A stretch of 64,000 bases of DNA, taken from IMG/VR virus record IMGVR_UViG_3300048927_000140, positions 1 to 64,000 of that record; one strand, 5' to 3'. The DNA is from a virus. This document shows positions 1-64,000 of this stretch, one piece after another. How positions within the stretch are numbered: the stretch's first letter is position 1; every line of letters starts with the position of its first letter. The translations under genes were made by a program, and so were the position numbers. The notes beneath the pieces were generated by a model. The model saw only the letters and a list, made by a program, of their open reading frames with translations. It ran no database searches and was not told the DNA's origin.

Positions 1-87
1 TCTCATGGCTTCCTTCAAAACGGCATCATATCCGATGACGTTGAAGGCCGCGTCTACGCTGAGGACGGCACGTTAATAAGGACCTGA
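1..87 (+). CDS. C-terminal end of an upstream gene (partial)
   Basis: Frame 1 is open from the window edge to a TGA at 85-87 and gives 28 residues that read like protein (SHGFLQNGI...VYAEDGTLIRT). The stop lies 2 bases before the next ATG at 90, the tight spacing seen throughout this strand. Too little remains to assign a function; the start lies outside the window. Confidence 0.55.
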   Translation, partial: SHGFLQNGIISDDVEGRVYAEDGTLIRT

Positions 88-89
88 AT

Positions 90-425
90 ATGGCTTGGCC
101 TAAACCTAAGGGCGCTGTCGTTCGCAAGGCAGCCTCATTCCGTCGCACCGCGAGCGGCGTCACCAAGATACGCAGGGATGGCTACTCCACCCAGAACGGC
201 ATGAGCGTCAAGAACAGCTGGTGGGAGATCAGTGCTAAGGTGCGCAAGCGCTCCAAAGGCCTGTGCGAGGACCACGCGTCGAGGGGTCTCAAGGTCAAGG
301 GTGTTGAGGTTCACCACATCGTGCCGCTGTCCAAAGGCGGCCGCACCGTGCTGTCGAATTTAATTCACCTGTGTGAGGACTGCCACGACCGCCGACACAA
401 TCATTTATATCGGAGTCGCTCATGA
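90..425 (+). CDS. HNH endonuclease, small
   Basis: A 111-residue protein with a basic N-terminus and a C-terminal HNH fold. Visible motifs are a Cys (GLCEDH), the HNH core VHHIVPLSKGG, the Asn of LSNLIHLC and the final CEDCHDRRH, so both the metal-binding His/Asn/His set and a structural zinc site are present. HNH nucleases of this size are common in phages, either as free-standing homing nucleases or as helpers near packaging genes. The terminase is not in view, so its role here is open. Its TGA overlaps the next ATG (ATGA), showing co-translation with the tagged metallopeptidase. Confidence 0.85.
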   Translation: MAWPKPKGAVVRKAASFRRTASGVTKIRRDGYSTQNGMSVKNSWWEISAKVRKRSKGLCEDHASRGLKVKGVEVHHIVPLSKGGRTVLSNLIHLCEDCHDRRHNHLYRSRS

Positions 426-1021
426 CAATCAAGATTAGGGCAGCACAACGACTACTAGCTTCCGCATGGCACGGAAAAATAAAGATGGAGTTGCCCACAG
501 ATATTGACGCAGTTGTCCGTGATACCATGAATCGCCTTGCTAAAGATTACCCTGTGTTGTCGGCCATCGAAATTCGTCCTGGTGATGCAGAGGTCATGGA
601 CGCAAGTGGTTCGTTGGCCACAAAAGCTCACGACGCTATATATCTGCATCCGCATATCTGGCTAGATCACGGCAGATTGAAGAAACACGCCAAGGACTGG
701 GACGAGGCCATGGTTGATCCGTCTATCGCAGGTCTAATCATTCACGAAGCAGGACATATTTTAGATGGCCTTGTTCTTCGGAGACTGGGAGCCAAGAAGT
801 ATAACGCCCTTCTTGGCTCTTTCATTCGGGACTTCACTGGCATCTACAACGATGAGGCTGCGAGTGCCTATGGACAAGAAAACATATTTGAGTTCGTGGC
901 CGAGGCGTTCACCGCGTTCTACCAAAATAAGCACGCGCTTCGTTTGGAGAATGATCTAACCAGAAAATCAATGGACGTATCGAAACGACTCTGGGCAGAA
1001 TTTAATAAGGTACTCAAATGA
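422..1021 (+). CDS. Tagged HExxH zinc metallopeptidase (ATLF-like)
   Basis: A 199-residue protein in two parts. Residues 1-14 are the recurrent peptide MTIKIRAAQRLLAS. The body carries a gluzincin signature: HEAGH at 108-112 (His108, Glu109, His112) and a downstream acidic helix EFVAEAF at 157-163 that can supply the third zinc ligand. That spacing and the E-F-x-A-E-A-F pattern recall anthrax-lethal-factor-like (ATLF) peptidases. I infer a zinc protease packaged in the head through its N-terminal tag and perhaps ejected into the host. It overlaps both neighbours by ATGA. A peptidase-fold protein without activity is the alternative. Confidence 0.72.
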   Translation: MTIKIRAAQRLLASAWHGKIKMELPTDIDAVVRDTMNRLAKDYPVLSAIEIRPGDAEVMDASGSLATKAHDAIYLHPHIWLDHGRLKKHAKDWDEAMVDPSIAGLIIHEAGHILDGLVLRRLGAKKYNALLGSFIRDFTGIYNDEAASAYGQENIFEFVAEAFTAFYQNKHALRLENDLTRKSMDVSKRLWAEFNKVLK

Positions 1022-1347
1022 AAATCAATGCAGCACAACGCCTGATGGCCAGCTCGGACCCTCAGTGGTTTCTGGATCTGAGCGATGAACAGCAGCGCCA
1101 GTATCTGGACGATCACCCAGGATCCAAGCTGCATCCAAGTGCGCAGGAGCACAAAGACAAGGGCCAGATTAAGCCCCACGGCATGAGCAAGGCCGAACGT
1201 CAAAAGGACATTGAGTTCCTGAAGCGTCAGATTCAATACGCCAGGGACGATATCGCTGAGCTGGAGGCCGATGGCGAAGACGCGACGAAGGAGCGCAAGG
1301 TGCTCAAGGACAGCTTGGACGAGTTGCGCGATCTTCGGAAAGGATAG
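1018..1347 (+). CDS. Tagged small protein, charged C-terminal half
   Basis: A 109-residue protein that begins with the shared peptide MKINAAQRLMASS. The body is hydrophilic. From about residue 60 it is strongly charged and predicted helical (EFLKRQIQYARDDIAELEAD), probably a coiled coil. No enzyme motif is visible. A 16-base stretch at 1025-1040 is identical to 9632-9647 in another tagged gene, so the tag is conserved at DNA level between them. The start overlaps the peptidase stop (ATGA). Function unknown; cargo of the prohead is my inference from the tag. Confidence 0.75.
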   Translation: MKINAAQRLMASSDPQWFLDLSDEQQRQYLDDHPGSKLHPSAQEHKDKGQIKPHGMSKAERQKDIEFLKRQIQYARDDIAELEADGEDATKERKVLKDSLDELRDLRKG

Positions 1348-1349
1348 CC

Positions 1350-1559
1350 ATGATCCAAGTCAATGCCACACAGCGTCTGCTGAGCCAGATGAGCAATCAG
1401 GAGAAGATCACGCACTACTCCAAGATGCTCCAACGGGTAAAGCACCGCCTACACCAGCTGGACCCAGACCGACAACCGCGCACAACCGAGCGTTACCTCA
1501 AATGGGCTGTTCGCTTGGAGAAGCGTATTGCCGGCCTCAAATCACGTCACCGTTACTAA
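1350..1559 (+). CDS. Tagged very small basic protein
   Basis: A 69-residue, Lys/Arg-rich protein beginning with MIQVNATQRLLSQ, a variant of the shared N-terminal peptide. The remainder is helical and basic (KMLQRVKHRLHQL, WAVRLEKRIAGLK), which would suit DNA or scaffold contact inside a head. The ATG follows the previous stop by 2 bases. No known family recognised. Confidence 0.7.
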   Translation: MIQVNATQRLLSQMSNQEKITHYSKMLQRVKHRLHQLDPDRQPRTTERYLKWAVRLEKRIAGLKSRHRY

Positions 1560-1568
1560 GGACATACC

Positions 1569-2021
1569 ATGGACCAACAAGCACTGCAAGAACTCATCGG
1601 CCTCTTTCTGAAGGTCAATCCACAACCGTCCGATCAACAGTTCCATGCCTTTGCCGAGGCCATCGGCATCGACAAGGAAACGCTGGAGTCCATCGCATAC
1701 GCAATGCTGGGCGAAGCCGAGGACCTTCTGGAGGATCCGGTCTCCGCATCGCTGATCCATCAGGTGAATGCGAATGCGCGCCTGGGCGCCGCCACCGTGA
1801 CTGCCGATCAGGAGGAGGTGTTGGACGATCCAACTATCGATCCTGACGACCTGAGCCTCAGCGATGTGGCCTTGAACGACGGCGATCCAACCGACGACGA
1901 TCTGGGCCAGCAAGAAGAAGCGCTGGACGACGGCTATACGGAAGACGACGTTGGCGTGGGCCTGACCAACAACGTACAGGACGTGCTGAACGACGACGGC
2001 GTTATCGATCGGGAGCTCTAA
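1569..2021 (+). CDS. Acidic protein with an internal copy of the tag motif
   Basis: A 150-residue protein. Residues 1-60 are a hydrophobic/helical segment, residues 65-74 read QVNANARLGA (a match to the tag consensus), and residues 80-150 are extremely acidic (DDPTIDPDDLSLSDVAL, DDDLGQQEEALDD). If a protease acted near the internal motif, the acidic half would be released, much as T4 core proteins are trimmed during head maturation. This is inference. It lies 9 bases after the previous gene. Acidic low-complexity composition suits a prohead core component or DNA mimic. Confidence 0.68.
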   Translation: MDQQALQELIGLFLKVNPQPSDQQFHAFAEAIGIDKETLESIAYAMLGEAEDLLEDPVSASLIHQVNANARLGAATVTADQEEVLDDPTIDPDDLSLSDVALNDGDPTDDDLGQQEEALDDGYTEDDVGVGLTNNVQDVLNDDGVIDREL

Positions 2022-2022
2022 C

Positions 2023-2709
2023 ATGTGGTCCGGCCTGGGAATCGATAAGCGAGCCTTGCAGAGTCGGCCTACGCCGGACACCTACCCGTCGGTGTTCAGC
2101 CCGAACTGCAAGGTCCACTGGGACGCCGTGATAAACGGACTACCCCAAGAAGGTGAGGCTCAAGCTCTGTGGGCCACAGCCATACACGACTTCGTGGTCG
2201 CGTGTCGTGCAGCCAACACCAGTCCGTTCGCGGGCCTCCAGCAGACACGCAACGATCAGATCGTTAGTGCTCTGCGCAATTCACGTCGGGCCGTGCTCAA
2301 GGTGCTGGACAATTCGTATGCGTTCAAGATACTAACCTTGAAAGCGGTGAGGCGTAGCTGCACCGTCACCGACAAAGGCTTTGTTCTGCGCGTCGAAGGC
2401 GAGATCATGGCCGTCGATCCAACGGTCACCCATTGGTTGTTGAAGAAACCGTGGCCTGCCTTCCAGCTGAAAAACAAAGGCGTATATCGGAAGCAGTTGG
2501 ATCATCATACCCAGATGATCTTCTACAACGCTGGCGCGAACCTACCTCTGCGTTGGCACATCGGATACGAGATCGCACTGGACCTGAGGCCGGCGCTGCC
2601 CAATCCACTGGCATCCGACGCCGAGCAGGAGCAGTTCATACTCAAGGTGCTGTGGGCACACGTCATGGCTGACACGAGGACCCGCGAGTGGCATAGGCGC
2701 AAGCTCTAG
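2023..2709 (+). CDS. Unknown protein ending the first operon
   Basis: A 228-residue soluble protein with mixed alpha/beta character and no motif I recognise. It starts 1 base after the previous stop, and its TAG overlaps an AGTAAATA element, followed by a strong terminator at 2730. It is therefore the last gene of the operon. A Trp/His-rich C-terminus (LPLRWHIGYEIAL, REWHRRKL) is the only notable feature. Confidence 0.72.
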   Translation: MWSGLGIDKRALQSRPTPDTYPSVFSPNCKVHWDAVINGLPQEGEAQALWATAIHDFVVACRAANTSPFAGLQQTRNDQIVSALRNSRRAVLKVLDNSYAFKILTLKAVRRSCTVTDKGFVLRVEGEIMAVDPTVTHWLLKKPWPAFQLKNKGVYRKQLDHHTQMIFYNAGANLPLRWHIGYEIALDLRPALPNPLASDAEQEQFILKVLWAHVMADTRTREWHRRKL

Positions 2710-2715
2710 TAAATA
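2708..2715 (+). promoter_or_regulatory. AGTAAATA element (plus strand)
   Basis: An exact copy of the recurrent 8-mer, overlapping the TAG of the preceding gene. It is the only plus-strand intergenic copy found. A terminator begins 14 bases downstream, so a transcript starting here would be about 40 nt unless it read through. Possible promoter-like or processing site. Confidence 0.35.
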
Positions 2716-2729
2716 CGTGTTGAAGGAGA

Positions 2730-2763
2730 GGAGAGACAGTTCCAAGGCTGTCTCTCCTTTTGT
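2730..2763 (+). terminator. Rho-independent terminator
   Basis: A 10-bp perfect stem (GGAGAGACAG / CTGTCTCTCC), 8-base loop, followed by TTTTGT. It closes the tagged-protein operon and isolates the helicase gene. Confidence 0.85.
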
Positions 2764-2830
2764 CGTTTGACCCGACGCCACAAAACTCAATTTCACGGTT
2801 GACGTACCCCAAACAACCAAAGGAAATCCC

Positions 2831-5800
2831 ATGACCAACAAACTGCGAAGCACCACGAACCTGGTCGTTCCTCAACACCTGCGCCTCAAGAGCGCAGATC
2901 GTCGGAAGCGATTCATGTACGTGTACACCGCGGCGTACCCGGGCCTTGAACCAGTGTTCATGAACCGCCTGTGGCTCAGCCACTTCTTCCCGCAGATCGC
3001 CAGTGACCCGTCGTTCGGCAAGAATCGTAAGGGCGTGCGTCTGTACGTTCAGGCAGCTGAGAAATACAGCCGTGCCGGCCTGCTCAAGCTCAAGAAGGTG
3101 AACGACACTACGGATCCTCACTTCGTGGTCGCCGTCCCATTGGCCGAGTTCAACCGCTACGATCTCCAGAACTACGTGAACCAGCTCAAGTTCTGGTTCA
3201 CCAACGGCAAAGGCGATCACTCCGAAACCGACAATCGTGCGCAAGCTCTGACCGACGCCCTGAAGTCGAATGCCGAGAACCCAGAGGTTCAGCAACAGCA
3301 AGTGCTGGCCGCGCAGATCATTCCACATCTGGGCCTCGACGCGAACTCGCAGTTGGCCCTGAAGGAATGCTTCTTCGGCCTGCGTCTGCAATACGTCGGC
3401 GGCTTGGCTGTGGTCTTTGCCGACTTCAAAATCGCCAAGGACGAGGCCCAGCAACTCACGTCCACCGACTGGGCGATGATCCGTAACATGGACCTGTATC
3501 CGCTGATGCTCCAGTGGCAGATCAGCCTGTGGGGCTACCGCGACTCGGCACCGACCTCGTCGTTCCCCATGTCGAAAATCAGCAAAACCCTGCCACCGAT
3601 CCACGAGTCGCAGGCTCGCATCAACGAACATGGTCTGTCGGTCGCACCAGATGGTTCTGTGCTCTGGCTGCCGGAGCGGTTGGACAACACCAAGCGCTAC
3701 GAGGACCTGTACTCCCAGGTTGGCGATAAGGGCGACGACACCTTCGGCCTGATCGATATGGGCGAGGCCGGACACGCTGCAACCACTGGCGAGGAGCTCA
3801 AGATCAAGCTGCCGGCCAACATTCCGGTGTTGGTCGACTGGGTGAACAACCGTTTCGCCTACACCCAGGGTAACGGCGTGCTGAAGGTGCAGGACCTGAC
3901 GCGCTTCAAAACGTGCGACGACTCCCACGCGGCCAATCTGCTGAATCACTGGCTCATCGACAGCAAGGACGCCATGATGTTCATGGAGATGGGCAAGTCC
4001 GCTGGCGTGCCTGACGCGCTGTACTTTACCGAGGAAGAGGCCAAGGAGATCGAGGCCAACGACCCGATGACTGCCGGTCGCCTGATTGTCGGCGGCGGCG
4101 TGTCTGTAGAGCAGTATTGGGACACGGCCTATGACTATCATCGTCGCTTTGTCAACGAGAAGGATTTCAAGCTGGCGGATATCAGTATCGAGGGTGACCC
4201 AATCTGGCGTCCGTTCGCACGCTTCATCGAGACCGTGCAGGCCGCCGTGATCTCCAACATGGACGCAGTGAACCAGAAGTTCAGTGTCAGTGGTACGGCG
4301 TCCCGCTTGGGCACCATGACCCTGATCGCCAAGTACGGCAACAACCTGACACAGACGCTGACCAAATCGAACACGATTCGTGCCGCTGCTACCAATCAGG
4401 GTGTGGACCCGAACTGGCGTCCTGAGTCGGTACCCCTGATCATGGACAATCCGGAGCGTCCATTCTCGCTGCTGCCGCACCAAGCGAAGGTGCGCAACAT
4501 CATGAAGGACAGTCCGGACTTCGCCATTCTGCCAGTTCAGGCCGGCGGCGGTAAGACCCCTCTGGCCATCATCGACATTCTGATGGAGATCAAGGCCGGT
4601 CGCAGTGCGCCCTATCTGGTGCTGTGCCCCGCACCTCTGGTACCACAGTACGTGAAAGAGGTCACGTACTTCACCAGCGGTCAGGTGAACTGCATTCCAA
4701 TCGTGTCGGACGTGATCTTCCGTAACGGCTTCGACCGTCTGCAGGAGATGGTGGCAAGTGCACCGCGCAATACCATCGTGATCGTCAACTACGATGTGCT
4801 GCGCAACAAGGCCTACGACGTGTGCTATGGCACGACCAACGTCAAAATCTACCCGGTCATCGAGTTCCTGCGCCAGTTCAACTTCGGCTACGCGATGATG
4901 GACGAATCGCACAACCTGAAGAACGACTCGCAGCGTACCCGTGCAGCCCTCCAGCTGATTGCTGACATTCCTAAGAAGCGTCTGGCGTCCGGTACGATGG
5001 CCCACGACTCGCCGTCCGACCTCGCGCTTCAGGTTGCGATGCTGGACCCAACCCTGTTCGGATCTAGGGAGAAGTTCAACAAGCGCTTTGGCGCCGTTGT
5101 GAAGGGCAACCGCGTTATCGAGTGGAAGCCTGGAGCACAGCAGCAGATCATGAGCATGATCCGCAGTCGTATCGTGGTCGCGAAGGCCATGCGTAAGGAA
5201 TGGGCGGCTCTGCTGCCTATGGCTAAAGAGGACATGCACCTTGTGGAAATGAGCGAGGCGCAGCACTCGGTGTACCAAGCAATCCTCACCGAAGCCTTCG
5301 ACAAGATGCGAGAAGACGCCAAGACTAATCCGGCACTCAAGAAATTCTTCGAGTCGCAGCCTCTGATGCTGGAGAATCCGCAGAAGAACGGCGACGAAGG
5401 CCTCGACGAGGAAGCTGATCAGGAAGCAGAGGACGCGGCCGACGAGAACGCCGGGGAAGACCTCGAGGGTCTGCTGGGCTTCTATCTGGCCCGCTTGGAG
5501 CAGTTCCTGACTGCACCGGGCAAGGACGAGTTGGGTGCACGTCTGCTGCACGGCGATGACCTGCGTAGCCCTAAGGTCAACAAGATCCTGGAACTCATTA
5601 AGATGCACATTGCCCAAGGAATCGAGGGCAAGGTTCTGGTGTTCACCAACTACATCGAGAGCGCGGAGGAAATCTTCGAGGCTGCTGGTCCAGAACTTCA
5701 GGCCTCCGGTATCCTGTACACCGCTGGCGAGAAGGTTGAGGCTGGTGCCGCGTTCGAGACCGACGCGAAGAAGAAGTGGATGGTCGGTGTGGAGAACTCC

Positions 5801-7459
5801 ATGAACACGGGCCTGAACTTCCAGCACGTATCGCGCCTGATTCGGGTCGAGAACGTCTGGAACCCTGGCACTCTGGAGCAAGGTAACTCGCGTATCAATC
5901 GTCCTGAACTCAAGAAGGCTGATCGTCGTGAGATGATCTACTTCGACTGGATCGCGGTCAATCGTACTTACGACGTGACCAAAATCAGCCGCCTGATCTC
6001 CAAGATCATCGCGGTCTCCAAGTTTGAGAACGCGGAGAACCCGGCTTACGATGCGCTGCCGGACGTACCTGTGATCCCGATGAGCGCCGACGCTATTCTG
6101 GCGCGTAACACCCGGGAAGACCTGATCGAGTACGCGGACGCCTACCGTGAACACAATCAAGTCAAGTTCGACGACTACAAGGAGTACAGGGAGCGCCACG
6201 GTGAACTGAGCCTCACGCCGCTGATGATCGCGCCACGTCCAAAAGATGCGGCCATCATGTCCGACGTTCCGTACGTACCTGGTCTGGAACTGTTCAAGGG
6301 TTCCGAACGCGGTCTGGTGCGTGTTGACGAATTCCTGCGCACGAACGACACTGCGGTTGAAGTCGCTGACAAAGGCGGTGAAGGTGACGACGAGGGTGAT
6401 GAGGGCGCAGACGAAACCAAGATGACGGAGAAAGAGCGCAAGAACAAAGCGTTGGCCGATGCGCTGATTGGCAAGTTGGTCCACACCGAGTTCGGCGATG
6501 GCGTCGTCAAGGGTATCGCAGCGTCCAAGAAGCGTGTCAACGTCAGCCTGCCTAACGGCTACTGGGTGGCAGTCAAATACTCGGCGGCCTTCGTCATCAC
6601 TGACAAGGCAGTGAAGGGTGTGGAGATGCGCCAGCAGATCATCAAGGGCATTTCGGAAGATATGCCTGTCGTGGGTCCGCTGACGACCAAGAGCCCTCGC
6701 TTCAAACCAGACAAGGCAGGTGCGCGTCTGGCCGAGCAGAAGCGTCTGGCCGAGGAGCAGGAGCGCTTGAAGAAGCAGAAAGAGGAACAGATCGTCAACG
6801 GCCTGAACATCGAACTGCACTTCTCGATCTCCAACGGCTTCCTCAGCATCGTCTACTATCCAGAAGATGGTGACGATGCGTCGGCCGCACTTCAGGCCCT
6901 GGGCTTCCGTCCTGAAGAGCCGTATGTATTCGCTGAGGTACGTAACTCGCCGCAGCTGGTGCAGCAGTTCAAGAAGTGGTGGGACGCCGGCTTCCGTTTC
7001 GATCCGAAGTTCGAGAAAGCAACGGGCGCGGCAGAGGCCATCAAGGATCTGTCCAAGCTTCTGAAATCCGGCACGCTGCACAACGGTCAGATGGGATACA
7101 AGTTCGCGTCCCGTAACCAGATGGTGAACTTCTTCCGTATGGAGCTCAAGCCATCGGCCAATCCGAAGGAGTTCAAGCCCTACCCGATGATCGAAGACGG
7201 TGGTGCTTATCTGGTGATGCACACTCGTGGCCAGCCTGCAACCAAGGCCGCGATGCAGGTTCGTAGTCCAGGTATCCGCTGGCAGCACGCAGCAGATCGC
7301 ATGGCCTACTACGGCCTGACGGTCGACAAGGTGAGTGCGAAGATGCGCGAGATTTTGGCCTCGGGCATTCAGATCATGAACCTCAAGGATCTGCAAGTCG
7401 AGTTCAAGAAACTCAAGAAGCAGAAGTTCCGCAACGCCGAAGTGGAACAAGACAAGTAA
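2831..7459 (+). CDS. Giant SNF2/DEAH-type superfamily 2 helicase
   Basis: A 1542-residue protein. Residues 1-550 have no recognised domain. The helicase core holds Walker A QAGGGKT near 570, motif II DESH near 691, motif III SGT near 720, and a helicase-C lobe at about 930-1060 (VLVFTNYIESAEE, the NTGLN motif V, and GNSRINR as motif VI). An acidic linker near 860-880 splits the lobes. Near 1210-1250 a small beta domain (FGDGVVKGI...VNVSLPNGYW) looks like a CarD/Tudor-type module, followed by a short charged coiled coil near 1300. The size and DESH motif fit SNF2-like dsDNA translocases. It is flanked by terminators and sits beside head genes rather than the replication block, so an injected or DNA-packaging-related role is possible. 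No methylase or nuclease motif seen. Confidence 0.88.
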   Translation: MTNKLRSTTNLVVPQHLRLKSADRRKRFMYVYTAAYPGLEPVFMNRLWLSHFFPQIASDPSFGKNRKGVRLYVQAAEKYSRAGLLKLKKVNDTTDPHFVVAVPLAEFNRYDLQNYVNQLKFWFTNGKGDHSETDNRAQALTDALKSNAENPEVQQQQVLAAQIIPHLGLDANSQLALKECFFGLRLQYVGGLAVVFADFKIAKDEAQQLTSTDWAMIRNMDLYPLMLQWQISLWGYRDSAPTSSFPMSKISKTLPPIHESQARINEHGLSVAPDGSVLWLPERLDNTKRYEDLYSQVGDKGDDTFGLIDMGEAGHAATTGEELKIKLPANIPVLVDWVNNRFAYTQGNGVLKVQDLTRFKTCDDSHAANLLNHWLIDSKDAMMFMEMGKSAGVPDALYFTEEEAKEIEANDPMTAGRLIVGGGVSVEQYWDTAYDYHRRFVNEKDFKLADISIEGDPIWRPFARFIETVQAAVISNMDAVNQKFSVSGTASRLGTMTLIAKYGNNLTQTLTKSNTIRAAATNQGVDPNWRPESVPLIMDNPERPFSLLPHQAKVRNIMKDSPDFAILPVQAGGGKTPLAIIDILMEIKAGRSAPYLVLCPAPLVPQYVKEVTYFTSGQVNCIPIVSDVIFRNGFDRLQEMVASAPRNTIVIVNYDVLRNKAYDVCYGTTNVKIYPVIEFLRQFNFGYAMMDESHNLKNDSQRTRAALQLIADIPKKRLASGTMAHDSPSDLALQVAMLDPTLFGSREKFNKRFGAVVKGNRVIEWKPGAQQQIMSMIRSRIVVAKAMRKEWAALLPMAKEDMHLVEMSEAQHSVYQAILTEAFDKMREDAKTNPALKKFFESQPLMLENPQKNGDEGLDEEADQEAEDAADENAGEDLEGLLGFYLARLEQFLTAPGKDELGARLLHGDDLRSPKVNKILELIKMHIAQGIEGKVLVFTNYIESAEEIFEAAGPELQASGILYTAGEKVEAGAAFETDAKKKWMVGVENSMNTGLNFQHVSRLIRVENVWNPGTLEQGNSRINRPELKKADRREMIYFDWIAVNRTYDVTKISRLISKIIAVSKFENAENPAYDALPDVPVIPMSADAILARNTREDLIEYADAYREHNQVKFDDYKEYRERHGELSLTPLMIAPRPKDAAIMSDVPYVPGLELFKGSERGLVRVDEFLRTNDTAVEVADKGGEGDDEGDEGADETKMTEKERKNKALADALIGKLVHTEFGDGVVKGIAASKKRVNVSLPNGYWVAVKYSAAFVITDKAVKGVEMRQQIIKGISEDMPVVGPLTTKSPRFKPDKAGARLAEQKRLAEEQERLKKQKEEQIVNGLNIELHFSISNGFLSIVYYPEDGDDASAALQALGFRPEEPYVFAEVRNSPQLVQQFKKWWDAGFRFDPKFEKATGAAEAIKDLSKLLKSGTLHNGQMGYKFASRNQMVNFFRMELKPSANPKEFKPYPMIEDGGAYLVMHTRGQPATKAAMQVRSPGIRWQHAADRMAYYGLTVDKVSAKMREILASGIQIMNLKDLQVEFKKLKKQKFRNAEVEQDK

Positions 7460-7471
7460 TAGGTAGTGCCT

Positions 7472-7508
7472 AAAGCCTCGCCGTCTCTCGGGACCGCGAG
7501 GCTTTTTT
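7472..7508 (+). terminator. Rho-independent terminator after helicase
   Basis: A 10-bp stem (AAAGCCTCGC / GCGAGGCTTT) with a 14-base loop and a run of six T. It ends the single-gene helicase transcript. Confidence 0.88.
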
Positions 7509-7564
7509 ACGTCTGTGGTCAGCGCCTAGCAATTTGATACTTTCAACAAAGAAGGACAATCGCT

Positions 7565-8158
7565 ATGTACGCTAACCTCAAACAAATCATGCGCAGCAAA
7601 GGTTATCCCGCTTCCGCCGGTGACGACTGGACTGGTGCCGACACCAAGGCCTTTCACGGCTTTGCTGTCCGTGAACTGGGGCTGCCACTGACCAACGTCA
7701 CCCACATGATGGCCTATCCGCAGGCGTTCCCTGCCGCGCTGGAAAAACTCCAGGCCCTGACCGACGGCCTCGGCCTCAGCCCAAGTGCTGCGCCTATCCC
7801 ACCGGCCACCAACGTGGACGCCGCAGTTCAATCGACCCTGCCTGTTGAGCCGCCGACTGCTCCAGCAGCCGCTCCAGTGGCCGCTCCAGTAGACGAGCCC
7901 CTGAGCCTGTCGCCGCAGGGCCAAGAGCCTAAGCAGAACCTCGAACAGCAATTCACCAACGGTGAGACTGGCGATGGTCAAGATCACGACGAAGGCTCCT
8001 ACGAGTCGAGCGGCGACGGTCTGGACAAGGCCAGCGACGAGAACGAAGGCGAGACTCCGCCAGTAGACGAGTCGGCTGAAGACGAAGAAAAAGTCGACGG
8101 CCCAGAAGAAGGCGGTGCTTCGGAAGACGAGGCATCGGACGAAACCCCACAGGAGTAA
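7565..8158 (+). CDS. Head-region protein with Pro/Ala linker and acidic tail
   Basis: A 197-residue protein in three zones. Residues 1-75 are a compact, probably helical N-terminal domain (KQIMRSKGYPASAG). Residues 78-115 are a Pro/Ala-rich linker. Residues 125-197 are almost wholly acidic (EDEEKVDGPEEGGASEDEA). It opens the operon containing the prohead protease, so a core or scaffold accessory role is plausible. Start chosen at the ATG after GAAGGACAATCGCT. No family recognised. Confidence 0.75.
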   Translation: MYANLKQIMRSKGYPASAGDDWTGADTKAFHGFAVRELGLPLTNVTHMMAYPQAFPAALEKLQALTDGLGLSPSAAPIPPATNVDAAVQSTLPVEPPTAPAAAPVAAPVDEPLSLSPQGQEPKQNLEQQFTNGETGDGQDHDEGSYESSGDGLDKASDENEGETPPVDESAEDEEKVDGPEEGGASEDEASDETPQE

Positions 8159-8161
8159 TCT

Positions 8162-8560
8162 ATGGCAACCCCCAAATTCATCGGCAACTGGAGCAGCAGT
8201 GGTTCGCGTGGTGAGCCTCACGAAGGCGTTGGCGTTGCAGGCCAACCTTCGCAAGCAGGTGGGGGTTCCATGACTGGCAAAAGCGGCGATATCGGCTACA
8301 TCCCCATGAGCGCGATATTGCCGTCCGGCGGCCTCAATCAAAGCGTCTTCTTCCAATCGGAAGTTGGCGTCGATATCGACTACACTTTGTGTGGTCTGGG
8401 TCTCGCCACCAGTTCGGAACCCGCAGCGCAAGCTGCCTGCTTGTGGACCGACAGCCAAACCGTGGCCGCAAATGCCATCGTTAAGGCAGACGTCCCGGGC
8501 TTCAACTGCATGCGCGTCACCTTCAACGGTAACGGTACGCTGTACGTAGGAGCGCTGTGA
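8162..8560 (+). CDS. Small protein upstream of prohead protease
   Basis: A 132-residue protein rich in Gly, Ser and Ala, with beta-like hydrophobic strands at the C-terminus (CMRVTFNGNGTLYVGAL). No motif is recognised; the sequence looks structural. It starts 3 bases after the preceding stop, and its TGA overlaps the protease ATG (TGATG), implying translational coupling. A minor virion or core protein is my inference. Confidence 0.72.
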   Translation: MATPKFIGNWSSSGSRGEPHEGVGVAGQPSQAGGGSMTGKSGDIGYIPMSAILPSGGLNQSVFFQSEVGVDIDYTLCGLGLATSSEPAAQAACLWTDSQTVAANAIVKADVPGFNCMRVTFNGNGTLYVGAL

Positions 8561-9279
8561 TGGCTGAAAAAATCATCATTGCTTCCGAGCAGAGCACTCA
8601 GGTCATTGTGCCTGAGTCCAAGGAAGCTGAACAAGCTCTGCAACAGCTGGACTTTGCCACCTGGCTTCCGTACGCAGCGAAGGTCTACGATATCAACCCA
8701 GATATCAGGGCCTACGTTCTGGCCACTATTCCGATCTGCCCTTCGGACATTCCGAATCGCAACGGCCTCGGCTTCCCTCTCAAGGAGCTTCTGGCCTTCC
8801 AGCCACCTCCTGTGGCTCGACAGTCGTACAAGGCCTGGACCGGATGCCCGCTGCACTACGAACACCGCAACGAAATCCATACCGACGCCTACGGCATCAT
8901 TCTGGACACGGCTATGCGCCCAATCAAGGGCTACGGTAACGGTAAGCTGTACAAGGTGATGGGTCTGATCGGCGTGGACCGCACGAAGCATCCGGAGATG
9001 GCCCGCCGCGTGATCGCCGGCGATATCAACACCTACTCGATGGGTGCCTTGGTCGATGCGTTTAGCTGTTCGTACTGCGGTTCGCCTCTGACCAAGAAGC
9101 ACAACTGCGGCCACGTCAATCTCGACCGTGATATCGACTGGAACGAGATTCGCAGCTGGGACAACAAGCGCCACATTGCGTTCCGTAACGCGCACGGCAT
9201 CCAACCAATCGAAACCTCGCTGGTGGAATCGCCGGCCTGGACCACTGCATTGTCTGACGCAGTTCACACGAAGGAGTAG
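8560..9279 (+). CDS. Prohead (capsid maturation) protease, T4 gp21-like
   Basis: A 239-residue serine protease that should cleave scaffold and capsid proteins during head maturation. The family pattern is clear: LHYEH (His99/His102), a VDRT segment at 139-142, and the nucleophile motif YSMGALV with Ser160, followed by a Cys pair motif CSYCG and a CGHV that may form a zinc knuckle. This H-then-S order is typical of herpesvirus-like/gp21 phage proteases. Position just before the scaffold and capsid genes supports it. The ATG at 8560 is preferred over GTG 8557 because GTAGGAG lies 8 bases upstream. It likely processes the tagged proteins too (inference). Confidence 0.88.
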   Translation: MAEKIIIASEQSTQVIVPESKEAEQALQQLDFATWLPYAAKVYDINPDIRAYVLATIPICPSDIPNRNGLGFPLKELLAFQPPPVARQSYKAWTGCPLHYEHRNEIHTDAYGIILDTAMRPIKGYGNGKLYKVMGLIGVDRTKHPEMARRVIAGDINTYSMGALVDAFSCSYCGSPLTKKHNCGHVNLDRDIDWNEIRSWDNKRHIAFRNAHGIQPIETSLVESPAWTTALSDAVHTKE

Positions 9280-9281
9280 TC

Positions 9282-9620
9282 ATGACCTTTCAAATGAAAG
9301 CGGCGATCCGTCTCATGGCAGCCAAAGGTGCTGCGCCCGGTGAGTCGTTCACGCTGAACTACCTGTATCGCATCTACCACAACCAGAAGCTGCGGAAAGT
9401 GGGGAGTGCTTATGTAGGTGATGTTCCGCAAAACATCGCGGACAAGATGCACATTTTCTTTGACTCCAACGGCTTCAAGAAAGTGGGCAACACCTACAAG
9501 GGTCATGACGAAGAGGTCAAGATGACGCCAGGCCGTCTGGAAGGCTACGTGACTATTGCGGTTAAGACCAGCGGCTCCAACATTGGATCCCAACAAATTC
9601 TGAACCCAAAAGGACGGTAA
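9282..9620 (+). CDS. Tagged small protein with alpha/beta body
   Basis: A 112-residue protein starting MTFQMKAAIRLMAAKG, a divergent copy of the shared peptide. The body (IFFDSNGFKKVGNTYKGHD...YVTIAV) resembles the bodies of two other tagged proteins at 17877 and 18626: a helix ending in a GF step, then a short strand and a final strand. It lies 2 bases after the protease stop, directly between protease and scaffold, as expected of a packaged core protein. No catalytic motif seen. Confidence 0.75.
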   Translation: MTFQMKAAIRLMAAKGAAPGESFTLNYLYRIYHNQKLRKVGSAYVGDVPQNIADKMHIFFDSNGFKKVGNTYKGHDEEVKMTPGRLEGYVTIAVKTSGSNIGSQQILNPKGR

Positions 9621-9621
9621 C

Positions 9622-9865
9622 ATGAACAAAGTCAATGCAGCACAACGTCTGGCTGCCGCTTCGTCCGTGAGCAAGCCTATGGAGCGTGGATAACTCCACG
9701 CTCCAGAAGCTGAACAAGGTCAACGACGAGTTACACAAGCAGGCCGCCGCCCTGCAAGGCATCAAGAATAAGTTTGCAGGCGACCCGCATGGTGAAATCG
9801 TCGCGGCCCTGGAGCTTATCGAGCAGGCGCAGACCCGGATCGAAAACGTCATCGACGTGAATTAG
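9622..9865 (+). pseudogene. Tagged small gene broken (or recoded) by a frame change
   Basis: The ATG at 9622 opens frame 1 with MNKVNAAQRLAAASS, a canonical tag, but meets TAA at 9691 after 23 residues. From 9689 a second frame (+1 relative) continues as DNSTLQKLNKVNDELHKQ... to TAG at 9863-9865, a charged helical body like other tagged proteins. Joined, they give about 81 residues. The switch falls inside a perfect hairpin at 9681-9704. Options are a frameshift mutation, a sequencing error, programmed +1 shifting, or a coupled restart at GTG 9686, whose GGAG is only 1 base away and so poor. The frame-1 part alone is too short to be a normal gene. Confidence 0.6.
9681..9704 (+). repeat. Perfect 9-bp hairpin at the frame switch
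   Basis: GGAGCGTGG and CCACGCTCC pair exactly around a 6-base loop (ATAACT) containing the frame-1 stop codon. It is not followed by a T run, so it is not a standard terminator. Confidence 0.75.
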
Positions 9866-9934
9866 AGTCCCGTATCCGACGCGTCACACCATACAGTTTA
9901 ATACCTGTAGCAACCCAAACCTATAGAGGACACC

Positions 9935-11521
9935 ATGCCAATCCTGAACGTGGCGCAAGCCAAGAAGAAGGTCGCGGCCTCCAAAGACTCGACCTCGCTG
10001 CATTTCAGCAACGAGACGAGCGCACCCGCTGATGAAGACAGCGGCTTCGAGGTCGAAAACAACATGTCGGTCGATACCCTGATCGATCCTGAAGATTACG
10101 AGCCGGGCGGCAGCACCCACTTCTCCAACGAAGAAGACTCGCATCCAACCCTGGCCTCGGCCAAGAAACCAAAGCGCGCCAAGGTCAGCGCGTCCGATAT
10201 GGACGGCTGCGAAGACGGCGGCAGCACCGTCGATCCTGACACCACCAACGTCGGCACCATTCCGAACGATATCGATCCTGACCAGGGCTACATCGGCTCT
10301 TCGGCTGAAGGCCTGGACATGGGCGACGTTGATCCGGACGAAGACGACGATGTGGACTTCGGCGCCGAAGATGACCCTGACGCCATGATCGACAACACCA
10401 CGTTCCCGAACGACGTGGACGCGTCGGTCGACGAAGAAGGCGGCGACACCCATATGTCGAACGAAGACGAACCCCAAATGGAAGAAGCGGCTGGTGACAC
10501 CATGGACAACAACATGGCAGTTACTCCGCTGGAAGCCGCCGAAGGCGACGACGCCGACTGGGACGCTCCGCCAAGTGGCGACGATGAAGACGTGGCCGAA
10601 GACGATCTGGACGACATGGAAGCCGACGGCGACGTGGTCGAGCCAGAAGACCTGGCCTCGGGTCCTGAGCCTGAAGAAGCCACGACCGGTGAAGACCTGT
10701 CGATTCTGGACGTGGACGAAACTCCAGACGAAGATACCGACGGCGTCGCATTCGCTGCTGCCGGCACCCGTCTGCTGTGCATCAAGGCCAATCGCATCAT
10801 CGCGACCATGACCGGCCGCATGGCAATCGCAAGCGGTCGCAACGACGTGTATCTGACCGACCAGTTCCAAGCCGTCACCGCAATGTCGATCAAAGACAAG
10901 GGCCTGCGCAAAGGCTTGAAGTCGATGGGCTTCGCGCTGGCCACCGTGAGCCTGGCCAAGCAGTCGGTGCTCAAAGCACAAGTCCAGAAGGAAGTGACCA
11001 AGACCACGGCTGCCGTGCGCAAGGTCGCTGCCGAGAAGGACAAGGCGTTCCAGCAGTCGCTGGCAATCGCAAGTGTGGGTATCAACCGCAAGATGTTCAA
11101 GGACGTCGAGAACCCACTGCGTGCCCATCTGGAAGGCGAGTTCCGCCGCATGGGTATCGTGGGCGCCGGCAAGATCCTGGCCCACGCTTTCAACGAGCAC
11201 GGCCCGGCCTACGCCAAGCAGGTGATCGAGTTGGCCAACAAAATCAGCGCCATGCCTGAAGAAGTACGCGACGGCTACGTGGACATGATGGACCTGCAGT
11301 CGGGCGTGATGGACGAGCCTGACGAGGACATGGTGCCTATCGGTGCTGAAGGTGGCGACGAGGACATCGATGACGATGAATTCGAGACCTCCGACTTCGG
11401 CGAAACTATCGAGGCAACCCTGGCCCGCCCAGGCACCAAGATCAAGGCCCATGCCGCAGCCAGCGGTAAGTTCAGCGTCGAAGCCAACCAGATTCTGGCC
11501 GGCACCCGTCCGTTGTTCTAA
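9935..11521 (+). CDS. Probable prohead scaffold/core protein
   Basis: A 528-residue protein lying between protease and capsid genes, where T4 places gp22. Residues 1-14 (MPILNVAQAKKKVAAS region) resemble the shared tag. Residues 20-275 are highly acidic and repetitive (DPEDYEPGG, DPDEDDDVDF, and several copies of HFSNE/HMSNE). Residues 278-300 carry tag-like IKANRIIAT. Residues 300-450 are helical and basic. An acidic stretch follows, then a C-terminus (VEANQILAG). The acidic/helical composition is typical of scaffolds that are degraded during maturation. An internal head protein that remains in the virion is the alternative. Confidence 0.72.
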   Translation: MPILNVAQAKKKVAASKDSTSLHFSNETSAPADEDSGFEVENNMSVDTLIDPEDYEPGGSTHFSNEEDSHPTLASAKKPKRAKVSASDMDGCEDGGSTVDPDTTNVGTIPNDIDPDQGYIGSSAEGLDMGDVDPDEDDDVDFGAEDDPDAMIDNTTFPNDVDASVDEEGGDTHMSNEDEPQMEEAAGDTMDNNMAVTPLEAAEGDDADWDAPPSGDDEDVAEDDLDDMEADGDVVEPEDLASGPEPEEATTGEDLSILDVDETPDEDTDGVAFAAAGTRLLCIKANRIIATMTGRMAIASGRNDVYLTDQFQAVTAMSIKDKGLRKGLKSMGFALATVSLAKQSVLKAQVQKEVTKTTAAVRKVAAEKDKAFQQSLAIASVGINRKMFKDVENPLRAHLEGEFRRMGIVGAGKILAHAFNEHGPAYAKQVIELANKISAMPEEVRDGYVDMMDLQSGVMDEPDEDMVPIGAEGGDEDIDDDEFETSDFGETIEATLARPGTKIKAHAAASGKFSVEANQILAGTRPLF

Positions 11522-11527
11522 GACCAC

Positions 11528-11558
11528 GCGGGGTGTGTTTATCACACCTCGCACTTTT
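11528..11558 (+). terminator. Probable terminator after scaffold gene
   Basis: A 10-bp stem with one G-U pair (GCGGGGTGTG / CACACCTCGC), loop TTTAT, followed by ACTTTTAC. It would lower readthrough into the capsid genes or stabilise the upstream message. Confidence 0.6.
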
Positions 11559-11592
11559 ACAGAGTAAGACAAATTCACTCAAGGAGAATCAA

Positions 11593-12264
11593 ATGATCTA
11601 CGGCCCATTCTCGAAATACGTCGATAGCTCGGAAGCGCAAGTCGCTCCTGGCGCAGTAATCGACGCTGAAGGTCTGGTACTGGTACGTGCTGCTGGCGCG
11701 CAAGCTGCTGGCGTGCTGCCATCGACTGGCGGCACCGCTGAACTGTTCGCCGGCTTCTCGATTGCTGGCACTTCGGCCGCTCCATTCCTGGAAGGCTTCA
11801 CCAACAAGCAAGAAACCCTGACCGTCCCAGCGACCGGCACCGTGACCCTGCAGTTCGCTCCAGTGGCGAACCAGACCTTCGTGTTCGACACCACCACCAA
11901 TTCGGCAATCGCAACCCCGACCGTGAGCGGCAAGAACATCACCGGCCTGCCTGCTGGCGACGAAGTGGTTGTCACCTACAAATACCAACTGTCGGTCGTG
12001 CAAGCCCGCTCGCTGGAAGGCGATACCCAGCCTGGCGGCTACAGCGGCGCCTACATCGGCCAGATCGGTCTGCTGAAACGCGGCATCCTGTACACCAGCC
12101 AATTCGACGCGTCGAAAAACTGGGCAGCTGCCACCTCGGTCAAGGCTGCGGCCGGCGGCCAAGTGACCGACCAGTCCGGTACCGGCATCACCCTGCCAGC
12201 CCAGATCATCGCCGTGCCGACCTCGGAAGTCACCTTCCTGGGCCTGGAATTCAGCGCCGTCTAA
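11593..12264 (+). CDS. Putative capsid decoration/structural protein
   Basis: A 223-residue beta-rich protein immediately upstream of the major capsid gene. It has low charge and many Thr, Val, Ala and Gly (TLTVPATGTVTLQFAPV), typical of decoration or head-fibre proteins that bind the capsid surface. The ATG at 11593 follows AAGGAGAATCAA at ideal spacing; the frame is open upstream but without a ribosome site. Codon use is strongly biased to C/G third positions, like the capsid gene, which suggests high expression. Assignment rests on position and composition. Confidence 0.65.
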   Translation: MIYGPFSKYVDSSEAQVAPGAVIDAEGLVLVRAAGAQAAGVLPSTGGTAELFAGFSIAGTSAAPFLEGFTNKQETLTVPATGTVTLQFAPVANQTFVFDTTTNSAIATPTVSGKNITGLPAGDEVVVTYKYQLSVVQARSLEGDTQPGGYSGAYIGQIGLLKRGILYTSQFDASKNWAAATSVKAAAGGQVTDQSGTGITLPAQIIAVPTSEVTFLGLEFSAV

Positions 12265-12299
12265 GCCACCGCGACAGCATACACTAACAGGAGAAACAA

Positions 12300-13379
12300 A
12301 TGTCGAAAATCAAAGTCAACGCTGCGCGTACCCCAACCGTAGCATCCGAGTACCGTTTCACGGGCTCGAACGAACGCGCAGTCGGCCGTAACGGCGAGAT
12401 CAACGCCTCGTCCAAGCGTGAACTGCTGAACAAGCAGATGGCATTCCTGCAAGCCTCGTCGGACGGCACCCTGGTGACCGACGCCGCTGGCCACAAGCTG
12501 GAAGCCGCCGCCAAGGCCAACCGTGAACTGCTGCTGGCTGCCCAGAACGACGTGAATGTCCATCGTGTGCTCGGCGAGCGCATGGCCGAATCGCTGTACA
12601 TCACCGCGAACCGCCAGGGCTTCATGCGCAAGTATCTGACCAAGATCACCGTGGACCAGGGCACCATCCCACGCTTCCCACTGCGCACCAAGAACGTGAC
12701 CGCCGTGTGGTCGACCTCGCCGACCAAGATCGAAACCCAGATCACGCGCGACAAATGGTACATGCCGCCGGAACTGAGCATCGTCACCCGTCCGTTCGTC
12801 ACCCAGAACGAACTGAACCAGAGCGCCGGCGACGTGCTGCAAGAAAAGTATGTGGAAGCGACCGAAGCCGTGATGGTTGCCGAAGACCGTCTGTGGTACA
12901 ACCAAGTCAACAGCCTGGTCGGCATCGACAACAACCTGACCATCATCCCTGGCCAGCTGACCCCGTACTCGCTGATGCAGGTGCGCAACAACGTCACCCG
13001 CTGGGGCCTGAAAGCACCGCACGTGCTGATCGCCTCCGATATCTACCAGGATATCGTCGGCAACCAGGACTTCTTCACCGCGATCGATCCTGTCGCCCGC
13101 CACGAACTGCTGCTGACCGGCGAGCTGGGCGTGATGTACGGCATGACCATCACCTCCGACGCGTACCGTCACCCTGAACACAAGGTGCTGTCGCAAGGCG
13201 AAATCTTCGTGATCTCGGAAGCGCTGAACCACGGCGCCTACTCGGATCGCGGCGGCATCAACTCGGCTCCGATCGATATCGTGAACGAAAAAGTGCCAGG
13301 CAAGGGCTGGGTCATCCACGAAGAAATCGCCATCTCCGTGGCCAACAGCCGCTCGGTCGCCAAAGCCGTTCGCGTTTAA
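12300..13379 (+). CDS. Major capsid protein
   Basis: A 359-residue protein that I assign as the HK97-fold shell subunit. Evidence: position after protease, scaffold and decoration genes; size; strong AGGAG start context; highly biased codons; and an N-terminal region (about 1-70) rich in Lys/Ala that could be a removable delta domain, followed by soluble alpha/beta sequence ending in IVNEKVPGKGWVIHEEIAI. Its first residues (SKIKVNAARTPTVAS) share I-K-V-N-A-A-R and A-S with the cargo tag. Maturation cleavage by the gp21-like protease is expected from the family but the site cannot be read from sequence. Confidence 0.82.
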   Translation: MSKIKVNAARTPTVASEYRFTGSNERAVGRNGEINASSKRELLNKQMAFLQASSDGTLVTDAAGHKLEAAAKANRELLLAAQNDVNVHRVLGERMAESLYITANRQGFMRKYLTKITVDQGTIPRFPLRTKNVTAVWSTSPTKIETQITRDKWYMPPELSIVTRPFVTQNELNQSAGDVLQEKYVEATEAVMVAEDRLWYNQVNSLVGIDNNLTIIPGQLTPYSLMQVRNNVTRWGLKAPHVLIASDIYQDIVGNQDFFTAIDPVARHELLLTGELGVMYGMTITSDAYRHPEHKVLSQGEIFVISEALNHGAYSDRGGINSAPIDIVNEKVPGKGWVIHEEIAISVANSRSVAKAVRV

Positions 13380-13388
13380 TCAACCGCG

Positions 13389-13412
13389 GGTGCTGTCAAC
13401 GTTGACAGCACC
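13389..13412. repeat. 24-bp perfect palindrome after capsid gene
   Basis: GGTGCTGTCAAC is followed directly by its reverse complement. As RNA it folds to a 9-bp stem with an AACGTT loop. No T run follows, so it may be a weak terminator, an mRNA-stabilising hairpin or a protein-binding site. Confidence 0.6.
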
Positions 13413-13435
13413 CAATCCAGTCGAAAGGAACAAAC

Positions 13436-13885
13436 ATGAAGAAGTACAATCATACGCTGGACTACGCGGCTCTGGCTCTGGCCTCGGCAGCCAACGGCGA
13501 TCTGGTCAACGCAGGCAAGCTGCTGGTGAAGGCGTCGAAACAGCACGACGTTAAAGCCGCAGTGCAGATCCTGGAAGCGTCCAACGCACAGGCATTCGAG
13601 CGCCTGACCGCCTCGAAGAAAGCAGCCGTCAAGGCAGCCGCTTCGGGCAAAGTCAAGGCCGGCGAACGCGTCAAGGCAGCAGCCAAGCCGGCGCCGACCA
13701 AGGTGAAGGCCTTCGATATCGGCGACGAGTCGGAGATCAACGACCTGATCGAAGACGACGAACTGCCGCAGGGCAGCGACTCGGAAGAAGTCGAGGCTGC
13801 CGAAGAGGACGAGGACGACGAAGACTTCGACGCCCAGTTCGCTTCGATGCTCGACGGCATGAAGGGCGCGGCTAAGGCCAAGTAA
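13436..13885 (+). CDS. Basic/acidic two-part protein, candidate head core or DNA-binding protein
   Basis: A 149-residue protein. The first 95 residues are Lys/Ala-rich and helical (KKAAVKAAASGKVKAGERVKA), reminiscent of histone H1-like tails. Residues 100-140 are acidic (SDSEEVEAAEEDEDDEDF), and the end is basic again. The N-terminal helix (DYAALALASAANGDLVNAG) may be a packing domain. Located right after the capsid gene with a good ribosome site (AAGGAAC). T4 prohead core proteins have similar charge patterning. No family match recognised. Confidence 0.7.
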   Translation: MKKYNHTLDYAALALASAANGDLVNAGKLLVKASKQHDVKAAVQILEASNAQAFERLTASKKAAVKAAASGKVKAGERVKAAAKPAPTKVKAFDIGDESEINDLIEDDELPQGSDSEEVEAAEEDEDDEDFDAQFASMLDGMKGAAKAK

Positions 13886-13894
13886 TACCAACGG

Positions 13895-13926
13895 GGGAGC
13901 CGGTGCTTAATGCTCCGGCTCCCTTG
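13895..13926 (+). terminator. Probable terminator after capsid operon
   Basis: A perfect 9-bp stem (GGGAGCCGG / CCGGCTCCC) with an 11-base loop, followed by TTGTC. It is strong in stem but poor in T run. Confidence 0.65.
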
Positions 13927-13944
13927 TCACGTTTGGGGGCCATA

Positions 13945-14577
13945 ATGCAAATCGTACCGATAGAAACCCAAGTGATGAGTGGCCTTATCAAACGGTTCAC
14001 GCAAGTGTTCCAATGCAAGGCCATCTACACCACAACGCAAGACAAGACGCGCACGCTGGAGCGTCTTCAGGAAGGTAAAGAGTTGGAACTGCCTTTCGCG
14101 TTCCTTACCGTGCAGTCGATGGCCCATAATAAGGACCAACGACAGTCCGCATACCTGAGCCGACGTGGTCTGCCTATAGCAGGTGGACAGGGGCAAGCAT
14201 TTACCTCCCGCCTGGTGCCAGTCAACTTTAGCATCGAGGTTGAATTCCGCACCAATCAGTTCACTGGCATTGAGTCTACCACCGTGATGGGCTATGCCAA
14301 GCGCTGGCTCTTCGCCTACAAGTGCGGGATGCTCAAATTTAATATACAGCATGGCCAGCTGCCTGTGCGCATAGGCGTCACGATGGACGACACGGTGCCT
14401 ACGCCGCCACTGGAGAACAAGGTAGAGAACGATAGCCACTACAAGGTCACGACTAATCTCGTGGTGCATGGTTGGGTATCGGAACCTCAACTTGGAAGTC
14501 AGGGCGTCATTGAAGAAATCGAACTCGAAACAATGTTCGGCGCAGACCAAGGCTTCACATTCGTTCCTTTTGACTAG
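13945..14577 (+). CDS. Putative neck/tail-completion protein
   Basis: A 210-residue protein upstream of the sheath gene. Mixed alpha/beta sequence with no recognised motif. Genes in this position in myoviruses usually encode tail terminator or head-tail joining proteins, which is the basis of the call. The ATG at 13945 follows a GGGGG stretch 4 bases upstream; the frame is open to 13903 but that region is the terminator hairpin, so the shorter start is preferred. Confidence 0.55.
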   Translation: MQIVPIETQVMSGLIKRFTQVFQCKAIYTTTQDKTRTLERLQEGKELELPFAFLTVQSMAHNKDQRQSAYLSRRGLPIAGGQGQAFTSRLVPVNFSIEVEFRTNQFTGIESTTVMGYAKRWLFAYKCGMLKFNIQHGQLPVRIGVTMDDTVPTPPLENKVENDSHYKVTTNLVVHGWVSEPQLGSQGVIEEIELETMFGADQGFTFVPFD

Positions 14578-14586
14578 GAGTATTTT

Positions 14587-14949
14587 ATGGACAAGGTACT
14601 GGTCATTAACTTGACCGCAGTAACCCAGCACGTCGGAGTCATTCACGCGAATGGCGTCAAAGACGACGTGCAGATCGTGCCTCGCAAGCGCGTGGAGCTC
14701 CGCACCGGCATGATCGTCGATCCTGCGTGGCTGGGCCGCAACCCAGACTGCGTACGCGTCGTCAAGCCTCAGGTTCTGACTGCCAACGTGACGGCCAATC
14801 GTAAGCCTGAACAGCAGGCTCCGATTCCAACCACACTGACCGTGGCTGATCTGCAACCGGACGGCGCGCCTGCCGGCCAACTGACTGTCGCAGACCTCGA
14901 TCCTGTGCAAGAGGTCGATGACAAAACCACTGAAGGAGAAGCACAATGA
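14587..14949 (+). CDS. Small protein upstream of sheath, repeated TVADL motif
   Basis: A 120-residue protein. Residues 1-70 look like a beta domain (VLVINLTAVTQHVGVIH, KRVELRTGMIVD). The C-terminus contains two copies of LTVADL separated by about 15 residues, in a Pro/Gln-rich region. Start after TAGGAGTATTTT. The stop overlaps the sheath ATG (ATGA), so the two are co-translated. Function unknown, probably virion-related. Confidence 0.7.
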   Translation: MDKVLVINLTAVTQHVGVIHANGVKDDVQIVPRKRVELRTGMIVDPAWLGRNPDCVRVVKPQVLTANVTANRKPEQQAPIPTTLTVADLQPDGAPAGQLTVADLDPVQEVDDKTTEGEAQ

Positions 14950-16886
14950 CCATTCTCGTTCAGCGCGCCTCCGATGTGCGCGTGCAAGAGATTGACCTGT
15001 CGCAAGTCATCACCTCGGCTTCGACCGCGGTGGGCTGCCAGGTCGTGGTGGCGAAACAAGGCTCTCCGGATCCGAAGTTCTTCACCAACGCAGACGACTA
15101 TCTGCTGGAGTACGGCAATCCGGACGCACAGGTTTCGTTCGACGTGTACTGCGGCCTCGACTTCTTCAAAGAAGGCGACCAGCTGTGGGCCCGTCGCGCT
15201 GTTCACGACGACGCCCTGTATGCCGGCATCTTGATGTACAACACGAACACCAATACCGAACTGATCGGTACGCCGAACGGTGTGAAGAACCCGCTGACGC
15301 CAGACTGGTCGACGCTGGTTCCTGCACCAACCGACGAACCCATCGCGCTGTTCTACCCGCTGCGTGGTCCGGGCTCGTACGCCAAGAACCTGGCCGTGGA
15401 TATCGTGTCCAACAACCTGAATCCGCCAACCAACTTGGCTGGTACTTCGGCGAACACGGGCGGTACTATCGTGGCCGGCATCTACCAGTATCAAGTGTCG
15501 GCTGTGGGTGACGACGGTGAGACTCTGGCTTCCCAGCCAGTGCAGGTGCAAGTTGTAGGCGCTGTGGTTACCGGCGTTATCACCCTGACCTGGGACCCGG
15601 TTCCCCTGGCCAACGGCTACATGATCTACGGCCGTTCGACTGACGGCAATCTCACGGGTCTGATGGACACGATTGGAGCCACCGCCACCACGTGGTCCGA
15701 CCTGGGTCTGATCCCGCCTGACGTGGCGAAGAAGCCGATCACCAGTCCGGCCGATCTGCCGCCTGCGAATCCAACCTTCACCGTCAGCGTCTACGATCTC
15801 GACGAGAGCGTGGACAATCCGGTTGAGCAGTTCGTTTGCACGCTGAGCCCTTACACGGATAGCAGCGGCATCGAGTGCGAGCTGGAAGAGCGCATCAATC
15901 CGTACTCGCAGTACATTCAGGTCACAAACAACACACCGGCCCTGATGACCGTACCGTTCGTTACCTCGGCGGCGCGCAAGTCGATGACCGGCGGCGACAG
16001 CGGCACAGCACCAACCGAGTTCGATGTGGCGCAGGCTTACGGCATCTTCGCCAACAAGCAACTGTATCAGATCAACACGCTGATTAATGGCGGCCACTCG
16101 ACCCCAACGGTACAGCGTGCCATGGACGCCCTGGCGGTGAAGCGCTGGGACTCGCTGGCTTGCTTGGACGTACCCTCGTCGAAGCAGAAGTTCCAGCCGG
16201 CTATCGACTACCGCAAACTGACGCTGAACCTGAACTCGTCGTACTCGGCGCTGTTCTGCCCAGACGTGCTGGAAGCCGACCTCATCAACGGCAAGCAACA
16301 GTACGTGCCGTTCAGTGGATGGGCTGCTGCGCTGTGCGCCCGTACCGACCGCGTTGCCAACCCATCGTTCTCCATCGCGGGCCTGAATCGCGGTCTGGTC
16401 GATGTGTTGAAGACCCGCGAGACCTACGACGATGCGCAGGCGACCGAACTGTTCAAGGCTCAGGTGAACTACACCCGTACCTTCGTCGGCCAGGGCATCG
16501 CGCTGTGGGAGCAACAGACGTTGCAGGCTAAGCAGAGTGCATTGAGCTGGGTCTCGGTACGCCGTATCGTCAACGTGATGAAGACGGCCCTGTACCAGTT
16601 CCTGCTTTACTCGCTGCAAGAGCCGAATGACGACTTCACCGGTCGTCAGATCGTCGGTGCATGCACCCAGTATCTGCAAGGCATCCAAGACGCACGCGGT
16701 ATCTCCAGCTTCAAGGTGATTAGCGATTCGTCGAACAACACGGCAGCCATGTTTAACTCTGGTATTCGTCGGGTTACTGTCATCATCGTGCCTGTGATTC
16801 CGATCCACGAGATCCAGCTCCAGATGGTAATCAGCAAGCAGGGCGTGTCGTTCTCGGAAGCTCTGTCCCAGGTCGGCGGTCAATAA
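14946..16886 (+). CDS. Tail sheath protein with inserted Fn3-like domain
   Basis: A 646-residue contractile sheath subunit. The C-terminal third shows the conserved sheath core (NYTRTFVGQGIALWEQQTL, SVRRIVNVMKTALYQFL, and the final strand ISKQGVSFSEAL). Residues about 177-258 form an inserted fibronectin-III-like domain (YQYQVSAVGDDGETLAS...ITLTWDPVPLANGYMIYGRS). A very similar module is found in the gp6/J-like baseplate protein on the other strand. The next genes are a tagged protein and the tube protein. Sheath function is clear from the family core; the insertion probably decorates the tail surface. Confidence 0.88.
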   Translation: MTILVQRASDVRVQEIDLSQVITSASTAVGCQVVVAKQGSPDPKFFTNADDYLLEYGNPDAQVSFDVYCGLDFFKEGDQLWARRAVHDDALYAGILMYNTNTNTELIGTPNGVKNPLTPDWSTLVPAPTDEPIALFYPLRGPGSYAKNLAVDIVSNNLNPPTNLAGTSANTGGTIVAGIYQYQVSAVGDDGETLASQPVQVQVVGAVVTGVITLTWDPVPLANGYMIYGRSTDGNLTGLMDTIGATATTWSDLGLIPPDVAKKPITSPADLPPANPTFTVSVYDLDESVDNPVEQFVCTLSPYTDSSGIECELEERINPYSQYIQVTNNTPALMTVPFVTSAARKSMTGGDSGTAPTEFDVAQAYGIFANKQLYQINTLINGGHSTPTVQRAMDALAVKRWDSLACLDVPSSKQKFQPAIDYRKLTLNLNSSYSALFCPDVLEADLINGKQQYVPFSGWAAALCARTDRVANPSFSIAGLNRGLVDVLKTRETYDDAQATELFKAQVNYTRTFVGQGIALWEQQTLQAKQSALSWVSVRRIVNVMKTALYQFLLYSLQEPNDDFTGRQIVGACTQYLQGIQDARGISSFKVISDSSNNTAAMFNSGIRRVTVIIVPVIPIHEIQLQMVISKQGVSFSEALSQVGGQ

Positions 16887-16897
16887 TCAATCAACGT

Positions 16898-16916
16898 GGG
16901 TGGGCACCGCCCACCC
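16898..16916 (+). terminator. GC-rich hairpin after sheath gene
   Basis: GGGTGGGC and GCCCACCC pair around a 3-base loop. No T run follows, so it is at best a partial terminator or an mRNA 3'-end stabiliser between sheath and the next genes. Confidence 0.5.
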
Positions 16917-16929
16917 CTAAGGAGAAAAC

Positions 16930-17373
16930 ATGGCAATTCAAATCAACGCATCGGCCCGTCTGGTGGAAGCACAACAAATGGTACGGGCCGCTAAGGCGGA
17001 CGACGCAGGCAAGGTCGTGCTGTGGATACAGAAGGCTCTGGGCTGGAAGGGCAAACGCGTCGGCAAGGCCGGACAGAGCGAAGGCATGGAATTCAAAAAG
17101 AAACTGTCGGGCGCCACCGTGTGGCTGACGGTCACTCTGGACCATACGCAAGAAGGCAGCCCTCTGCACATCGAAGGCGGCACGATGGACACGGCCAATA
17201 AGAAGCTGAAGGTGCAGTGGCACGTCACCGAGAAGACTGGTCGCAAGACCATTCTCGAACTCAAGGACGAGTTGAAGCGCACCATCGGCATGTTCCGTAA
17301 CGTAGACGGTGCGGACGAACTGATCGAAGCAATGACCAAGCTCGTCCGTGCCAAATCCAAAGTGGAGGCCTAA
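16930..17373 (+). CDS. Tagged protein between sheath and tube genes
   Basis: A 147-residue protein beginning MAIQINASARLVEAQ, a member of the shared N-terminal peptide family. The body is basic and alpha/beta (WIQKALGWKGKRVGKAGQ, TVWLTVTLDH, KVQWHVTEKTGRKTI) and ends in two helices. It starts after AAGGAGAAAAC and is followed without a gap by the tube gene. Its place inside the tail operon shows that tagged genes are scattered among late genes and not confined to one island. No known family recognised. Confidence 0.75.
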   Translation: MAIQINASARLVEAQQMVRAAKADDAGKVVLWIQKALGWKGKRVGKAGQSEGMEFKKKLSGATVWLTVTLDHTQEGSPLHIEGGTMDTANKKLKVQWHVTEKTGRKTILELKDELKRTIGMFRNVDGADELIEAMTKLVRAKSKVEA

Positions 17374-17877
17374 ATGCGTACATCGCTGCAAGACGTATTG
17401 AGTCTGCAGGACCCAGCAGCGTCATACAACTTTGACCTGTTCCTGCCGAACATCCCCGGCTCGTCGGATACGCGGGACCTGACGTTCAAGTGCATGACCA
17501 CAGACCTGCCCGGCGTTGCCGTGGACTCGATGGAAGCTGCGCTGCACGGCGTCAAGGTTCCGTTCGCGGGTGCCAAGGTGTTCACCCACACCTTGAACGC
17601 CACGTTTCTGGAGACGGCCGACTGGATGACGCGTGAGAAGTTCCGTCGCTGGAACGAATTCACGCGCTCGTGGAAGAACAACAGCGGTGCGCTGGCTTCT
17701 GCGTACAAGGTCGACAGCCAGATCGTCGTCTACAACGACATTCCAGAGGTCGTTCGTACCACCAACCTGATCGGCCTGTATCTGGAGACCATGAACGAGG
17801 TGGCTCTGGACGGCGGGGCGTCGAACATCGTCACCCTGCAGTGTACCTTCAAGTACACCTACTGGGATGATGTGTGA
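17374..17877 (+). CDS. Tail tube protein, T4 gp19-like
   Basis: A 167-residue protein of the usual tube size. Motifs that fit the gp19/tube family are the N-terminal SYNFDLFLPNIPG, DLTFKCMTTDLPGV, the central FRRWNEFTRSW helix and the terminal TLQCTFKYTYWDDV. Position after the sheath gene is standard for myoviruses. It assembles into the rigid inner tail tube. The stop overlaps the next ATG (TGATG). Confidence 0.88.
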   Translation: MRTSLQDVLSLQDPAASYNFDLFLPNIPGSSDTRDLTFKCMTTDLPGVAVDSMEAALHGVKVPFAGAKVFTHTLNATFLETADWMTREKFRRWNEFTRSWKNNSGALASAYKVDSQIVVYNDIPEVVRTTNLIGLYLETMNEVALDGGASNIVTLQCTFKYTYWDDV

Positions 17878-18176
17878 TGCGCACCCATGCGGCCACGCGC
17901 CTGAACGCCCACAAACTGGAAGCTTCACCTAGTCAAGGCGCTGCTGTTAAAGCGCTGAAACAGATGGGTTTCCATCATCGCAAGATCGAGAAGGACGGGG
18001 ATAGCATTCAAGTGCTGACCTCGAACGACAGAGGAGAAATCTTTCTGACATTGAATAGCGATAGCCTTCAGGCTCTCAAGGCAATGTTTGCCCGTGACGA
18101 AAACCTGCAACTTCACTTCTACACTATGAATGCTGTACAGGTGGGTGTCAGTGTGGCGAGCAAGACGGTTGATTAA
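17877..18176 (+). CDS. Tagged small protein with alpha/beta body
   Basis: A 99-residue protein starting MRTHAATRLNAHKLEAS, a looser match to the shared tag. The body (VKALKQMGFHHRKIEKDGDSIQV) parallels the proteins at 18626 (KALKALGFKGSGDLYEKG) and 9282, so these three look like one small domain family fused to the tag. The ATG at 17877 overlaps the tube stop; a GTG at 17874 is possible. A strong terminator follows. Confidence 0.72.
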   Translation: MRTHAATRLNAHKLEASPSQGAAVKALKQMGFHHRKIEKDGDSIQVLTSNDRGEIFLTLNSDSLQALKAMFARDENLQLHFYTMNAVQVGVSVASKTVD

Positions 18177-18180
18177 CAAC

Positions 18181-18208
18181 TGGGCGGGCTTCGGCTCGCC
18201 CATTTCTT
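18181..18208 (+). terminator. Terminator with UUCG tetraloop
   Basis: A 9-bp stem with one G-U pair closes on C(TTCG)G, a very stable tetraloop, and is followed by ATTTCTTT. It ends the sheath/tube operon. Confidence 0.82.
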
Positions 18209-18221
18209 TATAGGAGGTGAT

Positions 18222-18629
18222 ATGATTCCCGTGCGTCAAACCATCATGTATCAGCATGAGCCGCGTGTCTATGGCGACTGCATGCGAGCCTCAATCGCCT
18301 CCATACTGGAGCTCCCAATAGAAGAAGTGCCGCACTTCCTGCAGCTGGCCGAAGGTCGCGTGTACGAATTTTATGACCTGATCGAAGACTTTCTGATGAC
18401 CAAGGGATATCTGGTGCTGTGGCAACGCAGCATCGCCTACCATTGGCAGCCAGGAGATCCGTCGGTCTATCACTTGATGAGCGGACCTAGTCCTAGACAC
18501 CCAGGTGTCCATCACTCGGTAGTCGGACGTAACGGCGTGCCGTATTTCGATCCTCATCCGGATGGCACTATGCTGGCCGGAGAACCAAACCAGTGGACTT
18601 GTTCATTCATATTAAAGGCTATGCCATGA
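18222..18629 (+). CDS. Predicted papain-like (C39-type) cysteine peptidase
   Basis: A 135-residue protein with a Cys-His-Asp arrangement: GDCMRAS (Cys20) at the start of a helix, HHSVVGRNG (His98), and FDPHPDG (Asp110). Proteins with GxC...PHF...HxVVG...DPHP are found in phages and bacteria as small papain-fold hydrolases. The segment LPIEEVPHF after the Cys helix also fits. Substrate unknown; peptidase or amidase are both possible. Ribosome site TAGGAGGTGAT is strong. Its stop overlaps the next tagged gene (ATGA), so it is co-translated with a presumed packaged protein. Confidence 0.65.
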   Translation: MIPVRQTIMYQHEPRVYGDCMRASIASILELPIEEVPHFLQLAEGRVYEFYDLIEDFLMTKGYLVLWQRSIAYHWQPGDPSVYHLMSGPSPRHPGVHHSVVGRNGVPYFDPHPDGTMLAGEPNQWTCSFILKAMP

Positions 18630-18913
18630 CAATCAAAATTCAGGCGTCGCAGCGACTTGCGGCCGCCAAAAGGGATCCTGTCCTGCAAAAGCTCTGCGAC
18701 GATCTGTGCGACTATGAAGACGACCAGATGTGCGACGTAGACGCCGGCGACGAGATCGAGTTTTATGCGAAGAAGTCCTACTGTGTGAAAGCGCTTAAGG
18801 CCCTTGGTTTTAAGGGCAGTGGCGACTTGTACGAAAAGGGTGATGTGAAGCTGAGCGTCAAGGCGGCTCCGGGTCACTCTGCAAAGAACACCACGTATAT
18901 TCGCGTGGCTTAG
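18626..18913 (+). CDS. Tagged small protein, alpha/beta body
   Basis: A 95-residue protein starting MTIKIQASQRLAAAKRD, one of the clearest tag copies (compare MTIKIRAAQRLLAS at 422). A Cys/Asp-rich segment (LCDDLCDYEDDQMCDVDAGDE) is followed by the body domain KALKALGFKGSGDLYEKGDVKLSV shared with 17877. The ATG at 18626 overlaps the cysteine peptidase stop; longer starts lie inside that gene. Cargo role inferred. Confidence 0.75.
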   Translation: MTIKIQASQRLAAAKRDPVLQKLCDDLCDYEDDQMCDVDAGDEIEFYAKKSYCVKALKALGFKGSGDLYEKGDVKLSVKAAPGHSAKNTTYIRVA

Positions 18914-18920
18914 TAGTATC

Positions 18921-18946
18921 AAGCGACGGCGATGAGCCGCGCTTTT
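18921..18946 (+). terminator. Terminator after tagged gene
   Basis: AAGCG(A)CGGC and GCCGCGCTT pair with one bulged A, loop GATGA, followed by TTC. Moderate strength. Confidence 0.6.
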
Positions 18947-18985
18947 CAATCCGATCCGCACCGACGGTCACTTAAGGAGATTTAC

Positions 18986-19786
18986 ATGAACATCAATACT
19001 CAAGGCATCAACACCGTAACCGCGTCGATCACCGACTACGAACTCATCACCGCCAAGCTGGCGCGTGTTGTCGTGGCCTTCACGGGCAACCAGACCAAAG
19101 CCGAGTTGGCTGAGACCCTGGCCAAGCAGATGGGCTACATGGGACGTCCTGTCGAGAACTCGTTCCGCATGCTCAAGGCCAGCGCCAATGGCAAAGGCGG
19201 CGTCGCCATCGGCTATGTGCGCGCCAACCAAGAACTGCGTCCGACCGACGATAAGGAAGTCCGTGCCAACTACAAGGTAATGGGCTCCAACATCCTGATG
19301 AGCAACGAAGACCGCACCCTGTGGGAAGTCAAGACCGGCGCCAGCGGCATGTTCTTGGCTCGCAAAGGTCAGGAAGATCTGGGCGATCTGGTGGAGGCCT
19401 GCGTCAACCGTCGTTCGGACGTGCCGCGCCTGAATCAAGTGGTGAGTGCCGGCGTTGCTGCACCTCGTGAATTCGTCGCCTACGCTTCGGCTTCGGGCGA
19501 CATGGACTACGGCTTCTGCATCAAGGCCTCGAAAGATGGCACCAAGCTCAAGGTCGTGAGCTCCACCAGCGGCCGCGAGGAAGTTATCCATTCCAAGCAG
19601 GTGGCGTCGGCTCTGCCGAAAGACGCTGTAGCGATCCCGCGTGAAACCCACAACAAGATCTTGGCTAGCGGCATCTCGCGTGAAGACGTGAACCAGCAGA
19701 CCGAGTACTACAACCGTCTGTACTTCTACAACCCGTCGTACCTCGCGGAAGTCATCCGTCAGGTAGAAGACACGGCTGCCATGTAA
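18986..19786 (+). CDS. Unknown protein, last gene of the plus-strand head/tail block
   Basis: A 266-residue soluble protein with a strong ribosome site (TTAAGGAGATTTAC) at 18986. Codon bias resembles the capsid gene, suggesting abundant product. Mixed alpha/beta sequence (LITAKLARVVVAFTGNQTKAEL, GVAIGYVRANQELRP). No motif recognised. A bidirectional terminator follows. A virion or abundant late protein is likely from context. Confidence 0.72.
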   Translation: MNINTQGINTVTASITDYELITAKLARVVVAFTGNQTKAELAETLAKQMGYMGRPVENSFRMLKASANGKGGVAIGYVRANQELRPTDDKEVRANYKVMGSNILMSNEDRTLWEVKTGASGMFLARKGQEDLGDLVEACVNRRSDVPRLNQVVSAGVAAPREFVAYASASGDMDYGFCIKASKDGTKLKVVSSTSGREEVIHSKQVASALPKDAVAIPRETHNKILASGISREDVNQQTEYYNRLYFYNPSYLAEVIRQVEDTAAM

Positions 19787-19807
19787 CATCATTGGTATAG
19801 GCCAAAC

Positions 19808-19845
19808 AAAGGCTGCATTCCTTTTCACGGGAATGCAGCCTTTTT
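19808..19845. terminator. Bidirectional terminator between convergent operons
   Basis: AAAGGCTGCATTCC pairs with GGAATGCAGCC plus T residues around a short loop; T run on the plus strand and TTTG on the minus strand. It separates the late plus block from the minus-strand replication block. Confidence 0.85.
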
Positions 19846-19907
19846 CACGTCTGTACGCTTTCCACAGTATCGCACGTGGGTTGCACAGTAGACGCTGAAA
19901 TAGCGCC

Positions 19908-19935
19908 GCTAGGACGTGTTTTAGAGCGTCCTAGC
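19908..19935 (-). terminator. Hairpin downstream of minus-strand operon
   Basis: GCTAGGACG and CGTCCTAGC form a perfect 9-bp stem with a 10-base loop, 18 bases past the stop of the last minus gene. No clear T run, so a factor-assisted terminator or 3' stabiliser. Confidence 0.5.
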
Positions 19936-19953
19936 ATGGTCCTGCGGACTGGT

Positions 19954-20379
19954 TTAGCGCTTGCCTTTCTTTGCCGCTTTCTTGGCCGGAGCAGGTGCTG
20001 GGACTGCCTTCAAGCCGGCTTTGCGGGTCTTGGCCTTGGATTCTGGCTTTGCAGTCTGGTCACCGTTCTCGGGTGCTGCGGCCAGAGCCTGGGCTTCAGC
20101 CAGAGCCTGGGCTTCGGCGATGCGTTCTTCGTTACCGGTCACGATGATCGTGTTCAGAACGGCCTGGAGGTTCTGCTGCGCGTTCTGGTAGTTCAGCGTG
20201 TTCAGGATGTTCATGTCCTGAACGCCCTGATGATAGAAGTGACGGAACTGGTTCACCTGATCCGGCGTGAAGACCTTGCGCCATTTAGGATTCATGATGG
20301 TCAGGGCCTTCTCAAAGCCCACGGTAACAATCTGCTGTTGAGCCTGTGCGGCTTGTTGGTCTTGTGCTTCTTGGGTCAT
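19954..20379 (-). CDS. Small protein with Lys/Ala-rich tail
   Basis: A 141-residue protein. A Gln/Ala-rich N-terminus is followed by a helical domain (FRHFYHQGVQDMNILNTLNYQNAQQNLQ), a short duplicated AEAQAL motif encoded by a near-perfect 18-base tandem repeat, and a Lys/Pro/Ala tail (PAPAKKAAKKGKR) that could bind nucleic acid. Start at 20379 after GGAGAAATGT. It follows the DnaB-like helicase gene, so a replication accessory is possible. No family recognised. Confidence 0.68.
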   Translation of the reverse strand: MTQEAQDQQAAQAQQQIVTVGFEKALTIMNPKWRKVFTPDQVNQFRHFYHQGVQDMNILNTLNYQNAQQNLQAVLNTIIVTGNEERIAEAQALAEAQALAAAPENGDQTAKPESKAKTRKAGLKAVPAPAPAKKAAKKGKR

Positions 20380-20409
20380 ACATTTCTCCATAGTGGAAGG
20401 GTTAAGGCC

Positions 20410-21777
20410 TCAAACATCTGAGGCCAGGTTTTGCAAGGTGTCCTTGCGTTTCTTTTTGCCGTCTTTCGCCGACACATCGATGGATCCGAGACTGCTGTCC
20501 TCATCGGCAGCGCTCATATCCATGGAATGAATCTGCATCTTGGCATAATCGATCTTGACGTAGAACGGGAACGCCATCGAGTTACGCGACTTTGGCTGCT
20601 CAATGCGTGTAACGCCAGTCTCTTTCGATTCTGGTGTGGCCATCCACGTCCATGCCAATGACGAGTGCTCGGCAATGGCACGCGAATACTTGATCTTACC
20701 GTCGTCGGTCAGCTGGCTCAACATAATGTTGGCCCGACCAGTGTTCTCCGCGTTGATCTTGCCGTAACGCGCTACCTGTCCGAGGGCGCGAACTTGGTCG
20801 TCACCGTCCACACCTTTGAGCAAGCCGATGTAGTCGATGATGTTGATATCGGCCTCATAGGCCGCGGTGGCCGCGAACACCTCCTCGATGGTCTCGTCCT
20901 GCTCTGGCTTGTAGATTGTCAAGCGACCGCCAGCCTGCTTCACCTTCTTCAGCCACTTGCGGAACTTCTTACGGATGCGATCTCTGTCACCCGTGGCCAG
21001 ACGTTGCAGCCACAGGTCGGAGAAGTCAACGCCGCACACTGAGGCCATCAGACGCGTGGTCATTTCCTTCTTCGACATTTCCAGAGGTACGAGTACAACT
21101 TTGTAGCCCTGGGAGGCAAAGTTCTTGGCCAGCACTGTGGCCATGATCGACTTACCGCCACCGCTGTTGGCGCCGATGGTGAACAGCGCACCACGATACA
21201 CACCGCCGCTTACACTGTCGAACGATTCGATCCCTGTGGGAATAACGTCTACCGAGTTGTCGTCGTACAGAATGCTGTCGACGGTCTTCATAGAATTGTT
21301 GTTCTTGCCGAAGTGCAGGAACGATTCATCCGTCGCCTTTTTCGCTCGGATGACCGAGATCGCAGAGGTCGCACGATGCAGCAGACCATCAATGTCGACC
21401 TTTGGGGCTTTCAACTGATTGGAGAGATCGACCGCCAGATTGTAGACGCCACGGCGCTTGCGATATTTCTCCAGATTGGAGACCGCCTTCTTGGCTTCGG
21501 CTGTCGTTGTGACGGCGGTGGCCTGGGACTCGCGCATGTGATCGCGTGCTTCCTTACTCAGGTCTGGGTCTTCGATCAACAGACGGTAGCTCGGGCTCTC
21601 GCCTGTGTCGGCCATGATCCGATTGATGACCTGATAGAGTTCGACTGACTCTGGACTATGGAAGTACGACTCGTCAACGCCCGCTAGTAGGGCGCCTGCG
21701 ATCTTCTTGTCCTTACTACACATTCCCCTAAGAACGGCGAGCTCCGCCTTAGGACTGACTAGCTTTAACTGGCTCAT
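20410..21777 (-). CDS. dnaB-like: DnaB-like replicative helicase
   Basis: A 455-residue hexameric 5'-3' helicase, equivalent to T4 gp41. Residues 1-140 form the helical N-terminal domain; the RecA-like motor contains Walker A GANSGGGKS at 202-210, PLEMSKKEM (motif like DnaB H1a), Walker B INIIDYIGL near 315, and an IMLSQL motif (H3) with a trailing basic segment. The C-terminus is a Lys/Asp linker. The length is typical. It lies directly downstream of a possible loader gene with no gap, as for helicase and loader pairs. Confidence 0.9.
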   Translation of the reverse strand: MSQLKLVSPKAELAVLRGMCSKDKKIAGALLAGVDESYFHSPESVELYQVINRIMADTGESPSYRLLIEDPDLSKEARDHMRESQATAVTTTAEAKKAVSNLEKYRKRRGVYNLAVDLSNQLKAPKVDIDGLLHRATSAISVIRAKKATDESFLHFGKNNNSMKTVDSILYDDNSVDVIPTGIESFDSVSGGVYRGALFTIGANSGGGKSIMATVLAKNFASQGYKVVLVPLEMSKKEMTTRLMASVCGVDFSDLWLQRLATGDRDRIRKKFRKWLKKVKQAGGRLTIYKPEQDETIEEVFAATAAYEADINIIDYIGLLKGVDGDDQVRALGQVARYGKINAENTGRANIMLSQLTDDGKIKYSRAIAEHSSLAWTWMATPESKETGVTRIEQPKSRNSMAFPFYVKIDYAKMQIHSMDMSAADEDSSLGSIDVSAKDGKKKRKDTLQNLASDV

Positions 21778-22449
21778 TTAAACGACCTCGATCTTGGACT
21801 TGATTATGGCCTCACAGAAGTAAGCCAAGCCGTGTACCGGCACGTGCAGGCGCGTGCTGACAAACGACATTGGATCCGCACCCGCTATGACAATGATGCG
21901 AGGCACGTTGGGGTAGGCTTCTAGAATGTCTCGCGCCTTTTCCAACTTCGTGTTCGTGGACTGCGGCGTCAGACCGCACAGCACGATCATTGTCGGACGC
22001 GCTCTGTTCGTGTCTAGGTACGGATTGTCGAATCCTCCGGTCAGCTGAATCCACCAGGGGTTCGCATCTGATCCCAGCTTGCGGCAGTGCTTGTCCATCA
22101 GATATGCGGCGAACAGCTTTGCCTTTGTGTCGTCAGGATTGCCTGACACTCCGTAGATCATGGGTAGCGATGGCTTCTTCATGAACTGCACCAAGGACTG
22201 ATCTTGTATCCCGGCCTCAATAAATTTCTCGTTCAGTTCGTCAGACTGGGTGGCGAAGGCTTCTGGCCTCCACTTGAATGCCGTCTGCCGCCAGACAGAG
22301 CCCGGCACCGTCTGGCCAACTGTACCGCTCTTGGCTACTTCGATTCGTACAGGCAGATCGTCTTCGTCCACAGGACGTCGTGCTGCTACCTGCTTGACTA
22401 CTGCTGCTTTCTTTCCAGGTTTCCCTTTTCCGGGCTTGATAAAGTCCAT
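21778..22449 (-). CDS. Possible helicase-loader-like protein (degenerate P-loop)
   Basis: A 223-residue protein. After a basic, disordered N-terminus, residues about 105-200 have an ATPase-like layout: MIYGVSGNPDDTKAKLF where a Walker A would sit but without GKT, TMIVLCGLTPQSTNTKL in the Walker B position, and PRIIVIAGADP as a sensor-like strand. It directly precedes the DnaB-like gene. I infer a loader or regulator that has lost nucleotide binding; confidence is limited. Ribosome site CAGGAGG; an AGTAAATA element is 15 bases upstream of the ATG. Confidence 0.5.
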   Translation of the reverse strand: MDFIKPGKGKPGKKAAVVKQVAARRPVDEDDLPVRIEVAKSGTVGQTVPGSVWRQTAFKWRPEAFATQSDELNEKFIEAGIQDQSLVQFMKKPSLPMIYGVSGNPDDTKAKLFAAYLMDKHCRKLGSDANPWWIQLTGGFDNPYLDTNRARPTMIVLCGLTPQSTNTKLEKARDILEAYPNVPRIIVIAGADPMSFVSTRLHVPVHGLAYFCEAIIKSKIEVV

Positions 22450-22463
22450 ACAACCTCCTGCTT

Positions 22464-22781
22464 CTATTTACTGCCGCCTTCAAGATCGCAGACCTCGAAA
22501 TGCTCTTTCAACAGCGCGACGTAGAACTCCGGCACCTGATCGTCGATGAACAATCGCGTACCTTTGACGAGACAGCGCCGCAGCATTACGAACGAGCGCA
22601 CGGTATAGGTACGCGCTTGCACCAGATAGACGTCGAGACCTCGATCTAGCTGGGCGCACACTCGTTCGTGGACCGGATCTTTCAAGTCCAGTAGCACGTT
22701 GGCCTTGGTATAGCTCATCGGCGTGAGTATCTCCGAGACCGCGTGCTTCTCTTTGTGATCGAACACAAGCGCGTATTCCAT
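22464..22781 (-). CDS. Small unknown protein in replication block
   Basis: A 105-residue protein starting at 22781, where TAATG overlaps the upstream stop and AGGAAA lies at good spacing; a longer frame to 22862 would run through the upstream gene. The sequence is alpha/beta with a regular pattern (VYLVQARTYTVRSFVMLRRCL), possibly Rossmann-like. Its stop overlaps the AGTAAATA element. No family recognised. Confidence 0.65.
   Translation of the reverse strand: MEYALVFDHKEKHAVSEILTPMSYTKANVLLDLKDPVHERVCAQLDRGLDVYLVQARTYTVRSFVMLRRCLVKGTRLFIDDQVPEFYVALLKEHFEVCDLEGGSK
22465..22472 (-). promoter_or_regulatory. AGTAAATA element before the loader-like gene
   Basis: Exact 8-mer on the minus strand, 15 bases before the ATG at 22449 and overlapping the preceding stop codon (AGT AAA TAG). 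Confidence 0.4.
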
Positions 22782-22993
22782 TATTTTCCTTTCGGTGGTC
22801 TCACAACCATTCCGACTTCCATACCGGGCCGCGCGGGGCCTCTGGACTCCAGACCTGTGCATACGTATGGAGCGCCGTCGATCACCACAGGACTACCCAG
22901 CAGCGACGTTGGCTTGACCTTCATGGGCAGAGTGACGAAGAATATCTTACCTCGACCTCTGGCCTCAAAACTTCCTTTGCTCTTGAATATCAT
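22781..22993 (-). CDS. Small beta-rich protein
   Basis: A 70-residue, Gly/Pro/Val-rich protein (KIFFVTLPMKVKPTSLLG, VVIDGAPYVCTGLE) that looks like a small beta barrel. It is coupled to the next gene by TAATG. Ribosome site AGGAGTCAGC. No family recognised. Confidence 0.6.
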   Translation of the reverse strand: MIFKSKGSFEARGRGKIFFVTLPMKVKPTSLLGSPVVIDGAPYVCTGLESRGPARPGMEVGMVVRPPKGK

Positions 22994-23020
22994 GCTGACT
23001 CCTATAAAGGCGGGTGCGCA

Positions 23021-24565
23021 TCATAGCTCCCAGTTGGCGTGACCCTCAGGCGTTCTGGCGCTGAGATAGGACTTCATGACCTTCATGTCCACGTCGCTGA
23101 CGATTGGCTTGAACTTTGGCAGAATGCACTTGAACCACTCGTTACGCAAACAGCTTTTCCGCACCTCGTACTCGTCGAGGAAGATGCGAACACCTGGCGG
23201 TGGTTTGTCATCCCAAGGGGTCAGCACGCGGGCAATGCGTTGCTGGCAGTTCTCCAGATTGGAACTCATGGCCACTTCGTAGATCATGGATGCGCGAGGA
23301 ATGTTCGTGCCAACGCTCACTAGCTTTGAGTTGCCGACCAGAATGCGAGCCTTATAGTTTCGGGCATCCTGAATCAGTTGCTTGCGCTTGTCCTTCTTTA
23401 AGCCGCCCCAGAACGGATGAGCCATGCGCTTGCCCACCATCTTGTTGATGGCCATGGCCAAGGCTTTGATAGGCGCGACTTGACTGAGAGGGATCAGAAC
23501 CATGTGGCCGGCCTTCGCATCCTTGATCGCCCACTTAGCAATCAGCTTTAAACGAGCAGGATCGGTCTCCAACTGCTTAACCAGTGTGGTCCAAAGAGGA
23601 CGTCCCTTAGACTTCGGACGTCGGAACTCCGTACGTACCAAAGAGATGCGAGGACGCAGTTGTTCGACCTTGGCCTCGAACAGAATGGGGCCGAACAACG
23701 AGTCGGCGATTACCATGCGACCGTCTTTGCGACTTGGAGTGCCGCTAAGACCGATGCGGTATCTGGTGTTCAACTTGGAGACAGCAGACGCATACTTCTG
23801 GGCCGCGCTCATGTGCACCTCGTCCACGACCAGGACTTGGAACATATCCCTGATCTTCTTCAACAGCTTTTGGCCACGCTCGTTGTGGAACGTCTGCACC
23901 GTGACCAGGCACACATCGTACTTCTCGAACTCTTCCAGCGTACGTGCAAAGCCGACCTGGGATTTCTTGGCGTTAGTAAGCGGCTTCTGAGTCTCCGAGC
24001 CACAGAACGTCTCGTAGAAGCCGTCCAGCCACTCGCGCTGTGCTGCCATGATTATTGTCTTGCCGCCTATTTCGCATATAGCCGCGGTGCTCAACACCGT
24101 CTTACCGCTACGGGGTGGCGCTTTCACAATGCCGAACTTAGTCTTCTTGATCTCATCTACGGCTTCGCGTTGATAGTCACGAAGCTCGCCGGTGAACTTG
24201 ATCTTGCGGCTCATCTCTGTCTTCGGGCGCTTCGACTTGAAGACCAACTCACGATCCTTGAACATGGCTTTGATGCCCTTGCGGTCGCCGGCCGGAATCG
24301 AGATGTACTTGTTCTGTCCGATCACCATTTCTTTGGCCAGACTCACGCCGCCCTTGAAGGCCGCGCACTGCGGACATTGATCCGACAGACCACTTTCACT
24401 GTTCTGTCGATCTTCGTTGAACTCGCAGGATTCGCATATCTGCCCGTCTTTCTCGAAGAACAGGTGCGTGTGTTTCTGCATTATCGCATCAACGTCGGTT
24501 GGCTTAATGTCCTTCTTGCGAATGAAGAACGCCTCCCTGCTTATGACCTTAAGTTCCTTCGCCAT
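23021..24565 (-). CDS. UvsW-like DNA helicase with N-terminal zinc ribbon
   Basis: A 514-residue superfamily 2 helicase. Residues near 45-75 hold CESC and CPQC, a zinc ribbon. The motor follows: Q-motif region FTGELRDYQREAV, Walker A APPRSGKT, DEVH box (VLVVDEVHMSAA), SGTPSRKDG motif III, and in the second lobe VSVGTNIPRAS (motif V) and QQRIARVLTP (motif VI). This matches T4 UvsW, which resolves recombination and fork intermediates. The start at 24565 (MAKELK) is preferred because the longer frame overlaps the upstream gene by about 50 bases. In the replication operon. Confidence 0.85.
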   Translation of the reverse strand: MAKELKVISREAFFIRKKDIKPTDVDAIMQKHTHLFFEKDGQICESCEFNEDRQNSESGLSDQCPQCAAFKGGVSLAKEMVIGQNKYISIPAGDRKGIKAMFKDRELVFKSKRPKTEMSRKIKFTGELRDYQREAVDEIKKTKFGIVKAPPRSGKTVLSTAAICEIGGKTIIMAAQREWLDGFYETFCGSETQKPLTNAKKSQVGFARTLEEFEKYDVCLVTVQTFHNERGQKLLKKIRDMFQVLVVDEVHMSAAQKYASAVSKLNTRYRIGLSGTPSRKDGRMVIADSLFGPILFEAKVEQLRPRISLVRTEFRRPKSKGRPLWTTLVKQLETDPARLKLIAKWAIKDAKAGHMVLIPLSQVAPIKALAMAINKMVGKRMAHPFWGGLKKDKRKQLIQDARNYKARILVGNSKLVSVGTNIPRASMIYEVAMSSNLENCQQRIARVLTPWDDKPPPGVRIFLDEYEVRKSCLRNEWFKCILPKFKPIVSDVDMKVMKSYLSARTPEGHANWEL

Positions 24566-24869
24566 CGCGTCCCCAATTATTCTCTGCGCATGGACCAAGC
24601 GTCCAGCCGCCTCGCTTGTACAGCAGGTGAAGACCTACCACGTTCTTTTCTTCGTCCGTGAGTTCGACCAAGCTGAATCTCTTGTGACTCAGGTGGTCGA
24701 CAAACATCCTACGGACCAAAGGACAGTCGGTGGCTTCAACGGCCACCAAGTCGGACCCGCGACTCTCGCACGTCTCGGCCACAAAATTCGCAGCCCTACT
24801 GAGCTCCGACTCGGTGGCCTCCATGGTCAGCACGTTTCGCTGAGGGCCCCATTGTATTTGAATCTTCAT
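24549..24869 (-). CDS. Small unknown protein overlapping UvsW-like gene
   Basis: A 106-residue protein with an ATG after TAAGGAGCGTCT. Alternating helix and strand pattern (SELSRAANFVAETCESRG, FSLVELTDEEKNVVGLHLLY). Its 3' end overlaps the next gene by 17 bases. No motif recognised. Confidence 0.65.
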   Translation of the reverse strand: MKIQIQWGPQRNVLTMEATESELSRAANFVAETCESRGSDLVAVEATDCPLVRRMFVDHLSHKRFSLVELTDEEKNVVGLHLLYKRGGWTLGPCAENNWGRDGEGT

Positions 24870-24878
24870 AGACGCTCC

Positions 24879-25403
24879 TTAGATTACCTTGCCGGCTTTG
24901 GACGACTCCAGCAACTTCAGGATGTCGGTCATATTGGACAGATGATACCCGGACTTGTCGATATCCTCGATGAAGCTGTCCAAGGCTTTGATGAAAGCCT
25001 GACCCTCACTCTGAATCTCAAGGGCGCGTGCAATCATCGTCTCGGTAAAGGCCTTGCGGGCGCCGACCGTGGTAAATCGCTTGTTGATCTCGGTGCTAAA
25101 GTTGGTGAGCATCGAATACTTCATGGCGTCGCACGCCTCTTTCAGAATGTCGATCTGCTTGGATGCTCGAACCCTGATCTCTACCAAGCGGGATCTTGCA
25201 CCCATGTCGTTCGACGAGGCGTCCAGCAGTGCTTTCGGCGAGTAGCGACGATCTCCATAGAGCTTGCGCGACGTGCGCCCGCTGTGTAGAGCCTGCGCTT
25301 CCTCGAAGTCCTTGTCGATATTGAGACGGGCTTCAACCTGAGCCACAACTTTCCTGAACTTCCGATAGTCACCAGACTCGCGGATATCTGATTTAATTCC
25401 CAT
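24879..25403 (-). CDS. Helical protein of unknown function
   Basis: A 174-residue, almost entirely helical and charged protein (KFRKVVAQVEARLNIDKDFEE, ALEIQSEGQAFIKALDSFIED), likely a coiled-coil or helical bundle. It lies between recombination and clamp genes, so a recombination or replication mediator is conceivable, but no motif supports it. Confidence 0.68.
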   Translation of the reverse strand: MGIKSDIRESGDYRKFRKVVAQVEARLNIDKDFEEAQALHSGRTSRKLYGDRRYSPKALLDASSNDMGARSRLVEIRVRASKQIDILKEACDAMKYSMLTNFSTEINKRFTTVGARKAFTETMIARALEIQSEGQAFIKALDSFIEDIDKSGYHLSNMTDILKLLESSKAGKVI

Positions 25404-25775
25404 CTACTGCTCCTCGAATACTGTGGCCAGCTCTGGATTGACCAAAGGGCTTATGGCCAACGAGCCTTTGTTGGCGTAGTGAAAGACCACAAGATTTTCG
25501 TCCTTGACCAAGGTCTCGTACGCGGTTGCTGGACCTTTGTTACGGAGGTAGGTCATGAGATAGGACCCTCCGTTCTCAACCTCGAAACGAGTCTTGAAAA
25601 GGAAGCCCACACGTTGACTACCGACCAGCATGAAGTTGATATCGAACATGCAGCTAACTGGGAGCGCTGGCCCCACCTGCAAGTCAGTGCCGGCCGCAAG
25701 ATTTTGGGTCGGCAGCAAGAAAGCCCCGTCCACCTCGATGAAGGCGCCGGGGCGTACGTCGATCAGGATCTTCAT
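25404..25775 (-). CDS. Small beta-rich protein next to sliding clamp
   Basis: A 123-residue protein with predominantly beta pattern (GAFIEVDGAFLLPTQ, NLVVFHYANKGSLAISPLV). Its ATG overlaps the sliding-clamp stop by 4 bases, so it is co-translated with the clamp. No family recognised. Confidence 0.65.
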   Translation of the reverse strand: MKILIDVRPGAFIEVDGAFLLPTQNLAAGTDLQVGPALPVSCMFDINFMLVGSQRVGFLFKTRFEVENGGSYLMTYLRNKGPATAYETLVKDENLVVFHYANKGSLAISPLVNPELATVFEEQ

Positions 25776-26836
25776 TCTTGGTTCAGCGAAAGAATGATGG
25801 TCGAGGTCTTGAGATTGATGGCCAGGAACTCTCCCTTGACCAGCGTCATCTCCACAACATTGCCGGCCTTGCGCACCGCCTCATCAAGATACTCGAAGTC
25901 GATTGAGAACTCGCAGTTCTTGGCCTTGGTCTTCAAGGTGACCTTGGACGAACCCTGAACCGTGGTGACCTCGATCTTGAGTTTGCCGTCTTCGACCTTG
26001 GCCTTAATTTCGCTACGCTCTTTGGTAGCTACGGAACGCGAGTTGTCGAGGAACGCCAGAAGATCTTCCTTGTTGAGGCTGAGCGTCTGGCCCTTTGCTT
26101 CTTTGGCTGCGCGTGCAGTATCGATGACGTCCTTGATCGTCAGTTCGTTCTCTTCCTCTTGTGGGAGGCTGAGCACGACATTGACCAGCTTGTTGCCGAC
26201 CTTGACGTTGGCCTTGCCCAGTTCGAGCACGAACGCATTGCCACCGAACGCGTCCAGCACGGCACTGAGAGTGTCTAGCGGCAGCTTGATCTCCATGTCG
26301 CCTTGCATCTCGCTACTGTTCAGGAACGCCATGTGGTTCACGTCGAAGCAGGCGACGAACGCGCCCTTCTTGCCGAGCTTGATACCGATGGGCATGAAGG
26401 TGGAGAGTAGTGCCGTAGGCTTGAGGGCTACTGTCGTGACAGCGGCCTTGATCCACTGTGCCTGTTCGGTCGTGAACTCGATCTTCTGACCTTTCTCCTC
26501 CTCACCCTGCTCCATCTCCAGAGTGTCGACGGTCGCGAGGTCGCAGCGATAGCTGCCGGCCTTGATCTTGCACATGGCTTTGGAGAATTCGATCTCCAGT
26601 TCTTTGCGACCCTTAGTGGCGTCGCGCAAAGCATTCATTGCGATGGCGAACGCACCGCTCTTGCCACTAACGGTGGCCGGAATGTTGACCGAGCAACGTG
26701 CGGTCTCCGACGACGCTTGAATAAACACCTTCTTGCCGTTGCTACTGATTGTGACGTTGCCACTGTCTGGAGCGGCAAGACGTCCGATTACGCGGAGGGC
26801 TTCTTGTATTGCGGCGGACTCTGTTGTGAAGTTCAT
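25772..26836 (-). CDS. Sliding clamp (DNA polymerase processivity factor)
   Basis: A 354-residue protein of beta-clamp length, with repeated beta-rich segments of clamp character: NVTISSNGKKVFIQASS, CSVNIPATVSGKSGAFAI, GAFVACFDVNHMAFL and FEYLDEAVRKAG...EFLAINLKTSTIILSL at the end, where clamps have their conserved last strands. It encircles DNA and tethers the polymerase. The start at 26836 has AAGGAACGTC; a longer frame to 26905 lies inside the upstream gene. The nearby clamp loader and SMC genes agree with the call. Confidence 0.8.
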   Translation of the reverse strand: MNFTTESAAIQEALRVIGRLAAPDSGNVTISSNGKKVFIQASSETARCSVNIPATVSGKSGAFAIAMNALRDATKGRKELEIEFSKAMCKIKAGSYRCDLATVDTLEMEQGEEEKGQKIEFTTEQAQWIKAAVTTVALKPTALLSTFMPIGIKLGKKGAFVACFDVNHMAFLNSSEMQGDMEIKLPLDTLSAVLDAFGGNAFVLELGKANVKVGNKLVNVVLSLPQEEENELTIKDVIDTARAAKEAKGQTLSLNKEDLLAFLDNSRSVATKERSEIKAKVEDGKLKIEVTTVQGSSKVTLKTKAKNCEFSIDFEYLDEAVRKAGNVVEMTLVKGEFLAINLKTSTIILSLNQE

Positions 26837-26861
26837 TGACGTTCCTTGAAGTGCAAAACTC

Positions 26862-27047
26862 TTATTTACTATCGGGGTCGAAGCGAACGATTCGCCAATA
26901 GGCAAACCAGAATAGGAGTAGAACGACCCATATCAGACCTATCGTGGCCTTGAGATCGAGCGTAGTCCATGCGTCTGGCGTAACTGCCGCGGCCCCGTAT
27001 GTGGTAATCGTCAACAGCACAGCGAGGACTAATTTGCATGCAAGCAT
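26862..27047 (-). CDS. Small two-helix membrane protein
   Basis: A 61-residue protein with two predicted membrane helices (about 2-22 and 35-53: LVLAVLLTITTYGAAAV and IGLIWVVLLLFWFAYW) and a short charged tail. Ribosome site AGGAGACGATA. It heads the clamp operon. Such proteins in phages may act on the host membrane; nothing more specific can be read. Confidence 0.65.
   Translation of the reverse strand: MLACKLVLAVLLTITTYGAAAVTPDAWTTLDLKATIGLIWVVLLLFWFAYWRIVRFDPDSK
26863..26870 (-). promoter_or_regulatory. AGTAAATA element before sliding clamp
   Basis: Exact 8-mer on the minus strand, 26 bases before the clamp ATG and overlapping the upstream stop (AGT AAA TAA). Confidence 0.4.
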
Positions 27048-27090
27048 TATCGTCTCCTGTTGAGGCTATTGTCTCGATGTTGGAATGAGA

Positions 27091-27118
27091 AAAGGCCCGC
27101 CACTAGGGCGAGCCGCGT
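27091..27118 (-). terminator. Minus-strand terminator after structural-like gene
   Basis: Minus strand: GGCTCGCC and GGCGGGCC (one G-U pair) around CTAGT, followed by TTTTCTC. It lies directly past the stop at 27120. Confidence 0.75.
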
Positions 27119-27119
27119 C

Positions 27120-27986
27120 TTAGATGATGGTCAGCGTGAACTTGACTGGCGTGCTGCCGCCATGGGTGTCTTTGACCAAGTAGTTGAACTCGTAGTCGCC
27201 GGCGCTGACGGGCTGCAACTTGATGATGCGCAACGTGTTGTACTCGACCGAGCCCTGTGGCAGTGTGACAGGGAACGGCACGATGGTGGTCTTGAACTCG
27301 CCGCTGGCCGGATTGCTGACGATCTCGATTTTGAGGGGTTCGTAGCCGACGGTCTGCGCCTTGAACAGTTCGACCCAGTTGAAGTCGAAGAAGCCGCAGT
27401 CTGGCGCCATGTCAGCCATCGTCAGGGCCACCGCCCACTTCAAGCCTGCCGGAGTAACGACCGGCGGAGGCACCGCTGGGATGCCGCCACCGGCATTGGC
27501 GTTCATGCGCACGGTCAGGTCGGTAATCAGTGGGCCGCGATTGAAGCGGTAGCCTTGACCCTGGGTTGGCATGAACCATTGCAGGGCATACTGGGACTCG
27601 CGTGTGTCGATGAAACCGTGGAAGCCTAGCCACGGCTTGGTCTTCTCGTCGAGGTCATTGAAGACCGCAGCCATGTATTGCTCAACCCGATGGGTCGGCG
27701 AGCCCTGCACCAGCTGAGGCAGCGTGACCGTCGTGATAGGCAGCGGGCCTTCGGTCATGGTGAACGAGCGCTCGGTGCCGTCGAAGGTCGTGCTTGCAAT
27801 CGAGAACCAGCCGACGATGGTGCCGTTGGTCATCAGTTGGTGGCCGGCGTCGTCCACTGGGCCGTTGCGATTGCCGACGATTACCGGAATGATGGTTTGA
27901 GTGGACGGGGCAGCCAGTGGCAGGCCCAATTGGTTACCGGCGCGAACGCCGACACGATTCGCTTGTGCGAGAGTGGTCATGGTCAA
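27120..27986 (-). CDS. Structural-like protein with Ig/cadherin-like C-terminus
   Basis: A 288-residue low-charge, beta-rich protein with Pro/Gly linkers and a C-terminal strand pattern (AGDYEFNYLVKDTHGGSTP) like Ig/cadherin-type domains. It looks like a virion protein but sits within the replication block with its own terminator. The start may be ATG 27986 or 27980. G/C-ending codons resemble late structural genes. No specific family recognised. Confidence 0.68.
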   Translation of the reverse strand: MTMTTLAQANRVGVRAGNQLGLPLAAPSTQTIIPVIVGNRNGPVDDAGHQLMTNGTIVGWFSIASTTFDGTERSFTMTEGPLPITTVTLPQLVQGSPTHRVEQYMAAVFNDLDEKTKPWLGFHGFIDTRESQYALQWFMPTQGQGYRFNRGPLITDLTVRMNANAGGGIPAVPPPVVTPAGLKWAVALTMADMAPDCGFFDFNWVELFKAQTVGYEPLKIEIVSNPASGEFKTTIVPFPVTLPQGSVEYNTLRIIKLQPVSAGDYEFNYLVKDTHGGSTPVKFTLTII

Positions 27987-27991
27987 TCCTT

Positions 27992-28348
27992 TTAAGGTGT
28001 GGTGTCGATCTCGACTTTGACAAAGCGAAGCTCGGTACCACTACAGGTAACGAAGCACACGCAAGTGCCGGGGCTTGGATCGGGGACTGCTACAACACTG
28101 GGATCTGTAGGTTCGGTTGTATCAGGCAGCCGACTGGTGATGAAGGCTCGAATGCGAGCCGCCACATCCAGACCCTGAGACTGTACGGTATCGAACGGCA
28201 GGCTCAGAGCATGTGTAGGCAGCGTGTACAGTTCGACGTAACGCGCCGCCCACGGTGCGACGTAGTTCTGACCGTCGTAGATCAAGTCCGTATCAGCCAC
28301 AGAAAGTACAGGAGTGGACTGATCCGGCATCACAATGGTGATAAGCAT
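27992..28348 (-). CDS. Small protein upstream of the structural-like gene
   Basis: A 118-residue protein (ITIVMPDQSTPVLSVADTD..., then a Pro-rich segment and a final strand FVTCSGTELRFVKVEID). Probably co-expressed with 27120. Ribosome site CGGAGGACCC. No family recognised. Confidence 0.62.
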   Translation of the reverse strand: MLITIVMPDQSTPVLSVADTDLIYDGQNYVAPWAARYVELYTLPTHALSLPFDTVQSQGLDVAARIRAFITSRLPDTTEPTDPSVVAVPDPSPGTCVCFVTCSGTELRFVKVEIDTTP

Positions 28349-28377
28349 GGGTCCTCCGAAAAGGTTAAATTGCGGGC

Positions 28378-29085
28378 CTAGCCAGCTTTCTTAGCCGAGG
28401 ACTTGAACAGGTACATGATCTCAAAGGTCTCAACACCGTAGGCCTTAGCAACCTGTTCTTCGTCTCCTATCTTTCTGTAATCGGCCACGGCGTTGCGCAG
28501 AGTCTGGCACTGAGGATCGGCCATCAGGGCTTTCAGACGCTCCAACTTGTAGGACGAATTCAGCTTCTGGCGCAGCTTGGTGAAGCCTTCCACGCCAGCC
28601 AAGTACGAGATGACCATGGCCTGTACGGTCTTGCGTAGATCGTATGGCGTGAGTTTGTAGATCTCGGCCTGTATGTGATTCAAGAATGATGGCTTGGTTG
28701 CGACGCTCACGAAGTCCTCCATCGTAGGCTCTTTCACCACGAGTTCCCAGTCGTTGTACAGAGGATGAAACGTGGCGTAACGCAGCGATTTCTGAAGGCT
28801 CTGTTTCCAGTCCTTGATGATGCGCAGGTTCGTGTTCTGGAGTTCTGCCATGGATCCACACACGTATAGGATCTGCTGATCGTATGGCAACCAGTGACGC
28901 TTGAACGCCTTGATCGACGGAATTATGACGGGCCACGCCGGTTGCTTTCGAGCCACGTCCTTAACCGTGGGTCGTGCCTGCAAAGACGAATCGATGATGA
29001 CGTGGCTAACGCCGTTGGACGTGAATGCGGCGCTGAGTTGCAGTGGGGATGCCAACACCCCGTAGGCTTGTATGACGTTTTTCAT
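28378..29085 (-). CDS. Unknown protein co-translated with gp46-like ATPase
   Basis: A 235-residue protein whose ATG overlaps the gp46-like stop (ATGA). The N-terminal half is alpha/beta (VSHVIIDSSLQ, QQILYVCGSMAEL) and the rest mostly helical. T4 pairs its clamp-loader large subunit with a small subunit (gp62) and gp46 with gp47; the length and helical C-terminus would allow a small clamp-loader subunit, but no motif confirms it. Recorded as unassigned. Confidence 0.65.
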   Translation of the reverse strand: MKNVIQAYGVLASPLQLSAAFTSNGVSHVIIDSSLQARPTVKDVARKQPAWPVIIPSIKAFKRHWLPYDQQILYVCGSMAELQNTNLRIIKDWKQSLQKSLRYATFHPLYNDWELVVKEPTMEDFVSVATKPSFLNHIQAEIYKLTPYDLRKTVQAMVISYLAGVEGFTKLRQKLNSSYKLERLKALMADPQCQTLRNAVADYRKIGDEEQVAKAYGVETFEIMYLFKSSAKKAG

Positions 29086-31322
29086 TTCACTATGCTTGGG
29101 TGGCCGACGACGATCTTGGCCTCTCCCTTCTCCTTCAGGACGGTGAACTCTTGAGCGCCGTCATAACGCTGCTCGGTTCGTGGTGTAATAACGATGATCG
29201 ATGGAATGACCTTGTTCAGTATCGGCAGCAACTTCTTGAACGCTTCCGTGGTCTCTGCGCTCATGTTCGAGTCTGGCTCGTCCAGAATAAGCACGTTGGA
29301 GCGCTTACGCTGTGGCACGAACGTCAGATGTGCCAACACCAAAATGAAGGTGTAGAGCTTGGACTCGGCTCCACTGAGCTTGCGCACGTCGGAGGTCAAG
29401 GTCTTGAGCTTCTTACCCTTGCGGTACTTGCGGGTAACGGTCAGGCTGATCTTGGACGACTCCCAGCTGAACCCGAACTCGAAGTCCTCAGGGAAGATAA
29501 GCTTCGCATACTTGTTGATCTCGGTCATCAGCTTGGTCGACACAGACTTGATGGCCATGCGCTTCATTGCCTTGTCCGAGTAGGCTTCGACCAACAGCTT
29601 GAGCGGCTCCTCGTTAATGAGTTCGGCCCGCATTTCCAGCAGACGATCCTTCATCTTTTGAAGGCCATCGGTGACACTACGATTGACCTCAAGCTTGGCC
29701 TTCAACGACGACAGTTTTTCATGAAGGTCGTTGATGCGTTGATTCAGCTTCGGACCTATAGATGCGGCACTGCGCTGCTTGTCCGTGAGCTTGCGAAGGT
29801 CTCGCACGTTGTCGATGTTGGGATCTATAAACTCCAGTAGTTCTAGGCGTTTGCGATCTTCATCCACCATCTGCTCTACGACTTCGGCCTCAAGCTTGCG
29901 GCCTTCAAACGGTTCGGGCTCGGTTGGCAGATCGCGCAACTCCTTGCCAATACGACGCAGACGCTTGAGTGCCTTTATCGAGTCACCAATCTTCTCGCCT
30001 TCGTCGTCATATTCTGCTTGCTTGTCCGCCCATTTGCGGTACACTGCCTTAGCTTCGTCGTACTCTTCCCACAGGTCTATAAGCCCAAGTTCAGCATCAA
30101 CAGCTTTGACCTTTCGCTTGAGCTCCTTCGGGTCTTTGACTTTCACTTCCTGACCGCACTCACCACAAGTGCCGCTACCAAACTTTATGGCATGCACCAG
30201 CTTGTGCTGCAAGGATTCAAGACGAGCGCGTAACTCTTTACGGTCTGAAGTCGGTCTGGCCTCGTCTGGCTTTATTGGCTTGTCAGGTTTGCTGTCTTTA
30301 TGACGCTCTGCCTTTTCCAAGCGCCCTTGCAGTTCATCGAGTTCGGTCGCTGCTTCTTTGCAGCGTGTGCGCGCTTTCTTGAAGCCCAGCTTGCCTATCA
30401 GTGCCTTGGACTCATCACTCAGGGCTTCAAAGGCCTTCGTGTACTTGCGACTATCTCGCTGGTATTCGGCCCACGCTTTAGCGTCTTTGAGCTTGGCCTT
30501 GTTGTCCTTCAGGTTCGCCTGAGTGTCGGCGTAGAGCTGGCTGTATTCGTCGAGATCTGGACACAGTTCGTTGAACTGCCTGATCTGCTTCTTGGAACTC
30601 TCCTCGAAAGCGAGGAGGCGCGCTATGTCTTGGAGCCTTACGTGTTTGCGCTGTAACTCGTCCAACTCGGCTTCGTAACGCTTACGCTTGGCCACGAGCC
30701 TCAGGCGTTCTTCTTTCGGAAGCGCTCGTGCCTTGTCGGCGTCGAAGACGGCCTTGAGTTCTTTGTATGCGGTGCGGACCCTTTTGAGCTTGGCCAGCTC
30801 GGCTTCAAACAGGCGGCGCTCCACGTCGATCTTGTCCAGACCGAAGGCCTCGGTAAAGAAGCGCTTGCGCTCAGTCGAACTGCCCATGACCAGCGGATGG
30901 GGCACTCGCGCATCGAGGAAGCCGTAGGTGTTGAATTCAGCCTGCGACATTGGCAGGTACTTAGCCAGCCACGCCTTGCCATCCGACTTCTTGCGGAACT
31001 CTTTGGCTTTACCGTTGACCACGATCTCCAGCTTGGAGTTCTTGCGTACCACATCGACCTTCTTCTTATCGAGAATCATGTGTACGGTTCGGGTGCCTTG
31101 CTTGATCGTGTCCTCTTTGAGGCCGACGATTGGCTCCTCGTATAGAGTCTCGCCGATGGCGGCGAAGGCACTGGACTTACCAGCGCCGTTGGCCTGCATG
31201 GACTTGCGTCCGTTTGTGCGGTTCAGACCGTATATAACGCTCAGCCCCTTCGGTATGTCGAAGTGGAGATTCTTGAACAGCAGCGTGTCCTCTAAGGTGA
31301 GGCCTGTGATGTGTTGACTCAT
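29082..31322 (-). CDS. gp46-like SMC/Rad50-type ATPase (recombination nuclease subunit)
   Basis: A 746-residue protein with bipartite ABC ATPase ends and a long coiled coil. N-terminal region: GLSVIYGLN then, after an insertion, the Walker A ANGAGKSS. The middle has dense charged heptads with a zinc hook CGECG near residue 385. C-terminal: signature LSGAESKLYTF and Walker B NVLILDEPDS. This is the layout of T4 gp46, which with nuclease gp47 processes ends for recombination. No gp47 is visible in the window. The start at 31322 overlaps the upstream stop (ATGA); the longer frame is rejected for that reason. Confidence 0.88.
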   Translation of the reverse strand: MSQHITGLTLEDTLLFKNLHFDIPKGLSVIYGLNRTNGRKSMQANGAGKSSAFAAIGETLYEEPIVGLKEDTIKQGTRTVHMILDKKKVDVVRKNSKLEIVVNGKAKEFRKKSDGKAWLAKYLPMSQAEFNTYGFLDARVPHPLVMGSSTERKRFFTEAFGLDKIDVERRLFEAELAKLKRVRTAYKELKAVFDADKARALPKEERLRLVAKRKRYEAELDELQRKHVRLQDIARLLAFEESSKKQIRQFNELCPDLDEYSQLYADTQANLKDNKAKLKDAKAWAEYQRDSRKYTKAFEALSDESKALIGKLGFKKARTRCKEAATELDELQGRLEKAERHKDSKPDKPIKPDEARPTSDRKELRARLESLQHKLVHAIKFGSGTCGECGQEVKVKDPKELKRKVKAVDAELGLIDLWEEYDEAKAVYRKWADKQAEYDDEGEKIGDSIKALKRLRRIGKELRDLPTEPEPFEGRKLEAEVVEQMVDEDRKRLELLEFIDPNIDNVRDLRKLTDKQRSAASIGPKLNQRINDLHEKLSSLKAKLEVNRSVTDGLQKMKDRLLEMRAELINEEPLKLLVEAYSDKAMKRMAIKSVSTKLMTEINKYAKLIFPEDFEFGFSWESSKISLTVTRKYRKGKKLKTLTSDVRKLSGAESKLYTFILVLAHLTFVPQRKRSNVLILDEPDSNMSAETTEAFKKLLPILNKVIPSIIVITPRTEQRYDGAQEFTVLKEKGEAKIVVGHPSIVK

Positions 31323-31651
31323 TGTTGGATCGCATAGAACAGGTAATGAACGGAGTCCAGTTTGGTGGGCATGCACCAGTTGTAGCCCTCAGGCAGTGTC
31401 TCTCCGACTTTGCGGACGATGAACACGACCTTCTGGTAACCTTCCGGCGTGCCCGCTCGAATGACACTCAGCTGAGGGAACGGCGTTTGCTGCTGAACGC
31501 GGGTGTGCATGTAGTGAATCTCGATAACGCCCGGGCCTTGTGCGAGTTCCCATCCTGCATGCAAGAGAATGAAGCCCGTGGGCAGCAGTGCTACTACGTT
31601 GGTCAAAGAGTCGTGGCGAATGGTGAAGGCCTGCGTGTATGTGATGCTCAT
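31319..31651 (-). CDS. Small unknown protein upstream of gp46-like gene
   Basis: A 110-residue beta-rich protein (LTNVVALLPTGFILLHAGWEL, GYQKVVFIVRKVGETLPEGYNW). It is co-translated with the SMC ATPase through ATGA. AGTAAATA lies 27 bases upstream of its ATG and a terminator precedes that, so it probably heads a transcript. No family recognised. Confidence 0.66.
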   Translation of the reverse strand: MSITYTQAFTIRHDSLTNVVALLPTGFILLHAGWELAQGPGVIEIHYMHTRVQQQTPFPQLSVIRAGTPEGYQKVVFIVRKVGETLPEGYNWCMPTKLDSVHYLFYAIQQ

Positions 31652-31678
31652 GACTTTTCCTCTTGTTGTCGATCAAGG

Positions 31679-31686
31679 TATTTACT
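31679..31686 (-). promoter_or_regulatory. AGTAAATA element heading the gp46-like operon
   Basis: Exact 8-mer on the minus strand, located between an upstream terminator (31696-31733) and the first gene (ATG at 31651), which is where a promoter is expected. This is the best-placed copy. Confidence 0.5.
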
Positions 31687-31695
31687 ACCGAGACG

Positions 31696-31733
31696 AAAAA
31701 CAGCCGCCGACTTTTTCAAGAGGGCGGCTGTTT
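31696..31733 (-). terminator. Minus-strand terminator
   Basis: Minus strand: AAACAGCCGCC and GGCGGCTG pair (10 bp with flanks) followed by TTTTTCG. It ends the clamp-loader operon. Confidence 0.85.
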
Positions 31734-31734
31734 C

Positions 31735-31980
31735 TTAGTGCGGCTTATACTGGAATGTTGCTGTGAACTCGTGCGTCTCAGGATTGAGAGTGGACGGGCC
31801 AATGTCCGACACGCCGACTGGGTAGACAGTATCAGGGTCGATGCCTCGTGCCATCAGTTCTGCACGTATGCGCTCGCTTACGGCTTCGACAGTATCGGCG
31901 CCAGTCAGGTCAACATCGATATCGCTCTTATCCTTGTCCGTCGCCATTCGGTCTTCGATAAACTCGCGCAGCGTAGTCAT
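31735..31980 (-). CDS. Small acidic protein, last gene of clamp-loader operon
   Basis: An 81-residue acidic protein (FIEDRMATDKDKSDIDVDLTG, EAVSERIRAELMARG). Its start overlaps the preceding stop by 4 bases, and a strong terminator follows. No family recognised. Confidence 0.65.
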   Translation of the reverse strand: MTTLREFIEDRMATDKDKSDIDVDLTGADTVEAVSERIRAELMARGIDPDTVYPVGVSDIGPSTLNPETHEFTATFQYKPH

Positions 31981-32177
31981 GTCGGGTCCTTCTCATCTAA
32001 AAGTTTTGACGCGCTGAACTTCACGCTGGCGTTGATCGAGTCCACGGGCTTATGAATCGTGACTTGGATCTCAATAGGATCTGTGTCAGGAGCCCAGCCC
32101 ATGTCTCTGGCAAACTCGATCTCCTTGCGAATGCGCTCCAGAGCCTCGCGCACCTTTGGATGATCCAGCGCGCTCAT
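31977..32177 (-). CDS. Small protein in clamp-loader operon
   Basis: A 66-residue protein starting MSALDHPKVREALERIRKE; the ATG at 32177 overlaps the upstream stop (ATGA), so it is preferred over 32192. A helix is followed by two strands (IEIQVTIHKP, NASVKFSAS). Function unknown. Confidence 0.63.
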   Translation of the reverse strand: MSALDHPKVREALERIRKEIEFARDMGWAPDTDPIEIQVTIHKPVDSINASVKFSASKLLDEKDPT

Positions 32178-32398
32178 GCTGACACGCGCCACGGACCTTT
32201 AGTCAGATCGACGGCGTGGACTTGCGGCAGATCGTCAAGCTCCACGCCTGTGACACGAGTACGCGTCAACCTAGGATCGTCCGGATCCGAAAAGGTCTCG
32301 TGATGTACGCGGGTTACCCGCTTGTAGCCTTCAGGATCCGAGGCCTCCATCTTGGCGATCTGGTCTTGCAGATCACGAATGCTCTGTCCAATCTTCAT
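32174..32398 (-). CDS. Small charged protein in clamp-loader operon
   Basis: A 74-residue protein with an N-terminal amphipathic helix (IRDLQDQIAKMEASDPEG) and charged remainder. Overlaps both neighbours by 4 bases. Function unknown. Confidence 0.63.
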   Translation of the reverse strand: MKIGQSIRDLQDQIAKMEASDPEGYKRVTRVHHETFSDPDDPRLTRTRVTGVELDDLPQVHAVDLTKGPWRVSA

Positions 32399-33489
32399 TT
32401 CGTCTCCTTGATGATGCGATAGAGTGCGGCCGACAGCAGATCAACGGCCGGCATGCTGAACGTCGAGGCCTTGGCTTTGGCTTCGATGATCGTTGCGTTG
32501 ATGGCTGCCAGAGTGCCGAGCGTGATCTTGAGTTGGCCAGCGTCCTTGCGCAGTTGCTGGCCCCACTTGGTCGCCCAGTTCTTGCGGTGATTGCGACCTT
32601 CCAGCACCATGTTGTTCAGGACCGCGCTATTCATCCAGTGCAGCTTGGTCACGAAGTGGAAGTCGTCTTGCACGTCCAGCAGACCGCGCATGACGGCCTT
32701 GAACTGACCCTGGTACACAGCGAGCATCACCTTGTAGGCCAGTTCGTCATCGGCGCTCTCGGTCGACTTCAGGACCTGAGTGATGTGCTCGGCAGTCAGT
32801 CGCTTGGGTTTTTTCTCACTGCCCTCCCAGTATTGCTGGAGCGCTTCCATCGTGTTGGCCAGACTGCGCATGTCGGTCACGGATTTTGCCACGGCTTTCA
32901 GGAGCGCGTCGTCTTCGGACATTACGTACTTCATCTCTTCGGCCTTGGCGATGCGCTTGGCCTGCTTCAACAGGTCGGAGGTCGTGTGTTCTTCCAGCAC
33001 GAACTGATTGCAGCGCTTGAGGAACGCACGGCCCGTCTCGGTACTGCTGAACTTCGCTGGCTCCATCGAACAGAGGACAAACAGCGTGTTGGCCGGCGGC
33101 TCTTCCAAGTCCTTTAGGAAGGCGTTGGCTGCCTGACCGTTGGACAGAATGCCTTGCGCCTCGTCCAGGACGATGACGCGTTTCTTGTGTTGGGGCTTGA
33201 AGCGCGCCGTTTGCTTCCACTTGGCCACGTCCTCCATCGTCTTCTGGGCCGACGCATTGACTTCCATGTAGTCCCTGCTGTCACCGATGGACTTGAGGCC
33301 ATTGATATCGGCAGCGAACGCGCGAGCCAACGTGGTCTTACCAGTGCCGGAAGGACCAAAGAAGGCCATGGCGGTCGGTACCTTACCAGACTTGACCATG
33401 CCTTGCAAACGGGTGACCGCCGCTTCGTGGCCGATGACTCGGCTCAAATTCTTTGGCCTGTAAACCAAGTGGAATGCTGTGTGAGACAT
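32395..33489 (-). CDS. Clamp loader ATPase subunit, T4 gp44/RFC-like
   Basis: A 364-residue AAA+ protein that loads the sliding clamp. Motifs in order: HLVYRPKNLSRVIGH at the start (RFC box II-like), Walker A GPSGTGKTT at 45-53, Walker B VIVLDEAQG near 110, sensor 1 NTLFVLCSMEP, and FLKRCNQF where RFC proteins carry the SRC arginine finger (here KRC). The C-terminal helical collar follows. Length and order match T4 gp44. No obvious small subunit is adjacent. Confidence 0.9.
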   Translation of the reverse strand: MSHTAFHLVYRPKNLSRVIGHEAAVTRLQGMVKSGKVPTAMAFFGPSGTGKTTLARAFAADINGLKSIGDSRDYMEVNASAQKTMEDVAKWKQTARFKPQHKKRVIVLDEAQGILSNGQAANAFLKDLEEPPANTLFVLCSMEPAKFSSTETGRAFLKRCNQFVLEEHTTSDLLKQAKRIAKAEEMKYVMSEDDALLKAVAKSVTDMRSLANTMEALQQYWEGSEKKPKRLTAEHITQVLKSTESADDELAYKVMLAVYQGQFKAVMRGLLDVQDDFHFVTKLHWMNSAVLNNMVLEGRNHRKNWATKWGQQLRKDAGQLKITLGTLAAINATIIEAKAKASTFSMPAVDLLSAALYRIIKETK

Positions 33490-33491
33490 TA

Positions 33492-33839
33492 CTACTCCTT
33501 GTTGATGCGCCGTAGCGCGTGTTGTTTGAGATACAAGCGTATTCTGTAAGACGGTACGCTCTCGGCTTCAGGCAAGTAGGTCCACTCAACGTCGCGGCCG
33601 ACCTTCATTAGACCTTCTATACACTTCTGGCCCTTAAGAAAGGCGCTGATGCTCACATCCCCGCTAGGGAAATGACGCATCTCGATATCGTAGCCTTCGT
33701 GGCTGAATACCTCGAGGGCAAAATCTCGATGTTGAGTCACGCGTGTTGTTGGACCTTGCGACTGATCGGCCGCCAGTTCGTGACACTGACACAGCCAACG
33801 GCACAGCCACTTCTTTAACTTTTGGACTTTCGTTTCCAT
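33492..33839 (-). CDS. Small basic protein upstream of clamp loader
   Basis: A 115-residue protein; basic Trp/Cys-rich N-terminus (KLKKWLCRWLCQCHE) then an alpha/beta domain ending in KQHALRRINKE. It overlaps the upstream gene by 25 bases and ends 2 bases before the clamp-loader ATG. No family recognised. Confidence 0.62.
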   Translation of the reverse strand: METKVQKLKKWLCRWLCQCHELAADQSQGPTTRVTQHRDFALEVFSHEGYDIEMRHFPSGDVSISAFLKGQKCIEGLMKVGRDVEWTYLPEAESVPSYRIRLYLKQHALRRINKE

Positions 33840-34027
33840 CGCTTCAACTCCTCTCCCATCACGGCATGCAGGGAGTCCGAGACACTCTCGTAGAGACGGT
33901 CTCGGACCTTCTTGACCTTATCGCCTTCTTCCAGCTCAGCAACTTCGGTAATGCTAACGGTCAGGGGCTCGAACTGCGCCGCCTGAACTACTTTGGTAAC
34001 GGTCACGGAAAGGGTTTTGCGTTTCAT
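33815..34027 (-). CDS. Small basic protein
   Basis: A 70-residue protein: two strands (TLSVTVTKVVQAAQFEPLTVS), a charged helix and a Lys/Arg-rich end (ELKRWKRKSKS). AGTAAATA is 11 bases before its ATG. No family recognised. Confidence 0.62.
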   Translation of the reverse strand: MKRKTLSVTVTKVVQAAQFEPLTVSITEVAELEEGDKVKKVRDRLYESVSDSLHAVMGEELKRWKRKSKS

Positions 34028-34038
34028 GTTGGTCTCTC

Positions 34039-34046
34039 TATTTACT
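34039..34046 (-). promoter_or_regulatory. AGTAAATA element in replication block
   Basis: Exact 8-mer on the minus strand between the nuclease stop (34048) and the ATG at 34027, 11 bases from the start codon. Confidence 0.4.
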
Positions 34047-34047
34047 G

Positions 34048-34929
34048 TCAGAGGTTAATCAGAGGTAGGTGTTTCTTTTTGACGCCAGTCTTGTACGCGG
34101 CCTTGAGTTGGCTCTTGAGACTCAAACTGCTTTTACAGGTCTTGCAGTATTCGTGCTTACACTTGCCGTACCTAGCAAGTGCAATGGCCTGCTCGGCTGT
34201 CTCTACTGCCAGCACCTCCTTGTGCTGTTTCTTGTAGGTGCGAATGCGCTCCTGCACGATCTTCATGCGTGCGCCGTTGATAAGCTTGACCCAGACTTCT
34301 GGCTTCGTTGGATCATCCCTCGGTATGAACATCAGCATCACGCCTTCGACCTTGATCTTGTGCTGGAGCCAGAGCATCAGCGCGTAGGTCTCTACCTGCT
34401 CCCTGTAGGAGGCGGGTGGACTCTTGCTCTTGTACCCTGCGCCTTTCAGAGTCGCGGTCTTGAAGTCCAGAATCCAATACTTACCGTGGCGATCCTGAAA
34501 GATGGCGTCGATGTGGCCGACGACGCCCTTGTGATTGATGAGCGCCTCGTGGTAGGTCATCGTCACGTCGCAGCACTCCGAGTTGGTACTCATACGTCGC
34601 CACTTGCCGCACGTCTTGCACTCCCAGTCGGCAATGAACCTGCCGCTGGGGCTTAGATACGTTTGTACCACTTCGTGGACTGTGGTACCGACCGATGTGT
34701 AGTAAGCACCCAGCATATTGAGGGTGCTCACCATGCCTTGCACTGCATGACGTATGAAAAAGTCCGGGGCACAGAACGGCATCTGAGATGGGCGCAAGAA
34801 CTTAATGCGTGAGGCGTCTCGTTTCGAGGCCACTACAACGTCTTGCGCCTCGAGGTACACGCTCAGCAGATCCTGTATGACCTGCTTTTTAATTTTCTTG
34901 GAGCTCAATTTGATTTCTTTCACTGTCAA
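34048..34929 (-). CDS. Cas4/RecB-type PD-(D/E)XK nuclease with predicted Fe-S cluster
   Basis: A 293-residue nuclease. Catalytic set: His85 (GTTVHEV), Asp141 (GHIDAI), Asp155-x-Lys157 (ILDFKTA) and a QVETY motif near 173. Cys53 in PFCAPDFF plus Cys257, Cys262 and Cys265 near the C-terminus repeat the one-plus-three cysteine plan that holds a 4Fe-4S cluster in Cas4 and AddB. A separate zinc ribbon may be formed by Cys104, 107, 119 and 120. It probably trims DNA ends during recombination-dependent replication. Start is uncertain: TTG 34929 or GTG 34923, both with weak ribosome sites; no upstream ATG. Divergent from the fibre gene, only 17 bases away. Confidence 0.82.
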   Translation of the reverse strand: MTVKEIKLSSKKIKKQVIQDLLSVYLEAQDVVVASKRDASRIKFLRPSQMPFCAPDFFIRHAVQGMVSTLNMLGAYYTSVGTTVHEVVQTYLSPSGRFIADWECKTCGKWRRMSTNSECCDVTMTYHEALINHKGVVGHIDAIFQDRHGKYWILDFKTATLKGAGYKSKSPPASYREQVETYALMLWLQHKIKVEGVMLMFIPRDDPTKPEVWVKLINGARMKIVQERIRTYKKQHKEVLAVETAEQAIALARYGKCKHEYCKTCKSSLSLKSQLKAAYKTGVKKKHLPLINL

Positions 34930-34946
34930 CGTTCAAAGGAAACGAG

Positions 34947-37193
34947 ATGATCCTTCAACTCACCGATTATGCGGTTGGTGTACTGGCTACCAATCCGAGC
35001 CCGACCCTGGACGTCTTTAAGATCGGTTCGGCTTCTGGCTATGTTCCGCTGCCGACCGACACTGACATTCACGGCAGCATCCAATTCACGGGCCAAGTAG
35101 CACCGCCTGTGACGCTCAACGCCAACGTGGTCAAGTACGTGATCTCGATGGACAGCACCGTCGGCGACTTCTCCTACGGCGAGGTCGGCTTCATGTATCA
35201 GGGTCAACTGTTTGCCCTGGCCGTGGCCGATACGCTGTCGTTCAAGCGCAAGACCGGCGCTGATCCAGGCAACATCGTGCGCTTCGACGCCTATCTGACT
35301 GTGGTTGGTGCGAACTACGCCATGGTCGTGGACGAAGCCGATTCGTCAAACCAGTTCATGATGGCCGGCTTGTCGACCATCGATCAACTGCCGCCAGTAA
35401 ACAACACGCTGCCTAACAGCTATATAATTAGCGGCGCGTCGTCTGACCAATCGACCTTCATGGCCTACACCGACCGTACCGGCTTGTGGTCGTTTGACGC
35501 CTATCAGTTCGGCAACACGATTCCAGCCACTGTGGTGTCGGCTGACATTCTGAGCGTGACCATTGCGCTGGCCGACTACTCGGCGGATATGAATCCGGCG
35601 TTCTTCGGTCAGGTGGCGCTCCAGTTCGGCACCGGCCTGAACTTCTCCATCTGCCGCTACGTCAAGACCGCGATTCAGAGTGGCCAGACCGTGACCCTGG
35701 GCTTCCAGACTCCTATGGCCATCGTGCCTAGCGCGGGGGACAAGATTCGCGTGTACCGTCGTGTGGACGGCGCCAGCGGCCTGCAACTGCCTATCGCTAC
35801 TGCGTCGCTGCTGGGTGGTATCAAGATCGGCACGGGTCTGGTCATCAATCCGACGACCGGCGTGTGCTCGGTCGATCCAGCAGCACTGGGCGCCGTCACT
35901 TCGGTGAATGGTAAGACCGGTGCTGTCACGCTGACCGCACCAGACATTCCGGGCATCGCCACCGTCGGCAAAACCGGCAGCTACAACGACCTGACCGACA
36001 AGCCAGCACCGTATTCGCTGCCAATCGCAACCACGACAGTGCTCGGCGGTGTGAAAGCCCCGGCCAATGGCAATCTGACGATCAATGGCAGCGGCGTCAT
36101 CGACTTGGGCTTTACCCCGATTAAGACTGTCAACGGCGTGGGCCCAGATGCGAGTGGTAACATCAACGTGGTCTCGAACGAAATCGGGCTGGTTGATCCG
36201 CAAGCTGTGGTGTCGAACGCTGACCTCAACAACTATACCACGACTGGTCTATTTACTATCGCAGCTGGCTTGTCCACCAACTTGGTCAACGCACCGACCA
36301 ACACAGGTGAAGTCGCAACCCTGGAAGTCGTGCCGACCGTACTGAACGGCACGGGCTACTCGGTGCAGCGCTACATCACGGCGACCGGCATGTGGTGGCG
36401 TGCAGGCGTCGGCAACTCGTGGGGTGCGTGGAACGCGGTCTCGACACAGGCCATTGCCACTACTTCGAGTCTCGGCGTGGTGCAGATCGGCAGCGGCCTG
36501 AGCATCACGGCGCAGGGTGTCCTGTCGTGGAACTCCAGCGCTCTTCCTGTGGCCTCGGCTTCGACCCTGGGTGTGATTCGTGTTGGCTCAGGTCTTAGCA
36601 TCGACGGCTCTGGCATTCTGAGCGCGACCGCAACTCCGTATACCTTGCCAATTGCAAGTGCAGGTACTCTGGGTGGCATTCGTGTTGGTGCTGGCCTGTC
36701 TATCGATGGCTCCGGCATCTTGAAAGCCTCGGTGCAGACCGTAAACGGTGCAGGCCCAGACGCCAACGGTAATATCGTTGTGACCAGTGACTCGAACAAG
36801 CTGGATCGCGTGAACGGTACTGCTACGGGTGTATATCTGACGTTTGTTGATCTGGGCACCAAGGCAAGCGGCTCGTTGGTCACGGTGGCTGCTTCGGCCG
36901 CAAACGTGCAGCGTGCGCAGTTCACTGGCGGCAACGTGAGCTGGACCTTCACGTGGCCTGCTTCCGGTACTTACGCTGAGGTACAGCTGGAGATCCAGAA
37001 CGGCGGTCTTGCGACCCACACGTTCCCGGCCGCACTCAAGTGGGTGAACCCAGACGGCACGTTTACCACTGCGTTCGCTACCTACATGAACAATCGTCGT
37101 GCAGGTCAGTCGAACTTCCAAACAAGCGGCATCGACTTTGCCATCATGTGGACTCGTGACGGTGGTACGAATATCTATGCCGTGATTCTGTGA
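34947..37193 (+). CDS. Long tail fibre protein
   Basis: A 748-residue fibre. The N-terminus (MILQLTDYAVGVLATN...FKIGSASGY, EVGFMYQGQLFALA) resembles that of the glycine-rich adhesin at 50511 and is probably the baseplate attachment domain. From about residue 285 there are repeats of the type LPIAT..LGGIKIGTGL, five copies with variations, as in T4-like fibres. Then SVNGKTGAVTLTA and NGVGPDASGNI segments. The C-terminal part likely forms the trimeric shaft tip. AAAGGAAACGAG precedes the ATG. It is followed by two propeller-like repeat genes that may encode tips. Confidence 0.83.
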   Translation: MILQLTDYAVGVLATNPSPTLDVFKIGSASGYVPLPTDTDIHGSIQFTGQVAPPVTLNANVVKYVISMDSTVGDFSYGEVGFMYQGQLFALAVADTLSFKRKTGADPGNIVRFDAYLTVVGANYAMVVDEADSSNQFMMAGLSTIDQLPPVNNTLPNSYIISGASSDQSTFMAYTDRTGLWSFDAYQFGNTIPATVVSADILSVTIALADYSADMNPAFFGQVALQFGTGLNFSICRYVKTAIQSGQTVTLGFQTPMAIVPSAGDKIRVYRRVDGASGLQLPIATASLLGGIKIGTGLVINPTTGVCSVDPAALGAVTSVNGKTGAVTLTAPDIPGIATVGKTGSYNDLTDKPAPYSLPIATTTVLGGVKAPANGNLTINGSGVIDLGFTPIKTVNGVGPDASGNINVVSNEIGLVDPQAVVSNADLNNYTTTGLFTIAAGLSTNLVNAPTNTGEVATLEVVPTVLNGTGYSVQRYITATGMWWRAGVGNSWGAWNAVSTQAIATTSSLGVVQIGSGLSITAQGVLSWNSSALPVASASTLGVIRVGSGLSIDGSGILSATATPYTLPIASAGTLGGIRVGAGLSIDGSGILKASVQTVNGAGPDANGNIVVTSDSNKLDRVNGTATGVYLTFVDLGTKASGSLVTVAASAANVQRAQFTGGNVSWTFTWPASGTYAEVQLEIQNGGLATHTFPAALKWVNPDGTFTTAFATYMNNRRAGQSNFQTSGIDFAIMWTRDGGTNIYAVIL
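36250..36257 (-). promoter_or_regulatory. AGTAAATA copy inside the fibre gene
   Basis: The same 8-mer lies on the minus strand inside a plus-strand coding region with no minus gene downstream. It is listed as a probable chance match and control for the motif. Confidence 0.15.
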
Positions 37194-37200
37194 GGACGTC

Positions 37201-38100
37201 ATGTTCCTAAAACGGAAGTTCTTCAACCGAATGCCGCCTACTCCAATAGTGGACGGCACATTCAGCATGGTGAGTGCCCCCATTTCGGGTTCCACTCCCG
37301 TGCCGAACGCCACCAACAAGTACACGTTTGCCACAAACTTGGTGACGGCAGAAACCAATCTCGCCGTCTCGGCCACGTCTGTTATTGGGCACAGTAACTC
37401 CACCGTTGGTATGTTCTACAGCGGTGGATCGGCTTTTGCGGGCACTCAGTACACGTGGGCCAACAACTCCACAGCCACAAGGACCGCACCAGTAGCGATT
37501 CATAACTTCGGCGTGGCCACGGGAGGCTCCACGTTCGGTTTGATCGCGACCTCAGGAGCGAGCCCTGGTACAAGGCTCATCACCAAGTACACGTATTCAG
37601 GCTCGGCCTTCACCACAGGCACGCAACTCGTGGCCAACTTGTGTAGGGGCGGCGCGGTCAGTTCGGCGACCTATGCTCTGTTTGCTCTGGGTGGTAGCTC
37701 GTCCCCTGGCACGGCCACGACCAACAAGTACGCTTACGGGACAGACGTGACTTCGGCTGGAACCGACCTCGCGTCTGCCGTGTTCCAGGCTGCGGCCTGT
37801 GGCAACGTAGATGTAGGTGTGTTCTCGATTGGGTCGACTGTGACCACAACGACTAAGTACCTGTACGCGTCTGATAGCGTAGCTGCCGGCGGAACGCGAC
37901 TTGCATCCATAAACGCATTCGGCAATCCGGCCAGCGGCATCGGCACCACAGGACTGTTCGACACCTCTTCGGCCGGTGTGCCTAACAAGTACCACTACGC
38001 CGACGATACAGTGTCCTCAGGTTCGGCTTGGGTGTCTAGTCCGGCAACGGCGATTGGGTGCTCGTTGTCCAATGGCGTGCAAGACGTGACTATGGCGTAG
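37201..38100 (+). CDS. Kelch/propeller-like repeat adhesin, copy 1
   Basis: A 299-residue protein made of about six repeats of 45-50 residues with the pattern NKYTFATN..TAETNL...GNSTVGMFYSGG: an aromatic NKY(T/A)Y strand, a Gly-Thr turn and a small/Gly-rich ending. This pattern suggests a beta-propeller or similar receptor-binding fold. The N-terminus MFLKRKFFNRM matches MLLRKKFFRS of the next gene. It follows the long fibre by 7 bases, as tail tip or fibre-associated proteins often do. Receptor recognition is inferred. Confidence 0.72.
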   Translation: MFLKRKFFNRMPPTPIVDGTFSMVSAPISGSTPVPNATNKYTFATNLVTAETNLAVSATSVIGHSNSTVGMFYSGGSAFAGTQYTWANNSTATRTAPVAIHNFGVATGGSTFGLIATSGASPGTRLITKYTYSGSAFTTGTQLVANLCRGGAVSSATYALFALGGSSSPGTATTNKYAYGTDVTSAGTDLASAVFQAAACGNVDVGVFSIGSTVTTTTKYLYASDSVAAGGTRLASINAFGNPASGIGTTGLFDTSSAGVPNKYHYADDTVSSGSAWVSSPATAIGCSLSNGVQDVTMA

Positions 38101-38118
38101 TCCAAGAAAGGAATACAA

Positions 38119-39009
38119 ATGCTACTACGCAAGAAATTCTTTCGATCAGTCTGGGATCAACTCCCGGTAACACCGGACGGTGCGTGGGCCATCTTCAAAA
38201 CCACAGGTGTAGGATCGTCGCGCTATACTTACGCGTCTGACACGGCGGCAGCCGCCAAGACGTTCAGCACCTCTGCCGACAGAATGACAGCCATGGGTAA
38301 TTCTGTGTCCAGCGTGTTTGCAGGCGGCACAGTTAGCTCCACGATGGCCAAGTATAGTTACGCGGCTGACACCATAACGGACCTAAGTGTTCAGACTGGT
38401 GTGTCCATGGGCAGCGGATCGGCGTCGTTCTCCAACGCGACGTTCGGCGCCTTCGTGCCTAATCTTACGGGAGCTCAGCCGACACGCAAGTACACGTTTG
38501 CGTCTGATACGAACGTGTCTTCTACTTCGGCGACCGTTGCAATTAGTGGCGGTGCTGGTGCCGGTGGCCCAGACGCCGGCCTGCTGGCTATGGCTGGAAC
38601 GGCAGCTACAGGATCCAACATCACCAATGTTTATGCTTACGCAGACGACTCGGTCGTTGCCGGTACCACCCTCAGTGGATCATTGAAGAACGGCGGCGCT
38701 GCTGGTAATGTAGATGCGGTGTTCTTGGTTCTTGGCGGGTCTACTGCCAACACCAGTACCAGTGTCTACAACTGGAGCGACAGCACATCAGTAGCTGGTA
38801 CGGCTGCATCGACCGCACTTCTGAATTTCCAATCGACCGGCAATTCTGTGAAGGGTGTGTACAGCGTTCGCAATGGCACAACGCCTAGCTCCAGCACTCT
38901 CAAATGTACGTATTCGAGTGGAGTGTGGGCAAATGGAGGAGCGCTCAGCGCTCAGCCTGCAGGAACGAGCAACGGCGCAGCGTCCAACGGCAACAGCGGC
39001 ATTCTGTAA
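38119..39009 (+). CDS. Kelch/propeller-like repeat adhesin, copy 2
   Basis: A 296-residue paralogue of the preceding gene: same Lys/Arg-Phe N-terminus and repeats such as RKYTFASDTNVSSTSA and VYAYADDSVVAGTTL. Arrangement as neighbouring paralogues suggests duplication followed by divergence of receptor specificity. A bidirectional terminator follows. Confidence 0.72.
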   Translation: MLLRKKFFRSVWDQLPVTPDGAWAIFKTTGVGSSRYTYASDTAAAAKTFSTSADRMTAMGNSVSSVFAGGTVSSTMAKYSYAADTITDLSVQTGVSMGSGSASFSNATFGAFVPNLTGAQPTRKYTFASDTNVSSTSATVAISGGAGAGGPDAGLLAMAGTAATGSNITNVYAYADDSVVAGTTLSGSLKNGGAAGNVDAVFLVLGGSTANTSTSVYNWSDSTSVAGTAASTALLNFQSTGNSVKGVYSVRNGTTPSSSTLKCTYSSGVWANGGALSAQPAGTSNGAASNGNSGIL

Positions 39010-39024
39010 TCAGTAGGTCAAAAG

Positions 39025-39058
39025 AAAGGGAAGGTACCTTGACGGGTACCTTCCCTTT
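39025..39058. terminator. Bidirectional terminator, 14-bp perfect stem
   Basis: AAAGGGAAGGTACC pairs with GGTACCTTCCCTTT around TTGACG. It lies between convergent genes and offers a T-rich end on each strand. Confidence 0.9.
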
Positions 39059-39059
39059 G

Positions 39060-39938
39060 TCATTTCCGCTTACCGAACAGACCCTTGGTCTTCGGCCAAC
39101 ACAGTTCTTGATGCGCGTACCATGCCTTCGGCAGATCAAGACCCTCGTGTCGGCTCTTACGTGGCTTGAGGTCTGCTGGATCGGGTAGCGCCAAATCACT
39201 GCGTAGCGTCACCAGCTTATTGTTCATCACCAGCTTGGCCTGATTGGCGTGGATGAATTTCTTGGTCTCCTTGTCGGCGGCCTCGAACCAGGCTTTGACG
39301 CTCTTATGTTTCAGACATACGGCCTTGGCCTTGGCCGGACTCAGCACCTGCGGAATGTCATCGATCGGATCGCCAAGCAGTGTTTGAAGCATCACCATCT
39401 TGGAGACTGGGACGCCGCGCATTTTCTCGGCGCGCTCTGCCGTGATGTAGCGAGGCTCTGGCTTATACGAACTGTCATAGAGCCTTACACCTTTCTTCAA
39501 GAAGGCAAAGCCGTCTTTGTCCTTGCCTCCACCAACAACATCATAGCCAAGCGCCGAATACTGCACGGCCACTGATGCCCAGAAGTCGTCAGCCTCGTAC
39601 TTGGAGTGCTGGACCAAGGTAAGGCCTACTTTGGCACACAGCTTGCGGATATTTGGAAGGGCTGCATAGAGGTCCTTATAGCTCTCATCCTCTTTCTCGG
39701 CCTTGGACTTCTCGTGCCGCGAAGCTTTGTACTGCGGGAATATGTCGTAACGGAACACCTTGTGTCCGTCGAAGGCAATCAGAATATGAGTTGCCTTCAC
39801 CATGACGGCATCCTTAAGCACCAGGCTCAGGAAGTTCATGGGTAGTACGTCCTCGAGTGGACGGCTGGATTTACCGCTCGTGTGCAATACACGGTGCAGA
39901 TACCAGTTACCGTCCACGAAGAATACGCGATTGGTCAT
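39060..39938 (-). CDS. 5'-3' exonuclease / RNase H (FEN family)
   Basis: A 292-residue flap nuclease-type enzyme that removes RNA primers, like T4 Rnh. Motifs: FFVDGNWYLHRVLH at the N-terminus, LIAFDG and FPQYKASR in the metal-binding region, KYEADDFWASVA, GGGKDKDGFAFL, and GDPIDDIPQVLSPAKAKAV as the H3TH-like region. Start at 39938 (MTNRVFFVDG) rather than 39959 because the preceding small gene ends at 39947. The replication enzyme is displaced from the main replication block by the fibre genes. Confidence 0.88.
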   Translation of the reverse strand: MTNRVFFVDGNWYLHRVLHTSGKSSRPLEDVLPMNFLSLVLKDAVMVKATHILIAFDGHKVFRYDIFPQYKASRHEKSKAEKEDESYKDLYAALPNIRKLCAKVGLTLVQHSKYEADDFWASVAVQYSALGYDVVGGGKDKDGFAFLKKGVRLYDSSYKPEPRYITAERAEKMRGVPVSKMVMLQTLLGDPIDDIPQVLSPAKAKAVCLKHKSVKAWFEAADKETKKFIHANQAKLVMNNKLVTLRSDLALPDPADLKPRKSRHEGLDLPKAWYAHQELCWPKTKGLFGKRK

Positions 39939-39946
39939 CGTCGCTC

Positions 39947-40234
39947 CTAGTGCATACACGCCGAGTATATCGGCGCATCTTGGTGAATCATAAGGCTGTA
40001 GTTACCGTCATCCGGAGGCACCTCAACTTCCATCTCGGCGTGATGGTCCCAAAACGACACGGTGACGAATGGATGCGAGAGACGCAAACCGTCTTGTACA
40101 CGCTGACGGACCAACTCGGGGTCACCGCCGAAGTCATGCTTGGTGGCCAGAGAGTGACCTTGCTTGAGAGCCAGCTCGGAATTGAACAGCGTCCGTATGG
40201 CTCGGCCATCGATGAATACTCCAATACAGCTCAT
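39947..40234 (-). CDS. Small unknown protein upstream of exonuclease
   Basis: A 95-residue protein starting MSCIGVFIDG with a strong AAGGAGGACTAAT ribosome site. The pattern VSFWDHHAEMEVEVPPDDGNYS suggests a beta domain with charged loops. An AGTAAATA element lies 20 bases upstream. No family recognised. Confidence 0.65.
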   Translation of the reverse strand: MSCIGVFIDGRAIRTLFNSELALKQGHSLATKHDFGGDPELVRQRVQDGLRLSHPFVTVSFWDHHAEMEVEVPPDDGNYSLMIHQDAPIYSACMH

Positions 40235-40254
40235 ATTAGTCCTCCTTTCCACTT

Positions 40255-40262
40255 TATTTACT
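40255..40262 (-). promoter_or_regulatory. AGTAAATA element before exonuclease operon
   Basis: Exact 8-mer on the minus strand in a divergent intergenic region, 20 bases before the first ATG, where a promoter is needed. Confidence 0.5.
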
Positions 40263-40263
40263 A

Positions 40264-40273
40264 GAGTCGACTC
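40264..40273. repeat. 10-bp palindrome in divergent intergenic region
   Basis: GAGTCGACTC is a perfect palindrome next to AGTAAATA, between the minus exonuclease operon and the plus lysis cassette. It could be an operator, though a 10-mer palindrome is not rare. Confidence 0.35.
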
Positions 40274-40310
40274 AATTTTATGTTTGTCTTAAATTAACGA
40301 AGAGGCTCCA

Positions 40311-40676
40311 ATGGATCCCAAATTACTAGAGTCCATCACCGTTTGGCGAGACCCTCTTGGATACCCGTGGACCACCTACTTGTGGGTGATCGGAGTCGCG
40401 TGTGTAGCCGGCATGGTCAAGCATATCAACGGTATGAAAAAGTTCAAACTAGGGCGCCTCCTCATCGATATCACAACCGCAGGGTTCATCGGGATCTTGA
40501 CCTTCTGGTTGTGTGAAGCCCGAGAAATTCGCGGGCCGATGAGTGCGGTAGCAATTGCCGTCGCGGGCGCCATGGGCAATCGTGCGTGGACGGAATTTGA
40601 AAACATCTGGCGGGTCAAGTTCGGTCTCAAGCCAGCACCTCAGCCCGAGGAGGAGACCGATCATGACTCAAAATGA
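40311..40676 (+). CDS. Holin, LydA-like (superfamily III type)
   Basis: A 121-residue membrane protein with a pattern typical of LydA-family holins: PWTTYLWVIGVACVAGMVK (helix 1), a short basic hinge with INGMKKFKLGRL, a second helix GFIGILTFWLCEA and a third amphipathic helix AVAIAVAGAMGNRAW, then a charged tail. It forms the membrane lesion at the end of infection. The gene order holin, membrane proteins, endolysin is a standard lysis cassette. Confidence 0.82.
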   Translation: MDPKLLESITVWRDPLGYPWTTYLWVIGVACVAGMVKHINGMKKFKLGRLLIDITTAGFIGILTFWLCEAREIRGPMSAVAIAVAGAMGNRAWTEFENIWRVKFGLKPAPQPEEETDHDSK

Positions 40677-40706
40677 CTACGGCAATTCCTGTGCGGGAGG
40701 TTCCCC

Positions 40707-41156
40707 ATGCTAACTACCTTAACAACGGCTATCTGGTTTCAAAAGGCGAAGGCCACCGCGGACGCAATCTGGGGAGTTAGCTCCCTATTTTGCGTCCCAG
40801 GTGTTATCTTCGCCACCGTGTGCGTGCTTGTTCCGGCACACGGTGGCGGCCACGGCTGGGACATACGGAGCGTCGCGCAAGCGCCCCGTGCACCTCAGAC
40901 CTACGAGCCTGCGCCTGGTACAGGTGGTCCTACTGCCTACCGTCTTGGACTTTTTGATTCCAGAGGGCAGCTGGTTCACGAGTACCCAGATCAAGTCATC
41001 ACCCCAAGTCGTAATGTGCAGCGCGGTAGTATCGTTGTCGAAATTCCTGATGACGTGCCTCCGGGCGAATACAGCTTGCGCGTGTTTAAGGACGGTAGCT
41101 CAAACGTGCGTGATATCCCGCTGAAGGTAGGAGATCACAATGAAAGAGTGGAGTAA
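40707..41156 (+). CDS. Membrane-anchored lysis-cassette protein 1
   Basis: A 149-residue protein with one hydrophobic segment near 20-45, a Pro-rich linker and a beta-type C-terminal domain (YRLGLFDSRGQLVHEYP, VVEIPDDVPPGEYSLRVFKD). The next gene has the same layout and a related PPG-aromatic-S motif, so the two may be diverged paralogues. Location suggests a role in lysis, but they do not look like classical i-spanin/o-spanin pairs, since no lipobox is visible. The stop overlaps the next start by 17 bases. Confidence 0.62.
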   Translation: MLTTLTTAIWFQKAKATADAIWGVSSLFCVPGVIFATVCVLVPAHGGGHGWDIRSVAQAPRAPQTYEPAPGTGGPTAYRLGLFDSRGQLVHEYPDQVITPSRNVQRGSIVVEIPDDVPPGEYSLRVFKDGSSNVRDIPLKVGDHNERVE

Positions 41157-41577
41157 GTGGAAGGTAACAGCACTGATTGTTGGTGCTGGTACGGCGGCCG
41201 GCATTTTGGCAACTGCCGGAATATACGCCTATTGGAAGATTGAGGAGCCCGATTCGCTTCGACCGCCTAAGACTCCGCAGTTTGCCAGTATTCCCGAACA
41301 CAGTTCGCTGGTGATTGACGTGCCGGTGAAAGAGTACGCGTACCTAGGATCGTTCGTGTTCTCGACGAAGACCCTAGATGCCCAAGGTGACACGGTGTGG
41401 TCCACTCAATGGGTGAAGTACAATCCGGAAGTGAGTTACAAGTTTGTGGCACCGGCAGGACTTCCGCCTGGTATGTTCTCTGTTGTCATGGCCATCGACT
41501 ATCCGCTCAATCCGATAACCCGAGTAGAGGACGAAGTCAAGTTCCTCGATCTCATAGTGAATAAGGAGGACAAATGA
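41140..41577 (+). CDS. Membrane-anchored lysis-cassette protein 2
   Basis: A 145-residue protein: an N-terminal transmembrane helix (VTALIVGAGTAAGILATAGIY) and a periplasmic beta domain with PPGMFSVVMAI matching PPGEYSLRVF of the previous gene. Overlaps the endolysin start by 4 bases. Role in lysis, superinfection exclusion or cell envelope binding cannot be separated by sequence. Confidence 0.62.
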   Translation: MKEWSKWKVTALIVGAGTAAGILATAGIYAYWKIEEPDSLRPPKTPQFASIPEHSSLVIDVPVKEYAYLGSFVFSTKTLDAQGDTVWSTQWVKYNPEVSYKFVAPAGLPPGMFSVVMAIDYPLNPITRVEDEVKFLDLIVNKEDK

Positions 41578-42212
41578 TTACCGCAGAAGCATTGAAGCGG
41601 TTCGCGCCTACCATGAAGTGCGATCCAGACAAGCTGGTCGCGGCCATAGGCCTTGCTGTCGAAAAGGCCCAGCTCAACACTCAGCGGCGTCTTCGCTATT
41701 TCTTGACCCAGACGCAATTCGAGACCCAGGGCTATACGAAGTTCGAGGAGAATCTGAACTACTCGACGCCTGAACGGTTGGTAACAGTGTGGCCGACGCG
41801 GTTCGCTCTGGATCCTAAACCGGGCCAAAGTCTGGCACGCGCTACTGAATACGTGCGACAGCCGCAGAAGCTTGCCAACTTCGTGTACGCCAATCGCAAC
41901 GGCAACGGCGGGCCAGAAACCAACGACGGCTGGAACTTCAGGGGACAAGGCTGCATTCATACGACGTTCCGCAACAACTTCTTGGCCTGTTCCAAGTCGA
42001 TGTACGGAGACGATCGGTTGGTGAAAACTCCCCAGTTGATTCAGGAGATCGAGGCCGGCATGCTCGCCGCAGCGTTCTTCTGGAATACCAACGGCCTGAA
42101 TGCGCTGGCTGACGCAGACTCGTTCACTGAGGTGACGAGACGCATCAATGGCTCGGCCGCTACTGTTCCAGAACGTCTTCCTGTCCTAAATCTCGCCAAC
42201 ACGCTGTTCTGA
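41574..42212 (+). CDS. Endolysin, GH19 (chitinase-like) muramidase
   Basis: A 212-residue peptidoglycan hydrolase with family GH19 motifs: FLTQTQFETQGYTKFEENLNY, with candidate catalytic Glu50 and Glu59, then FVYANRNGNGGPET, WNFRGQGCIHTTFRNNF, and the C-terminal FTEVTRRINGS. No signal peptide or binding domain, so it depends on the holin for export. It completes the lysis cassette. Confidence 0.88.
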   Translation: MITAEALKRFAPTMKCDPDKLVAAIGLAVEKAQLNTQRRLRYFLTQTQFETQGYTKFEENLNYSTPERLVTVWPTRFALDPKPGQSLARATEYVRQPQKLANFVYANRNGNGGPETNDGWNFRGQGCIHTTFRNNFLACSKSMYGDDRLVKTPQLIQEIEAGMLAAAFFWNTNGLNALADADSFTEVTRRINGSAATVPERLPVLNLANTLF

Positions 42213-42226
42213 TCGGAGGTCCAACC

Positions 42227-42967
42227 ATGGCCTCGGACACTCTGCTTTATTTTCCGCTCAATCTCCATCAGCGCGGCGTCAATGCTAGGACTTACGCGCC
42301 GATGCGATCCACACCTGTGGTGGAGACTGACGGATTTCTAATCACATACGTGCTGACGGCCACGGTGGGTTCTTTGCATCAGGGTCTGTACGTAATGGAC
42401 GGACGCTGCTGGCGCTTCATCCTGCCACAGCCTCTGTTGTCGGAGATACTCATCAGTGGCGCGGCCGTCGACGTGTACTTGGGCCTCGAAGACCCGGTAC
42501 CAGTAGCATTCGACGCCATGGTCTTCAAGAACGGCGTACAGGTTCAGGAGACCTCAATCGACGGTCCGTTCCTGTGGTGCGTCATTACACCACCGCAACA
42601 ACCTGAGCCACCAGCCCCGCCTGGGGATCTTACGTTGACAGCAATACGCGACGTGAGCGGTCACCGAGTAATGAAGGCCGTGGCAGGTGGTACAGATTAC
42701 GCGTCGTCTGCTGTAACAGACGACGCGCAACTCGTCCTTGGAATAAGCAAGGGTGCAGCGCTTGCCGGATCTCCGGTGAGCATTCAAACAGAAGGAGAGC
42801 TGGTAGAGCCTAGTTGGAACTGGGATCTGGAACGGCCGGTCTTCAATGGAGTAGATGGCTTACTCACGCAAGACAATTCCGCTAGTGGATACTCCTTGAT
42901 AGTGGGGATTCCTCTAACACCAAACACTATCTTAGTCGCCGTGAAACAACCAATCATCACTGTCTAG
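42227..42967 (+). CDS. Fibre-associated protein
   Basis: A 246-residue protein. The N-terminal part (LYVMDGRCWRFILPQPLLSEI, VYLGLEDPVPVAFDAMVFKNG) parallels the first 110 residues of the large fibre at 44376 (MYIYDSVAQQWRLQIPLEAVS, AVVYRNGVL), so they share a small module. The C-terminal half is Thr/Val/Gly-rich, beta-like. Probably a fibre or fibre-assembly component. Confidence 0.66.
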   Translation: MASDTLLYFPLNLHQRGVNARTYAPMRSTPVVETDGFLITYVLTATVGSLHQGLYVMDGRCWRFILPQPLLSEILISGAAVDVYLGLEDPVPVAFDAMVFKNGVQVQETSIDGPFLWCVITPPQQPEPPAPPGDLTLTAIRDVSGHRVMKAVAGGTDYASSAVTDDAQLVLGISKGAALAGSPVSIQTEGELVEPSWNWDLERPVFNGVDGLLTQDNSASGYSLIVGIPLTPNTILVAVKQPIITV

Positions 42968-42976
42968 GAGAAAGTA

Positions 42977-43585
42977 ATGGGTACTGCATCTACCAAGAAA
43001 ATCATCAAACAAGTAACCGGCACGCTGACCGAAGAAGCGGCGTTAACCACCAGCGCTGGCGCGGGTGACGCAGACCGTATTCCGGCGCTGAACGCTTCCG
43101 GAGTTCTCGATACCACGATCATCAACGGCACCGTAACTTCGGCCGGCGTCGCGGCTGCGGGTAAGACTCCGATCTTGGACGGCACGGGCCGTCTCGATCA
43201 ATCGACGATGCCTGTTGGTATTGTGCCAGAGACCGGCAGCATCGTGGCCTCTGAAGCACTGGCCGACGGTGACTTCGTGAACGTGTGGAACAACGCAGGC
43301 GTGCCGAACGTGCGTAAGGCCGACGCTTCCGTGAGTGGTAAAGAAGCACACGGTTATGTGCTGGCCGCTGTCGCCTCCGCAGGCACGGCGCTGGTTTACT
43401 TCGAGGGTTCCAACAACCACTTGACCGGCTTGACAGCGGGTCCGCGCTATCTGAGTGCCACTACCCCAGGATCTACCACAGGTACAGCTCCGACAGGCAG
43501 TGGCCAGATCGTGCAGCAGGTGGGCATCGCGTTCTCGGCCACTGCGTTGACGTTCGATCCGCAGCGTCCAATCGTTCTGGCGTAA
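42977..43585 (+). CDS. Fibre/spike-like structural protein
   Basis: A 202-residue Ala/Gly/Thr-rich protein with fibre-like turns (DADRIPALNASGVLDTTIING, GRLDQSTMPVG) typical of trimeric head-fibre or tail-fibre shafts, and a compact beta C-terminus (QVGIAFSATALTFDPQRPI). Ribosome site TAGGAGAAAGTA. Confidence 0.68.
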   Translation: MGTASTKKIIKQVTGTLTEEAALTTSAGAGDADRIPALNASGVLDTTIINGTVTSAGVAAAGKTPILDGTGRLDQSTMPVGIVPETGSIVASEALADGDFVNVWNNAGVPNVRKADASVSGKEAHGYVLAAVASAGTALVYFEGSNNHLTGLTAGPRYLSATTPGSTTGTAPTGSGQIVQQVGIAFSATALTFDPQRPIVLA

Positions 43586-43591
43586 TCTGTC

Positions 43592-43966
43592 ATGGCAGCC
43601 CGGCGCCCTATAGTAATAGTCGCCGGCGTGCAGCAAGAGGTCGTGGATACAGACAGTCTGCTTTTTGGTCTTGAGCAGAACACGTCGAAAAACATAGATG
43701 CCACAAACGGATTGGCCGCCAAAACACTGACGACTCGTAGGACTATTCTTACTGGCACGTCAGGTAACACGGCGTTCACGTTACCGGCTGCTTCTGCTGC
43801 GATAGACGGTATGCTGATAACGGTAATGTCCACCGCTGCGCGTGCTACGGTGACCTGGACCTCAAGCGGCGCAACCTTTACAGGAGCGCCTGGCAATCTC
43901 ACAGCGAATGTGGCTGTGACATTCCAATACCACCATGCTCTGACACGCTGGTTCATCTCCAACTAG
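43592..43966 (+). CDS. Small fibre-associated protein, tandem copy A
   Basis: A 124-residue beta-rich protein. It shares the segments NTSKxxDATNGL, TARRTxLTGT, PAASAAIDGM and VTWxSSGAT with the next gene, so the two are a tandem duplication. Function unknown; from context a tail-tip or fibre-cap protein. Confidence 0.68.
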   Translation: MAARRPIVIVAGVQQEVVDTDSLLFGLEQNTSKNIDATNGLAAKTLTTRRTILTGTSGNTAFTLPAASAAIDGMLITVMSTAARATVTWTSSGATFTGAPGNLTANVAVTFQYHHALTRWFISN

Positions 43967-43975
43967 GAGGCTCCT

Positions 43976-44347
43976 ATGGCAGTCCGACGCGCCATTGCTT
44001 CGGGATCCCCCGATCTTGAAATACCAACAACCGATGCGCTTGCTTACGGCTTGCAGCAGAACACGTCAAAAGAGGTTGACGCCACTAATGGGTTGACCTC
44101 CAAAACTATCACGGCTCGGCGTACCTATTTGACGGGTACCGCTGGGCTAACCTTTACTATCAACCTGCCAGCTGCCAGTGCAGCTATAGATGGCATGATC
44201 TTGACCATCATGAGTACGACTACGCGAAGCTTGGTGACTTGGGCGTCTTCTGGCGCCACGGCTCCGGGTATCGCAGGGCCGAATGCAAACACTCCAGTGA
44301 CAGTGCAGTACGATCACGCGACGACTCGATGGTATAAGGTCAACTGA
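43976..44347 (+). CDS. Small fibre-associated protein, tandem copy B
   Basis: A 123-residue paralogue of the preceding gene, differing mainly in the N-terminal 20 residues and the last loop. AGGAGGCTCCT precedes the ATG. Together they suggest duplication for variable receptor contacts or heteromeric assembly. Confidence 0.68.
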   Translation: MAVRRAIASGSPDLEIPTTDALAYGLQQNTSKEVDATNGLTSKTITARRTYLTGTAGLTFTINLPAASAAIDGMILTIMSTTTRSLVTWASSGATAPGIAGPNANTPVTVQYDHATTRWYKVN

Positions 44348-44375
44348 ATTTAAGTCTTTATCAAAAGGAGATGTA

Positions 44376-47090
44376 ATGTCGATTCCAATTTTCGTGCCCG
44401 TCACTCTGAAGGACGGCCCAAACTCCATCGAAGTGATGGCGCCATTCGTGGACACTTTGCCTGTGGTTCCGACCAATCAGCGTATTCTCATCTTGGATGT
44501 GATGGTTGGTCCTCTGGATCCCGGCATGTACATCTACGATTCTGTGGCCCAACAGTGGCGCCTGCAGATTCCGCTGGAGGCTGTGAGTCTCATCATCGTG
44601 GACTCGGACGATGCGTTCATCTACGCAGAAGTTCAGGCGCCGGTGACACTGCCAAACAACGCCGTGGTCTACCGCAATGGCGTACTGACTGCGCTGACCA
44701 CCATTCCGGTGGACAACGCGATCTACGGTGTTCGCGTTCCGAAGAGCGGCGGTGGCGGCGGTACTGGTACCGTAAATTCGGTCAACGGTGTGACGCCAGA
44801 CTCGTTCGGTAACGTGTCGCTGACCGCTTCGGACATTCCGGGCATTCCCGCACCTTACACCCTGCCGGCGGCCACCGTGTCCACCTTGGGTGGTGTGAAG
44901 ATCGGCAGTGGCCTGGCGGTAGCCGCCGATGGCACACTGAGCGCCAGCGGTTCGAGCTACGTCCTGCCTATCGCAAGTGATATCGTGCTAGGCGGCGTGA
45001 TGATCGGCTCGTCCTCCAAGCTGAATATCGATCCATCGACCGGCGCTCTGGATCTCGATGCTTCCGTGATCTCGCAGATCAATGCGGCGTTGACCTCGGT
45101 TGTTTCGGGTGGCGGCACCTCTCTGGTGAAGGGTACCGCAGCAGGAGTGGTTACGCTGAACGGTCTTGTTGCCGGTACCAATATCACCGTGACCGACAAC
45201 GGCGCCGGTGGTCTGGTAATCGCATCGACAGCCGGTTCGTCAACCATCACGCTGAATGGTGACGTTACTGGCGTGAGCGACAGTTCCGGTCTGATTCCTG
45301 CTGTGTTGGCCAACAGCGGCGTAACGGCCGGCGTCTACAATCGCGTCACCGTCGACGCCAAAGGTCGTGTGACTGCCGGTGTTGCCGCAACCACTCTGGC
45401 TGGTCTGGGTATCACTGCCGACTATCTGCCGCTTGCCGGCGGCTCGATGCTCGGCGATATCACGATGACTGGCGGCTTCACGATCAAGTCCGTACCTACG
45501 CCAGTCAATGGGACCGACGTACCCAACAAGGATTACGTTGACGCTGCTCTTGCAGCCGCCGCGAACGGCACCAACTGGAAAGGCGCTGTTGATGCGGCGT
45601 CGACCGGCAACCTGACGTTGAGCGGCACGCAGACCATCGATGGTGTCGCTGTTGCAGCAGGCAAACGTGTGCTGGTAAAAGACCAGACGGACCCTAAGAC
45701 GAACGGTATCTACGACGTGGCCTCCGGCGCTTGGACTCGTTCGTCCGACTCCAACACCTCGGCAAGTCTGTACAAGGGTGCTGTTCTGGTGCTGGCGGGT
45801 ACGGCCAACGGTCTGACCCAGTGGACGAACACTAACAGTGCCGCCCCAGTAATCGGTACCGACAACATCACCTACGGTCAACTGAAGGGTGCAGCCAATC
45901 AGTACGTTGCCGGCGCTGGCCTGAGCCTCAGTGGCCTGACCTTCAGCATTGCCAATACTGGTGTGACCGCCGGTACGTACTCGAAGGTGACGGTGAATCA
46001 GCAAGGTCAGGTGACCGCAGGTGCTGCTCTGGCATCGGCAGACGTGACTGGCGCACTGGGCTTCACTCCGTACAACGGAACTACGAACCCACTGGGCTTC
46101 ATCTCCGGCACGCAGCCTCTGATACTGACCGGCGACGTTACAGCCAATGGTCAACTGGGCAGCAGTCTCGCTACCACGTTGGCTAACAGTGGTGTGACGG
46201 CCGGCACCTACACTTCGGTGACTGTGGATGCCAAAGGTCGTGTGACCGCCGGTGGCACGATCTCGAGTGCTCAGATCCTTGCGGCACTGGGCTTCACGCC
46301 AGTCAACAAGGCTGGAGACACGATGGGCGGCGCGCTCAACTGGGCACCTGTTGCGTCCGTAGCTTCGGCAGCCACTACGCCAATCGGTGCAGCAAGCTCC
46401 AACTCGGTGAGTGTGACGGGTACGACTACCATCACGGCATTTGATACTGCTGTGTCGGGCGCACAGCGCACCGTGCAGTTCGCAGGTATCTTGACGTTGA
46501 CTAACTCGGCTGTTCTCCGACTGCCGAGTGGTGCCAACATCACGACCGCGGCCGGCGACGTTGCGGGCTTCACGAGTTTGGGCTCGGGCAACTGGCGTTG
46601 CGACTACTACAGCAAAGCTGATGGTACGCCGCTCGTAGCGACTGGCGGTCAGTCGCCGTTCTCGACCACGCAGATCTTCAACGGCTCTGTCGCTGTTCCT
46701 GCGGCCAAGTTCAAGAACGTAATCGAACTGGGCAACATTGTGGCTTCGACGCCAACTGCTGTGGACGTATCGAGTGGCGCGGTTACGCTTTCCACGAGCA
46801 ACGCAGGTGCCAACTGGACGTTCAATTTCCGTTGGTCTAACTCGACTCCGCTCGGCACTGCGCTGGCTGTGGGCGATTCGGTTACCATAGCCGTTATCAC
46901 CTCACAGGGGGCTTCGGCGTTCTACCCGACTGCATTCCAGATCGATGGTGCGGCCGTTACGCCATTGTGGCAAGGCGGCGCTGCGCCAAGCGCAGGCAAT
47001 GCAAATGGTAAGGACGTCTACACGTTCACCATCATCAAGCAAGCGGCGGGTGTGTACGTGGTGTTGGCAGCACAGACCCAGTACAAATAA
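44376..47090 (+). CDS. Large tail fibre protein
   Basis: A 904-residue fibre. N-terminal module shared with 42227, then a Gly linker, SVNGVTPDSFGNVSLTA, and the LPAATVSTLGGVKIGSGL repeat type also present in the 34947 fibre. The centre holds three copies of ANSGVTAGTYxxVTVDAKGRVTAG, a very common phage fibre repeat. The C-terminal region is a beta tip domain. An outward-facing host-recognition fibre; followed by a terminator and two propeller-like genes. Confidence 0.83.
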   Translation: MSIPIFVPVTLKDGPNSIEVMAPFVDTLPVVPTNQRILILDVMVGPLDPGMYIYDSVAQQWRLQIPLEAVSLIIVDSDDAFIYAEVQAPVTLPNNAVVYRNGVLTALTTIPVDNAIYGVRVPKSGGGGGTGTVNSVNGVTPDSFGNVSLTASDIPGIPAPYTLPAATVSTLGGVKIGSGLAVAADGTLSASGSSYVLPIASDIVLGGVMIGSSSKLNIDPSTGALDLDASVISQINAALTSVVSGGGTSLVKGTAAGVVTLNGLVAGTNITVTDNGAGGLVIASTAGSSTITLNGDVTGVSDSSGLIPAVLANSGVTAGVYNRVTVDAKGRVTAGVAATTLAGLGITADYLPLAGGSMLGDITMTGGFTIKSVPTPVNGTDVPNKDYVDAALAAAANGTNWKGAVDAASTGNLTLSGTQTIDGVAVAAGKRVLVKDQTDPKTNGIYDVASGAWTRSSDSNTSASLYKGAVLVLAGTANGLTQWTNTNSAAPVIGTDNITYGQLKGAANQYVAGAGLSLSGLTFSIANTGVTAGTYSKVTVNQQGQVTAGAALASADVTGALGFTPYNGTTNPLGFISGTQPLILTGDVTANGQLGSSLATTLANSGVTAGTYTSVTVDAKGRVTAGGTISSAQILAALGFTPVNKAGDTMGGALNWAPVASVASAATTPIGAASSNSVSVTGTTTITAFDTAVSGAQRTVQFAGILTLTNSAVLRLPSGANITTAAGDVAGFTSLGSGNWRCDYYSKADGTPLVATGGQSPFSTTQIFNGSVAVPAAKFKNVIELGNIVASTPTAVDVSSGAVTLSTSNAGANWTFNFRWSNSTPLGTALAVGDSVTIAVITSQGASAFYPTAFQIDGAAVTPLWQGGAAPSAGNANGKDVYTFTIIKQAAGVYVVLAAQTQYK

Positions 47091-47095
47091 TCAAT

Positions 47096-47121
47096 AAGAG
47101 CGGGCCTCGGCCCGCTCTTTT
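47096..47121 (+). terminator. Rho-independent terminator after large fibre
   Basis: AAGAGCGGGCC and GGCCCGCTCTT form an 11-bp stem with a 2-base loop as drawn (so 10 bp or fewer in practice), followed by TTTT. Confidence 0.85.
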
Positions 47122-47136
47122 CATAGGAGAACAACT

Positions 47137-48072
47137 ATGCCCGCACTATCAACCCGAGGAGGCATGACCTCTCAGGGCTTCGGAATGTTCATGCGCGGAT
47201 CTGGTGGCGCGTCCGAAGCGTTCGCGGTTTTTAATCGCGGTAATAATACGGCCTCGCAGTCTGCAAAATATTTTCTGAATCGTGACGTTACCCAGGACTT
47301 CAACTATCTGACCTCGGTACAGCGCGGAGGTCTCGCAATGTCGAACTCGGAGAAGCTGATTTCAAGCTGGGGCTTCCTGGCCGGCAATACTGGTGTGACC
47401 GGTTTTACGCTGCTGAATTTTGCCGACAGTTCGGTAGCAAACGGGGATCTGCTGGCAGCTTCACGTAATGGCATGGCGACCAGCATCGCCACAGACGGCC
47501 TGTACAACACCAACGGAACCACAGCAGTAGCCTCGGCTCTGACCTATAAGTACAACTGGTCTTCAGGCGCGCAGGCTGGCAGCACTAACTTGACCGTAGT
47601 AGCCAACTTTGGAGCGATGGCCACGAATGCGACAACCGCAATTGCGTGTCTAGGCAATGCAGGTCGCGTGACCAACCTGTATACCTGGGCATCCGCAGCA
47701 GTGATCGCAGGTCCGCAAACCCCTGTCGCCACTCAGACCCCAACAATGTGTGCCGCAGGGAATGCTGACATGGCGATCTTTGGCGGGTCCAGCACAGCCC
47801 CAAATAATAACAAGTACACTTATGCCAACAACGCTCTTGTGGCCCACACAATTGCGCTTGTGAACGGAAGCGCTGTAGCATCAGCGTCCGCAGGTAACGA
47901 GACCTATGGTATCTTCCACAATATATCGAATCCAACAGGATCAAATGTACAGAACAGGAAGTTGAGCTATGCTCCGGACACCTCGGTTAACGGAACAAAC
48001 TTTTCATTTGCATCAAACACGCCAACGGCCGCCTCCAATGGCATTGCCGGCGTAACATCTGCGGCTGCTTGA
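47137..48072 (+). CDS. Kelch/propeller-like repeat adhesin, copy 3
   Basis: A 311-residue protein. N-terminus MPALSTRGGMTSQGFGMF is shared with the next gene. The body has the same ~45-residue repeats as copies 1 and 2 (LTYKYNWSSGAQAGSTNL, NKYTYANNALVAHTI). Low charge, Ala/Ser/Thr/Asn-rich. Candidate receptor-binding tip protein. Ribosome site TAGGAGAACAACT. Confidence 0.7.
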   Translation: MPALSTRGGMTSQGFGMFMRGSGGASEAFAVFNRGNNTASQSAKYFLNRDVTQDFNYLTSVQRGGLAMSNSEKLISSWGFLAGNTGVTGFTLLNFADSSVANGDLLAASRNGMATSIATDGLYNTNGTTAVASALTYKYNWSSGAQAGSTNLTVVANFGAMATNATTAIACLGNAGRVTNLYTWASAAVIAGPQTPVATQTPTMCAAGNADMAIFGGSSTAPNNNKYTYANNALVAHTIALVNGSAVASASAGNETYGIFHNISNPTGSNVQNRKLSYAPDTSVNGTNFSFASNTPTAASNGIAGVTSAAA

Positions 48073-48166
48073 GGACCATCAAAAGCAATGCCTTAGATCC
48101 CGCATCGGGGTTGGGTAACACTTGGCAGCTCCGAAGTGGCCTGCCAAACTTATTAAGGAGAATCAA

Positions 48167-49075
48167 ATGCCAGCACTATCAACGCGTGGGGCTATGTCGG
48201 GTAATGGCTTCGGGATGTTTTCCACCCGCCTGAAGCCTTTGTATCCGGCTGGACAGTTTGGCGTCTATTACGCCGCGGCCACGTACTACAAATACACATA
48301 TGCGAACGACTCTGTTGTAACACATGGGGTCAGTGGTGCAACCGCATCGACGGCCTTCAAGGCTTGCTGCGCAAACGTGTGGGAAGGTCTATACACCGTG
48401 GGCACCGGCGGTAGTCTGTGTCAGCGCCTGAACTGGAGCGCGAGTACGATTGCCTCCCGAAGCCCTGGCCTGATTAATGCGTCGCAGTTCTTCTCCGGCA
48501 CTGGAAATGACGTTCAGGGGATTATACCGACCACGGTCGGATCGACGGCCGGTACCAACATCTACACCTTTGTGGCCAACACGCTCGTAGCCGGCACTAA
48601 CATGGGCACTTTTGGCACGAACGGCGGCGCCTGCGGTAACAGGGACTTCGGACTGTTCTGCGTTGGTGGCAGTTCCGGTTCTGCGGGCGCGCTGACCAAC
48701 GTCAAATACTTCCATAGCAGTGGCGGTGTAGCCAATGGTACTGCGTTCACCGGCTCGGCAACAAACAACGGAGCGGCGTCCATTGCTGAATTCGGCATCA
48801 TAGGACGAGGACAGAATGCGGTGCTGCAATCGTTCAAGTACACGTTTGCCAACGACGCGGTTGCTCCTGCTACGGCGTTTAAAGCCGCGCGTCAGGCTGC
48901 GGGTGCCTGGGGTAATGACGTTGTAGGTGTCTTTGCCACCAACGCTGTGAACACCTTTGACCGATATTTGTATGCAGCCGATACCACAACTCTGGTTACT
49001 GCTGCACCAGTGAACGTTGCTCAGGGTGCGCAAGGAGCAACGAACGGCATTCCAGGCGTGAGTTACTTCGGCTAA
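48167..49075 (+). CDS. Kelch/propeller-like repeat adhesin, copy 4
   Basis: A 302-residue paralogue with the same MPALSTRG start; ATG at 48167 is chosen by alignment to copy 3 and by AAGGAGAATCAA. Repeats include YYKYTYANDSVVTHG and FKYTFANDAVAPATA. The upstream 94 bases hold only a weak 7-bp hairpin (48122-48147). Confidence 0.7.
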   Translation: MPALSTRGAMSGNGFGMFSTRLKPLYPAGQFGVYYAAATYYKYTYANDSVVTHGVSGATASTAFKACCANVWEGLYTVGTGGSLCQRLNWSASTIASRSPGLINASQFFSGTGNDVQGIIPTTVGSTAGTNIYTFVANTLVAGTNMGTFGTNGGACGNRDFGLFCVGGSSGSAGALTNVKYFHSSGGVANGTAFTGSATNNGAASIAEFGIIGRGQNAVLQSFKYTFANDAVAPATAFKAARQAAGAWGNDVVGVFATNAVNTFDRYLYAADTTTLVTAAPVNVAQGAQGATNGIPGVSYFG

Positions 49076-49129
49076 TCTACTAATTTCATCGCACACAAAA
49101 ACCCTTCCACGTAATAAAGGAGAATTACT

Positions 49130-49855
49130 TTGAACGCCAAGCCACATCGCCAGAACTCTGGCTTCCAGCTGCGCCACTTTCTGGTCGGCAGCTGCACCAC
49201 TCCGGACGGCGCCTACGTATTGATGTACGGCCAACTGATCGATATGCAGGGCAAGTTGCGCCATGCAGAGTCGCAGTTGAAGGCCCGGCAGGCCAAGCTG
49301 AAGGCCGCAGAAGCAAAAGAGGCCAAAGCTAACTTCGAGCTAGAGCAAGCGAAAGACCCAGGACGTGCGGCGCCGGCCCATGAAGTTCTGCAAGCCGAGG
49401 CCGACGCGCTACAAGCACAGGCCGACCGTCTGGAAATCGAAGCCGACATTCCAACCTGGGACATGAACTTCGAGGCTGCCCAGGCCGAGTTGGCCGATAT
49501 TGAGAAACTCATGCTCGAACTCAAGCCACGCTGTAAGTATGCCCATCTTCCGATTCTGGAGATGAGCGAGAAATCTCAGGAAGAGGAGTGGCTGGGTGAG
49601 TTGAAGCAGCGCGCCGAGAACTTCCTGCTGACGGCCGGCACGATTCCGCACGATCATTTCCAGACCATGCGCATGCACCCGCAGTTCAAAACCCATCTGG
49701 TGCCACACATTCAGATAATGCACGACAAGATCAACACCATCGGTGCACGCTATCAAGACGGACCACAGAAAGGGCAACTGGTCGAGGGTGTGTTGCCCAA
49801 CATGGCTGCGCTGATGATGCAGATGGAAGAACCACAATTGCTGCTGGAGGGGTAA
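49130..49855 (+). CDS. Coiled-coil protein, TTG start
   Basis: A 241-residue protein with a TTG start after TAAAGGAGAATTAC. Residues 10-40 are beta-like (FQLRHFLVGSC, AYVLMYGQLIDMQG), then a long Ala/Glu/Lys/Gln coiled coil (about 40-125), then a helical C-terminal domain (EEEWLGELKQRAENFLL, HDHFQTMRMHPQFKTH). A chaperone or linker for tail fibres is possible from its location. No family recognised. Confidence 0.68.
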   Translation: MNAKPHRQNSGFQLRHFLVGSCTTPDGAYVLMYGQLIDMQGKLRHAESQLKARQAKLKAAEAKEAKANFELEQAKDPGRAAPAHEVLQAEADALQAQADRLEIEADIPTWDMNFEAAQAELADIEKLMLELKPRCKYAHLPILEMSEKSQEEEWLGELKQRAENFLLTAGTIPHDHFQTMRMHPQFKTHLVPHIQIMHDKINTIGARYQDGPQKGQLVEGVLPNMAALMMQMEEPQLLLEG

Positions 49856-49856
49856 C

Positions 49857-50060
49857 ATGGACTTCGGAGACATTGGACAGGAAGCAACTGAGATTCGCAC
49901 CGAAGCTCTGATAAGGGCTAAGCGTGCCGAAGCTAGGACTACCCTAGAGATTACCGGTATCTGCCATAATCCGAGGTGCGAAGACGATTGCGGCAACAAG
50001 GCCTTTTGTGGGCCCAAATGCCGCGATGAGTACGACAAGCTCAAGGAGAGAATGCAATGA
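49857..50060 (+). CDS. Small zinc-finger protein
   Basis: A 67-residue protein with an N-terminal helix and a C4 zinc site: CHNPRC ... FCGPKC, followed by RDEYDKLKERM. This resembles short DksA/TraR-type or DUF2116-like zinc ribbons seen in phages. Overlaps the next gene by 4 bases. A regulator of transcription is one option; a structural zinc protein is another. Confidence 0.68.
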   Translation: MDFGDIGQEATEIRTEALIRAKRAEARTTLEITGICHNPRCEDDCGNKAFCGPKCRDEYDKLKERMQ

Positions 50061-50446
50061 CGGACTATATTCGCGGACCCGCCAGTCCGCCACAAAGCTT
50101 TGGCCTACAGCTACGAGTCATGGCCGGGCGCAATCAGGTTCAGCGGCAGCTGGGTAACTTCAATGCTCTGTACTCGGCCGACGGAGCATCGATGCAGGAA
50201 GCCTACTTTGAGCTGGAGTCGGCCCAAGTCTGGCAGTCGAATCCAGGCGAGGTTTTTCAGCGCATCGTCATCTCGACGTCCAGCGTAGTGATCTTTGAAG
50301 GTGTGCTGCCAGATCTTACGCGGGTAAAGTTCCCGATCAACAAGCTGGCCGTGTTGGACACGGAATACAAAGCATGGAAGATCACCAATCTCAACACCGA
50401 GCGCGTGCGCGGTAATCTGAACTTCGTCAGTAACAGAGCGACCTAA
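50057..50446 (+). CDS. Unknown protein, last gene of the plus fibre block
   Basis: A 129-residue protein. N-terminal PASPPQSFGLQLRVMAGRN and a beta-rich end (QRIVISTSSVVIFEGVL...ITNLNTERV). It might be a tail or fibre accessory. A large palindromic terminator follows. Confidence 0.62.
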   Translation: MTDYIRGPASPPQSFGLQLRVMAGRNQVQRQLGNFNALYSADGASMQEAYFELESAQVWQSNPGEVFQRIVISTSSVVIFEGVLPDLTRVKFPINKLAVLDTEYKAWKITNLNTERVRGNLNFVSNRAT

Positions 50447-50453
50447 GACGACA

Positions 50454-50487
50454 AAAGGGAGTGTCCGAACGTTCGGACACTCCCTTT
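50454..50487. terminator. 34-bp perfect palindrome, bidirectional terminator
   Basis: AAAGGGAGTGTCCGAAC is followed directly by its reverse complement. Convergent genes lie on both sides, and each strand ends in CTTT with more T on the plus side. Confidence 0.85.
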
Positions 50488-50510
50488 CTTTTGGTCTGTG
50501 CGTCTTAGGA

Positions 50511-52226
50511 TTACCAGGTCAGCGATACAATGCCATCGCCGCCATTGCCGCCGTCGCCGCCAATACCTACGCTGGTGGCTGCATAGCACGCTCCACCGCC
50601 ACCGCCGCCGCTTGCATTGCCATCACCGCTGTTACCGTTGGCTCCCTTGTTACCCGGACCGTTCGTGGCACCGCGTCCACCAGAACCGCCAGTACCGAAG
50701 GCTGAAGTGCCGCCTGGGCCACCGGAAGCACCGACGAGTCCGTCGATACCGCCAACGCCGCCTGGGGTACCACCGAAACCGCCGTCACCCGTACGTCCTG
50801 AGGTACCTCCGTACCCACCGCCTCCGTTACCGCCCGTACCACCGTCGATAGTTATAGTACCGAACGAGCCAGTCAGTGTAGTAGCAGCTCCGTTCGCGCC
50901 GTTAGCACCGCTCGTCCCAGGAGCGCCGCCAATACCGCCAGCGCCGCCTTGTCCAACAACGATAGTGATGGTCTCACCTGGAGTAACAGCCAGCACCATA
51001 GTGTTGACTGTTCGACCCGCACCACCACCGCCGCCACCGCCACCCGCCCGATAGGCCCAATACGTATTGGTACCATCCGCTCCGATAGGGGTGGGAGGAT
51101 TGAGCATATACGGCCAGTCTTCTGTCGGGAAGCCGCCGCCACCGCCACCGCCACCGCCGCCTGCGCCGCCGCCATCAAGATACAGGAAGTTGACCCCATC
51201 TGGAACGACAAACGAATAGGTGCCGGCAGTCGTGTAGTTTGCTGAACGTGCCAGCGCTGCTGCTTTGTCGATTGACAGATTCAAGTCAACCTTGCTGCCC
51301 TTGATAATTGCCGAACCCGTTGCACCGCCTGTGATGTTGAGCTTCGTCTGATTGGTCAGCATCGAGTTCAGCAGCACCTTGCTACCAACTGGAGGAGCCA
51401 CAGGTAGCGGCGTCGTCCACGTGAAGCGAATATTGCTACCCACAAGAGCTTCCGAGGTGCAGGCCCTGAGATAGCCATCTGCGAATGAGAGCACATACTC
51501 ATTGGCCAGAGTACCGTCGTTCACGTTCGGCAATTCAGACTGGGCGAAGGTCACCGAGGTCGTGGTTGCGGCCAGAACAGTGCCGCGTCCAACGCAGTGA
51601 TAGTTGCCGGCCATTGACCACAAGACTGGCGAAGACTGCACGATCAACGTGGAGTTCCCGTAGGTGTCGGGCTCGTGTACGAGAATGGACGGAATGTCTG
51701 GGTTGGCCGAAATGCCGGCAGGATATACGTCCGACCAGTAATCGACCTCCCAGATATCAGGCGGCAGGCAGTTGGTGTTGATCTTGAACACAGCGACGGC
51801 CTGATCCAGCTTCAACAGGCAGTTGAAGGTATAGGTCGACAGCACGTTGGTGCCCAGCGAACTGTACTTGATCTGCGGAGTGGCGAATGCTGCCTTCGCA
51901 AACATGGTCGGGGTCGGATGGGTAGCGTCAACAGCAAGCCACAGCGCAACCTCGCCGAACTCGAACGGGCCGGCCTCCGCAGGAAGACGACACACAATGT
52001 CCAGCGTGTTGTCGCCCACATATTTGTAGGTCAGAGGCGCGCCCTCGAACAGCAGGTCGCCATTCAGGTCGGTATCGTTCTTGGTCGGCGTGTAGCCATA
52101 AGCACTACCGATCTGGAACTTGTCGATGTGAATGAATGGGCCGACTGGAGTTGCAGTCTGCGCCGTGGCCAGGCCCGCGTTAGTTACTATAAGCTGCGGC
52201 GTTTTGAAGTCGTTTGGATCTGCCAT
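50511..52226 (-). CDS. Tail fibre/adhesin with glycine-rich receptor-binding domain
   Basis: A 571-residue protein. The N-terminus (IVTNAGLATAQTA, FQIGSAYGY, EFGEVALWLAVD) matches that of the fibre at 34947 and serves as attachment domain. Residues about 120-340 are beta-rich. From 350 to the end the sequence is built from Gly-rich strings (GGTGGNGGGGYGG, GGVGGIDGLVGASGGPGG), like the polyglycine-II sandwich of T4-type gp38 adhesins. This region should form a compact tip that binds the host. The same DNA reads as a proline-rich frame on the plus strand, which is an artefact. Confidence 0.78.
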   Translation of the reverse strand: MADPNDFKTPQLIVTNAGLATAQTATPVGPFIHIDKFQIGSAYGYTPTKNDTDLNGDLLFEGAPLTYKYVGDNTLDIVCRLPAEAGPFEFGEVALWLAVDATHPTPTMFAKAAFATPQIKYSSLGTNVLSTYTFNCLLKLDQAVAVFKINTNCLPPDIWEVDYWSDVYPAGISANPDIPSILVHEPDTYGNSTLIVQSSPVLWSMAGNYHCVGRGTVLAATTTSVTFAQSELPNVNDGTLANEYVLSFADGYLRACTSEALVGSNIRFTWTTPLPVAPPVGSKVLLNSMLTNQTKLNITGGATGSAIIKGSKVDLNLSIDKAAALARSANYTTAGTYSFVVPDGVNFLYLDGGGAGGGGGGGGGGFPTEDWPYMLNPPTPIGADGTNTYWAYRAGGGGGGGGAGRTVNTMVLAVTPGETITIVVGQGGAGGIGGAPGTSGANGANGAATTLTGSFGTITIDGGTGGNGGGGYGGTSGRTGDGGFGGTPGGVGGIDGLVGASGGPGGTSAFGTGGSGGRGATNGPGNKGANGNSGDGNASGGGGGGACYAATSVGIGGDGGNGGDGIVSLTW

Positions 52227-52238
52227 TGTGGGCCTCAG

Positions 52239-53339
52239 TTAGAACAGACGACCGCTGATTATGTTGAGCGGTCGTCCTTGGTTGTCACGATTCAGGATGT
52301 TCACGTAGTTGCCGAAGCCGAAGTTCTGGTCGGCCAACGTCGGCCACGTGGCTTGTGCCGTGTTGTTATTCGCGTCGGTGGCGGTGAACGTGTCGGTCCA
52401 CGACAGATTCATCAGACCGCTGCCTGGGCTTGCGTGCTGCATCAGTGGATCGTAGCCAGTCTGCTCCGTCGGGTAGAAGTCCGGGTGCATCTTGATGAAC
52501 CACTTGCGACGTTGCAGCTGGATCAGCGTAGGAGGCGGAGTTGGATTCGCACCAATCAGTATGTTGTCGACCCTGAGTTGCGATGCAAACTGATACAGAT
52601 AGGCCACAGCCGATGGCAGCACAGAGATCAGGCCGTAGGTGGAATTGTCGCCGTTGGCATTGATGATAGTGCCCTCCAAAACCAGAGAGACGTTGGTCTT
52701 CTGATTGGCAACCAGAATGGCGCCCTGGCCGCTCTGATAGTTGCCGGTCGGCAGATTGAAGCGCACACCGCTGAAGGTCATGCGCGGAACGCGTCCACTG
52801 CGCGGCGGGTTGAAGACCCAGCAGGCGATACCTCCGCCACTAGTCGGATCCAGCTGAATATTGATGATCGGCCGTTGAAGATCGACGGGCACCCAGGTTG
52901 CCATCAGGCCGACGACGCGTGGGTTATCGAAGTCGCCGTACTTTGGATCACCCCAGAAGGTGATGGTCATATCGCCGGCCATATTCATCACCTTGCTGTA
53001 GGTGAAGGTCTGACCTGCTTTCAACGCAACTACAACCGTGGACTCAAAGTAACCGCCGTTGAGGTCGCTGATAAGCTGCATCACGTAGTCGAGGGTCTGC
53101 AAAGGCGTCGCCTTGTCGCCGTTGTTTGGAGCGTCGATGCCGTTGACTGCATCCAGATAGTAGACAGTCTTGCCCGCATACGGGCCGACGTACAGGCCGT
53201 CACTGAGCAGCTTGATCTGGTTACCGTTGAACGCGGAAATCGGTATCGAATCTCCGCTCAGGCGCTCGTTCGTACCGAGCGGGCGATGGACCGCATCTTT
53301 GTAGATGATGGCTTTGTAATACAGAATTGGATCTGCCAT
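52239..53339 (-). CDS. Tail fibre/baseplate-associated protein
   Basis: A 366-residue beta-rich protein. A short N-terminal adaptor (LYYKAIIYKDAVHRPLGTNERL) is followed by KTVYYLDAVNGIDAPNNGDKATP, a pattern seen at the start of right-handed beta-helix fibre proteins, then parallel-strand-like repeats. It sits between the adhesin and the baseplate genes. Receptor degradation or attachment is possible, but no catalytic residues are evident. Confidence 0.68.
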   Translation of the reverse strand: MADPILYYKAIIYKDAVHRPLGTNERLSGDSIPISAFNGNQIKLLSDGLYVGPYAGKTVYYLDAVNGIDAPNNGDKATPLQTLDYVMQLISDLNGGYFESTVVVALKAGQTFTYSKVMNMAGDMTITFWGDPKYGDFDNPRVVGLMATWVPVDLQRPIINIQLDPTSGGGIACWVFNPPRSGRVPRMTFSGVRFNLPTGNYQSGQGAILVANQKTNVSLVLEGTIINANGDNSTYGLISVLPSAVAYLYQFASQLRVDNILIGANPTPPPTLIQLQRRKWFIKMHPDFYPTEQTGYDPLMQHASPGSGLMNLSWTDTFTATDANNNTAQATWPTLADQNFGFGNYVNILNRDNQGRPLNIISGRLF

Positions 53340-53348
53340 GTTTATTCC

Positions 53349-54548
53349 TTACCAGTATGGGACCCACTGACCCGGAGCGAGCTGGAAGAAGCCCGTCGGG
53401 TTGACCAGCAGGTTAGTGCGTTGAATGCCAACAGCCCTTGCGGCTACGCTGACACCGTCTTGGATGGTGTATTGATTCGTGGTGTAGTACGGAATGCGTG
53501 CGCTACTGCGCGTCGAGCCCGGAACCTTCATCCACTGAATCGGCCCATAGAGCAAGTTAAATTGATTGCTCGGAATCTGATTGCCCAGAAGCTTGACACC
53601 GATATCTGCCTCTTCGGCATCCGTCTGGTGTTGAGCATCGTACACCGGCACCTTCATGGTCAGGGCGTCATCGATGTAAGTCCAGCCAGTGGGCTGTGCA
53701 AGCAAGTAGTGATCGCCGATGACGGGGCTTGCGCCCTGCATCGCGTAATACGTGGATGGTAGTTGCTCCGACTCATGCATCGGCGGAGGCAATGCACCCC
53801 TGTTCACGAAGTTGGAGAGCACCAGTTGGCGATCTTCAACTATGGCTACGGCCACGATGTTGGCCTCGGTGGCACCCGGCACATCAGGCACGATGTACAT
53901 ATCGAAGTTCGCATCGATGGCCCTTAACACCAGATTGTAGTTCGCAATCTCGTAGAAGAACTGTTGGAGCGTGAGAATGTCCAGGCCCTTAAGACCGCCC
54001 TTGGCTTCGATAGTCACGTGGGTCGTTGGGTACCACGTGCCGCCTTCCCAGATCGGAGTCCCGATTGCCGAATCGCCTTCGTTGTAGAACTCCTCGTAGT
54101 CCTGGGTCCACATGTTGAACACCCTAAGGTCGGAGGACAGACAGTAGTTGATGAACTCGATGAAGGCTTGCGTGCCTTTCTCGAACCAGTAGATGCCGAC
54201 GAAGCGACTGATCGTCTGGTACGCATCGTCGGACACGACGCCTGCAGTCTGTAGCTTCAGACCAAGCATGTTCACCTGCTTGACAACGAGATCCCGATCG
54301 GGGAACGACCACGTGTCTTTCGGGATGATGGATCCCTCATCCACATAGGTCTCGGTCTCCGGGTTTTGGACCCACATATTACGAATGTTCTCCAAGGTCC
54401 GCAGCTGTGCGTCCACAGTAGGCCCGTATACGGCATCCATTGCGTCGGTGTACGCAACGAAGTACGGATTCGTTATCATGTAGGGCGGCAGCAGCGTAGA
54501 GCGCGGGACCGTTATGCCCAGCCGCTTCCTTTCTTTCGCTGATTCCAT
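53349..54548 (-). CDS. Baseplate wedge / tail protein I-like
   Basis: A 399-residue protein downstream of the gp6/J-like baseplate gene, where P2-type phages have tail protein I. The N-terminal half is helical with many aromatic residues (NPYFVAYTDAMDAVYGPTVD, FIEFINYCLSSDL), typical of these wedge proteins; the C-terminal half is mixed. It likely links the baseplate to the fibres. Start overlaps the upstream stop (TAATG). Confidence 0.68.
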   Translation of the reverse strand: MESAKERKRLGITVPRSTLLPPYMITNPYFVAYTDAMDAVYGPTVDAQLRTLENIRNMWVQNPETETYVDEGSIIPKDTWSFPDRDLVVKQVNMLGLKLQTAGVVSDDAYQTISRFVGIYWFEKGTQAFIEFINYCLSSDLRVFNMWTQDYEEFYNEGDSAIGTPIWEGGTWYPTTHVTIEAKGGLKGLDILTLQQFFYEIANYNLVLRAIDANFDMYIVPDVPGATEANIVAVAIVEDRQLVLSNFVNRGALPPPMHESEQLPSTYYAMQGASPVIGDHYLLAQPTGWTYIDDALTMKVPVYDAQHQTDAEEADIGVKLLGNQIPSNQFNLLYGPIQWMKVPGSTRSSARIPYYTTNQYTIQDGVSVAARAVGIQRTNLLVNPTGFFQLAPGQWVPYW

Positions 54549-54796
54549 TATTCATTCCTCTTATCAAAGTTCCAGCGTGTAGGGCTAAAGCTCGGTCCGA
54601 GCTTAGCCGCGTTCGAGTAGCCATGCAGGAGTTCACGGACCTCCGCAATTGATACCAAATGCTCTGGACACTCAACGATATCTATCCCGCCGCGCGGGAC
54701 CCGTGCGATGCGTGAGATAAGGCGCGTCACTGCCTCCTCTCGGGAACTCGCTTCCTCTACGAAGACGACGTTCCCCTGTTGGTGAGTGTAGATCAT
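54548..54796 (-). CDS. Small protein between baseplate genes
   Basis: An 82-residue protein (VVFVEEASSREEAVTRLISRIARV...SIAEVRELLHGYSNAAK), alpha/beta, of unknown function. Tightly coupled with the next gene. Perhaps a baseplate assembly chaperone. Confidence 0.6.
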   Translation of the reverse strand: MIYTHQQGNVVFVEEASSREEAVTRLISRIARVPRGGIDIVECPEHLVSIAEVRELLHGYSNAAKLGPSFSPTRWNFDKRNE

Positions 54797-54798
54797 GG

Positions 54799-56568
54799 TC
54801 AGGCGAGTCGAGTTGGTGTGTCTTGAATACGCTGCTGGCGTTCCGCAAACTGCACGTTGACCTTCAGCGAGGCTATTTTGTTGTAGCGAATCGGAACGTC
54901 GGCAGTGCCGGGTGGCTTCACGCCCGGCACGATAGAGCCATCATCGATGAACTCCAGCACCACACCAGGGCCGGGAGTTACAGTGCCGAGCAGTCCCACC
55001 TCGTTGGCTTTACGACCGTAAATCTTGTACTGGGCAGCGACCTGCAAAGGCAACCACGTGATCTTGATGGTGTTGTTCGGGCCCATCGCTTTCGTGACCT
55101 GTGGGAACACCCAGTTGGCTGGAGGACCTTCTTCACCATCAGCGTTGACCACGCTGACTCCGTAGGCATACATCAGTTGGCCCAGAGTGCCGGCACCGGT
55201 GATGATCTCGTACTCGGTGTTTGGCGAAGGCGGCACGGTGACGATCATTGGATCCACAGGATTCTGAACCGTCACATACGACACGGCGCCCTTACCAGCG
55301 AGGCGGCACGCATTCTCCAGATCGTAGTTGTAGAAGTTGGTCATCAGCAGGCCGGCACGTGGCGCAAACAGCTTCTGGATCTGGGTCTCGCAGTCGGCCT
55401 GCACTTTCGTCAGCACCGCAGTGTTGAAGCAGTAGACCGTAACCTCGATATCGCGGAACACGGGGATCGCGTCCTGCCACACAAAGCGCGTGCTGTACAT
55501 CGTGACCGATTGCAGATACTTGATGTAGTCCTGCTGCTGAGCCTGAGTCCACGTAGTGGTCGTCAGGGCACTGATACGGATGACATTCATCCACTCCAGA
55601 GCCATCGGATTGATATCGCGCTGGGCCTGGGTCACCGAGTCGACGATGCCCGGATAGGTGCCAATCGTCGCCAGATACTGCGACTTGGTCACGGCGCTGC
55701 TGTACGTACCGAACGCGCCGCTGCTCAGATTCTTGTAGGTCTGGATCGGCTGTTCGTCGCCGCCGCCAGTCGGGTTCGCGGTGGCTTTGCCAGTGATCTC
55801 CGGATGGCCATCAACCGTCAGAGGTTTGTTGACCAGCGTGACGTTCGCTCCATCTGCGCCACTGGTGATCGCGTACTGGATGATGACCGTGTCGGTGACC
55901 AGCGGCGTATAGCCATACAGTTCGCTACCAAACACGATGAGGCAGCGACCGTCCGAAGTCGTCAGGTCCGCGTAGGCCGGCAGATTCTTGTAGTTCCACA
56001 ATGTGCCGAAACTCTTTGGAATCATCGTGTTGTTGATGAACACTCGAACGTCTTGGTCACTGACCGTGAATTCGTCGTCGTTGGTCAGGAACGTTTGGCG
56101 CGGAGATCCCAGGCCGCTCATACCAAAGGCCAAGATGCGACCTTGATACAGCGTGGTATTCAGCGGCGTATTCGGATCAAGGAAGATCTGGTCGCGGTTG
56201 AAGTAATACTGGCCGCCGATCATGAACTGGGTCATTGGGTCCAGAGTCTGAGCCACGCCCAAGGACGAGGTCATTGTCACTGGCAGGCCGCATGGCAGCT
56301 TGCGGGTCATGCGCAGGCCTTGCATCTGAGTGATCGAACGAATCGCCGAGTCCGACTGCGCAGTCTCGGAGAATGCGTCGTCGCCAGTCCGTATGTTGCG
56401 GCCTTCCATGAAGGTGCCGACAGCGGCAACGAGTTCAACCAAGGTCTGCGAGGTCTGTGTCGTGAGCGTGCCCTTCCAAACATCAACGTTGTTGAGATAG
56501 GACTGGAATGACTCCACGAAGTCGTTGAAGTCTACGGCCTGAGCCGGTATGGTGAGGTCGGTTGTCAT
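54799..56568 (-). CDS. Baseplate wedge protein, gp6/gpJ-like, with Fn3-like domain
   Basis: A 589-residue protein with the gpJ/gp6 layout: an N-terminal helical region (FNDFVESFQSYLNNVDVWKG), a long beta region (DQIFLDPNTPLNT...GADGANVTLVNKPL) and VTVYCFNTAVLTKVQADCETQIQKLF, a hallmark segment near residue 380. Residues about 466-550 add a fibronectin-III-like domain (YAYGVSVVNADGEEG...ITWLPLQVAAQYKIYGRK), closely similar in plan to the insertion in the tail sheath. It forms the wedge dimer around the hub. Overlaps the gp25-like gene by 4 bases. Confidence 0.82.
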   Translation of the reverse strand: MTTDLTIPAQAVDFNDFVESFQSYLNNVDVWKGTLTTQTSQTLVELVAAVGTFMEGRNIRTGDDAFSETAQSDSAIRSITQMQGLRMTRKLPCGLPVTMTSSLGVAQTLDPMTQFMIGGQYYFNRDQIFLDPNTPLNTTLYQGRILAFGMSGLGSPRQTFLTNDDEFTVSDQDVRVFINNTMIPKSFGTLWNYKNLPAYADLTTSDGRCLIVFGSELYGYTPLVTDTVIIQYAITSGADGANVTLVNKPLTVDGHPEITGKATANPTGGGDEQPIQTYKNLSSGAFGTYSSAVTKSQYLATIGTYPGIVDSVTQAQRDINPMALEWMNVIRISALTTTTWTQAQQQDYIKYLQSVTMYSTRFVWQDAIPVFRDIEVTVYCFNTAVLTKVQADCETQIQKLFAPRAGLLMTNFYNYDLENACRLAGKGAVSYVTVQNPVDPMIVTVPPSPNTEYEIITGAGTLGQLMYAYGVSVVNADGEEGPPANWVFPQVTKAMGPNNTIKITWLPLQVAAQYKIYGRKANEVGLLGTVTPGPGVVLEFIDDGSIVPGVKPPGTADVPIRYNKIASLKVNVQFAERQQRIQDTPTRLA

Positions 56569-56993
56569 GTGTTTGGTCCTGCGGTTTCTTGGAATCGAAT
56601 ATCCAGAGGTTGCTTGGTCAGCGAGTCAGTCCCATAGATGCGCACTTCGTACCCCGGTATGTTCAAGTTGGGTACGATGGAGGTCTTGGAATAGTCAAGC
56701 TGGATGCGTGGCTCCCAGCGCTGAATTGCCTGTATCATCGAGATGCGCATTTTTGCCGCGGTGATGGCATCTATGGGCTCTTGCAAAAAGTAAAGCCATT
56801 CCGAACCATACTCAGGCTGGAACGTTTTACCTCTGGCCCCGATCGGGCAGTTGAATAGATTGTACAGGCTGGACTGTGTTATAGCGAGTGAGTCGGGAAG
56901 GCGGTCTGGCAGAGGACCTTGCGTTACTCGCGTGTACACGTCAACCCAGGTTGCCCCCGTTAGGGACAACTCGTATGAAGTTGGTAGTGGCAT
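56565..56993 (-). CDS. Baseplate wedge protein, gp25-like
   Basis: A 142-residue protein of gp25/gpW type. The key signature is present: LFNCPIGARGKTFQPEYGSEWLYFLQEP (G-x-R-x-F-x-P-x-Y-G-S) and IQAIQRWEPRIQ. It attaches sheath to baseplate wedges and starts sheath assembly. The AGTAAATA element abuts its ATG. Confidence 0.9.
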   Translation of the reverse strand: MPLPTSYELSLTGATWVDVYTRVTQGPLPDRLPDSLAITQSSLYNLFNCPIGARGKTFQPEYGSEWLYFLQEPIDAITAAKMRISMIQAIQRWEPRIQLDYSKTSIVPNLNIPGYEVRIYGTDSLTKQPLDIRFQETAGPNT

Positions 56994-57001
56994 TATTTAC
57001 T
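56994..57001 (-). promoter_or_regulatory. AGTAAATA element abutting the gp25-like start
   Basis: Exact 8-mer directly before ATG on the minus strand, spanning the PAAR gene stop. There is no room for a leader, so a promoter role here is doubtful; it may be coincidental with the TAA-stop context. Confidence 0.25.
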
Positions 57002-57260
57002 CCGCATTTTTGTTTGGGCTGCCTGAGTTGATGACTGCACCGCATCCCGCTACGGCCCCCACGGTGATTACCAGCCTGCCATTCACGAACGTCTTGACCG
57101 TTATGGCGGTGAGTGGCGTAGTACCGTGACTTGATATACCACATCGGTGCATATCGCCTTGACGCGCTATGCCGCGCCCGTCGCAAGTTGCGTTTGAGGA
57201 CGCGGAGATGATGGTACCGCCGTGGCTTGATGTATCTCCTAGTCGGGCTATGGCGCTCAT
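56997..57260 (-). CDS. PAAR-domain spike tip protein
   Basis: An 87-residue PAAR protein: ARLGDTSSHGGTI at the start, then GDMHRCGISSHG, metal-binding His/Cys residues, and VGAVAGCGAVINSGSPNK at the end. It caps the central spike and sharpens it for membrane piercing. Located just downstream of the spike gene. Confidence 0.9.
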   Translation of the reverse strand: MSAIARLGDTSSHGGTIISASSNATCDGRGIARQGDMHRCGISSHGTTPLTAITVKTFVNGRLVITVGAVAGCGAVINSGSPNKNAE

Positions 57261-57267
57261 GCTGTTC

Positions 57268-58002
57268 TCAATTCAGATTGACCGAGGAGCCGCTGATGTT
57301 AACGGATCCGGTCGATGTTATGTTGGTCGTGCCAGTGACAGCCAGGGTGGCGCCTGCGCCTACCTGCGCGTTTAGCGATCCCTGGACGTTGATCTGTGCG
57401 TTTCCTACTACAGTAAAATTCAGGCTCGACTTGTATTCGGTAGTCACAGCGCCGGTCACTGTCTCAGTCAACGTTCCTTTGGTCTCTGTTGTCTCGTTGC
57501 CGTCGATAGTTGTTTTCGAGTTGGCTACGTCGTGGATTTCAACGTTGCCTTGACCATCGTACTTGATGCTATCGCCACTCTGGTGAGTCCACTCCCAAGC
57601 ACCGGTCTCGTAGTTCACCCAGAGTTCAGAGCCGCCCGGATCCTTGTAGCCCCAGGTCTTAGGATCCTTGAACTTCGGATTGGCGTGAGCCGCAAGATAC
57701 TCGTCGGCCTCGTATATGGGATAGCTGGGGTCACCGTTCTGGAATCTGATGCGTACGGGACTACCCACAGCAGGAGTCCCGTACACGCCGTAGCCCGGAC
57801 CCTGGCCGAAAGGGCTGTGCTTTGATGGCAGGCACCAGGGGATCGGACCTTGATCCGAGTCCAGCAGGTTGGGGATCTTCACCTTGATACGGCTGATGCC
57901 CACCGGGTCGTCATTCACCACGACTTCGCCAATTACGGCTCCGTCGTATTTATCATCAGCCGTTGCTTCCTGCAAGCGGTCATTCACCGAGTTCATCGTC
58001 AT
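57268..58002 (-). CDS. Baseplate central spike, gp5/gpV-like
   Basis: A 244-residue spike protein. N-terminal OB-fold region (GAVIGEVVVNDDPVGISRIKV, GSPVRIRFQNGDPSYPIY) and a C-terminal beta-helix made of short repeats of Thr/Val/Asn/Ser (VTGAVTTEYKSSL, VTGTTNITSTGSVNI). There is no lysozyme domain, unlike T4 gp5; peptidoglycan cleavage is probably done by the transglycosylase at 60287. Overlaps the hub gene (ATGA). Confidence 0.88.
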   Translation of the reverse strand: MTMNSVNDRLQEATADDKYDGAVIGEVVVNDDPVGISRIKVKIPNLLDSDQGPIPWCLPSKHSPFGQGPGYGVYGTPAVGSPVRIRFQNGDPSYPIYEADEYLAAHANPKFKDPKTWGYKDPGGSELWVNYETGAWEWTHQSGDSIKYDGQGNVEIHDVANSKTTIDGNETTETKGTLTETVTGAVTTEYKSSLNFTVVGNAQINVQGSLNAQVGAGATLAVTGTTNITSTGSVNISGSSVNLN

Positions 58003-59114
58003 TGTGGGACCTCATTCGTTCCGTGTCGGCACATGCCGAGTTTTTCCTGATACTGCGCACCCTGCACATAGATTGCGTGTCCACTTACGGTGTACACGCC
58101 ACTGTTGGGCACGTCCTGTTTTGTGGTCTCGGTCTGGATCGCCAGATTGACCCTATCGCCCAGCAGAATGTCGTTCACGTCGATCATCATGGCGTCAATC
58201 CCGTAGCTGAACAGATTACGATAGCGCAGGTTCTGATAGTCTGCCTTCTCGTAGTTCTCGTGGACGTTGCCGCAATCGATGGGTCCGAAGCGTACCGCGC
58301 CACGTTCCAGCTCGGTCTTGAGTTGCTGGTTGTAATGTGGGTTCTTCACGTCAGGAGTGAAGCTCAAGTCCTCCAAGAAGATTTGAGTCTCGTCCGCAGT
58401 CACTGACTGGCTGACCCGCATGCTGTTGTAGCCGCTCAGCGCATTGTTCAGGCCGCTGGAAGCATTCAGGCTTACATCGGACGCAGTGAGCGCGTCCTCG
58501 GCAAACGTGTAGGCCACGATCTTGACTTGAGGCTCAGGCAGATCATTGATGTTACGCAGGCGCATAGTACCATCGAGGTCTACCCCAAAGATCATGCACG
58601 AGGTGTCGGAGACCCATGTGTGAGCCACAATGTCTTTGGCCCATGCCCTGTAAGTGCGATTGCGTGGCACCCAGATCTGGCTGTCATTGGTAGTTGGGCC
58701 GTCGTACTTCAGGCCACACGTGGACGCGATCTCCTGCAACACGTTGGACGCCGTGCCCTCCAAAGCTTTGACCGAGGTACCCGCCCAGTACAGAGGAGCA
58801 TCCCAGTAGCCGTAGATGGTCCACCGCCAATTCTCGCCAGTAAAGACCCGCTGACTGTTGAATTTGCGGAACACGTAGGTTCTACTGTTCTTGCCATTAG
58901 GCTTCACTACGACCCGTATAGGAGCCCCATCCAGCAGGCCTATACGGTCTATTACGTGCTGTACGTCGTCTATCTGAAAGCCCAGAACTGGCAGGGAATG
59001 GCGCACCGTAGTGGCTATATGCAGCCAGTTCAGGAGATTGATGGCATCCAGTGGATACTCCACATCGTTGATAAAGATACTGACTTCGATCCTGTCGTTG
59101 ACGATATAGCTCAT
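57999..59114 (-). CDS. Baseplate hub protein, gp27/gpD-like
   Basis: A 371-residue protein whose position next to the spike and beta-rich sequence fit the gp27/gpD hub. The patterns INDVEYPLDAINLLNWLHIA, YDGPTTNDSQIWVPRNRTYRAW and GDRVNLAIQTETTKQDVPNSGVY (domain ends) are typical of hubs that bridge tube and spike. Confidence 0.8.
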   Translation of the reverse strand: MSYIVNDRIEVSIFINDVEYPLDAINLLNWLHIATTVRHSLPVLGFQIDDVQHVIDRIGLLDGAPIRVVVKPNGKNSRTYVFRKFNSQRVFTGENWRWTIYGYWDAPLYWAGTSVKALEGTASNVLQEIASTCGLKYDGPTTNDSQIWVPRNRTYRAWAKDIVAHTWVSDTSCMIFGVDLDGTMRLRNINDLPEPQVKIVAYTFAEDALTASDVSLNASSGLNNALSGYNSMRVSQSVTADETQIFLEDLSFTPDVKNPHYNQQLKTELERGAVRFGPIDCGNVHENYEKADYQNLRYRNLFSYGIDAMMIDVNDILLGDRVNLAIQTETTKQDVPNSGVYTVSGHAIYVQGAQYQEKLGMCRHGTNEVPQ

Positions 59115-59124
59115 GATTTCCTCG

Positions 59125-59466
59125 TCAGATCGTGAACGTCTGCTGTTGCGAGTGCAGTTGTTCGTTCAGATAAGCAATGACCGCGGCCTTTGCTGGTAGG
59201 TTCAGTATCTGCCCGGCCCACATATCCTGAATCGCATCCTGCAGACCGTTGAAGGCCAGAATCATCCTCCACATCGAAACGTCGCCGTAGACACGGAAGG
59301 CAAGGCCAGCTAAGTTGCCAATGTCGGACTCCTTGACAGTGACGGTCTGAACCGTCGGCAACGCAAACCGTATGTTCTTGTACGCGCTCTTGAATTGATC
59401 GTAAGCCTCACCGCTGCTATCCAGAGGGGTGAAGCGCGTGTAATCGTAATCGTTGGATACGCTCAT
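59125..59466 (-). CDS. Baseplate wedge protein, gp53-like with LysM-type domain
   Basis: A 113-residue protein. Its second half (ESDIGNLAGLAFRVYGDVSMWRMILAFNGL...AGQILNLP) has the LysM-like layout of T4 gp53. Size and position within the baseplate cluster agree. It joins wedge and hub. Confidence 0.76.
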   Translation of the reverse strand: MSVSNDYDYTRFTPLDSSGEAYDQFKSAYKNIRFALPTVQTVTVKESDIGNLAGLAFRVYGDVSMWRMILAFNGLQDAIQDMWAGQILNLPAKAAVIAYLNEQLHSQQQTFTI

Positions 59467-60287
59467 CGCTGTCCTCCGCTAAAGATTTGATCGAGATCCT
59501 GCTGGGTCACGAGGAATAGGGGCTTGAAGCGCAGGTTGACTTTCGAGTGCAGCGGCAGGCCGGTGCGAAAATCGATCTGGTGGCTCTTGGTCTCTTGAGC
59601 ATTCAGAATGACCACGCTATCAAAGAAAGCGTAGTTACCGATCTGGATCGAGATCTGGTTCCGCACAATCGACTTCCAGTATTGCGCACCGCCGAGCCCG
59701 TTCTCTACAGCGGTCGGCGTGACGTTGGCTTTCTGATTGGAGTTCAAGTTGTCTGTCTGCGCATTCAACTTGGACACGTTCAGGCGTCCCTTGAAGCCAA
59801 TGGCGGCGGCGCTTGCGTTCAACACCTGCTTGCCGCTGTTGGCCAACTGGGAGCCACCGCTGCTCAAAATCTTGCCCGTGTCCTCCAAAGAGATTCTAGG
59901 GCCGGGGCTTTGCAGCAGACCCGTGGCCGTATCGATAGACGCGGCCGCCAGCTTAAGCAGGGTCAGAACCGGCTGACGAACGTCCTTGTCGGGATCATCG
60001 TATGTCTGAAACTCCAGCTCCAGACCAATATCGTTCTCCGTCGAGCCTTGCCACAGCTGGGCCGTCATCGCTTGCGTGGTGACGCGCACACCTGCGGAGG
60101 ACAGCGCTTGGCTCAACGCACCTTGGCTCAGCATGCCTTGGGCAAAGGGCGTGCTGTATTCAGAAGCCGTATCGTAGGCCAGCGTATCAGGCAGAGGAGC
60201 CTGCACTGTCGCTCCTGCGATGCTCGGATTCTTTGGGTCTGGGACTTGCTTGATAATCACAAGATAGTCCGGATTGTTAATACGCAT
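59463..60287 (-). CDS. Baseplate/tube-proximal structural protein
   Basis: A 274-residue protein located between gp53-like and transglycosylase genes. Ser/Ala/Gln-rich N-terminal half and a beta-rich C-terminal part (GNYAFFDSVVILNAQETKSHQIDF, HSKVNLRFKPLFLV). In T4 the tube-initiating proteins gp48/gp54 occupy related positions, so a tube-baseplate connector is my best guess. Overlaps both neighbours by a few bases. Confidence 0.6.
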   Translation of the reverse strand: MRINNPDYLVIIKQVPDPKNPSIAGATVQAPLPDTLAYDTASEYSTPFAQGMLSQGALSQALSSAGVRVTTQAMTAQLWQGSTENDIGLELEFQTYDDPDKDVRQPVLTLLKLAAASIDTATGLLQSPGPRISLEDTGKILSSGGSQLANSGKQVLNASAAAIGFKGRLNVSKLNAQTDNLNSNQKANVTPTAVENGLGGAQYWKSIVRNQISIQIGNYAFFDSVVILNAQETKSHQIDFRTGLPLHSKVNLRFKPLFLVTQQDLDQIFSGGQR

Positions 60288-61774
60288 TATAGCCTCACCA
60301 GGGAATTGTTTGGACCTCTCACAAGGTCCGTCTGTGGTTTACTTGGAGTCGCAGCGACTACAGGTTTGTTGCTGGTCTTGGCCGCAGTTGTCTTGGCGGG
60401 TTGTTGCTCCAGCGTCTTACCTTGAGCCATCTGCGGCACATCCTGAATGGGTTCGGTTGTTGTGTTCGCTTCCTGATACGCCGTCTCATAGCGTCCCTTT
60501 TGGAACTGTAGGAACTTCTCAGGAGTGTTGATAGCGCCTGTCATTCCGTTCTTGCGCATAGCGTCGATTGTACTGGCGCTTGCACTGCGTCCCTTCATCA
60601 CGTCTATGATTCCGGGTCCGATGTTGTGCATCATGTAGAGATTGGCGCCAGTGATCGGAATGCCTGCCCTTCGTAGCATCTCTGCATTTCCGGAAGCAAG
60701 CAGGCCAGTGGCAAGCGTGTTGATTCTGCGATTAAAGCGCGGGTCCTGCTCAGTACGGAAGTTACCGTTTGGATTAGGCTTGATGTGGGGCTTGATCGGA
60801 CGACCTTTCTCATCCTTCTCCTCGCCGTAGATACCAGTGATGCGCGTCATGCCAAGCTGCGCGCCTCCTTTCGATATCAAGGAATTCCAGGTGCCGGCCG
60901 TAAACTGACCAGTACCGATTGCACCCGTTGGAGACATATTGCCGGTCCAGCCGGCCTCCATCTTGATGAAGCCTCGAAGCTCTGGCTCGGGCAGAATCGG
61001 ATACTTGACAGCCGTCTCGTGGATATAGCTGTCCATCTCGTCCCCAAAGCCTTGGAACTTGGAGCCTTTCTTTGGAACGAATACTTTTGGACGTTCGACG
61101 ACGCGCTCGATGGCTTGCACCGGCGCGCTCTGCCTTACGGTTTCTACTGCTTGCTCGAATCGAGTCTTTGGTGGCTCCGGCGTAGGAGCTACTTCGGGTG
61201 CTGCCTGTCCATCGACCACTGCACCGGTTGGTGCTGTCTCCTCGACTTCAACGATCTCTGGTGCAGCACCGCCGCCCCATTTCTTCCACGCCATATAGCC
61301 ACCAGCGCCCAAGGCCGCTACAGCGAGTATGCCAAGTCCTATGGGCGTGGCGACTAGGGCAGTCAGCGCTGTGGCCACCAGTTCGATGGCCGGCAGAATG
61401 ACGAAGCGCAGCAGCGTGCGTGCTGCGATCCGCACAATGTTCATAGCCATACGCGCAGCAAACCGAAGTATGGGCTGAACGATGGCCTTGAAGACACGCT
61501 TGCCAATGAATTTGAGCACGCGGCTCAACAGCTTGCTCATGATGCCGCTGTCCTCATCCTCCTCGGCGGTTTTAACAGCCATGCCCATCAGATGCACAAT
61601 CGAAGCCTTGGCCTCGTCTTGTGCATCCTTCTTTTTGCTCAGCTTATCAAGCAGGCGGCCAAGACGACCGGACCATGTGGACAATTGGGTTGCGGCAACC
61701 ACACCCTCGGCCGCATCGTCCGGAACCTTGTCCTTTGACTTGCTGCGCTTGAAGCGGTCTAGCGTGTATTTCAT
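60287..61774 (-). CDS. Virion-associated lytic transglycosylase
   Basis: A 495-residue protein. Residues 1-120 are charged and helical, about 123-161 are hydrophobic (LLRFVILPAIELVATALTAL, ILAVAALGAGGY), a Pro/Glu linker runs to 240, and an SLT-type domain follows: ELRGFIKMEAGWTGN with catalytic Glu274, SPTGAIGTGQFTAGTW at 281-296, and NLYMMHNIGPG near 395. The C-terminus is low-complexity. It should cut peptidoglycan during DNA entry and may span the membrane. Its association with the tape-measure-like gene suggests it is carried in the tail lumen or hub. Confidence 0.82.
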   Translation of the reverse strand: MKYTLDRFKRSKSKDKVPDDAAEGVVAATQLSTWSGRLGRLLDKLSKKKDAQDEAKASIVHLMGMAVKTAEEDEDSGIMSKLLSRVLKFIGKRVFKAIVQPILRFAARMAMNIVRIAARTLLRFVILPAIELVATALTALVATPIGLGILAVAALGAGGYMAWKKWGGGAAPEIVEVEETAPTGAVVDGQAAPEVAPTPEPPKTRFEQAVETVRQSAPVQAIERVVERPKVFVPKKGSKFQGFGDEMDSYIHETAVKYPILPEPELRGFIKMEAGWTGNMSPTGAIGTGQFTAGTWNSLISKGGAQLGMTRITGIYGEEKDEKGRPIKPHIKPNPNGNFRTEQDPRFNRRINTLATGLLASGNAEMLRRAGIPITGANLYMMHNIGPGIIDVMKGRSASASTIDAMRKNGMTGAINTPEKFLQFQKGRYETAYQEANTTTEPIQDVPQMAQGKTLEQQPAKTTAAKTSNKPVVAATPSKPQTDLVRGPNNSLVRL

Positions 61775-61784
61775 GATACCCTCA

Positions 61785-63497
61785 TCAAGTCAGCATCCCC
61801 AGGTTGAGGATATTCATTGCCGAGTCATTGGAGTCAAAGCCAAAGCTACCCATGCCGATCTGTGCCAAAGCAGCGCCGCCCTTAGACTGATCCGCCGTCT
61901 GTGCTTCTTCGGCCTGGCGAGGTTCGATGGCTTTGCCCGGCACGTATTTTGGCATGTCGCCAATAACTTCCGTACGTGGGGCAGCGCTAGAATTCGACAG
62001 AACCTGCGACGGAGATATCGGAGCCGTCTGCACAGCATTGTCCGCAGCACTTGGAGACGTACTCGGACTCGGCTTTGCGATCTCGCCTGGGGCAGCGCCA
62101 GACACAGCGGCTTGCGCCTCAGCTTTTGATACTTCGGCAGGAGTAGTCTGAGCCGGAACCGTCGCTGATGCTGGAACCTCAGCGGCGGTAGTTGGCGCTA
62201 CGGCTTCGGTCTTCTGTTCACCTGCACGCTGTTTGAACTGTGTGACCTTTAGGGTCAGCATGTTGACAGTGTTCTGGGCGTCCTCTACAGCTTTCTTGTT
62301 GGCTGGAGTAGGGTTAGACTTGTACGCGGCTTTCGCACGCTCCAAGGAGACCTTGGCAGCTTCCAACTGCGACTCACGGCGCGGCAGGTCAGCTTTCGCT
62401 TCGGCGGGCGTGATCTCTTTCGGCAGTGGCCCGGTCTGCGTGTTCTGTTTGAGCGGATCTACCTTAGTCTCAGGCTTCGGTACGGTTGCTTTTTTCTTGT
62501 CGCCTCCGCCAAAGAACGCCTTAACCTTTTCGACCACGGCGTCCAGTGCGTCCGATCCCATCTTCTTGGCCTCGGTCCACATGTTGTCCACGTACTTCGA
62601 TATTTGATCGAAGTTCAGATACTGGGACACTGCGTCGGTAATGGACTCAATCAGCTTTGGGTTCATCAAGGCGGCAAGTAGCGGACCACCAAGTAGCTTG
62701 ATGATGTTTGCCAACTTGCCGCCACCTGCTTTTGCCTTACTGAGTCCTTTCTTGAATGGCTCGAAGATGGACTTGAGGCGACGCATCCAGATGCCCGCCT
62801 TCTTGTCTTCGTCGTCATCGTTGTTACGACCGCGAATGCGATCATAGAGGGCGCTCACCTTGTCCTTTGCAGTGGTCGCCGCATCTTTGATGACCTGAAT
62901 CATCGTACGACGCTGCTGGTCTTCGGTGGTGCGACGACGAAGCATGCGGTCCATGAGGGATCGGCGCTCTGTGCCAGACTCAGGAGCTTGTCCGTGAGCC
63001 TGTATGAAGCGCTCCATCAACGAGCGTTGCTCAGGCGTTGCAGCAACTTCACCTGGGGCAGGCGCACGCTCGACACGCTCTTGAGGTAGATTACGAATGC
63101 GCTCAAGCGCCTCGGTCACCTTGTTGCGTATCTCCTTCGACTGATTCTCGAACTCATCGTGGACCTGCCCCAGAATGTCCTCGATAGCGCTGGCCATCAC
63201 GTCCTTGAATGTCTTCTCAAACAGACGGTCCTGCGCTTTCTCTGACAGGGGCTTCTTGCCTTGAGCCTGACGCTCCTCATCGATCTTGCGAACGATAGCG
63301 TTGGTAGTCTGCACCGCGTCCTCAACACCCTGATCGAATATCTGACCAGCCAGCTCATGCTGTTCGTTCAGTATCGCGGACAGGGCGCTCAGATCGGCCT
63401 CGGTGCTCTTGCCACTCAGGATCTTATCGATGTGGGACTGGCCTTGATCTTGCAGCGAGTCCCACTTCTTTTGATCCTTTGGTTTAAGACCAGCCAT
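61785..63497 (-). CDS. Tape-measure-like or tail-lumen protein
   Basis: A 570-residue largely helical protein: charged helices at 1-140, an Arg-rich region 170-205 (RRSLMDRMLRRRTTEDQQRRT), a helical hydrophobic patch (ANIIKLLGGPLLAALMNPKLIES), a coiled coil at 350-420, and a long Pro/Ala/Thr-rich tail. Length is near T4 gp29 (590) and it is next to the transglycosylase, but the tape measure may also lie outside the window. GAGAGCAAC before the ATG. Confidence 0.6.
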   Translation of the reverse strand: MAGLKPKDQKKWDSLQDQGQSHIDKILSGKSTEADLSALSAILNEQHELAGQIFDQGVEDAVQTTNAIVRKIDEERQAQGKKPLSEKAQDRLFEKTFKDVMASAIEDILGQVHDEFENQSKEIRNKVTEALERIRNLPQERVERAPAPGEVAATPEQRSLMERFIQAHGQAPESGTERRSLMDRMLRRRTTEDQQRRTMIQVIKDAATTAKDKVSALYDRIRGRNNDDDEDKKAGIWMRRLKSIFEPFKKGLSKAKAGGGKLANIIKLLGGPLLAALMNPKLIESITDAVSQYLNFDQISKYVDNMWTEAKKMGSDALDAVVEKVKAFFGGGDKKKATVPKPETKVDPLKQNTQTGPLPKEITPAEAKADLPRRESQLEAAKVSLERAKAAYKSNPTPANKKAVEDAQNTVNMLTLKVTQFKQRAGEQKTEAVAPTTAAEVPASATVPAQTTPAEVSKAEAQAAVSGAAPGEIAKPSPSTSPSAADNAVQTAPISPSQVLSNSSAAPRTEVIGDMPKYVPGKAIEPRQAEEAQTADQSKGGAALAQIGMGSFGFDSNDSAMNILNLGMLT

Positions 63498-63506
63498 GTT
63501 GCTCTC

Positions 63507-64000
63507 CTATTCTAGCCGACACCTATCGAAATGCCAGCGTTGAAATCCAGGTCCTCGACCCGATCTTCCACATCTGTCACAGGTGCGCTCAATCTTTGTG
63601 TATGAATTCGGTTGTGCGGCAATACGCTTCATCGCCGCACTGATTTTCTTTTTCTGTTCCTCAGTGTTCGGAATGCCCAAGTGTGCGAGACGGTTTATCT
63701 GTTTGGACTCTTCCGACATCTTTCGACCTTTGGCCGCCACACTCATTTTGTGCTTTGCCTCGTCGGTGTGCTTACGCCCGGATCTTCCTGTAAGTGTCTT
63801 ACTAATCTTGGCCCGCACTTCATCCGTCATCTCGTACATGCGCTTTCCTCTGTGGATGCGACTCATATGACACTTGTGCGCTTCTGTATGTCGATGGCCC
63901 GGTATGCCGTTTCCACCACAGTCCAGATTAGCCAGAGGACCTATACCATCACAATGACGACCTATACCGGCTATGAGGTCTATCTCTAAAGCCAGAGCCA
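63507..64000 (-). CDS. Partial NUMOD3-containing homing endonuclease (continues past window edge)
   Basis: The frame is open from the stop at 63507 to the window end, beyond the ATG at 63866, giving at least 164 residues. Upstream of that ATG the frame reads as sensible protein (RHCDGIGPLANLDCGG, HRHTEAHKCH). The centre carries NUMOD3-type helices (SKTLTGRSGRKHTDEAKHK, SVAAKGRKMSEESK, GIPNTEEQKKKISAAMK) and the C-terminus a CDRCG...HFDRC zinc finger as in phage GIY-YIG/HNH homing nucleases. The catalytic domain would lie outside the window. The true start is therefore not 63866. Confidence 0.78.
   Translation of the reverse strand, partial: ALALEIDLIAGIGRHCDGIGPLANLDCGGNGIPGHRHTEAHKCHMSRIHRGKRMYEMTDEVRAKISKTLTGRSGRKHTDEAKHKMSVAAKGRKMSEESKQINRLAHLGIPNTEEQKKKISAAMKRIAAQPNSYTKIERTCDRCGRSGRGPGFQRWHFDRCRLE

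Follow-up and report, generated by a model that had tools for sequence, protein, structure and literature searches.

Why do eight small proteins with different bodies, encoded in the first 19 kb of a 64-kb stretch of phage DNA (the window), begin with the same short peptide, and where might that peptide send them? The window is a fragment of a jumbo myovirus whose relatives include BcepSauron and Motura. The original prediction named eight starts with a shared N-terminal peptide, and all eight were found with the peptides described, on the plus strand and between 422 and 18913. The tag MTIKIRAAQRLLA (422-460, score 31.8) opens a 199-aa ORF (422-1021), whose body contains an HExxH zincin motif (HEAGH) and a Pfam ATLF match at residues 104-172 that falls under the Pfam cut-off; searching the phage collection with this protein gave no match. 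The tag MKINAAQRLMA (1018-1050, score 29.6) belongs to a 109-aa ORF (1018-1347) and is followed by the segment WFLDLSDEQQRQYLDDHPGSK, which recurs behind tags of relatives. The 69-aa ORF at 1350-1559 carries MIQVNATQRLLS (1350-1385, score 23.3); it has a tagged homologue in G001 and, judged by eye, a similar tagged one in G011. Further downstream, MTFQMKAAIRLMA (9282-9320, score 20.4) begins a 112-aa ORF (9282-9620), and MNKVNAAQRLAA (9622-9657, score 22.5) begins an ORF of 23 codons (9622-9693). The stop codon of this short ORF overlaps with the GTG that opens the ORF at 9686-9865. The last three tags are MAIQINASARLVE (16930-16968, score 26.0) on a 147-aa ORF (16930-17373), the degenerate MRTHAATRLNA (17877-17909, score 13.9) on a 99-aa ORF (17877-18176), and MTIKIQASQRLAA (18626-18664, score 29.1) on a 95-aa ORF (18626-18913).

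Except for the degenerate tag at 17877, these tags (7/8) fit the simple pattern M-x(1-3)-[IVM]-x-A-[AST]-x-R-L. The final Ala of the motif proposed earlier was present in six of the eight and was replaced by Ser at 1350 and Glu at 16930. In a six-frame regex scan of the window, matches were confined to the first 19 kb of the plus strand, and a looser pattern added two matches, both antisense ORFs, at 3625 and 10120. With a scoring matrix trained on the tags of the wider set, the same tags that were later scored, the eight tagged genes reached 13.9 to 31.8, while 17 of the 18 untagged genes listed in 90-19786 stood at 0.6 or below.

The exception among the 18 was the major capsid protein, with the top score of 9.2 for its N-terminus MSKIKVNAARTPTVASE (12300-12350, plus strand; PHROG 2522, E 1.1e-95). 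The other neighbours agreed in large part with the genes named beforehand: protease, capsid, sheath and tube genes were recovered, whereas the scaffold gene had been assigned from position. The head maturation protease (8557-9279, plus strand; PHROG 18299, E 6.6e-76) scored -14.3, and the sheath and tube proteins, whose genes were assigned by match to BcepSauron, were likewise untagged by the matrix. An acidic protein encoded on the plus strand between protease and capsid (9935-11521; PHROG 20988 'ATPase', E 3.4e-18; untagged, score -7.6) is, from its position, a candidate scaffold or core protein.

The relatives contained 164 tagged ORFs in 100 body clusters, or 149 in about 86 after 15 antisense or overlapping ORFs had been dropped by eye, the latter figure being 100 minus the 14 clusters that had held dropped ORFs. 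One tagged cluster, noted as paralogues, held 23 ORFs. The consensus was M-K-[IV]-[KQ]-[IL]-[NEQ]-A-A-x-R-L-x-A-[AST], in which hydrophobic and basic residues alternate. The true motif with an ATG, the only start counted, within 5 codons gave 71 distinct matches in 32 sources (of 46, with 14 near-duplicates dropped by hand and the window cut at 22 kb), compared to 5 for the reversed motif, 0 for R to K, 2 for R to E, 0 for R to Q, 5 for a shifted R, 0 for A to G and 4 for A to L. DNA fetched later from six records yielded 52 tags, 47 of them outside the stretches already used, and the controls there gave 2 (reversed), 2 (R to K) and 1 (A to G). These results confirmed at the level of sequence that the tag is real: it is a property of the peptide, sits on unrelated bodies and occurs more often than chance.

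The tag was not found in every relative. In 41-kb stretches of PhiXhv-12, GR7B, Y3 and Peetri, nothing that convincingly resembled a tag was seen. In longer stretches, the strict pattern gave 4 matches in G009 and 0 in both G008 and G010, and the relaxed pattern gave 6 (one unlike), 3 (all unlike) and 0, respectively. The 178 kb of G008, whose capsid is 52% identical, thus held no tag (the three unlike matches compared with 0-1 for controls), so a capsid of this type can do without the tag. Five Motura-type loci, covering up to 10 kb on each side of the capsid gene, gave 0 tags and one unlike match to the relaxed pattern; this test was uninformative, because Motura's own strict matches begin 14 kb from the capsid gene. 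Tags with a residue other than A, S, T or V at the fourth position also escape the strict pattern; Motura has several of these.

The earlier claim that the tag is conserved in DNA was only partly upheld. The identities are correct (16 bases at 1025-1040 and 9632-9647, 11 at 440-450), but constraint at the DNA level did not emerge from eight related genomes. There, two to six synonymous codons are used for each of the invariant residues (Ala, Arg and Leu), and a ribosome-site-like AGGA was all that could be discerned by eye upstream of the tags. Since the synonymous codons vary, the constraint acts on the peptide. The tag also comes in dialects, such as MKIEAAxRL and MKLNAAxRL: two tags from one genome had the same first hydrophobic residue in 77% of pairs, and two from different genomes in 29% (permutation p 0.0005), although the pair counts are not independent, the genomes being related. 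No within/between-genome difference was seen for residues 12-16 downstream (p 0.12). The free positions 4 (likeness 0.185 within vs 0.109 between genomes, p 0.0005) and 7 (0.184 vs 0.120, p 0.0005) were also alike within genomes, so part of the likeness may be shared descent. Homologous bodies bear different dialects in different genomes, and the genome-specific dialects suggest a partner that co-evolves with the tag.

The Pfam scan covered 20 tagged proteins of relatives and the proteins of the window. In four tagged NUDIX proteins the Pfam domain begins at residue 19-32, in a homospermidine-synthase-like enzyme it begins at residue 26, and another such enzyme aligns to PDB 2ph5 from residue 19. 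This supports the tag as a separable extension ahead of complete domains. A structure model of the 16930 protein, in which residues 1-19 had pLDDT below 50 and the remainder was mostly confident, likewise showed tag and linker as disordered in this one case; the tag is kept in three homologues of this ORF while the linker varies. A fold search with the model gave no match (best E 0.043). Bodies that had looked kinase-like or ADP-ribosyltransferase-like by eye had no Pfam or NCBIfam match, and two tried in PDB gave none.

The peptide was predicted as an N-terminal tag, but the position is not strict. An internal copy, QVNANARLGA (1761-1790, plus strand, score 14.6), lies at about residue 65 of the window ORF 1569-2021, and further internal or C-terminal copies occur in BcepSauron gp090 and gp093 and in Motura gp172 and gp180. 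The copy in gp090, AISAARRLMG, is C-terminal, and the N-terminus of this protein resembles window ORF 1569-2021 by eye. With copies at internal and C-terminal sites, the peptide is better described as a docking motif than as a strict leader, and a simple leader meant to be removed fits poorly.

Among 104 hand-cleaned tags from eight large records (6-21 tagged genes per record), the capsid module contained 93 and the fibre module 5; of the others, 3 were next to the portal gene and 3 in other places. Without cleaning, 96/122 tags fell into the capsid module compared to 4/27 matches of the reversed motif; the 18 matches dropped by eye as antisense or overlapping included 3 in that module, and the module bounds were set after the positions had been seen. 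The capsid and protease module also contains sheath and tube genes, and some tagged genes flank them. The peptide was thus not as common in early non-virion proteins, the finding that was to speak against packaging, with 101 of 104 tags in capsid, portal and fibre modules.

Cleavage of the tag by the protease is unsupported. No clear signal was present behind the tag, where [AGS]xE occurred at 1.8% of positions (0.0182) compared to 1.5% (0.0155) elsewhere; AxE occurred at 1.1% (0.0108) compared to 0.6% (0.0057), but the stretch is Ala-rich, and both motifs may differ from the specificity of this protease. A literature search, with subscription journals and preprints mostly outside its coverage, found no virion proteome of a tagged phage and no paper on this peptide, six tag strings included. 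A virion proteome table is published for the relative PaBG (PMC7412058). PaBG had 4 N-terminal matches compared to 7 for the reversed motif, and 0 with the relaxed pattern, so its virion proteins are uninformative on tags.

The original proposal of a packaging tag for prohead cargo is partly supported: it keeps a real tag, unrelated bodies and virion modules, and loses the strict N-terminal position, while the tag might still be cut off afterwards. We consider it moderately probable (roughly 57%), judging from sequence, that the tag acts as a short linear docking motif by which a large number of unrelated late proteins reach the prohead during its assembly. The partner inside the prohead could be the core or scaffold protein, the protease or the inner capsid surface, with the 13436-type protein as another candidate, and would accommodate Ala, Arg and Leu of the tag in a pocket. 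The tagged cargo would be enclosed while the shell forms, and would enter the next host together with the DNA. The N-terminus of the capsid protein is itself similar to the first half of the tag, so the cargo may copy the binding of the capsid arm to the partner. Capsid and tag have K-[IV]-x-[VIL]-x-A-[AST] in common, as seen when 12 capsid proteins were aligned. Among ORF N-termini, the capsid half-tag ranked 19/594 in G001, 19/472 in G002, 15/967 in BcepSauron and 23/433 in G006, and it was weak in Motura (50/662). A structure model of the capsid protein was of no use (mean pLDDT 35).

The tag might instead lead late proteins elsewhere in the infected cell and not into the virion interior, for example to an assembly factory, a host complex or a compartment that the phage makes. 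The metabolic cargo (homospermidine-synthase-like and NUDIX proteins) would also be sensible in the infected cell, the copies are flexible in position, and three cleaned tags lie outside virion modules. We nevertheless regard such a site as unlikely, since none of 14 longer genes, hand-picked from 88 annotated in the metabolic stretch of Motura, carried the tag. Moreover, G002, G005 and G006 have a tagged homospermidine synthase in their late module, and its Motura counterpart (gp275), in a metabolic cluster beside glutathionylspermidine synthase on the other strand, is untagged. A second natural control failed: a weak acetyltransferase-like family, its status read by eye, is tagged in G006 and untagged in G001 and G002, but the untagged homologues adjoin the portal gene, which slightly lowered the probability given to packaging. 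An address for the tail, baseplate or outer decoration would agree with the tagged genes flanking sheath and tube genes and with the five in the fibre module. It becomes quite improbable in view of the 93/104 tags in the capsid and protease module, even though sheath and tube genes are there too, of the untagged sheath and tube proteins, and of the half-tag on the capsid protein.

The alternation of hydrophobic and basic residues could also belong to an amphipathic membrane anchor or a generic signal. However, Lys does not substitute for Arg (0 vs 71 matches, and 2 vs 52 in the new DNA, which is the control level), the change of the fixed Ala to Gly gives 0 matches, and the dialects are genome-specific. 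The specificity for Arg and Ala together with the dialects looks like a pocket rather than a lipid surface, which leaves a membrane role a very low probability, the lowest of all. Scarcely higher is that of common descent or of a 5' regulatory element that the genes share, with a peptide that has no targeting role: the 16 identical bases in one gene pair, the paralogous families (23 ORFs in one cluster) and the likeness at positions 4 and 7 would fit, but the roughly 86 body clusters, varied synonymous codons, dissimilar upstream DNA, internal and C-terminal copies, and homologous bodies with different dialects by genome argue against it.

A docking motif for prohead cargo would have known counterparts. 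Encapsulin cargo-loading peptides are short, contain small and hydrophobic residues and dock unrelated enzymes inside an HK97-fold shell; they are mostly C-terminal and have another consensus. The likeness to the tag, taken from their general description, is that of a short peptide docking unrelated enzymes.

In T4, ten residues from the start of IPIII suffice, and foreign-protein fusions are packaged (PMC9026906). The T4 capsid targeting sequence (CTS) of IPI-III and Alt resembles the tag as a short N-terminal peptide common to otherwise unlike head cargo. The clustering of tagged genes with head assembly genes (93/104) is a further likeness. Unlike the CTS, the tag showed no protease site in or after the peptide, marks 6-21 genes per large record, and has internal and C-terminal copies and lineage dialects. 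For SPN3US and phiKZ, N-terminal propeptides are proposed to carry ejection proteins into the prohead; gp53 and gp54 start with the same 15 residues, several propeptides exceed 100 residues, and SPN3US cleavage occurs at AxE (PMC5694885). From these propeptides the tag differs in its length of about 12 residues with domains from residue 19-32, its far larger number of unrelated bodies and its lack of a clear cleavage signal.

Should the tag prove to be a packaging address, sequence alone would predict the head cargo for an entire clade of giant phages. This cargo would be diverse and would consist mostly of unknown proteins together with NUDIX enzymes and homospermidine synthases. The tag would be a second, independent loading peptide beside that of T4, and it would become directly testable what giant phages carry and inject, an old question. 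The dialects offer a route to the receptor through co-variation, and small late genes annotated as 'hypothetical' may belong to a single delivery system.

A more elaborate version is possible but doubtful. One giant-phage clade would have a dedicated cargo-loading code, in which any late gene gaining the 12-residue label is packaged. The label would imitate the N-terminal arm of the capsid protein and work from either end or from a linker, and lineage dialects would match the receptor and keep the packaging of co-infecting relatives partly separate.

The IMG/VR record that contains the window is 64,446 bases long, and the sheath gene of the window shares 76.7% DNA identity with its counterpart in the 263-kb phage BcepSauron, which infects Burkholderia cenocepacia. 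PHROG profiles supported the assignments of 8557 as head maturation protease and of 12300 as major capsid protein. The capsid protein was 74% identical to its counterpart in BcepSauron, 60% in Achromobacter phage Motura and about 37% in PaBG. The original prediction of a shared N-terminal peptide (the tag) on eight window proteins was borne out: seven of the eight starts fit a simple pattern, and that at 17877 is degenerate. With a scoring matrix, the tagged genes (422, 1018, 1350, 9282, 9622, 16930, 17877, and 18626) reached 13.9 to 31.8, while of 18 other listed window genes 17 did not exceed 0.6 and the remaining one, for the capsid protein, scored 9.2. The tag pattern had no match in 19-64 kb, and a looser pattern gave two antisense matches in the window, at 3625 and 10120. 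The gene at 9622 (9622-9865 including the next ORF, 9686) has 23 codons and is almost the tag alone, and its TAA stop overlaps the GTG of ORF 9686 (GTGGATAA); it may be a tag-only mini-gene or reflect a frameshift or a sequencing error. The tagged protein at 422-1021 contains a HEAGH zincin motif, with a Pfam ATLF match under the cut-off and no match in the phage collection. A conserved untagged protein (18222-18629) is flanked by two tagged genes; its identity to counterparts in several related loci is about 53%, and it had no NCBIfam match.

The core pattern [IVLMF]xA[ASTV]xR[LIM] was searched in 46 sources (the window, two Sarumanvirus stretches, and 43 loci around homologous capsid genes), which gave 206 matches, 111 of them with an ATG at most eight codons away. 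In a subset of 32 sources dereplicated by hand, 71 distinct matches lay within five codons of an ATG, compared with 0 to 5 for seven altered patterns (0 for Arg to Lys). N-terminal matches in whole or large related records (G-numbers) were counted before any cleaning; the counts, followed in parentheses by those for the reversed motif, were 24 (4) in G001, 23 (2) in G006, 20 (3) in G004, 16 (4) in G002, 11 (5) in G003, 11 (4) in Motura, 10 (1) in G005, and 7 (4) in BcepSauron. PaBG had 4 uncleaned matches against 7 for the reversed motif and is therefore without the tag. In 396 kb of DNA from eight records fetched after these counts (G008-G015), 52 tags were found (G012 15, G011 11, G014 10, G015 8, G009 4, G013 4, G008 and G010 0), of which 5 lay in stretches used before, leaving 47 new. 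Of the control patterns, the reversed motif and R to K each matched twice, and A to G once, in the six records that had tags. These results indicate that the tag frequency exceeds chance. G008 alone gave 4, 2, and 1 control matches, respectively, and no convincing tag under a relaxed pattern either (capsid protein 52% identical); it is an edge of the tag distribution.

In 104 tags from eight genomes, examined by eye, Ala, Arg, and Leu were each encoded by two to six synonymous codons per genome (for Arg in G002: CGC, CGG, CGA, CGT, AGG, and AGA), and the sole common upstream element was a ribosome-site-like AGGA. The sequences thus identify the tag as a peptide signal. The profile of 149 ORFs was K (0.56) or Q (0.21) at -1, I/L/V at 0, N/E/Q at 1, A at 2, A (0.85) at 3, any residue at 4, R at 5, L (0.97) at 6, A (0.68) at 8, and A/S/T at 9; positions 0, 2, 3, 5, and 6 were restricted by the search pattern itself, and 8 and 9 were unconstrained. 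Position 3 can also be R, K, or Q in Motura.

The tag is modular. The 164 distinct tagged ORFs formed 100 body clusters, or about 86 without 15 doubtful ORFs. Pfam searches of 20 tagged proteins of the relatives returned four NUDIX proteins and one saccharopine-dehydrogenase-fold enzyme, whose domains begin downstream of the tag, one DUF3175 protein, two weak sub-cut-off matches, and no match for 12. The alignment of a tagged homospermidine synthase to PDB 2ph5 begins at residue 19. Members of the 16930 family share the tag and differ in the linker, at an overall identity of about 47%; in a model, residues 1-19 are disordered and a folded domain follows. The predicted N-terminal tag therefore stands on many unrelated bodies, but strict N-terminal position does not, since internal or C-terminal copies occur in window 1569-2021, BcepSauron gp090 and gp093, and Motura gp172 and gp180. 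A Cys-rich CGG...C..C stretch precedes the internal copy in gp093 (related locus L001:4189-4563) and gp172 (L048:2713-3840). The DUF3175 protein L066:1648-2370 (two stretches) resembles a fused tandem duplication whose second half opens with an internal tag copy of its own. A W[FW]xxLxxxxQxxYxxEHPxSK segment recurs, often after the tag (window 1018-1347, L016:16188, L021:16113, L026:15483, L045:10406, and L118), with several copies in BcepSauron gp075, which had no PHROG match.

With records treated as circular, the capsid zone was set on the strand of the capsid gene, reaching 31 kb upstream and 13 kb downstream of it. After doubtful antisense and overlapping ORFs were removed by eye, 104 tags remained in eight records: 93 inside this zone, 3 by the portal gene, 5 in the fibre module, and 3 at other places. 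Before cleaning, 96 tags were inside and 26 outside, compared with 4 and 23 for the reversed motif. BcepSauron gp253 is the second gene past the portal gene, and gp276 has a tail fibre gene nearby. A natural control for tag placement is homospermidine synthase, a late gene with the tag in G002, G005, and G006 and untagged in Motura, where it adjoins glutathionylspermidine synthase; PMC9992855 describes this hss-gss cluster in passages that do not mention the tag. An acetyltransferase-like family, tagged in G006, argues against a strict placement rule, because its untagged G001 and G002 members adjoin the portal gene. Some late homologues that miss the strict pattern still have the tag in degenerate form (MTVKLTALTRLLL in G003, for example). 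Near 177685 on the minus strand of Motura (NC_049849.1), a tagged ORF that is related to ORFs of G003 and G004 lies opposite gp126/gp127, which may be annotated on the wrong strand.

Ten N-terminal residues suffice for prohead targeting in T4 (PMC9026906), and two SPN3US head proteins have common N-termini (PMC5694885); prohead targeting like that by the T4 capsid-targeting sequence (CTS) is therefore, by analogy, the most economical reading. Unlike the CTS, the tag has no strict N-terminal position, and cleavage is unsupported; the tag is a candidate member of the CTS kind, and packaging is a prediction from sequence. A literature search, judged from its listings, found no paper describing the peptide. 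The tag would be a new relative of known head-targeting peptides, beside the T4 CTS.

The tag also has genome dialects, such as MKIEAAxRL in G002, mostly MKVKLNAAxRL in G004, and mostly L-N-A-A in G006, and ten listed families carry different dialects on homologous bodies. Pairs agreed at the first hydrophobic residue in 0.768 within genomes versus 0.286 between them, and at the following residue in 0.379 versus 0.180 (both p 0.0005). Usage of I and L overall was alike in all genomes, and residues 12-16 did not differ (p 0.12). Agreement at the free positions 4 and 7 was somewhat higher within genomes too (both p 0.0005), and part of the likeness may reflect common descent. Together with the varied codons, the dialects point to a putative trans-acting partner that differs by lineage.

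This partner may be shared with the capsid arm, as 12 aligned capsid proteins open with a half-tag, variants of K-[IV]-[KQS]-[VIL]-x-A-[AST]-[RK]-x-P (one has H instead of K); A-S-E-[YF] comes next in up to 10 of the 12. Among ORF N-termini, the half-tag ranked directly below the true tags in G001, G002, BcepSauron, and G006, was weak in Motura (50 of 662), and the PaBG capsid N-terminus was not tag-like (478 of 868). Weak second matches, at G001:C1:94587-94877 and W02:C1:209155-209415, cover the C-terminal part of the capsid protein at 26-32% identity and are perhaps capsid protein paralogues.

Follow-up and report, generated by a model that had tools for sequence, protein, structure and literature searches.

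The window, that is the whole stretch of DNA analysed here, comprises 64,000 bases from a linear virus record that is 64,446 bases long. It encodes contractile-tail phage genes together with helicases, a sliding clamp, a clamp loader, and SbcC-like and exonuclease proteins. The capsid protein shares 74% identity with those of the Burkholderia phages BcepSauron and BcepSaruman and 60% with that of Achromobacter phage Motura, and on this sequence likeness the window is most likely a piece of a BcepSauron-related jumbo myovirus whose genome would measure roughly 190-260 kb. Gene calls came from a simple script based on codon usage, and their start codons are therefore approximate. A PAAR-repeat ORF at 56997-57260 on the minus strand (Pfam E=1.2e-12), encoding a spike-tip protein directly ahead of a gp25-like gene, is absent from these calls. 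In the window as a whole, the palindromic word CGATATCG is over-represented (18 copies vs 3.0 expected).

An octamer repeated at gene boundaries

The octamer AGTAAATA is the top over-represented 8-mer of the window, where it occurs in eight exact copies (Table 1). An exact search recovered each of them at the position and on the strand given by the original prediction, in which the word was proposed as a phage promoter element recurring at gene boundaries. Shuffled versions of the window contained 0.33 copies on average and two at most, and an order-2 Markov model predicts 0.22. About one copy had originally been expected; as the computed expectation is only 0.2-0.33, the enrichment is stronger than first claimed. 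The other local details given at that time also held, namely the spacing of 0-27 bases to the next start for six minus-strand copies, the terminator beside the copy at 31679 (a terminator-like hairpin followed by a T-run), the divergent arrangement at 40255 and the copy lying within coding sequence at 36250, which is antisense to a tail-fibre-like gene.

Table 1. Copies of the octamer and neighbouring elements in the window
Feature	Position	Strand	Context
AGTAAATA	2708..2715	+	115 nt before giant helicase gene (2831-7459)
AATTTCA, candidate second-class (late) element	2789..2795	+	between the 2708 copy and the helicase gene
AGTAAATA	22465..22472	-	15 nt before DNA-polymerase-like gene (21778-22449)
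AGTAAATA	26863..26870	-	26 nt before sliding clamp gene (25772-26836)
AATTTAA, candidate second-class element	28365..28371	-	before ORF 27992-28348
AGTAAATA	31679..31686	-	27 nt before ORF 31319-31651 and SbcC/gp46-like gene
Terminator-like hairpin with T-run	31696..31731	-	adjoins the 31679 copy on its upstream side
AGTAAATA	34039..34046	-	11 nt before ORF 33815-34027 and clamp-loader operon
AGTAAATA	36250..36257	-	antisense within tail-fibre-like gene
AGTAAATA	40255..40262	-	20 nt before ORF 39947-40234 and 5'-3' exonuclease gene (39060-39938)
AATTTTA, candidate late element	40274..40280	+	opposite direction, toward holin and endolysin genes
AATTTAA, candidate late element	44347..44353	+	before 904-aa structural/tail-fibre gene
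AGTAAATA	56994..57001	-	0 nt; overlaps PAAR ORF stop codon, touches ATG of gp25-like gene

Most of these sites recur before the orthologous genes of related phages. The site at 2708 is found before the helicase orthologue in BcepSauron (hereafter Sauron) and in genomes G010, G001, G003 and G004, and as TGTAAATA in G012; its pairing with AATTTCA is kept in several relatives. The DNA-polymerase-like gene is preceded by AGTAAATA in Sauron, G010, G001 and G003 and by CGTAAATA in G004. In the same way, the clamp promoter carries AGTAAATA at -31 to -40 in Sauron, G010, G001 and G003, CGTAAATA at -36 in G004, and TGTAAATA at -38 in G012 and at -26 in Xanthomonas phage PhiXhv-12, and conservation of this kind extends to the promoters of the helicase, polymerase and 5'-3' exonuclease genes. 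The site at the head of the clamp-loader operon is also present in Sauron (189673) and, at varying distance, in G010, G003, G004 and G012, while the exonuclease site is kept in Sauron (184977), G001 and G003 and appears with T as first base in G012.

The copy at 56994 is probably due to chance, because it overlaps the PAAR stop and the gp25 start and because NGTAAATA was found before gp25 in none of the relatives tested; in five relatives this gene is preceded instead by AATTT[T/A/C]A. The antisense copy at 36250 is probably fortuitous as well, which leaves six of the eight copies likely to be functional as judged from their sequence context.

Enrichment and placement across relatives

The original prediction had proposed counting the octamer genome-wide and in relatives. 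The counts are well above expectation: AGTAAATA is the top over-represented 8-mer in Sauron (21 observed vs 0.65 expected), G001 (27/0.5), G003 (33/2.9) and G004 (30/0.4) and the third in the AT-rich G010 (47 vs 7.7), giving 166 copies vs 12.4 expected in six genomes pooled. In this pool, single-base variants occur at about chance level, except for C at position 1 (36/13.7). The AT-richer genomes G010 and G003 hold 13-14 copies inside genes.

In gaps between co-directional genes, 156 copies are oriented with the gene and none against it. Most copies lie 10-100 nt ahead of a start codon, with a median distance of 46 nt to the next one over 217 pooled sites. Alignment of these 217 sites revealed neither conserved bases near -35 nor a TTGACA-like -35 at 16-18 bp, nor a conserved -30 element or MotA box, and little information was present outside the octamer and the initiation region, although the base preceding the octamer is C or T in 85%. 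A pyrimidine-purine (YR) step is found 7 nt after the motif in 58% of the sites, vs about 15-30% at most other offsets, with a second peak of 42% at 9 nt. This signature is clear in most genomes and weak in Sauron and G001. Such a peak is typical of transcription starts and would put the octamer at about -14 to -7. Copies were also found ahead of tRNA-like sequences in G001 and G004. Taken together, the clade-wide enrichment, the strand bias and the conserved orthologous sites support the proposed phage promoter element, which is further backed by the spaced initiation signature and by the copies before tRNA-like sequences.

Some individual arrangements were also observed. At 153620 of G001 (L087), one copy directly precedes a tRNA-like sequence and two further copies lie just after it, and in G006 (the record of L029) three copies at 2767-2804 are spaced by exactly 15 bp. 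A hairpin right after the motif was considered as a general feature and rejected: it is present at 9 of 20 Sauron sites, but not above the level of shuffled sequences or motif-free gaps.

Genes downstream of the octamer

Gene classes were assigned with the Sauron annotation as reference, and genes with an upstream gap were counted. The octamer precedes 27 of 85 DNA-metabolism genes vs 1 of 125 structural genes (p=2.7e-11). Orthologues are not independent, so the figure by gene family is the safer one, with 9 of 23 DNA-metabolism families vs 1 of 28 structural families (p=0.003). Its targets include the giant helicase, the clamp, DNA polymerase, DnaB, RecA and the single-strand binding protein. 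Since the downstream genes are replication genes, the regulon is of middle type, with its timing inferred from gene function.

A second motif, AATTT[T/A/C]A, is located in Sauron ahead of the genes for the major head protein, the tail tube, gp25, the tail fibre and the holin, and most genomes keep it before the genes for the holin, the tail fibre and RuvC. Its strand bias is 149:26. It probably serves late genes, for which it is a candidate promoter only, as the contrast between 30 of 125 structural and 13 of 85 DNA genes is not significant (p=0.16). The two motifs meet in a divergent pair common to the window (40255/40274) and to Sauron (184947-184984), where AGTAAATA points toward the exonuclease gene and AATTTTA toward the lysis genes.

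Switching of the first base

Distant relatives still carry the core GTAAATA, but the base ahead of it, the first of the octamer, differs genome-wide, being A in the window, C in Motura, and T in outer relatives and in G012. Motura has no AGTAAATA and its top 8-mer is CGTAAATA (37 copies vs 1.4 expected), of which about half lie within predicted genes. G012 contains 45 copies of TGTAAATA and one of AGTAAATA while its neighbours are A-types, which would be an A-to-T switch inside an A-type clade. PhiXhv-12, Erwinia phage Y3, Vibrio phage GR7B, G035, G038 and G039 are T-rich, and G023 (a 231,255-bp record) is A-rich. A shared trans-acting reader would be expected to cause just such a change, in which one base shifts jointly at dozens of unlinked sites.

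In the phage PaBG (L138-L150), GTAAATA is almost absent although the region-2 sigma described below is present. The PaBG upstream regions are enriched instead in TAATTTA (12 vs 0.46) and CTGTAAA (10 vs 1.0). In Pseudomonas phage vB_PpuM-Peetri (W04), GGTAAATA is the commonest form of NGTAAATA, with 13 copies of which 11 are on one strand, and it is possibly a fourth first-base state.

Candidate readers of the motif

A sigma factor of family phrog_17569 (Sauron gp240) was found in every near-complete relative searched. The profile of this family matches region 2 of RpoD (E=4.6e-6), and Pfam recognized Sigma70_r2 in 9 of 11 members and a region 4 family in none of the 11. The AlphaFold model of the protein (pLDDT 83) matched sigma70 chains in Foldseek with a probability of 1.00 and E about 1e-3. 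The PaBG report (PMC7412058) names gp118, which is the phrog_17569 sigma, and a weaker second sigma candidate, gp112. The gp112 family is conserved too, including in Motura and as Sauron gp159, and each near-complete clade member searched for the two families contains both. Sequence and fold searches did not establish the gp112 family as sigma factors; the fold search returned no significant match, with weak sigma and TFIIB matches among many. Neither gene is located in the window fragment.

The motif may be read by the phrog_17569 sigma (Sauron gp240) or by the second putative sigma (Sauron gp159/PaBG gp112). No residue of the region-2 sigma was found to track the first base of the motif. The G012 sigma is about 60% identical to that of Sauron, and in its region 2.3-2.4 it has no residue that is missing from the A-types despite the switch of its motif; it is for this reason that the region-2 sigma may not be the reader. 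In the gp112 family, residue 204 is T or S in A- and C-types and N in nearly all T-types including G012. This column scores highest, yet in a pseudo-switch control two of nine lineages equal its score, and it is therefore only a lead. That the regulon switched its code in concert between A, C and T, with a reader of the gp159/gp112 family perhaps tracking it through residue 204, is a tentative proposal that we regard as rather doubtful. If true, it would provide a natural system for following how a transcription factor changes in step with dozens of its sites.

A BcepSauron protein, gp101 (L059:8671-9399), is annotated as an RNA polymerase, and no Pfam or PHROG family backs this annotation.

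Proposed promoter class and alternative readings

The explanation that we favour, with a probability of about 0.78, is that AGTAAATA is a -10-type middle promoter read by a phage sigma, with transcription starting some 7 nt further on, and that AATTT[T/A/C]A is probably late. The octamer would be the sole recognition element of a phage-specific promoter class driving delayed-early or middle operons of replication, recombination, nucleotide, tRNA and accessory genes. Host RNA polymerase would be reprogrammed by a phage sigma-like factor lacking a domain that reads the -35, would bind the 8-mer, which would lie at about -14 to -7, and would begin transcription about 7 nt, or sometimes 9 nt, downstream of it. 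Computation showed how enriched and how strict the octamer is, its orientation and positions, the class of its genes, the initiation signature, the conservation of the core and the genome-wide switching of the first base, and we infer that transcription starts at the sites, its timing, and that one of the two candidate factors may read them. Against this explanation stand the copies inside genes in G010, G003 and Motura, the near-absence of GTAAATA from PaBG in spite of its sigma, the motif switch of G012 with no matching change in sigma region 2.3-2.4, and the weak YR signature in Sauron and G001.

The closest parallel drawn here is with phiEco32, whose middle and late promoters carry tAATGTAtA, are read by the sigma gp36 and start 6-8 bp downstream; gp36 was reported to be without region 4 homology (PMC8948821). 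Both systems have a single strict element, no -35 and middle genes among the targets, as well as a phage sigma with region 2 and without region 4, here as a candidate reader. A start at the YR peak 7 nt after the motif would be similarly spaced. Nevertheless, the word and the phage group are different. Unlike in phiEco32, the AGTAAATA class goes with replication genes, and structural genes are often preceded by a second motif. In PaBG, which shares the gp118 and gp112 families with the clade members, the GTAAATA element is lacking, and no promoter motif is described in the available part of its report (PMC7412058).

The octamer might also form the -10 of a promoter read by the host sigma with the help of a MotA-like phage DNA-binding activator, in place of a phage sigma. 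TAAAT does resemble a -10, and separate sigma70-like words (TTGACG, CTATACTG) suggest that these genomes employ the host holoenzyme at other sites. The middle promoters of T4 (MotA box and sigma70 -10, with AsiA/MotA) serve the same class of replication and recombination genes. However, the 217 pooled sites have no conserved activator element at -30/-35, the motif is not a canonical TATAAT, and the near-absolute strictness over 8 bases and the concerted switch of the first base suit a dedicated factor, which makes this reading improbable.

The original prediction had likened the octamer to TATAAATA, the T4 late promoter that gp55 recognises and that works with gp55, gp33 and gp45 in T4. On a full reading of this kind, a gp55-like sigma with the sliding clamp as co-activator would drive structural genes. 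The likeness stands as far as form is concerned: both are single -10-like octamers ending in TAAATA without a -35, the spacing to the likely start is similar, and clamp and clamp loader genes are present in the window. It fails for the rest. A gp55-like sigma factor, for which a search had been suggested, was found neither in the window record, which is a fragment, nor in seven related genomes, whereas the T4 control was found, and no alignment links gp55 to the phrog_17569 profile (E=0.078 over 33 columns). TATAAATA has no copy in the window or in BcepSauron, the first two bases are AG, CG or TG instead of the TA of T4, and the targets are replication genes rather than structural ones. This reading is thus largely refuted and we consider it very unlikely.

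Two further readings are less probable still. A translation or mRNA-processing signal, to which the position of most copies shortly ahead of start codons would conform, is hard to reconcile with the copies before tRNA-like sequences, with the YR initiation signature and the terminator directly upstream at 31679, or with distances that vary widely and amount to 83-165 nt at the helicase gene, where another element frequently intervenes. A short, strict and repeated word could be bound by any protein, for instance as an operator or as a replication or packaging recognition site, yet its sense-only orientation and its placement before replication operons are promoter-like, and such a role is just as improbable.

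The titles and abstracts searched contained no report of AGTAAATA or TGTAAATA as a phage promoter, and the literature searched yielded no promoter motif for this group of jumbo phages lacking an RNA polymerase (Sarumanvirus, Moturavirus, RSL1-like phages and relatives). As a promoter, the motif would allow the middle regulon and a candidate late regulon to be read from the sequence, linked to two conserved sigma-like proteins, and a natural example of one-base promoter-code switching over many sites.

Other upstream words

Further words were found upstream of genes. In BcepSauron (L052, L059-L063), TATTGTTGACGG-like words occur 19-22 times, and CTATACTG is found in Sauron and G010; both are probably early sigma70-type promoters. 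In G001 (L080-L089), the leader TCCCTATGAAAAGG is repeated before start codons in 8-9 copies, and G003 contains the related TCCCTATGTAAAGG, both being possibly a translational leader.
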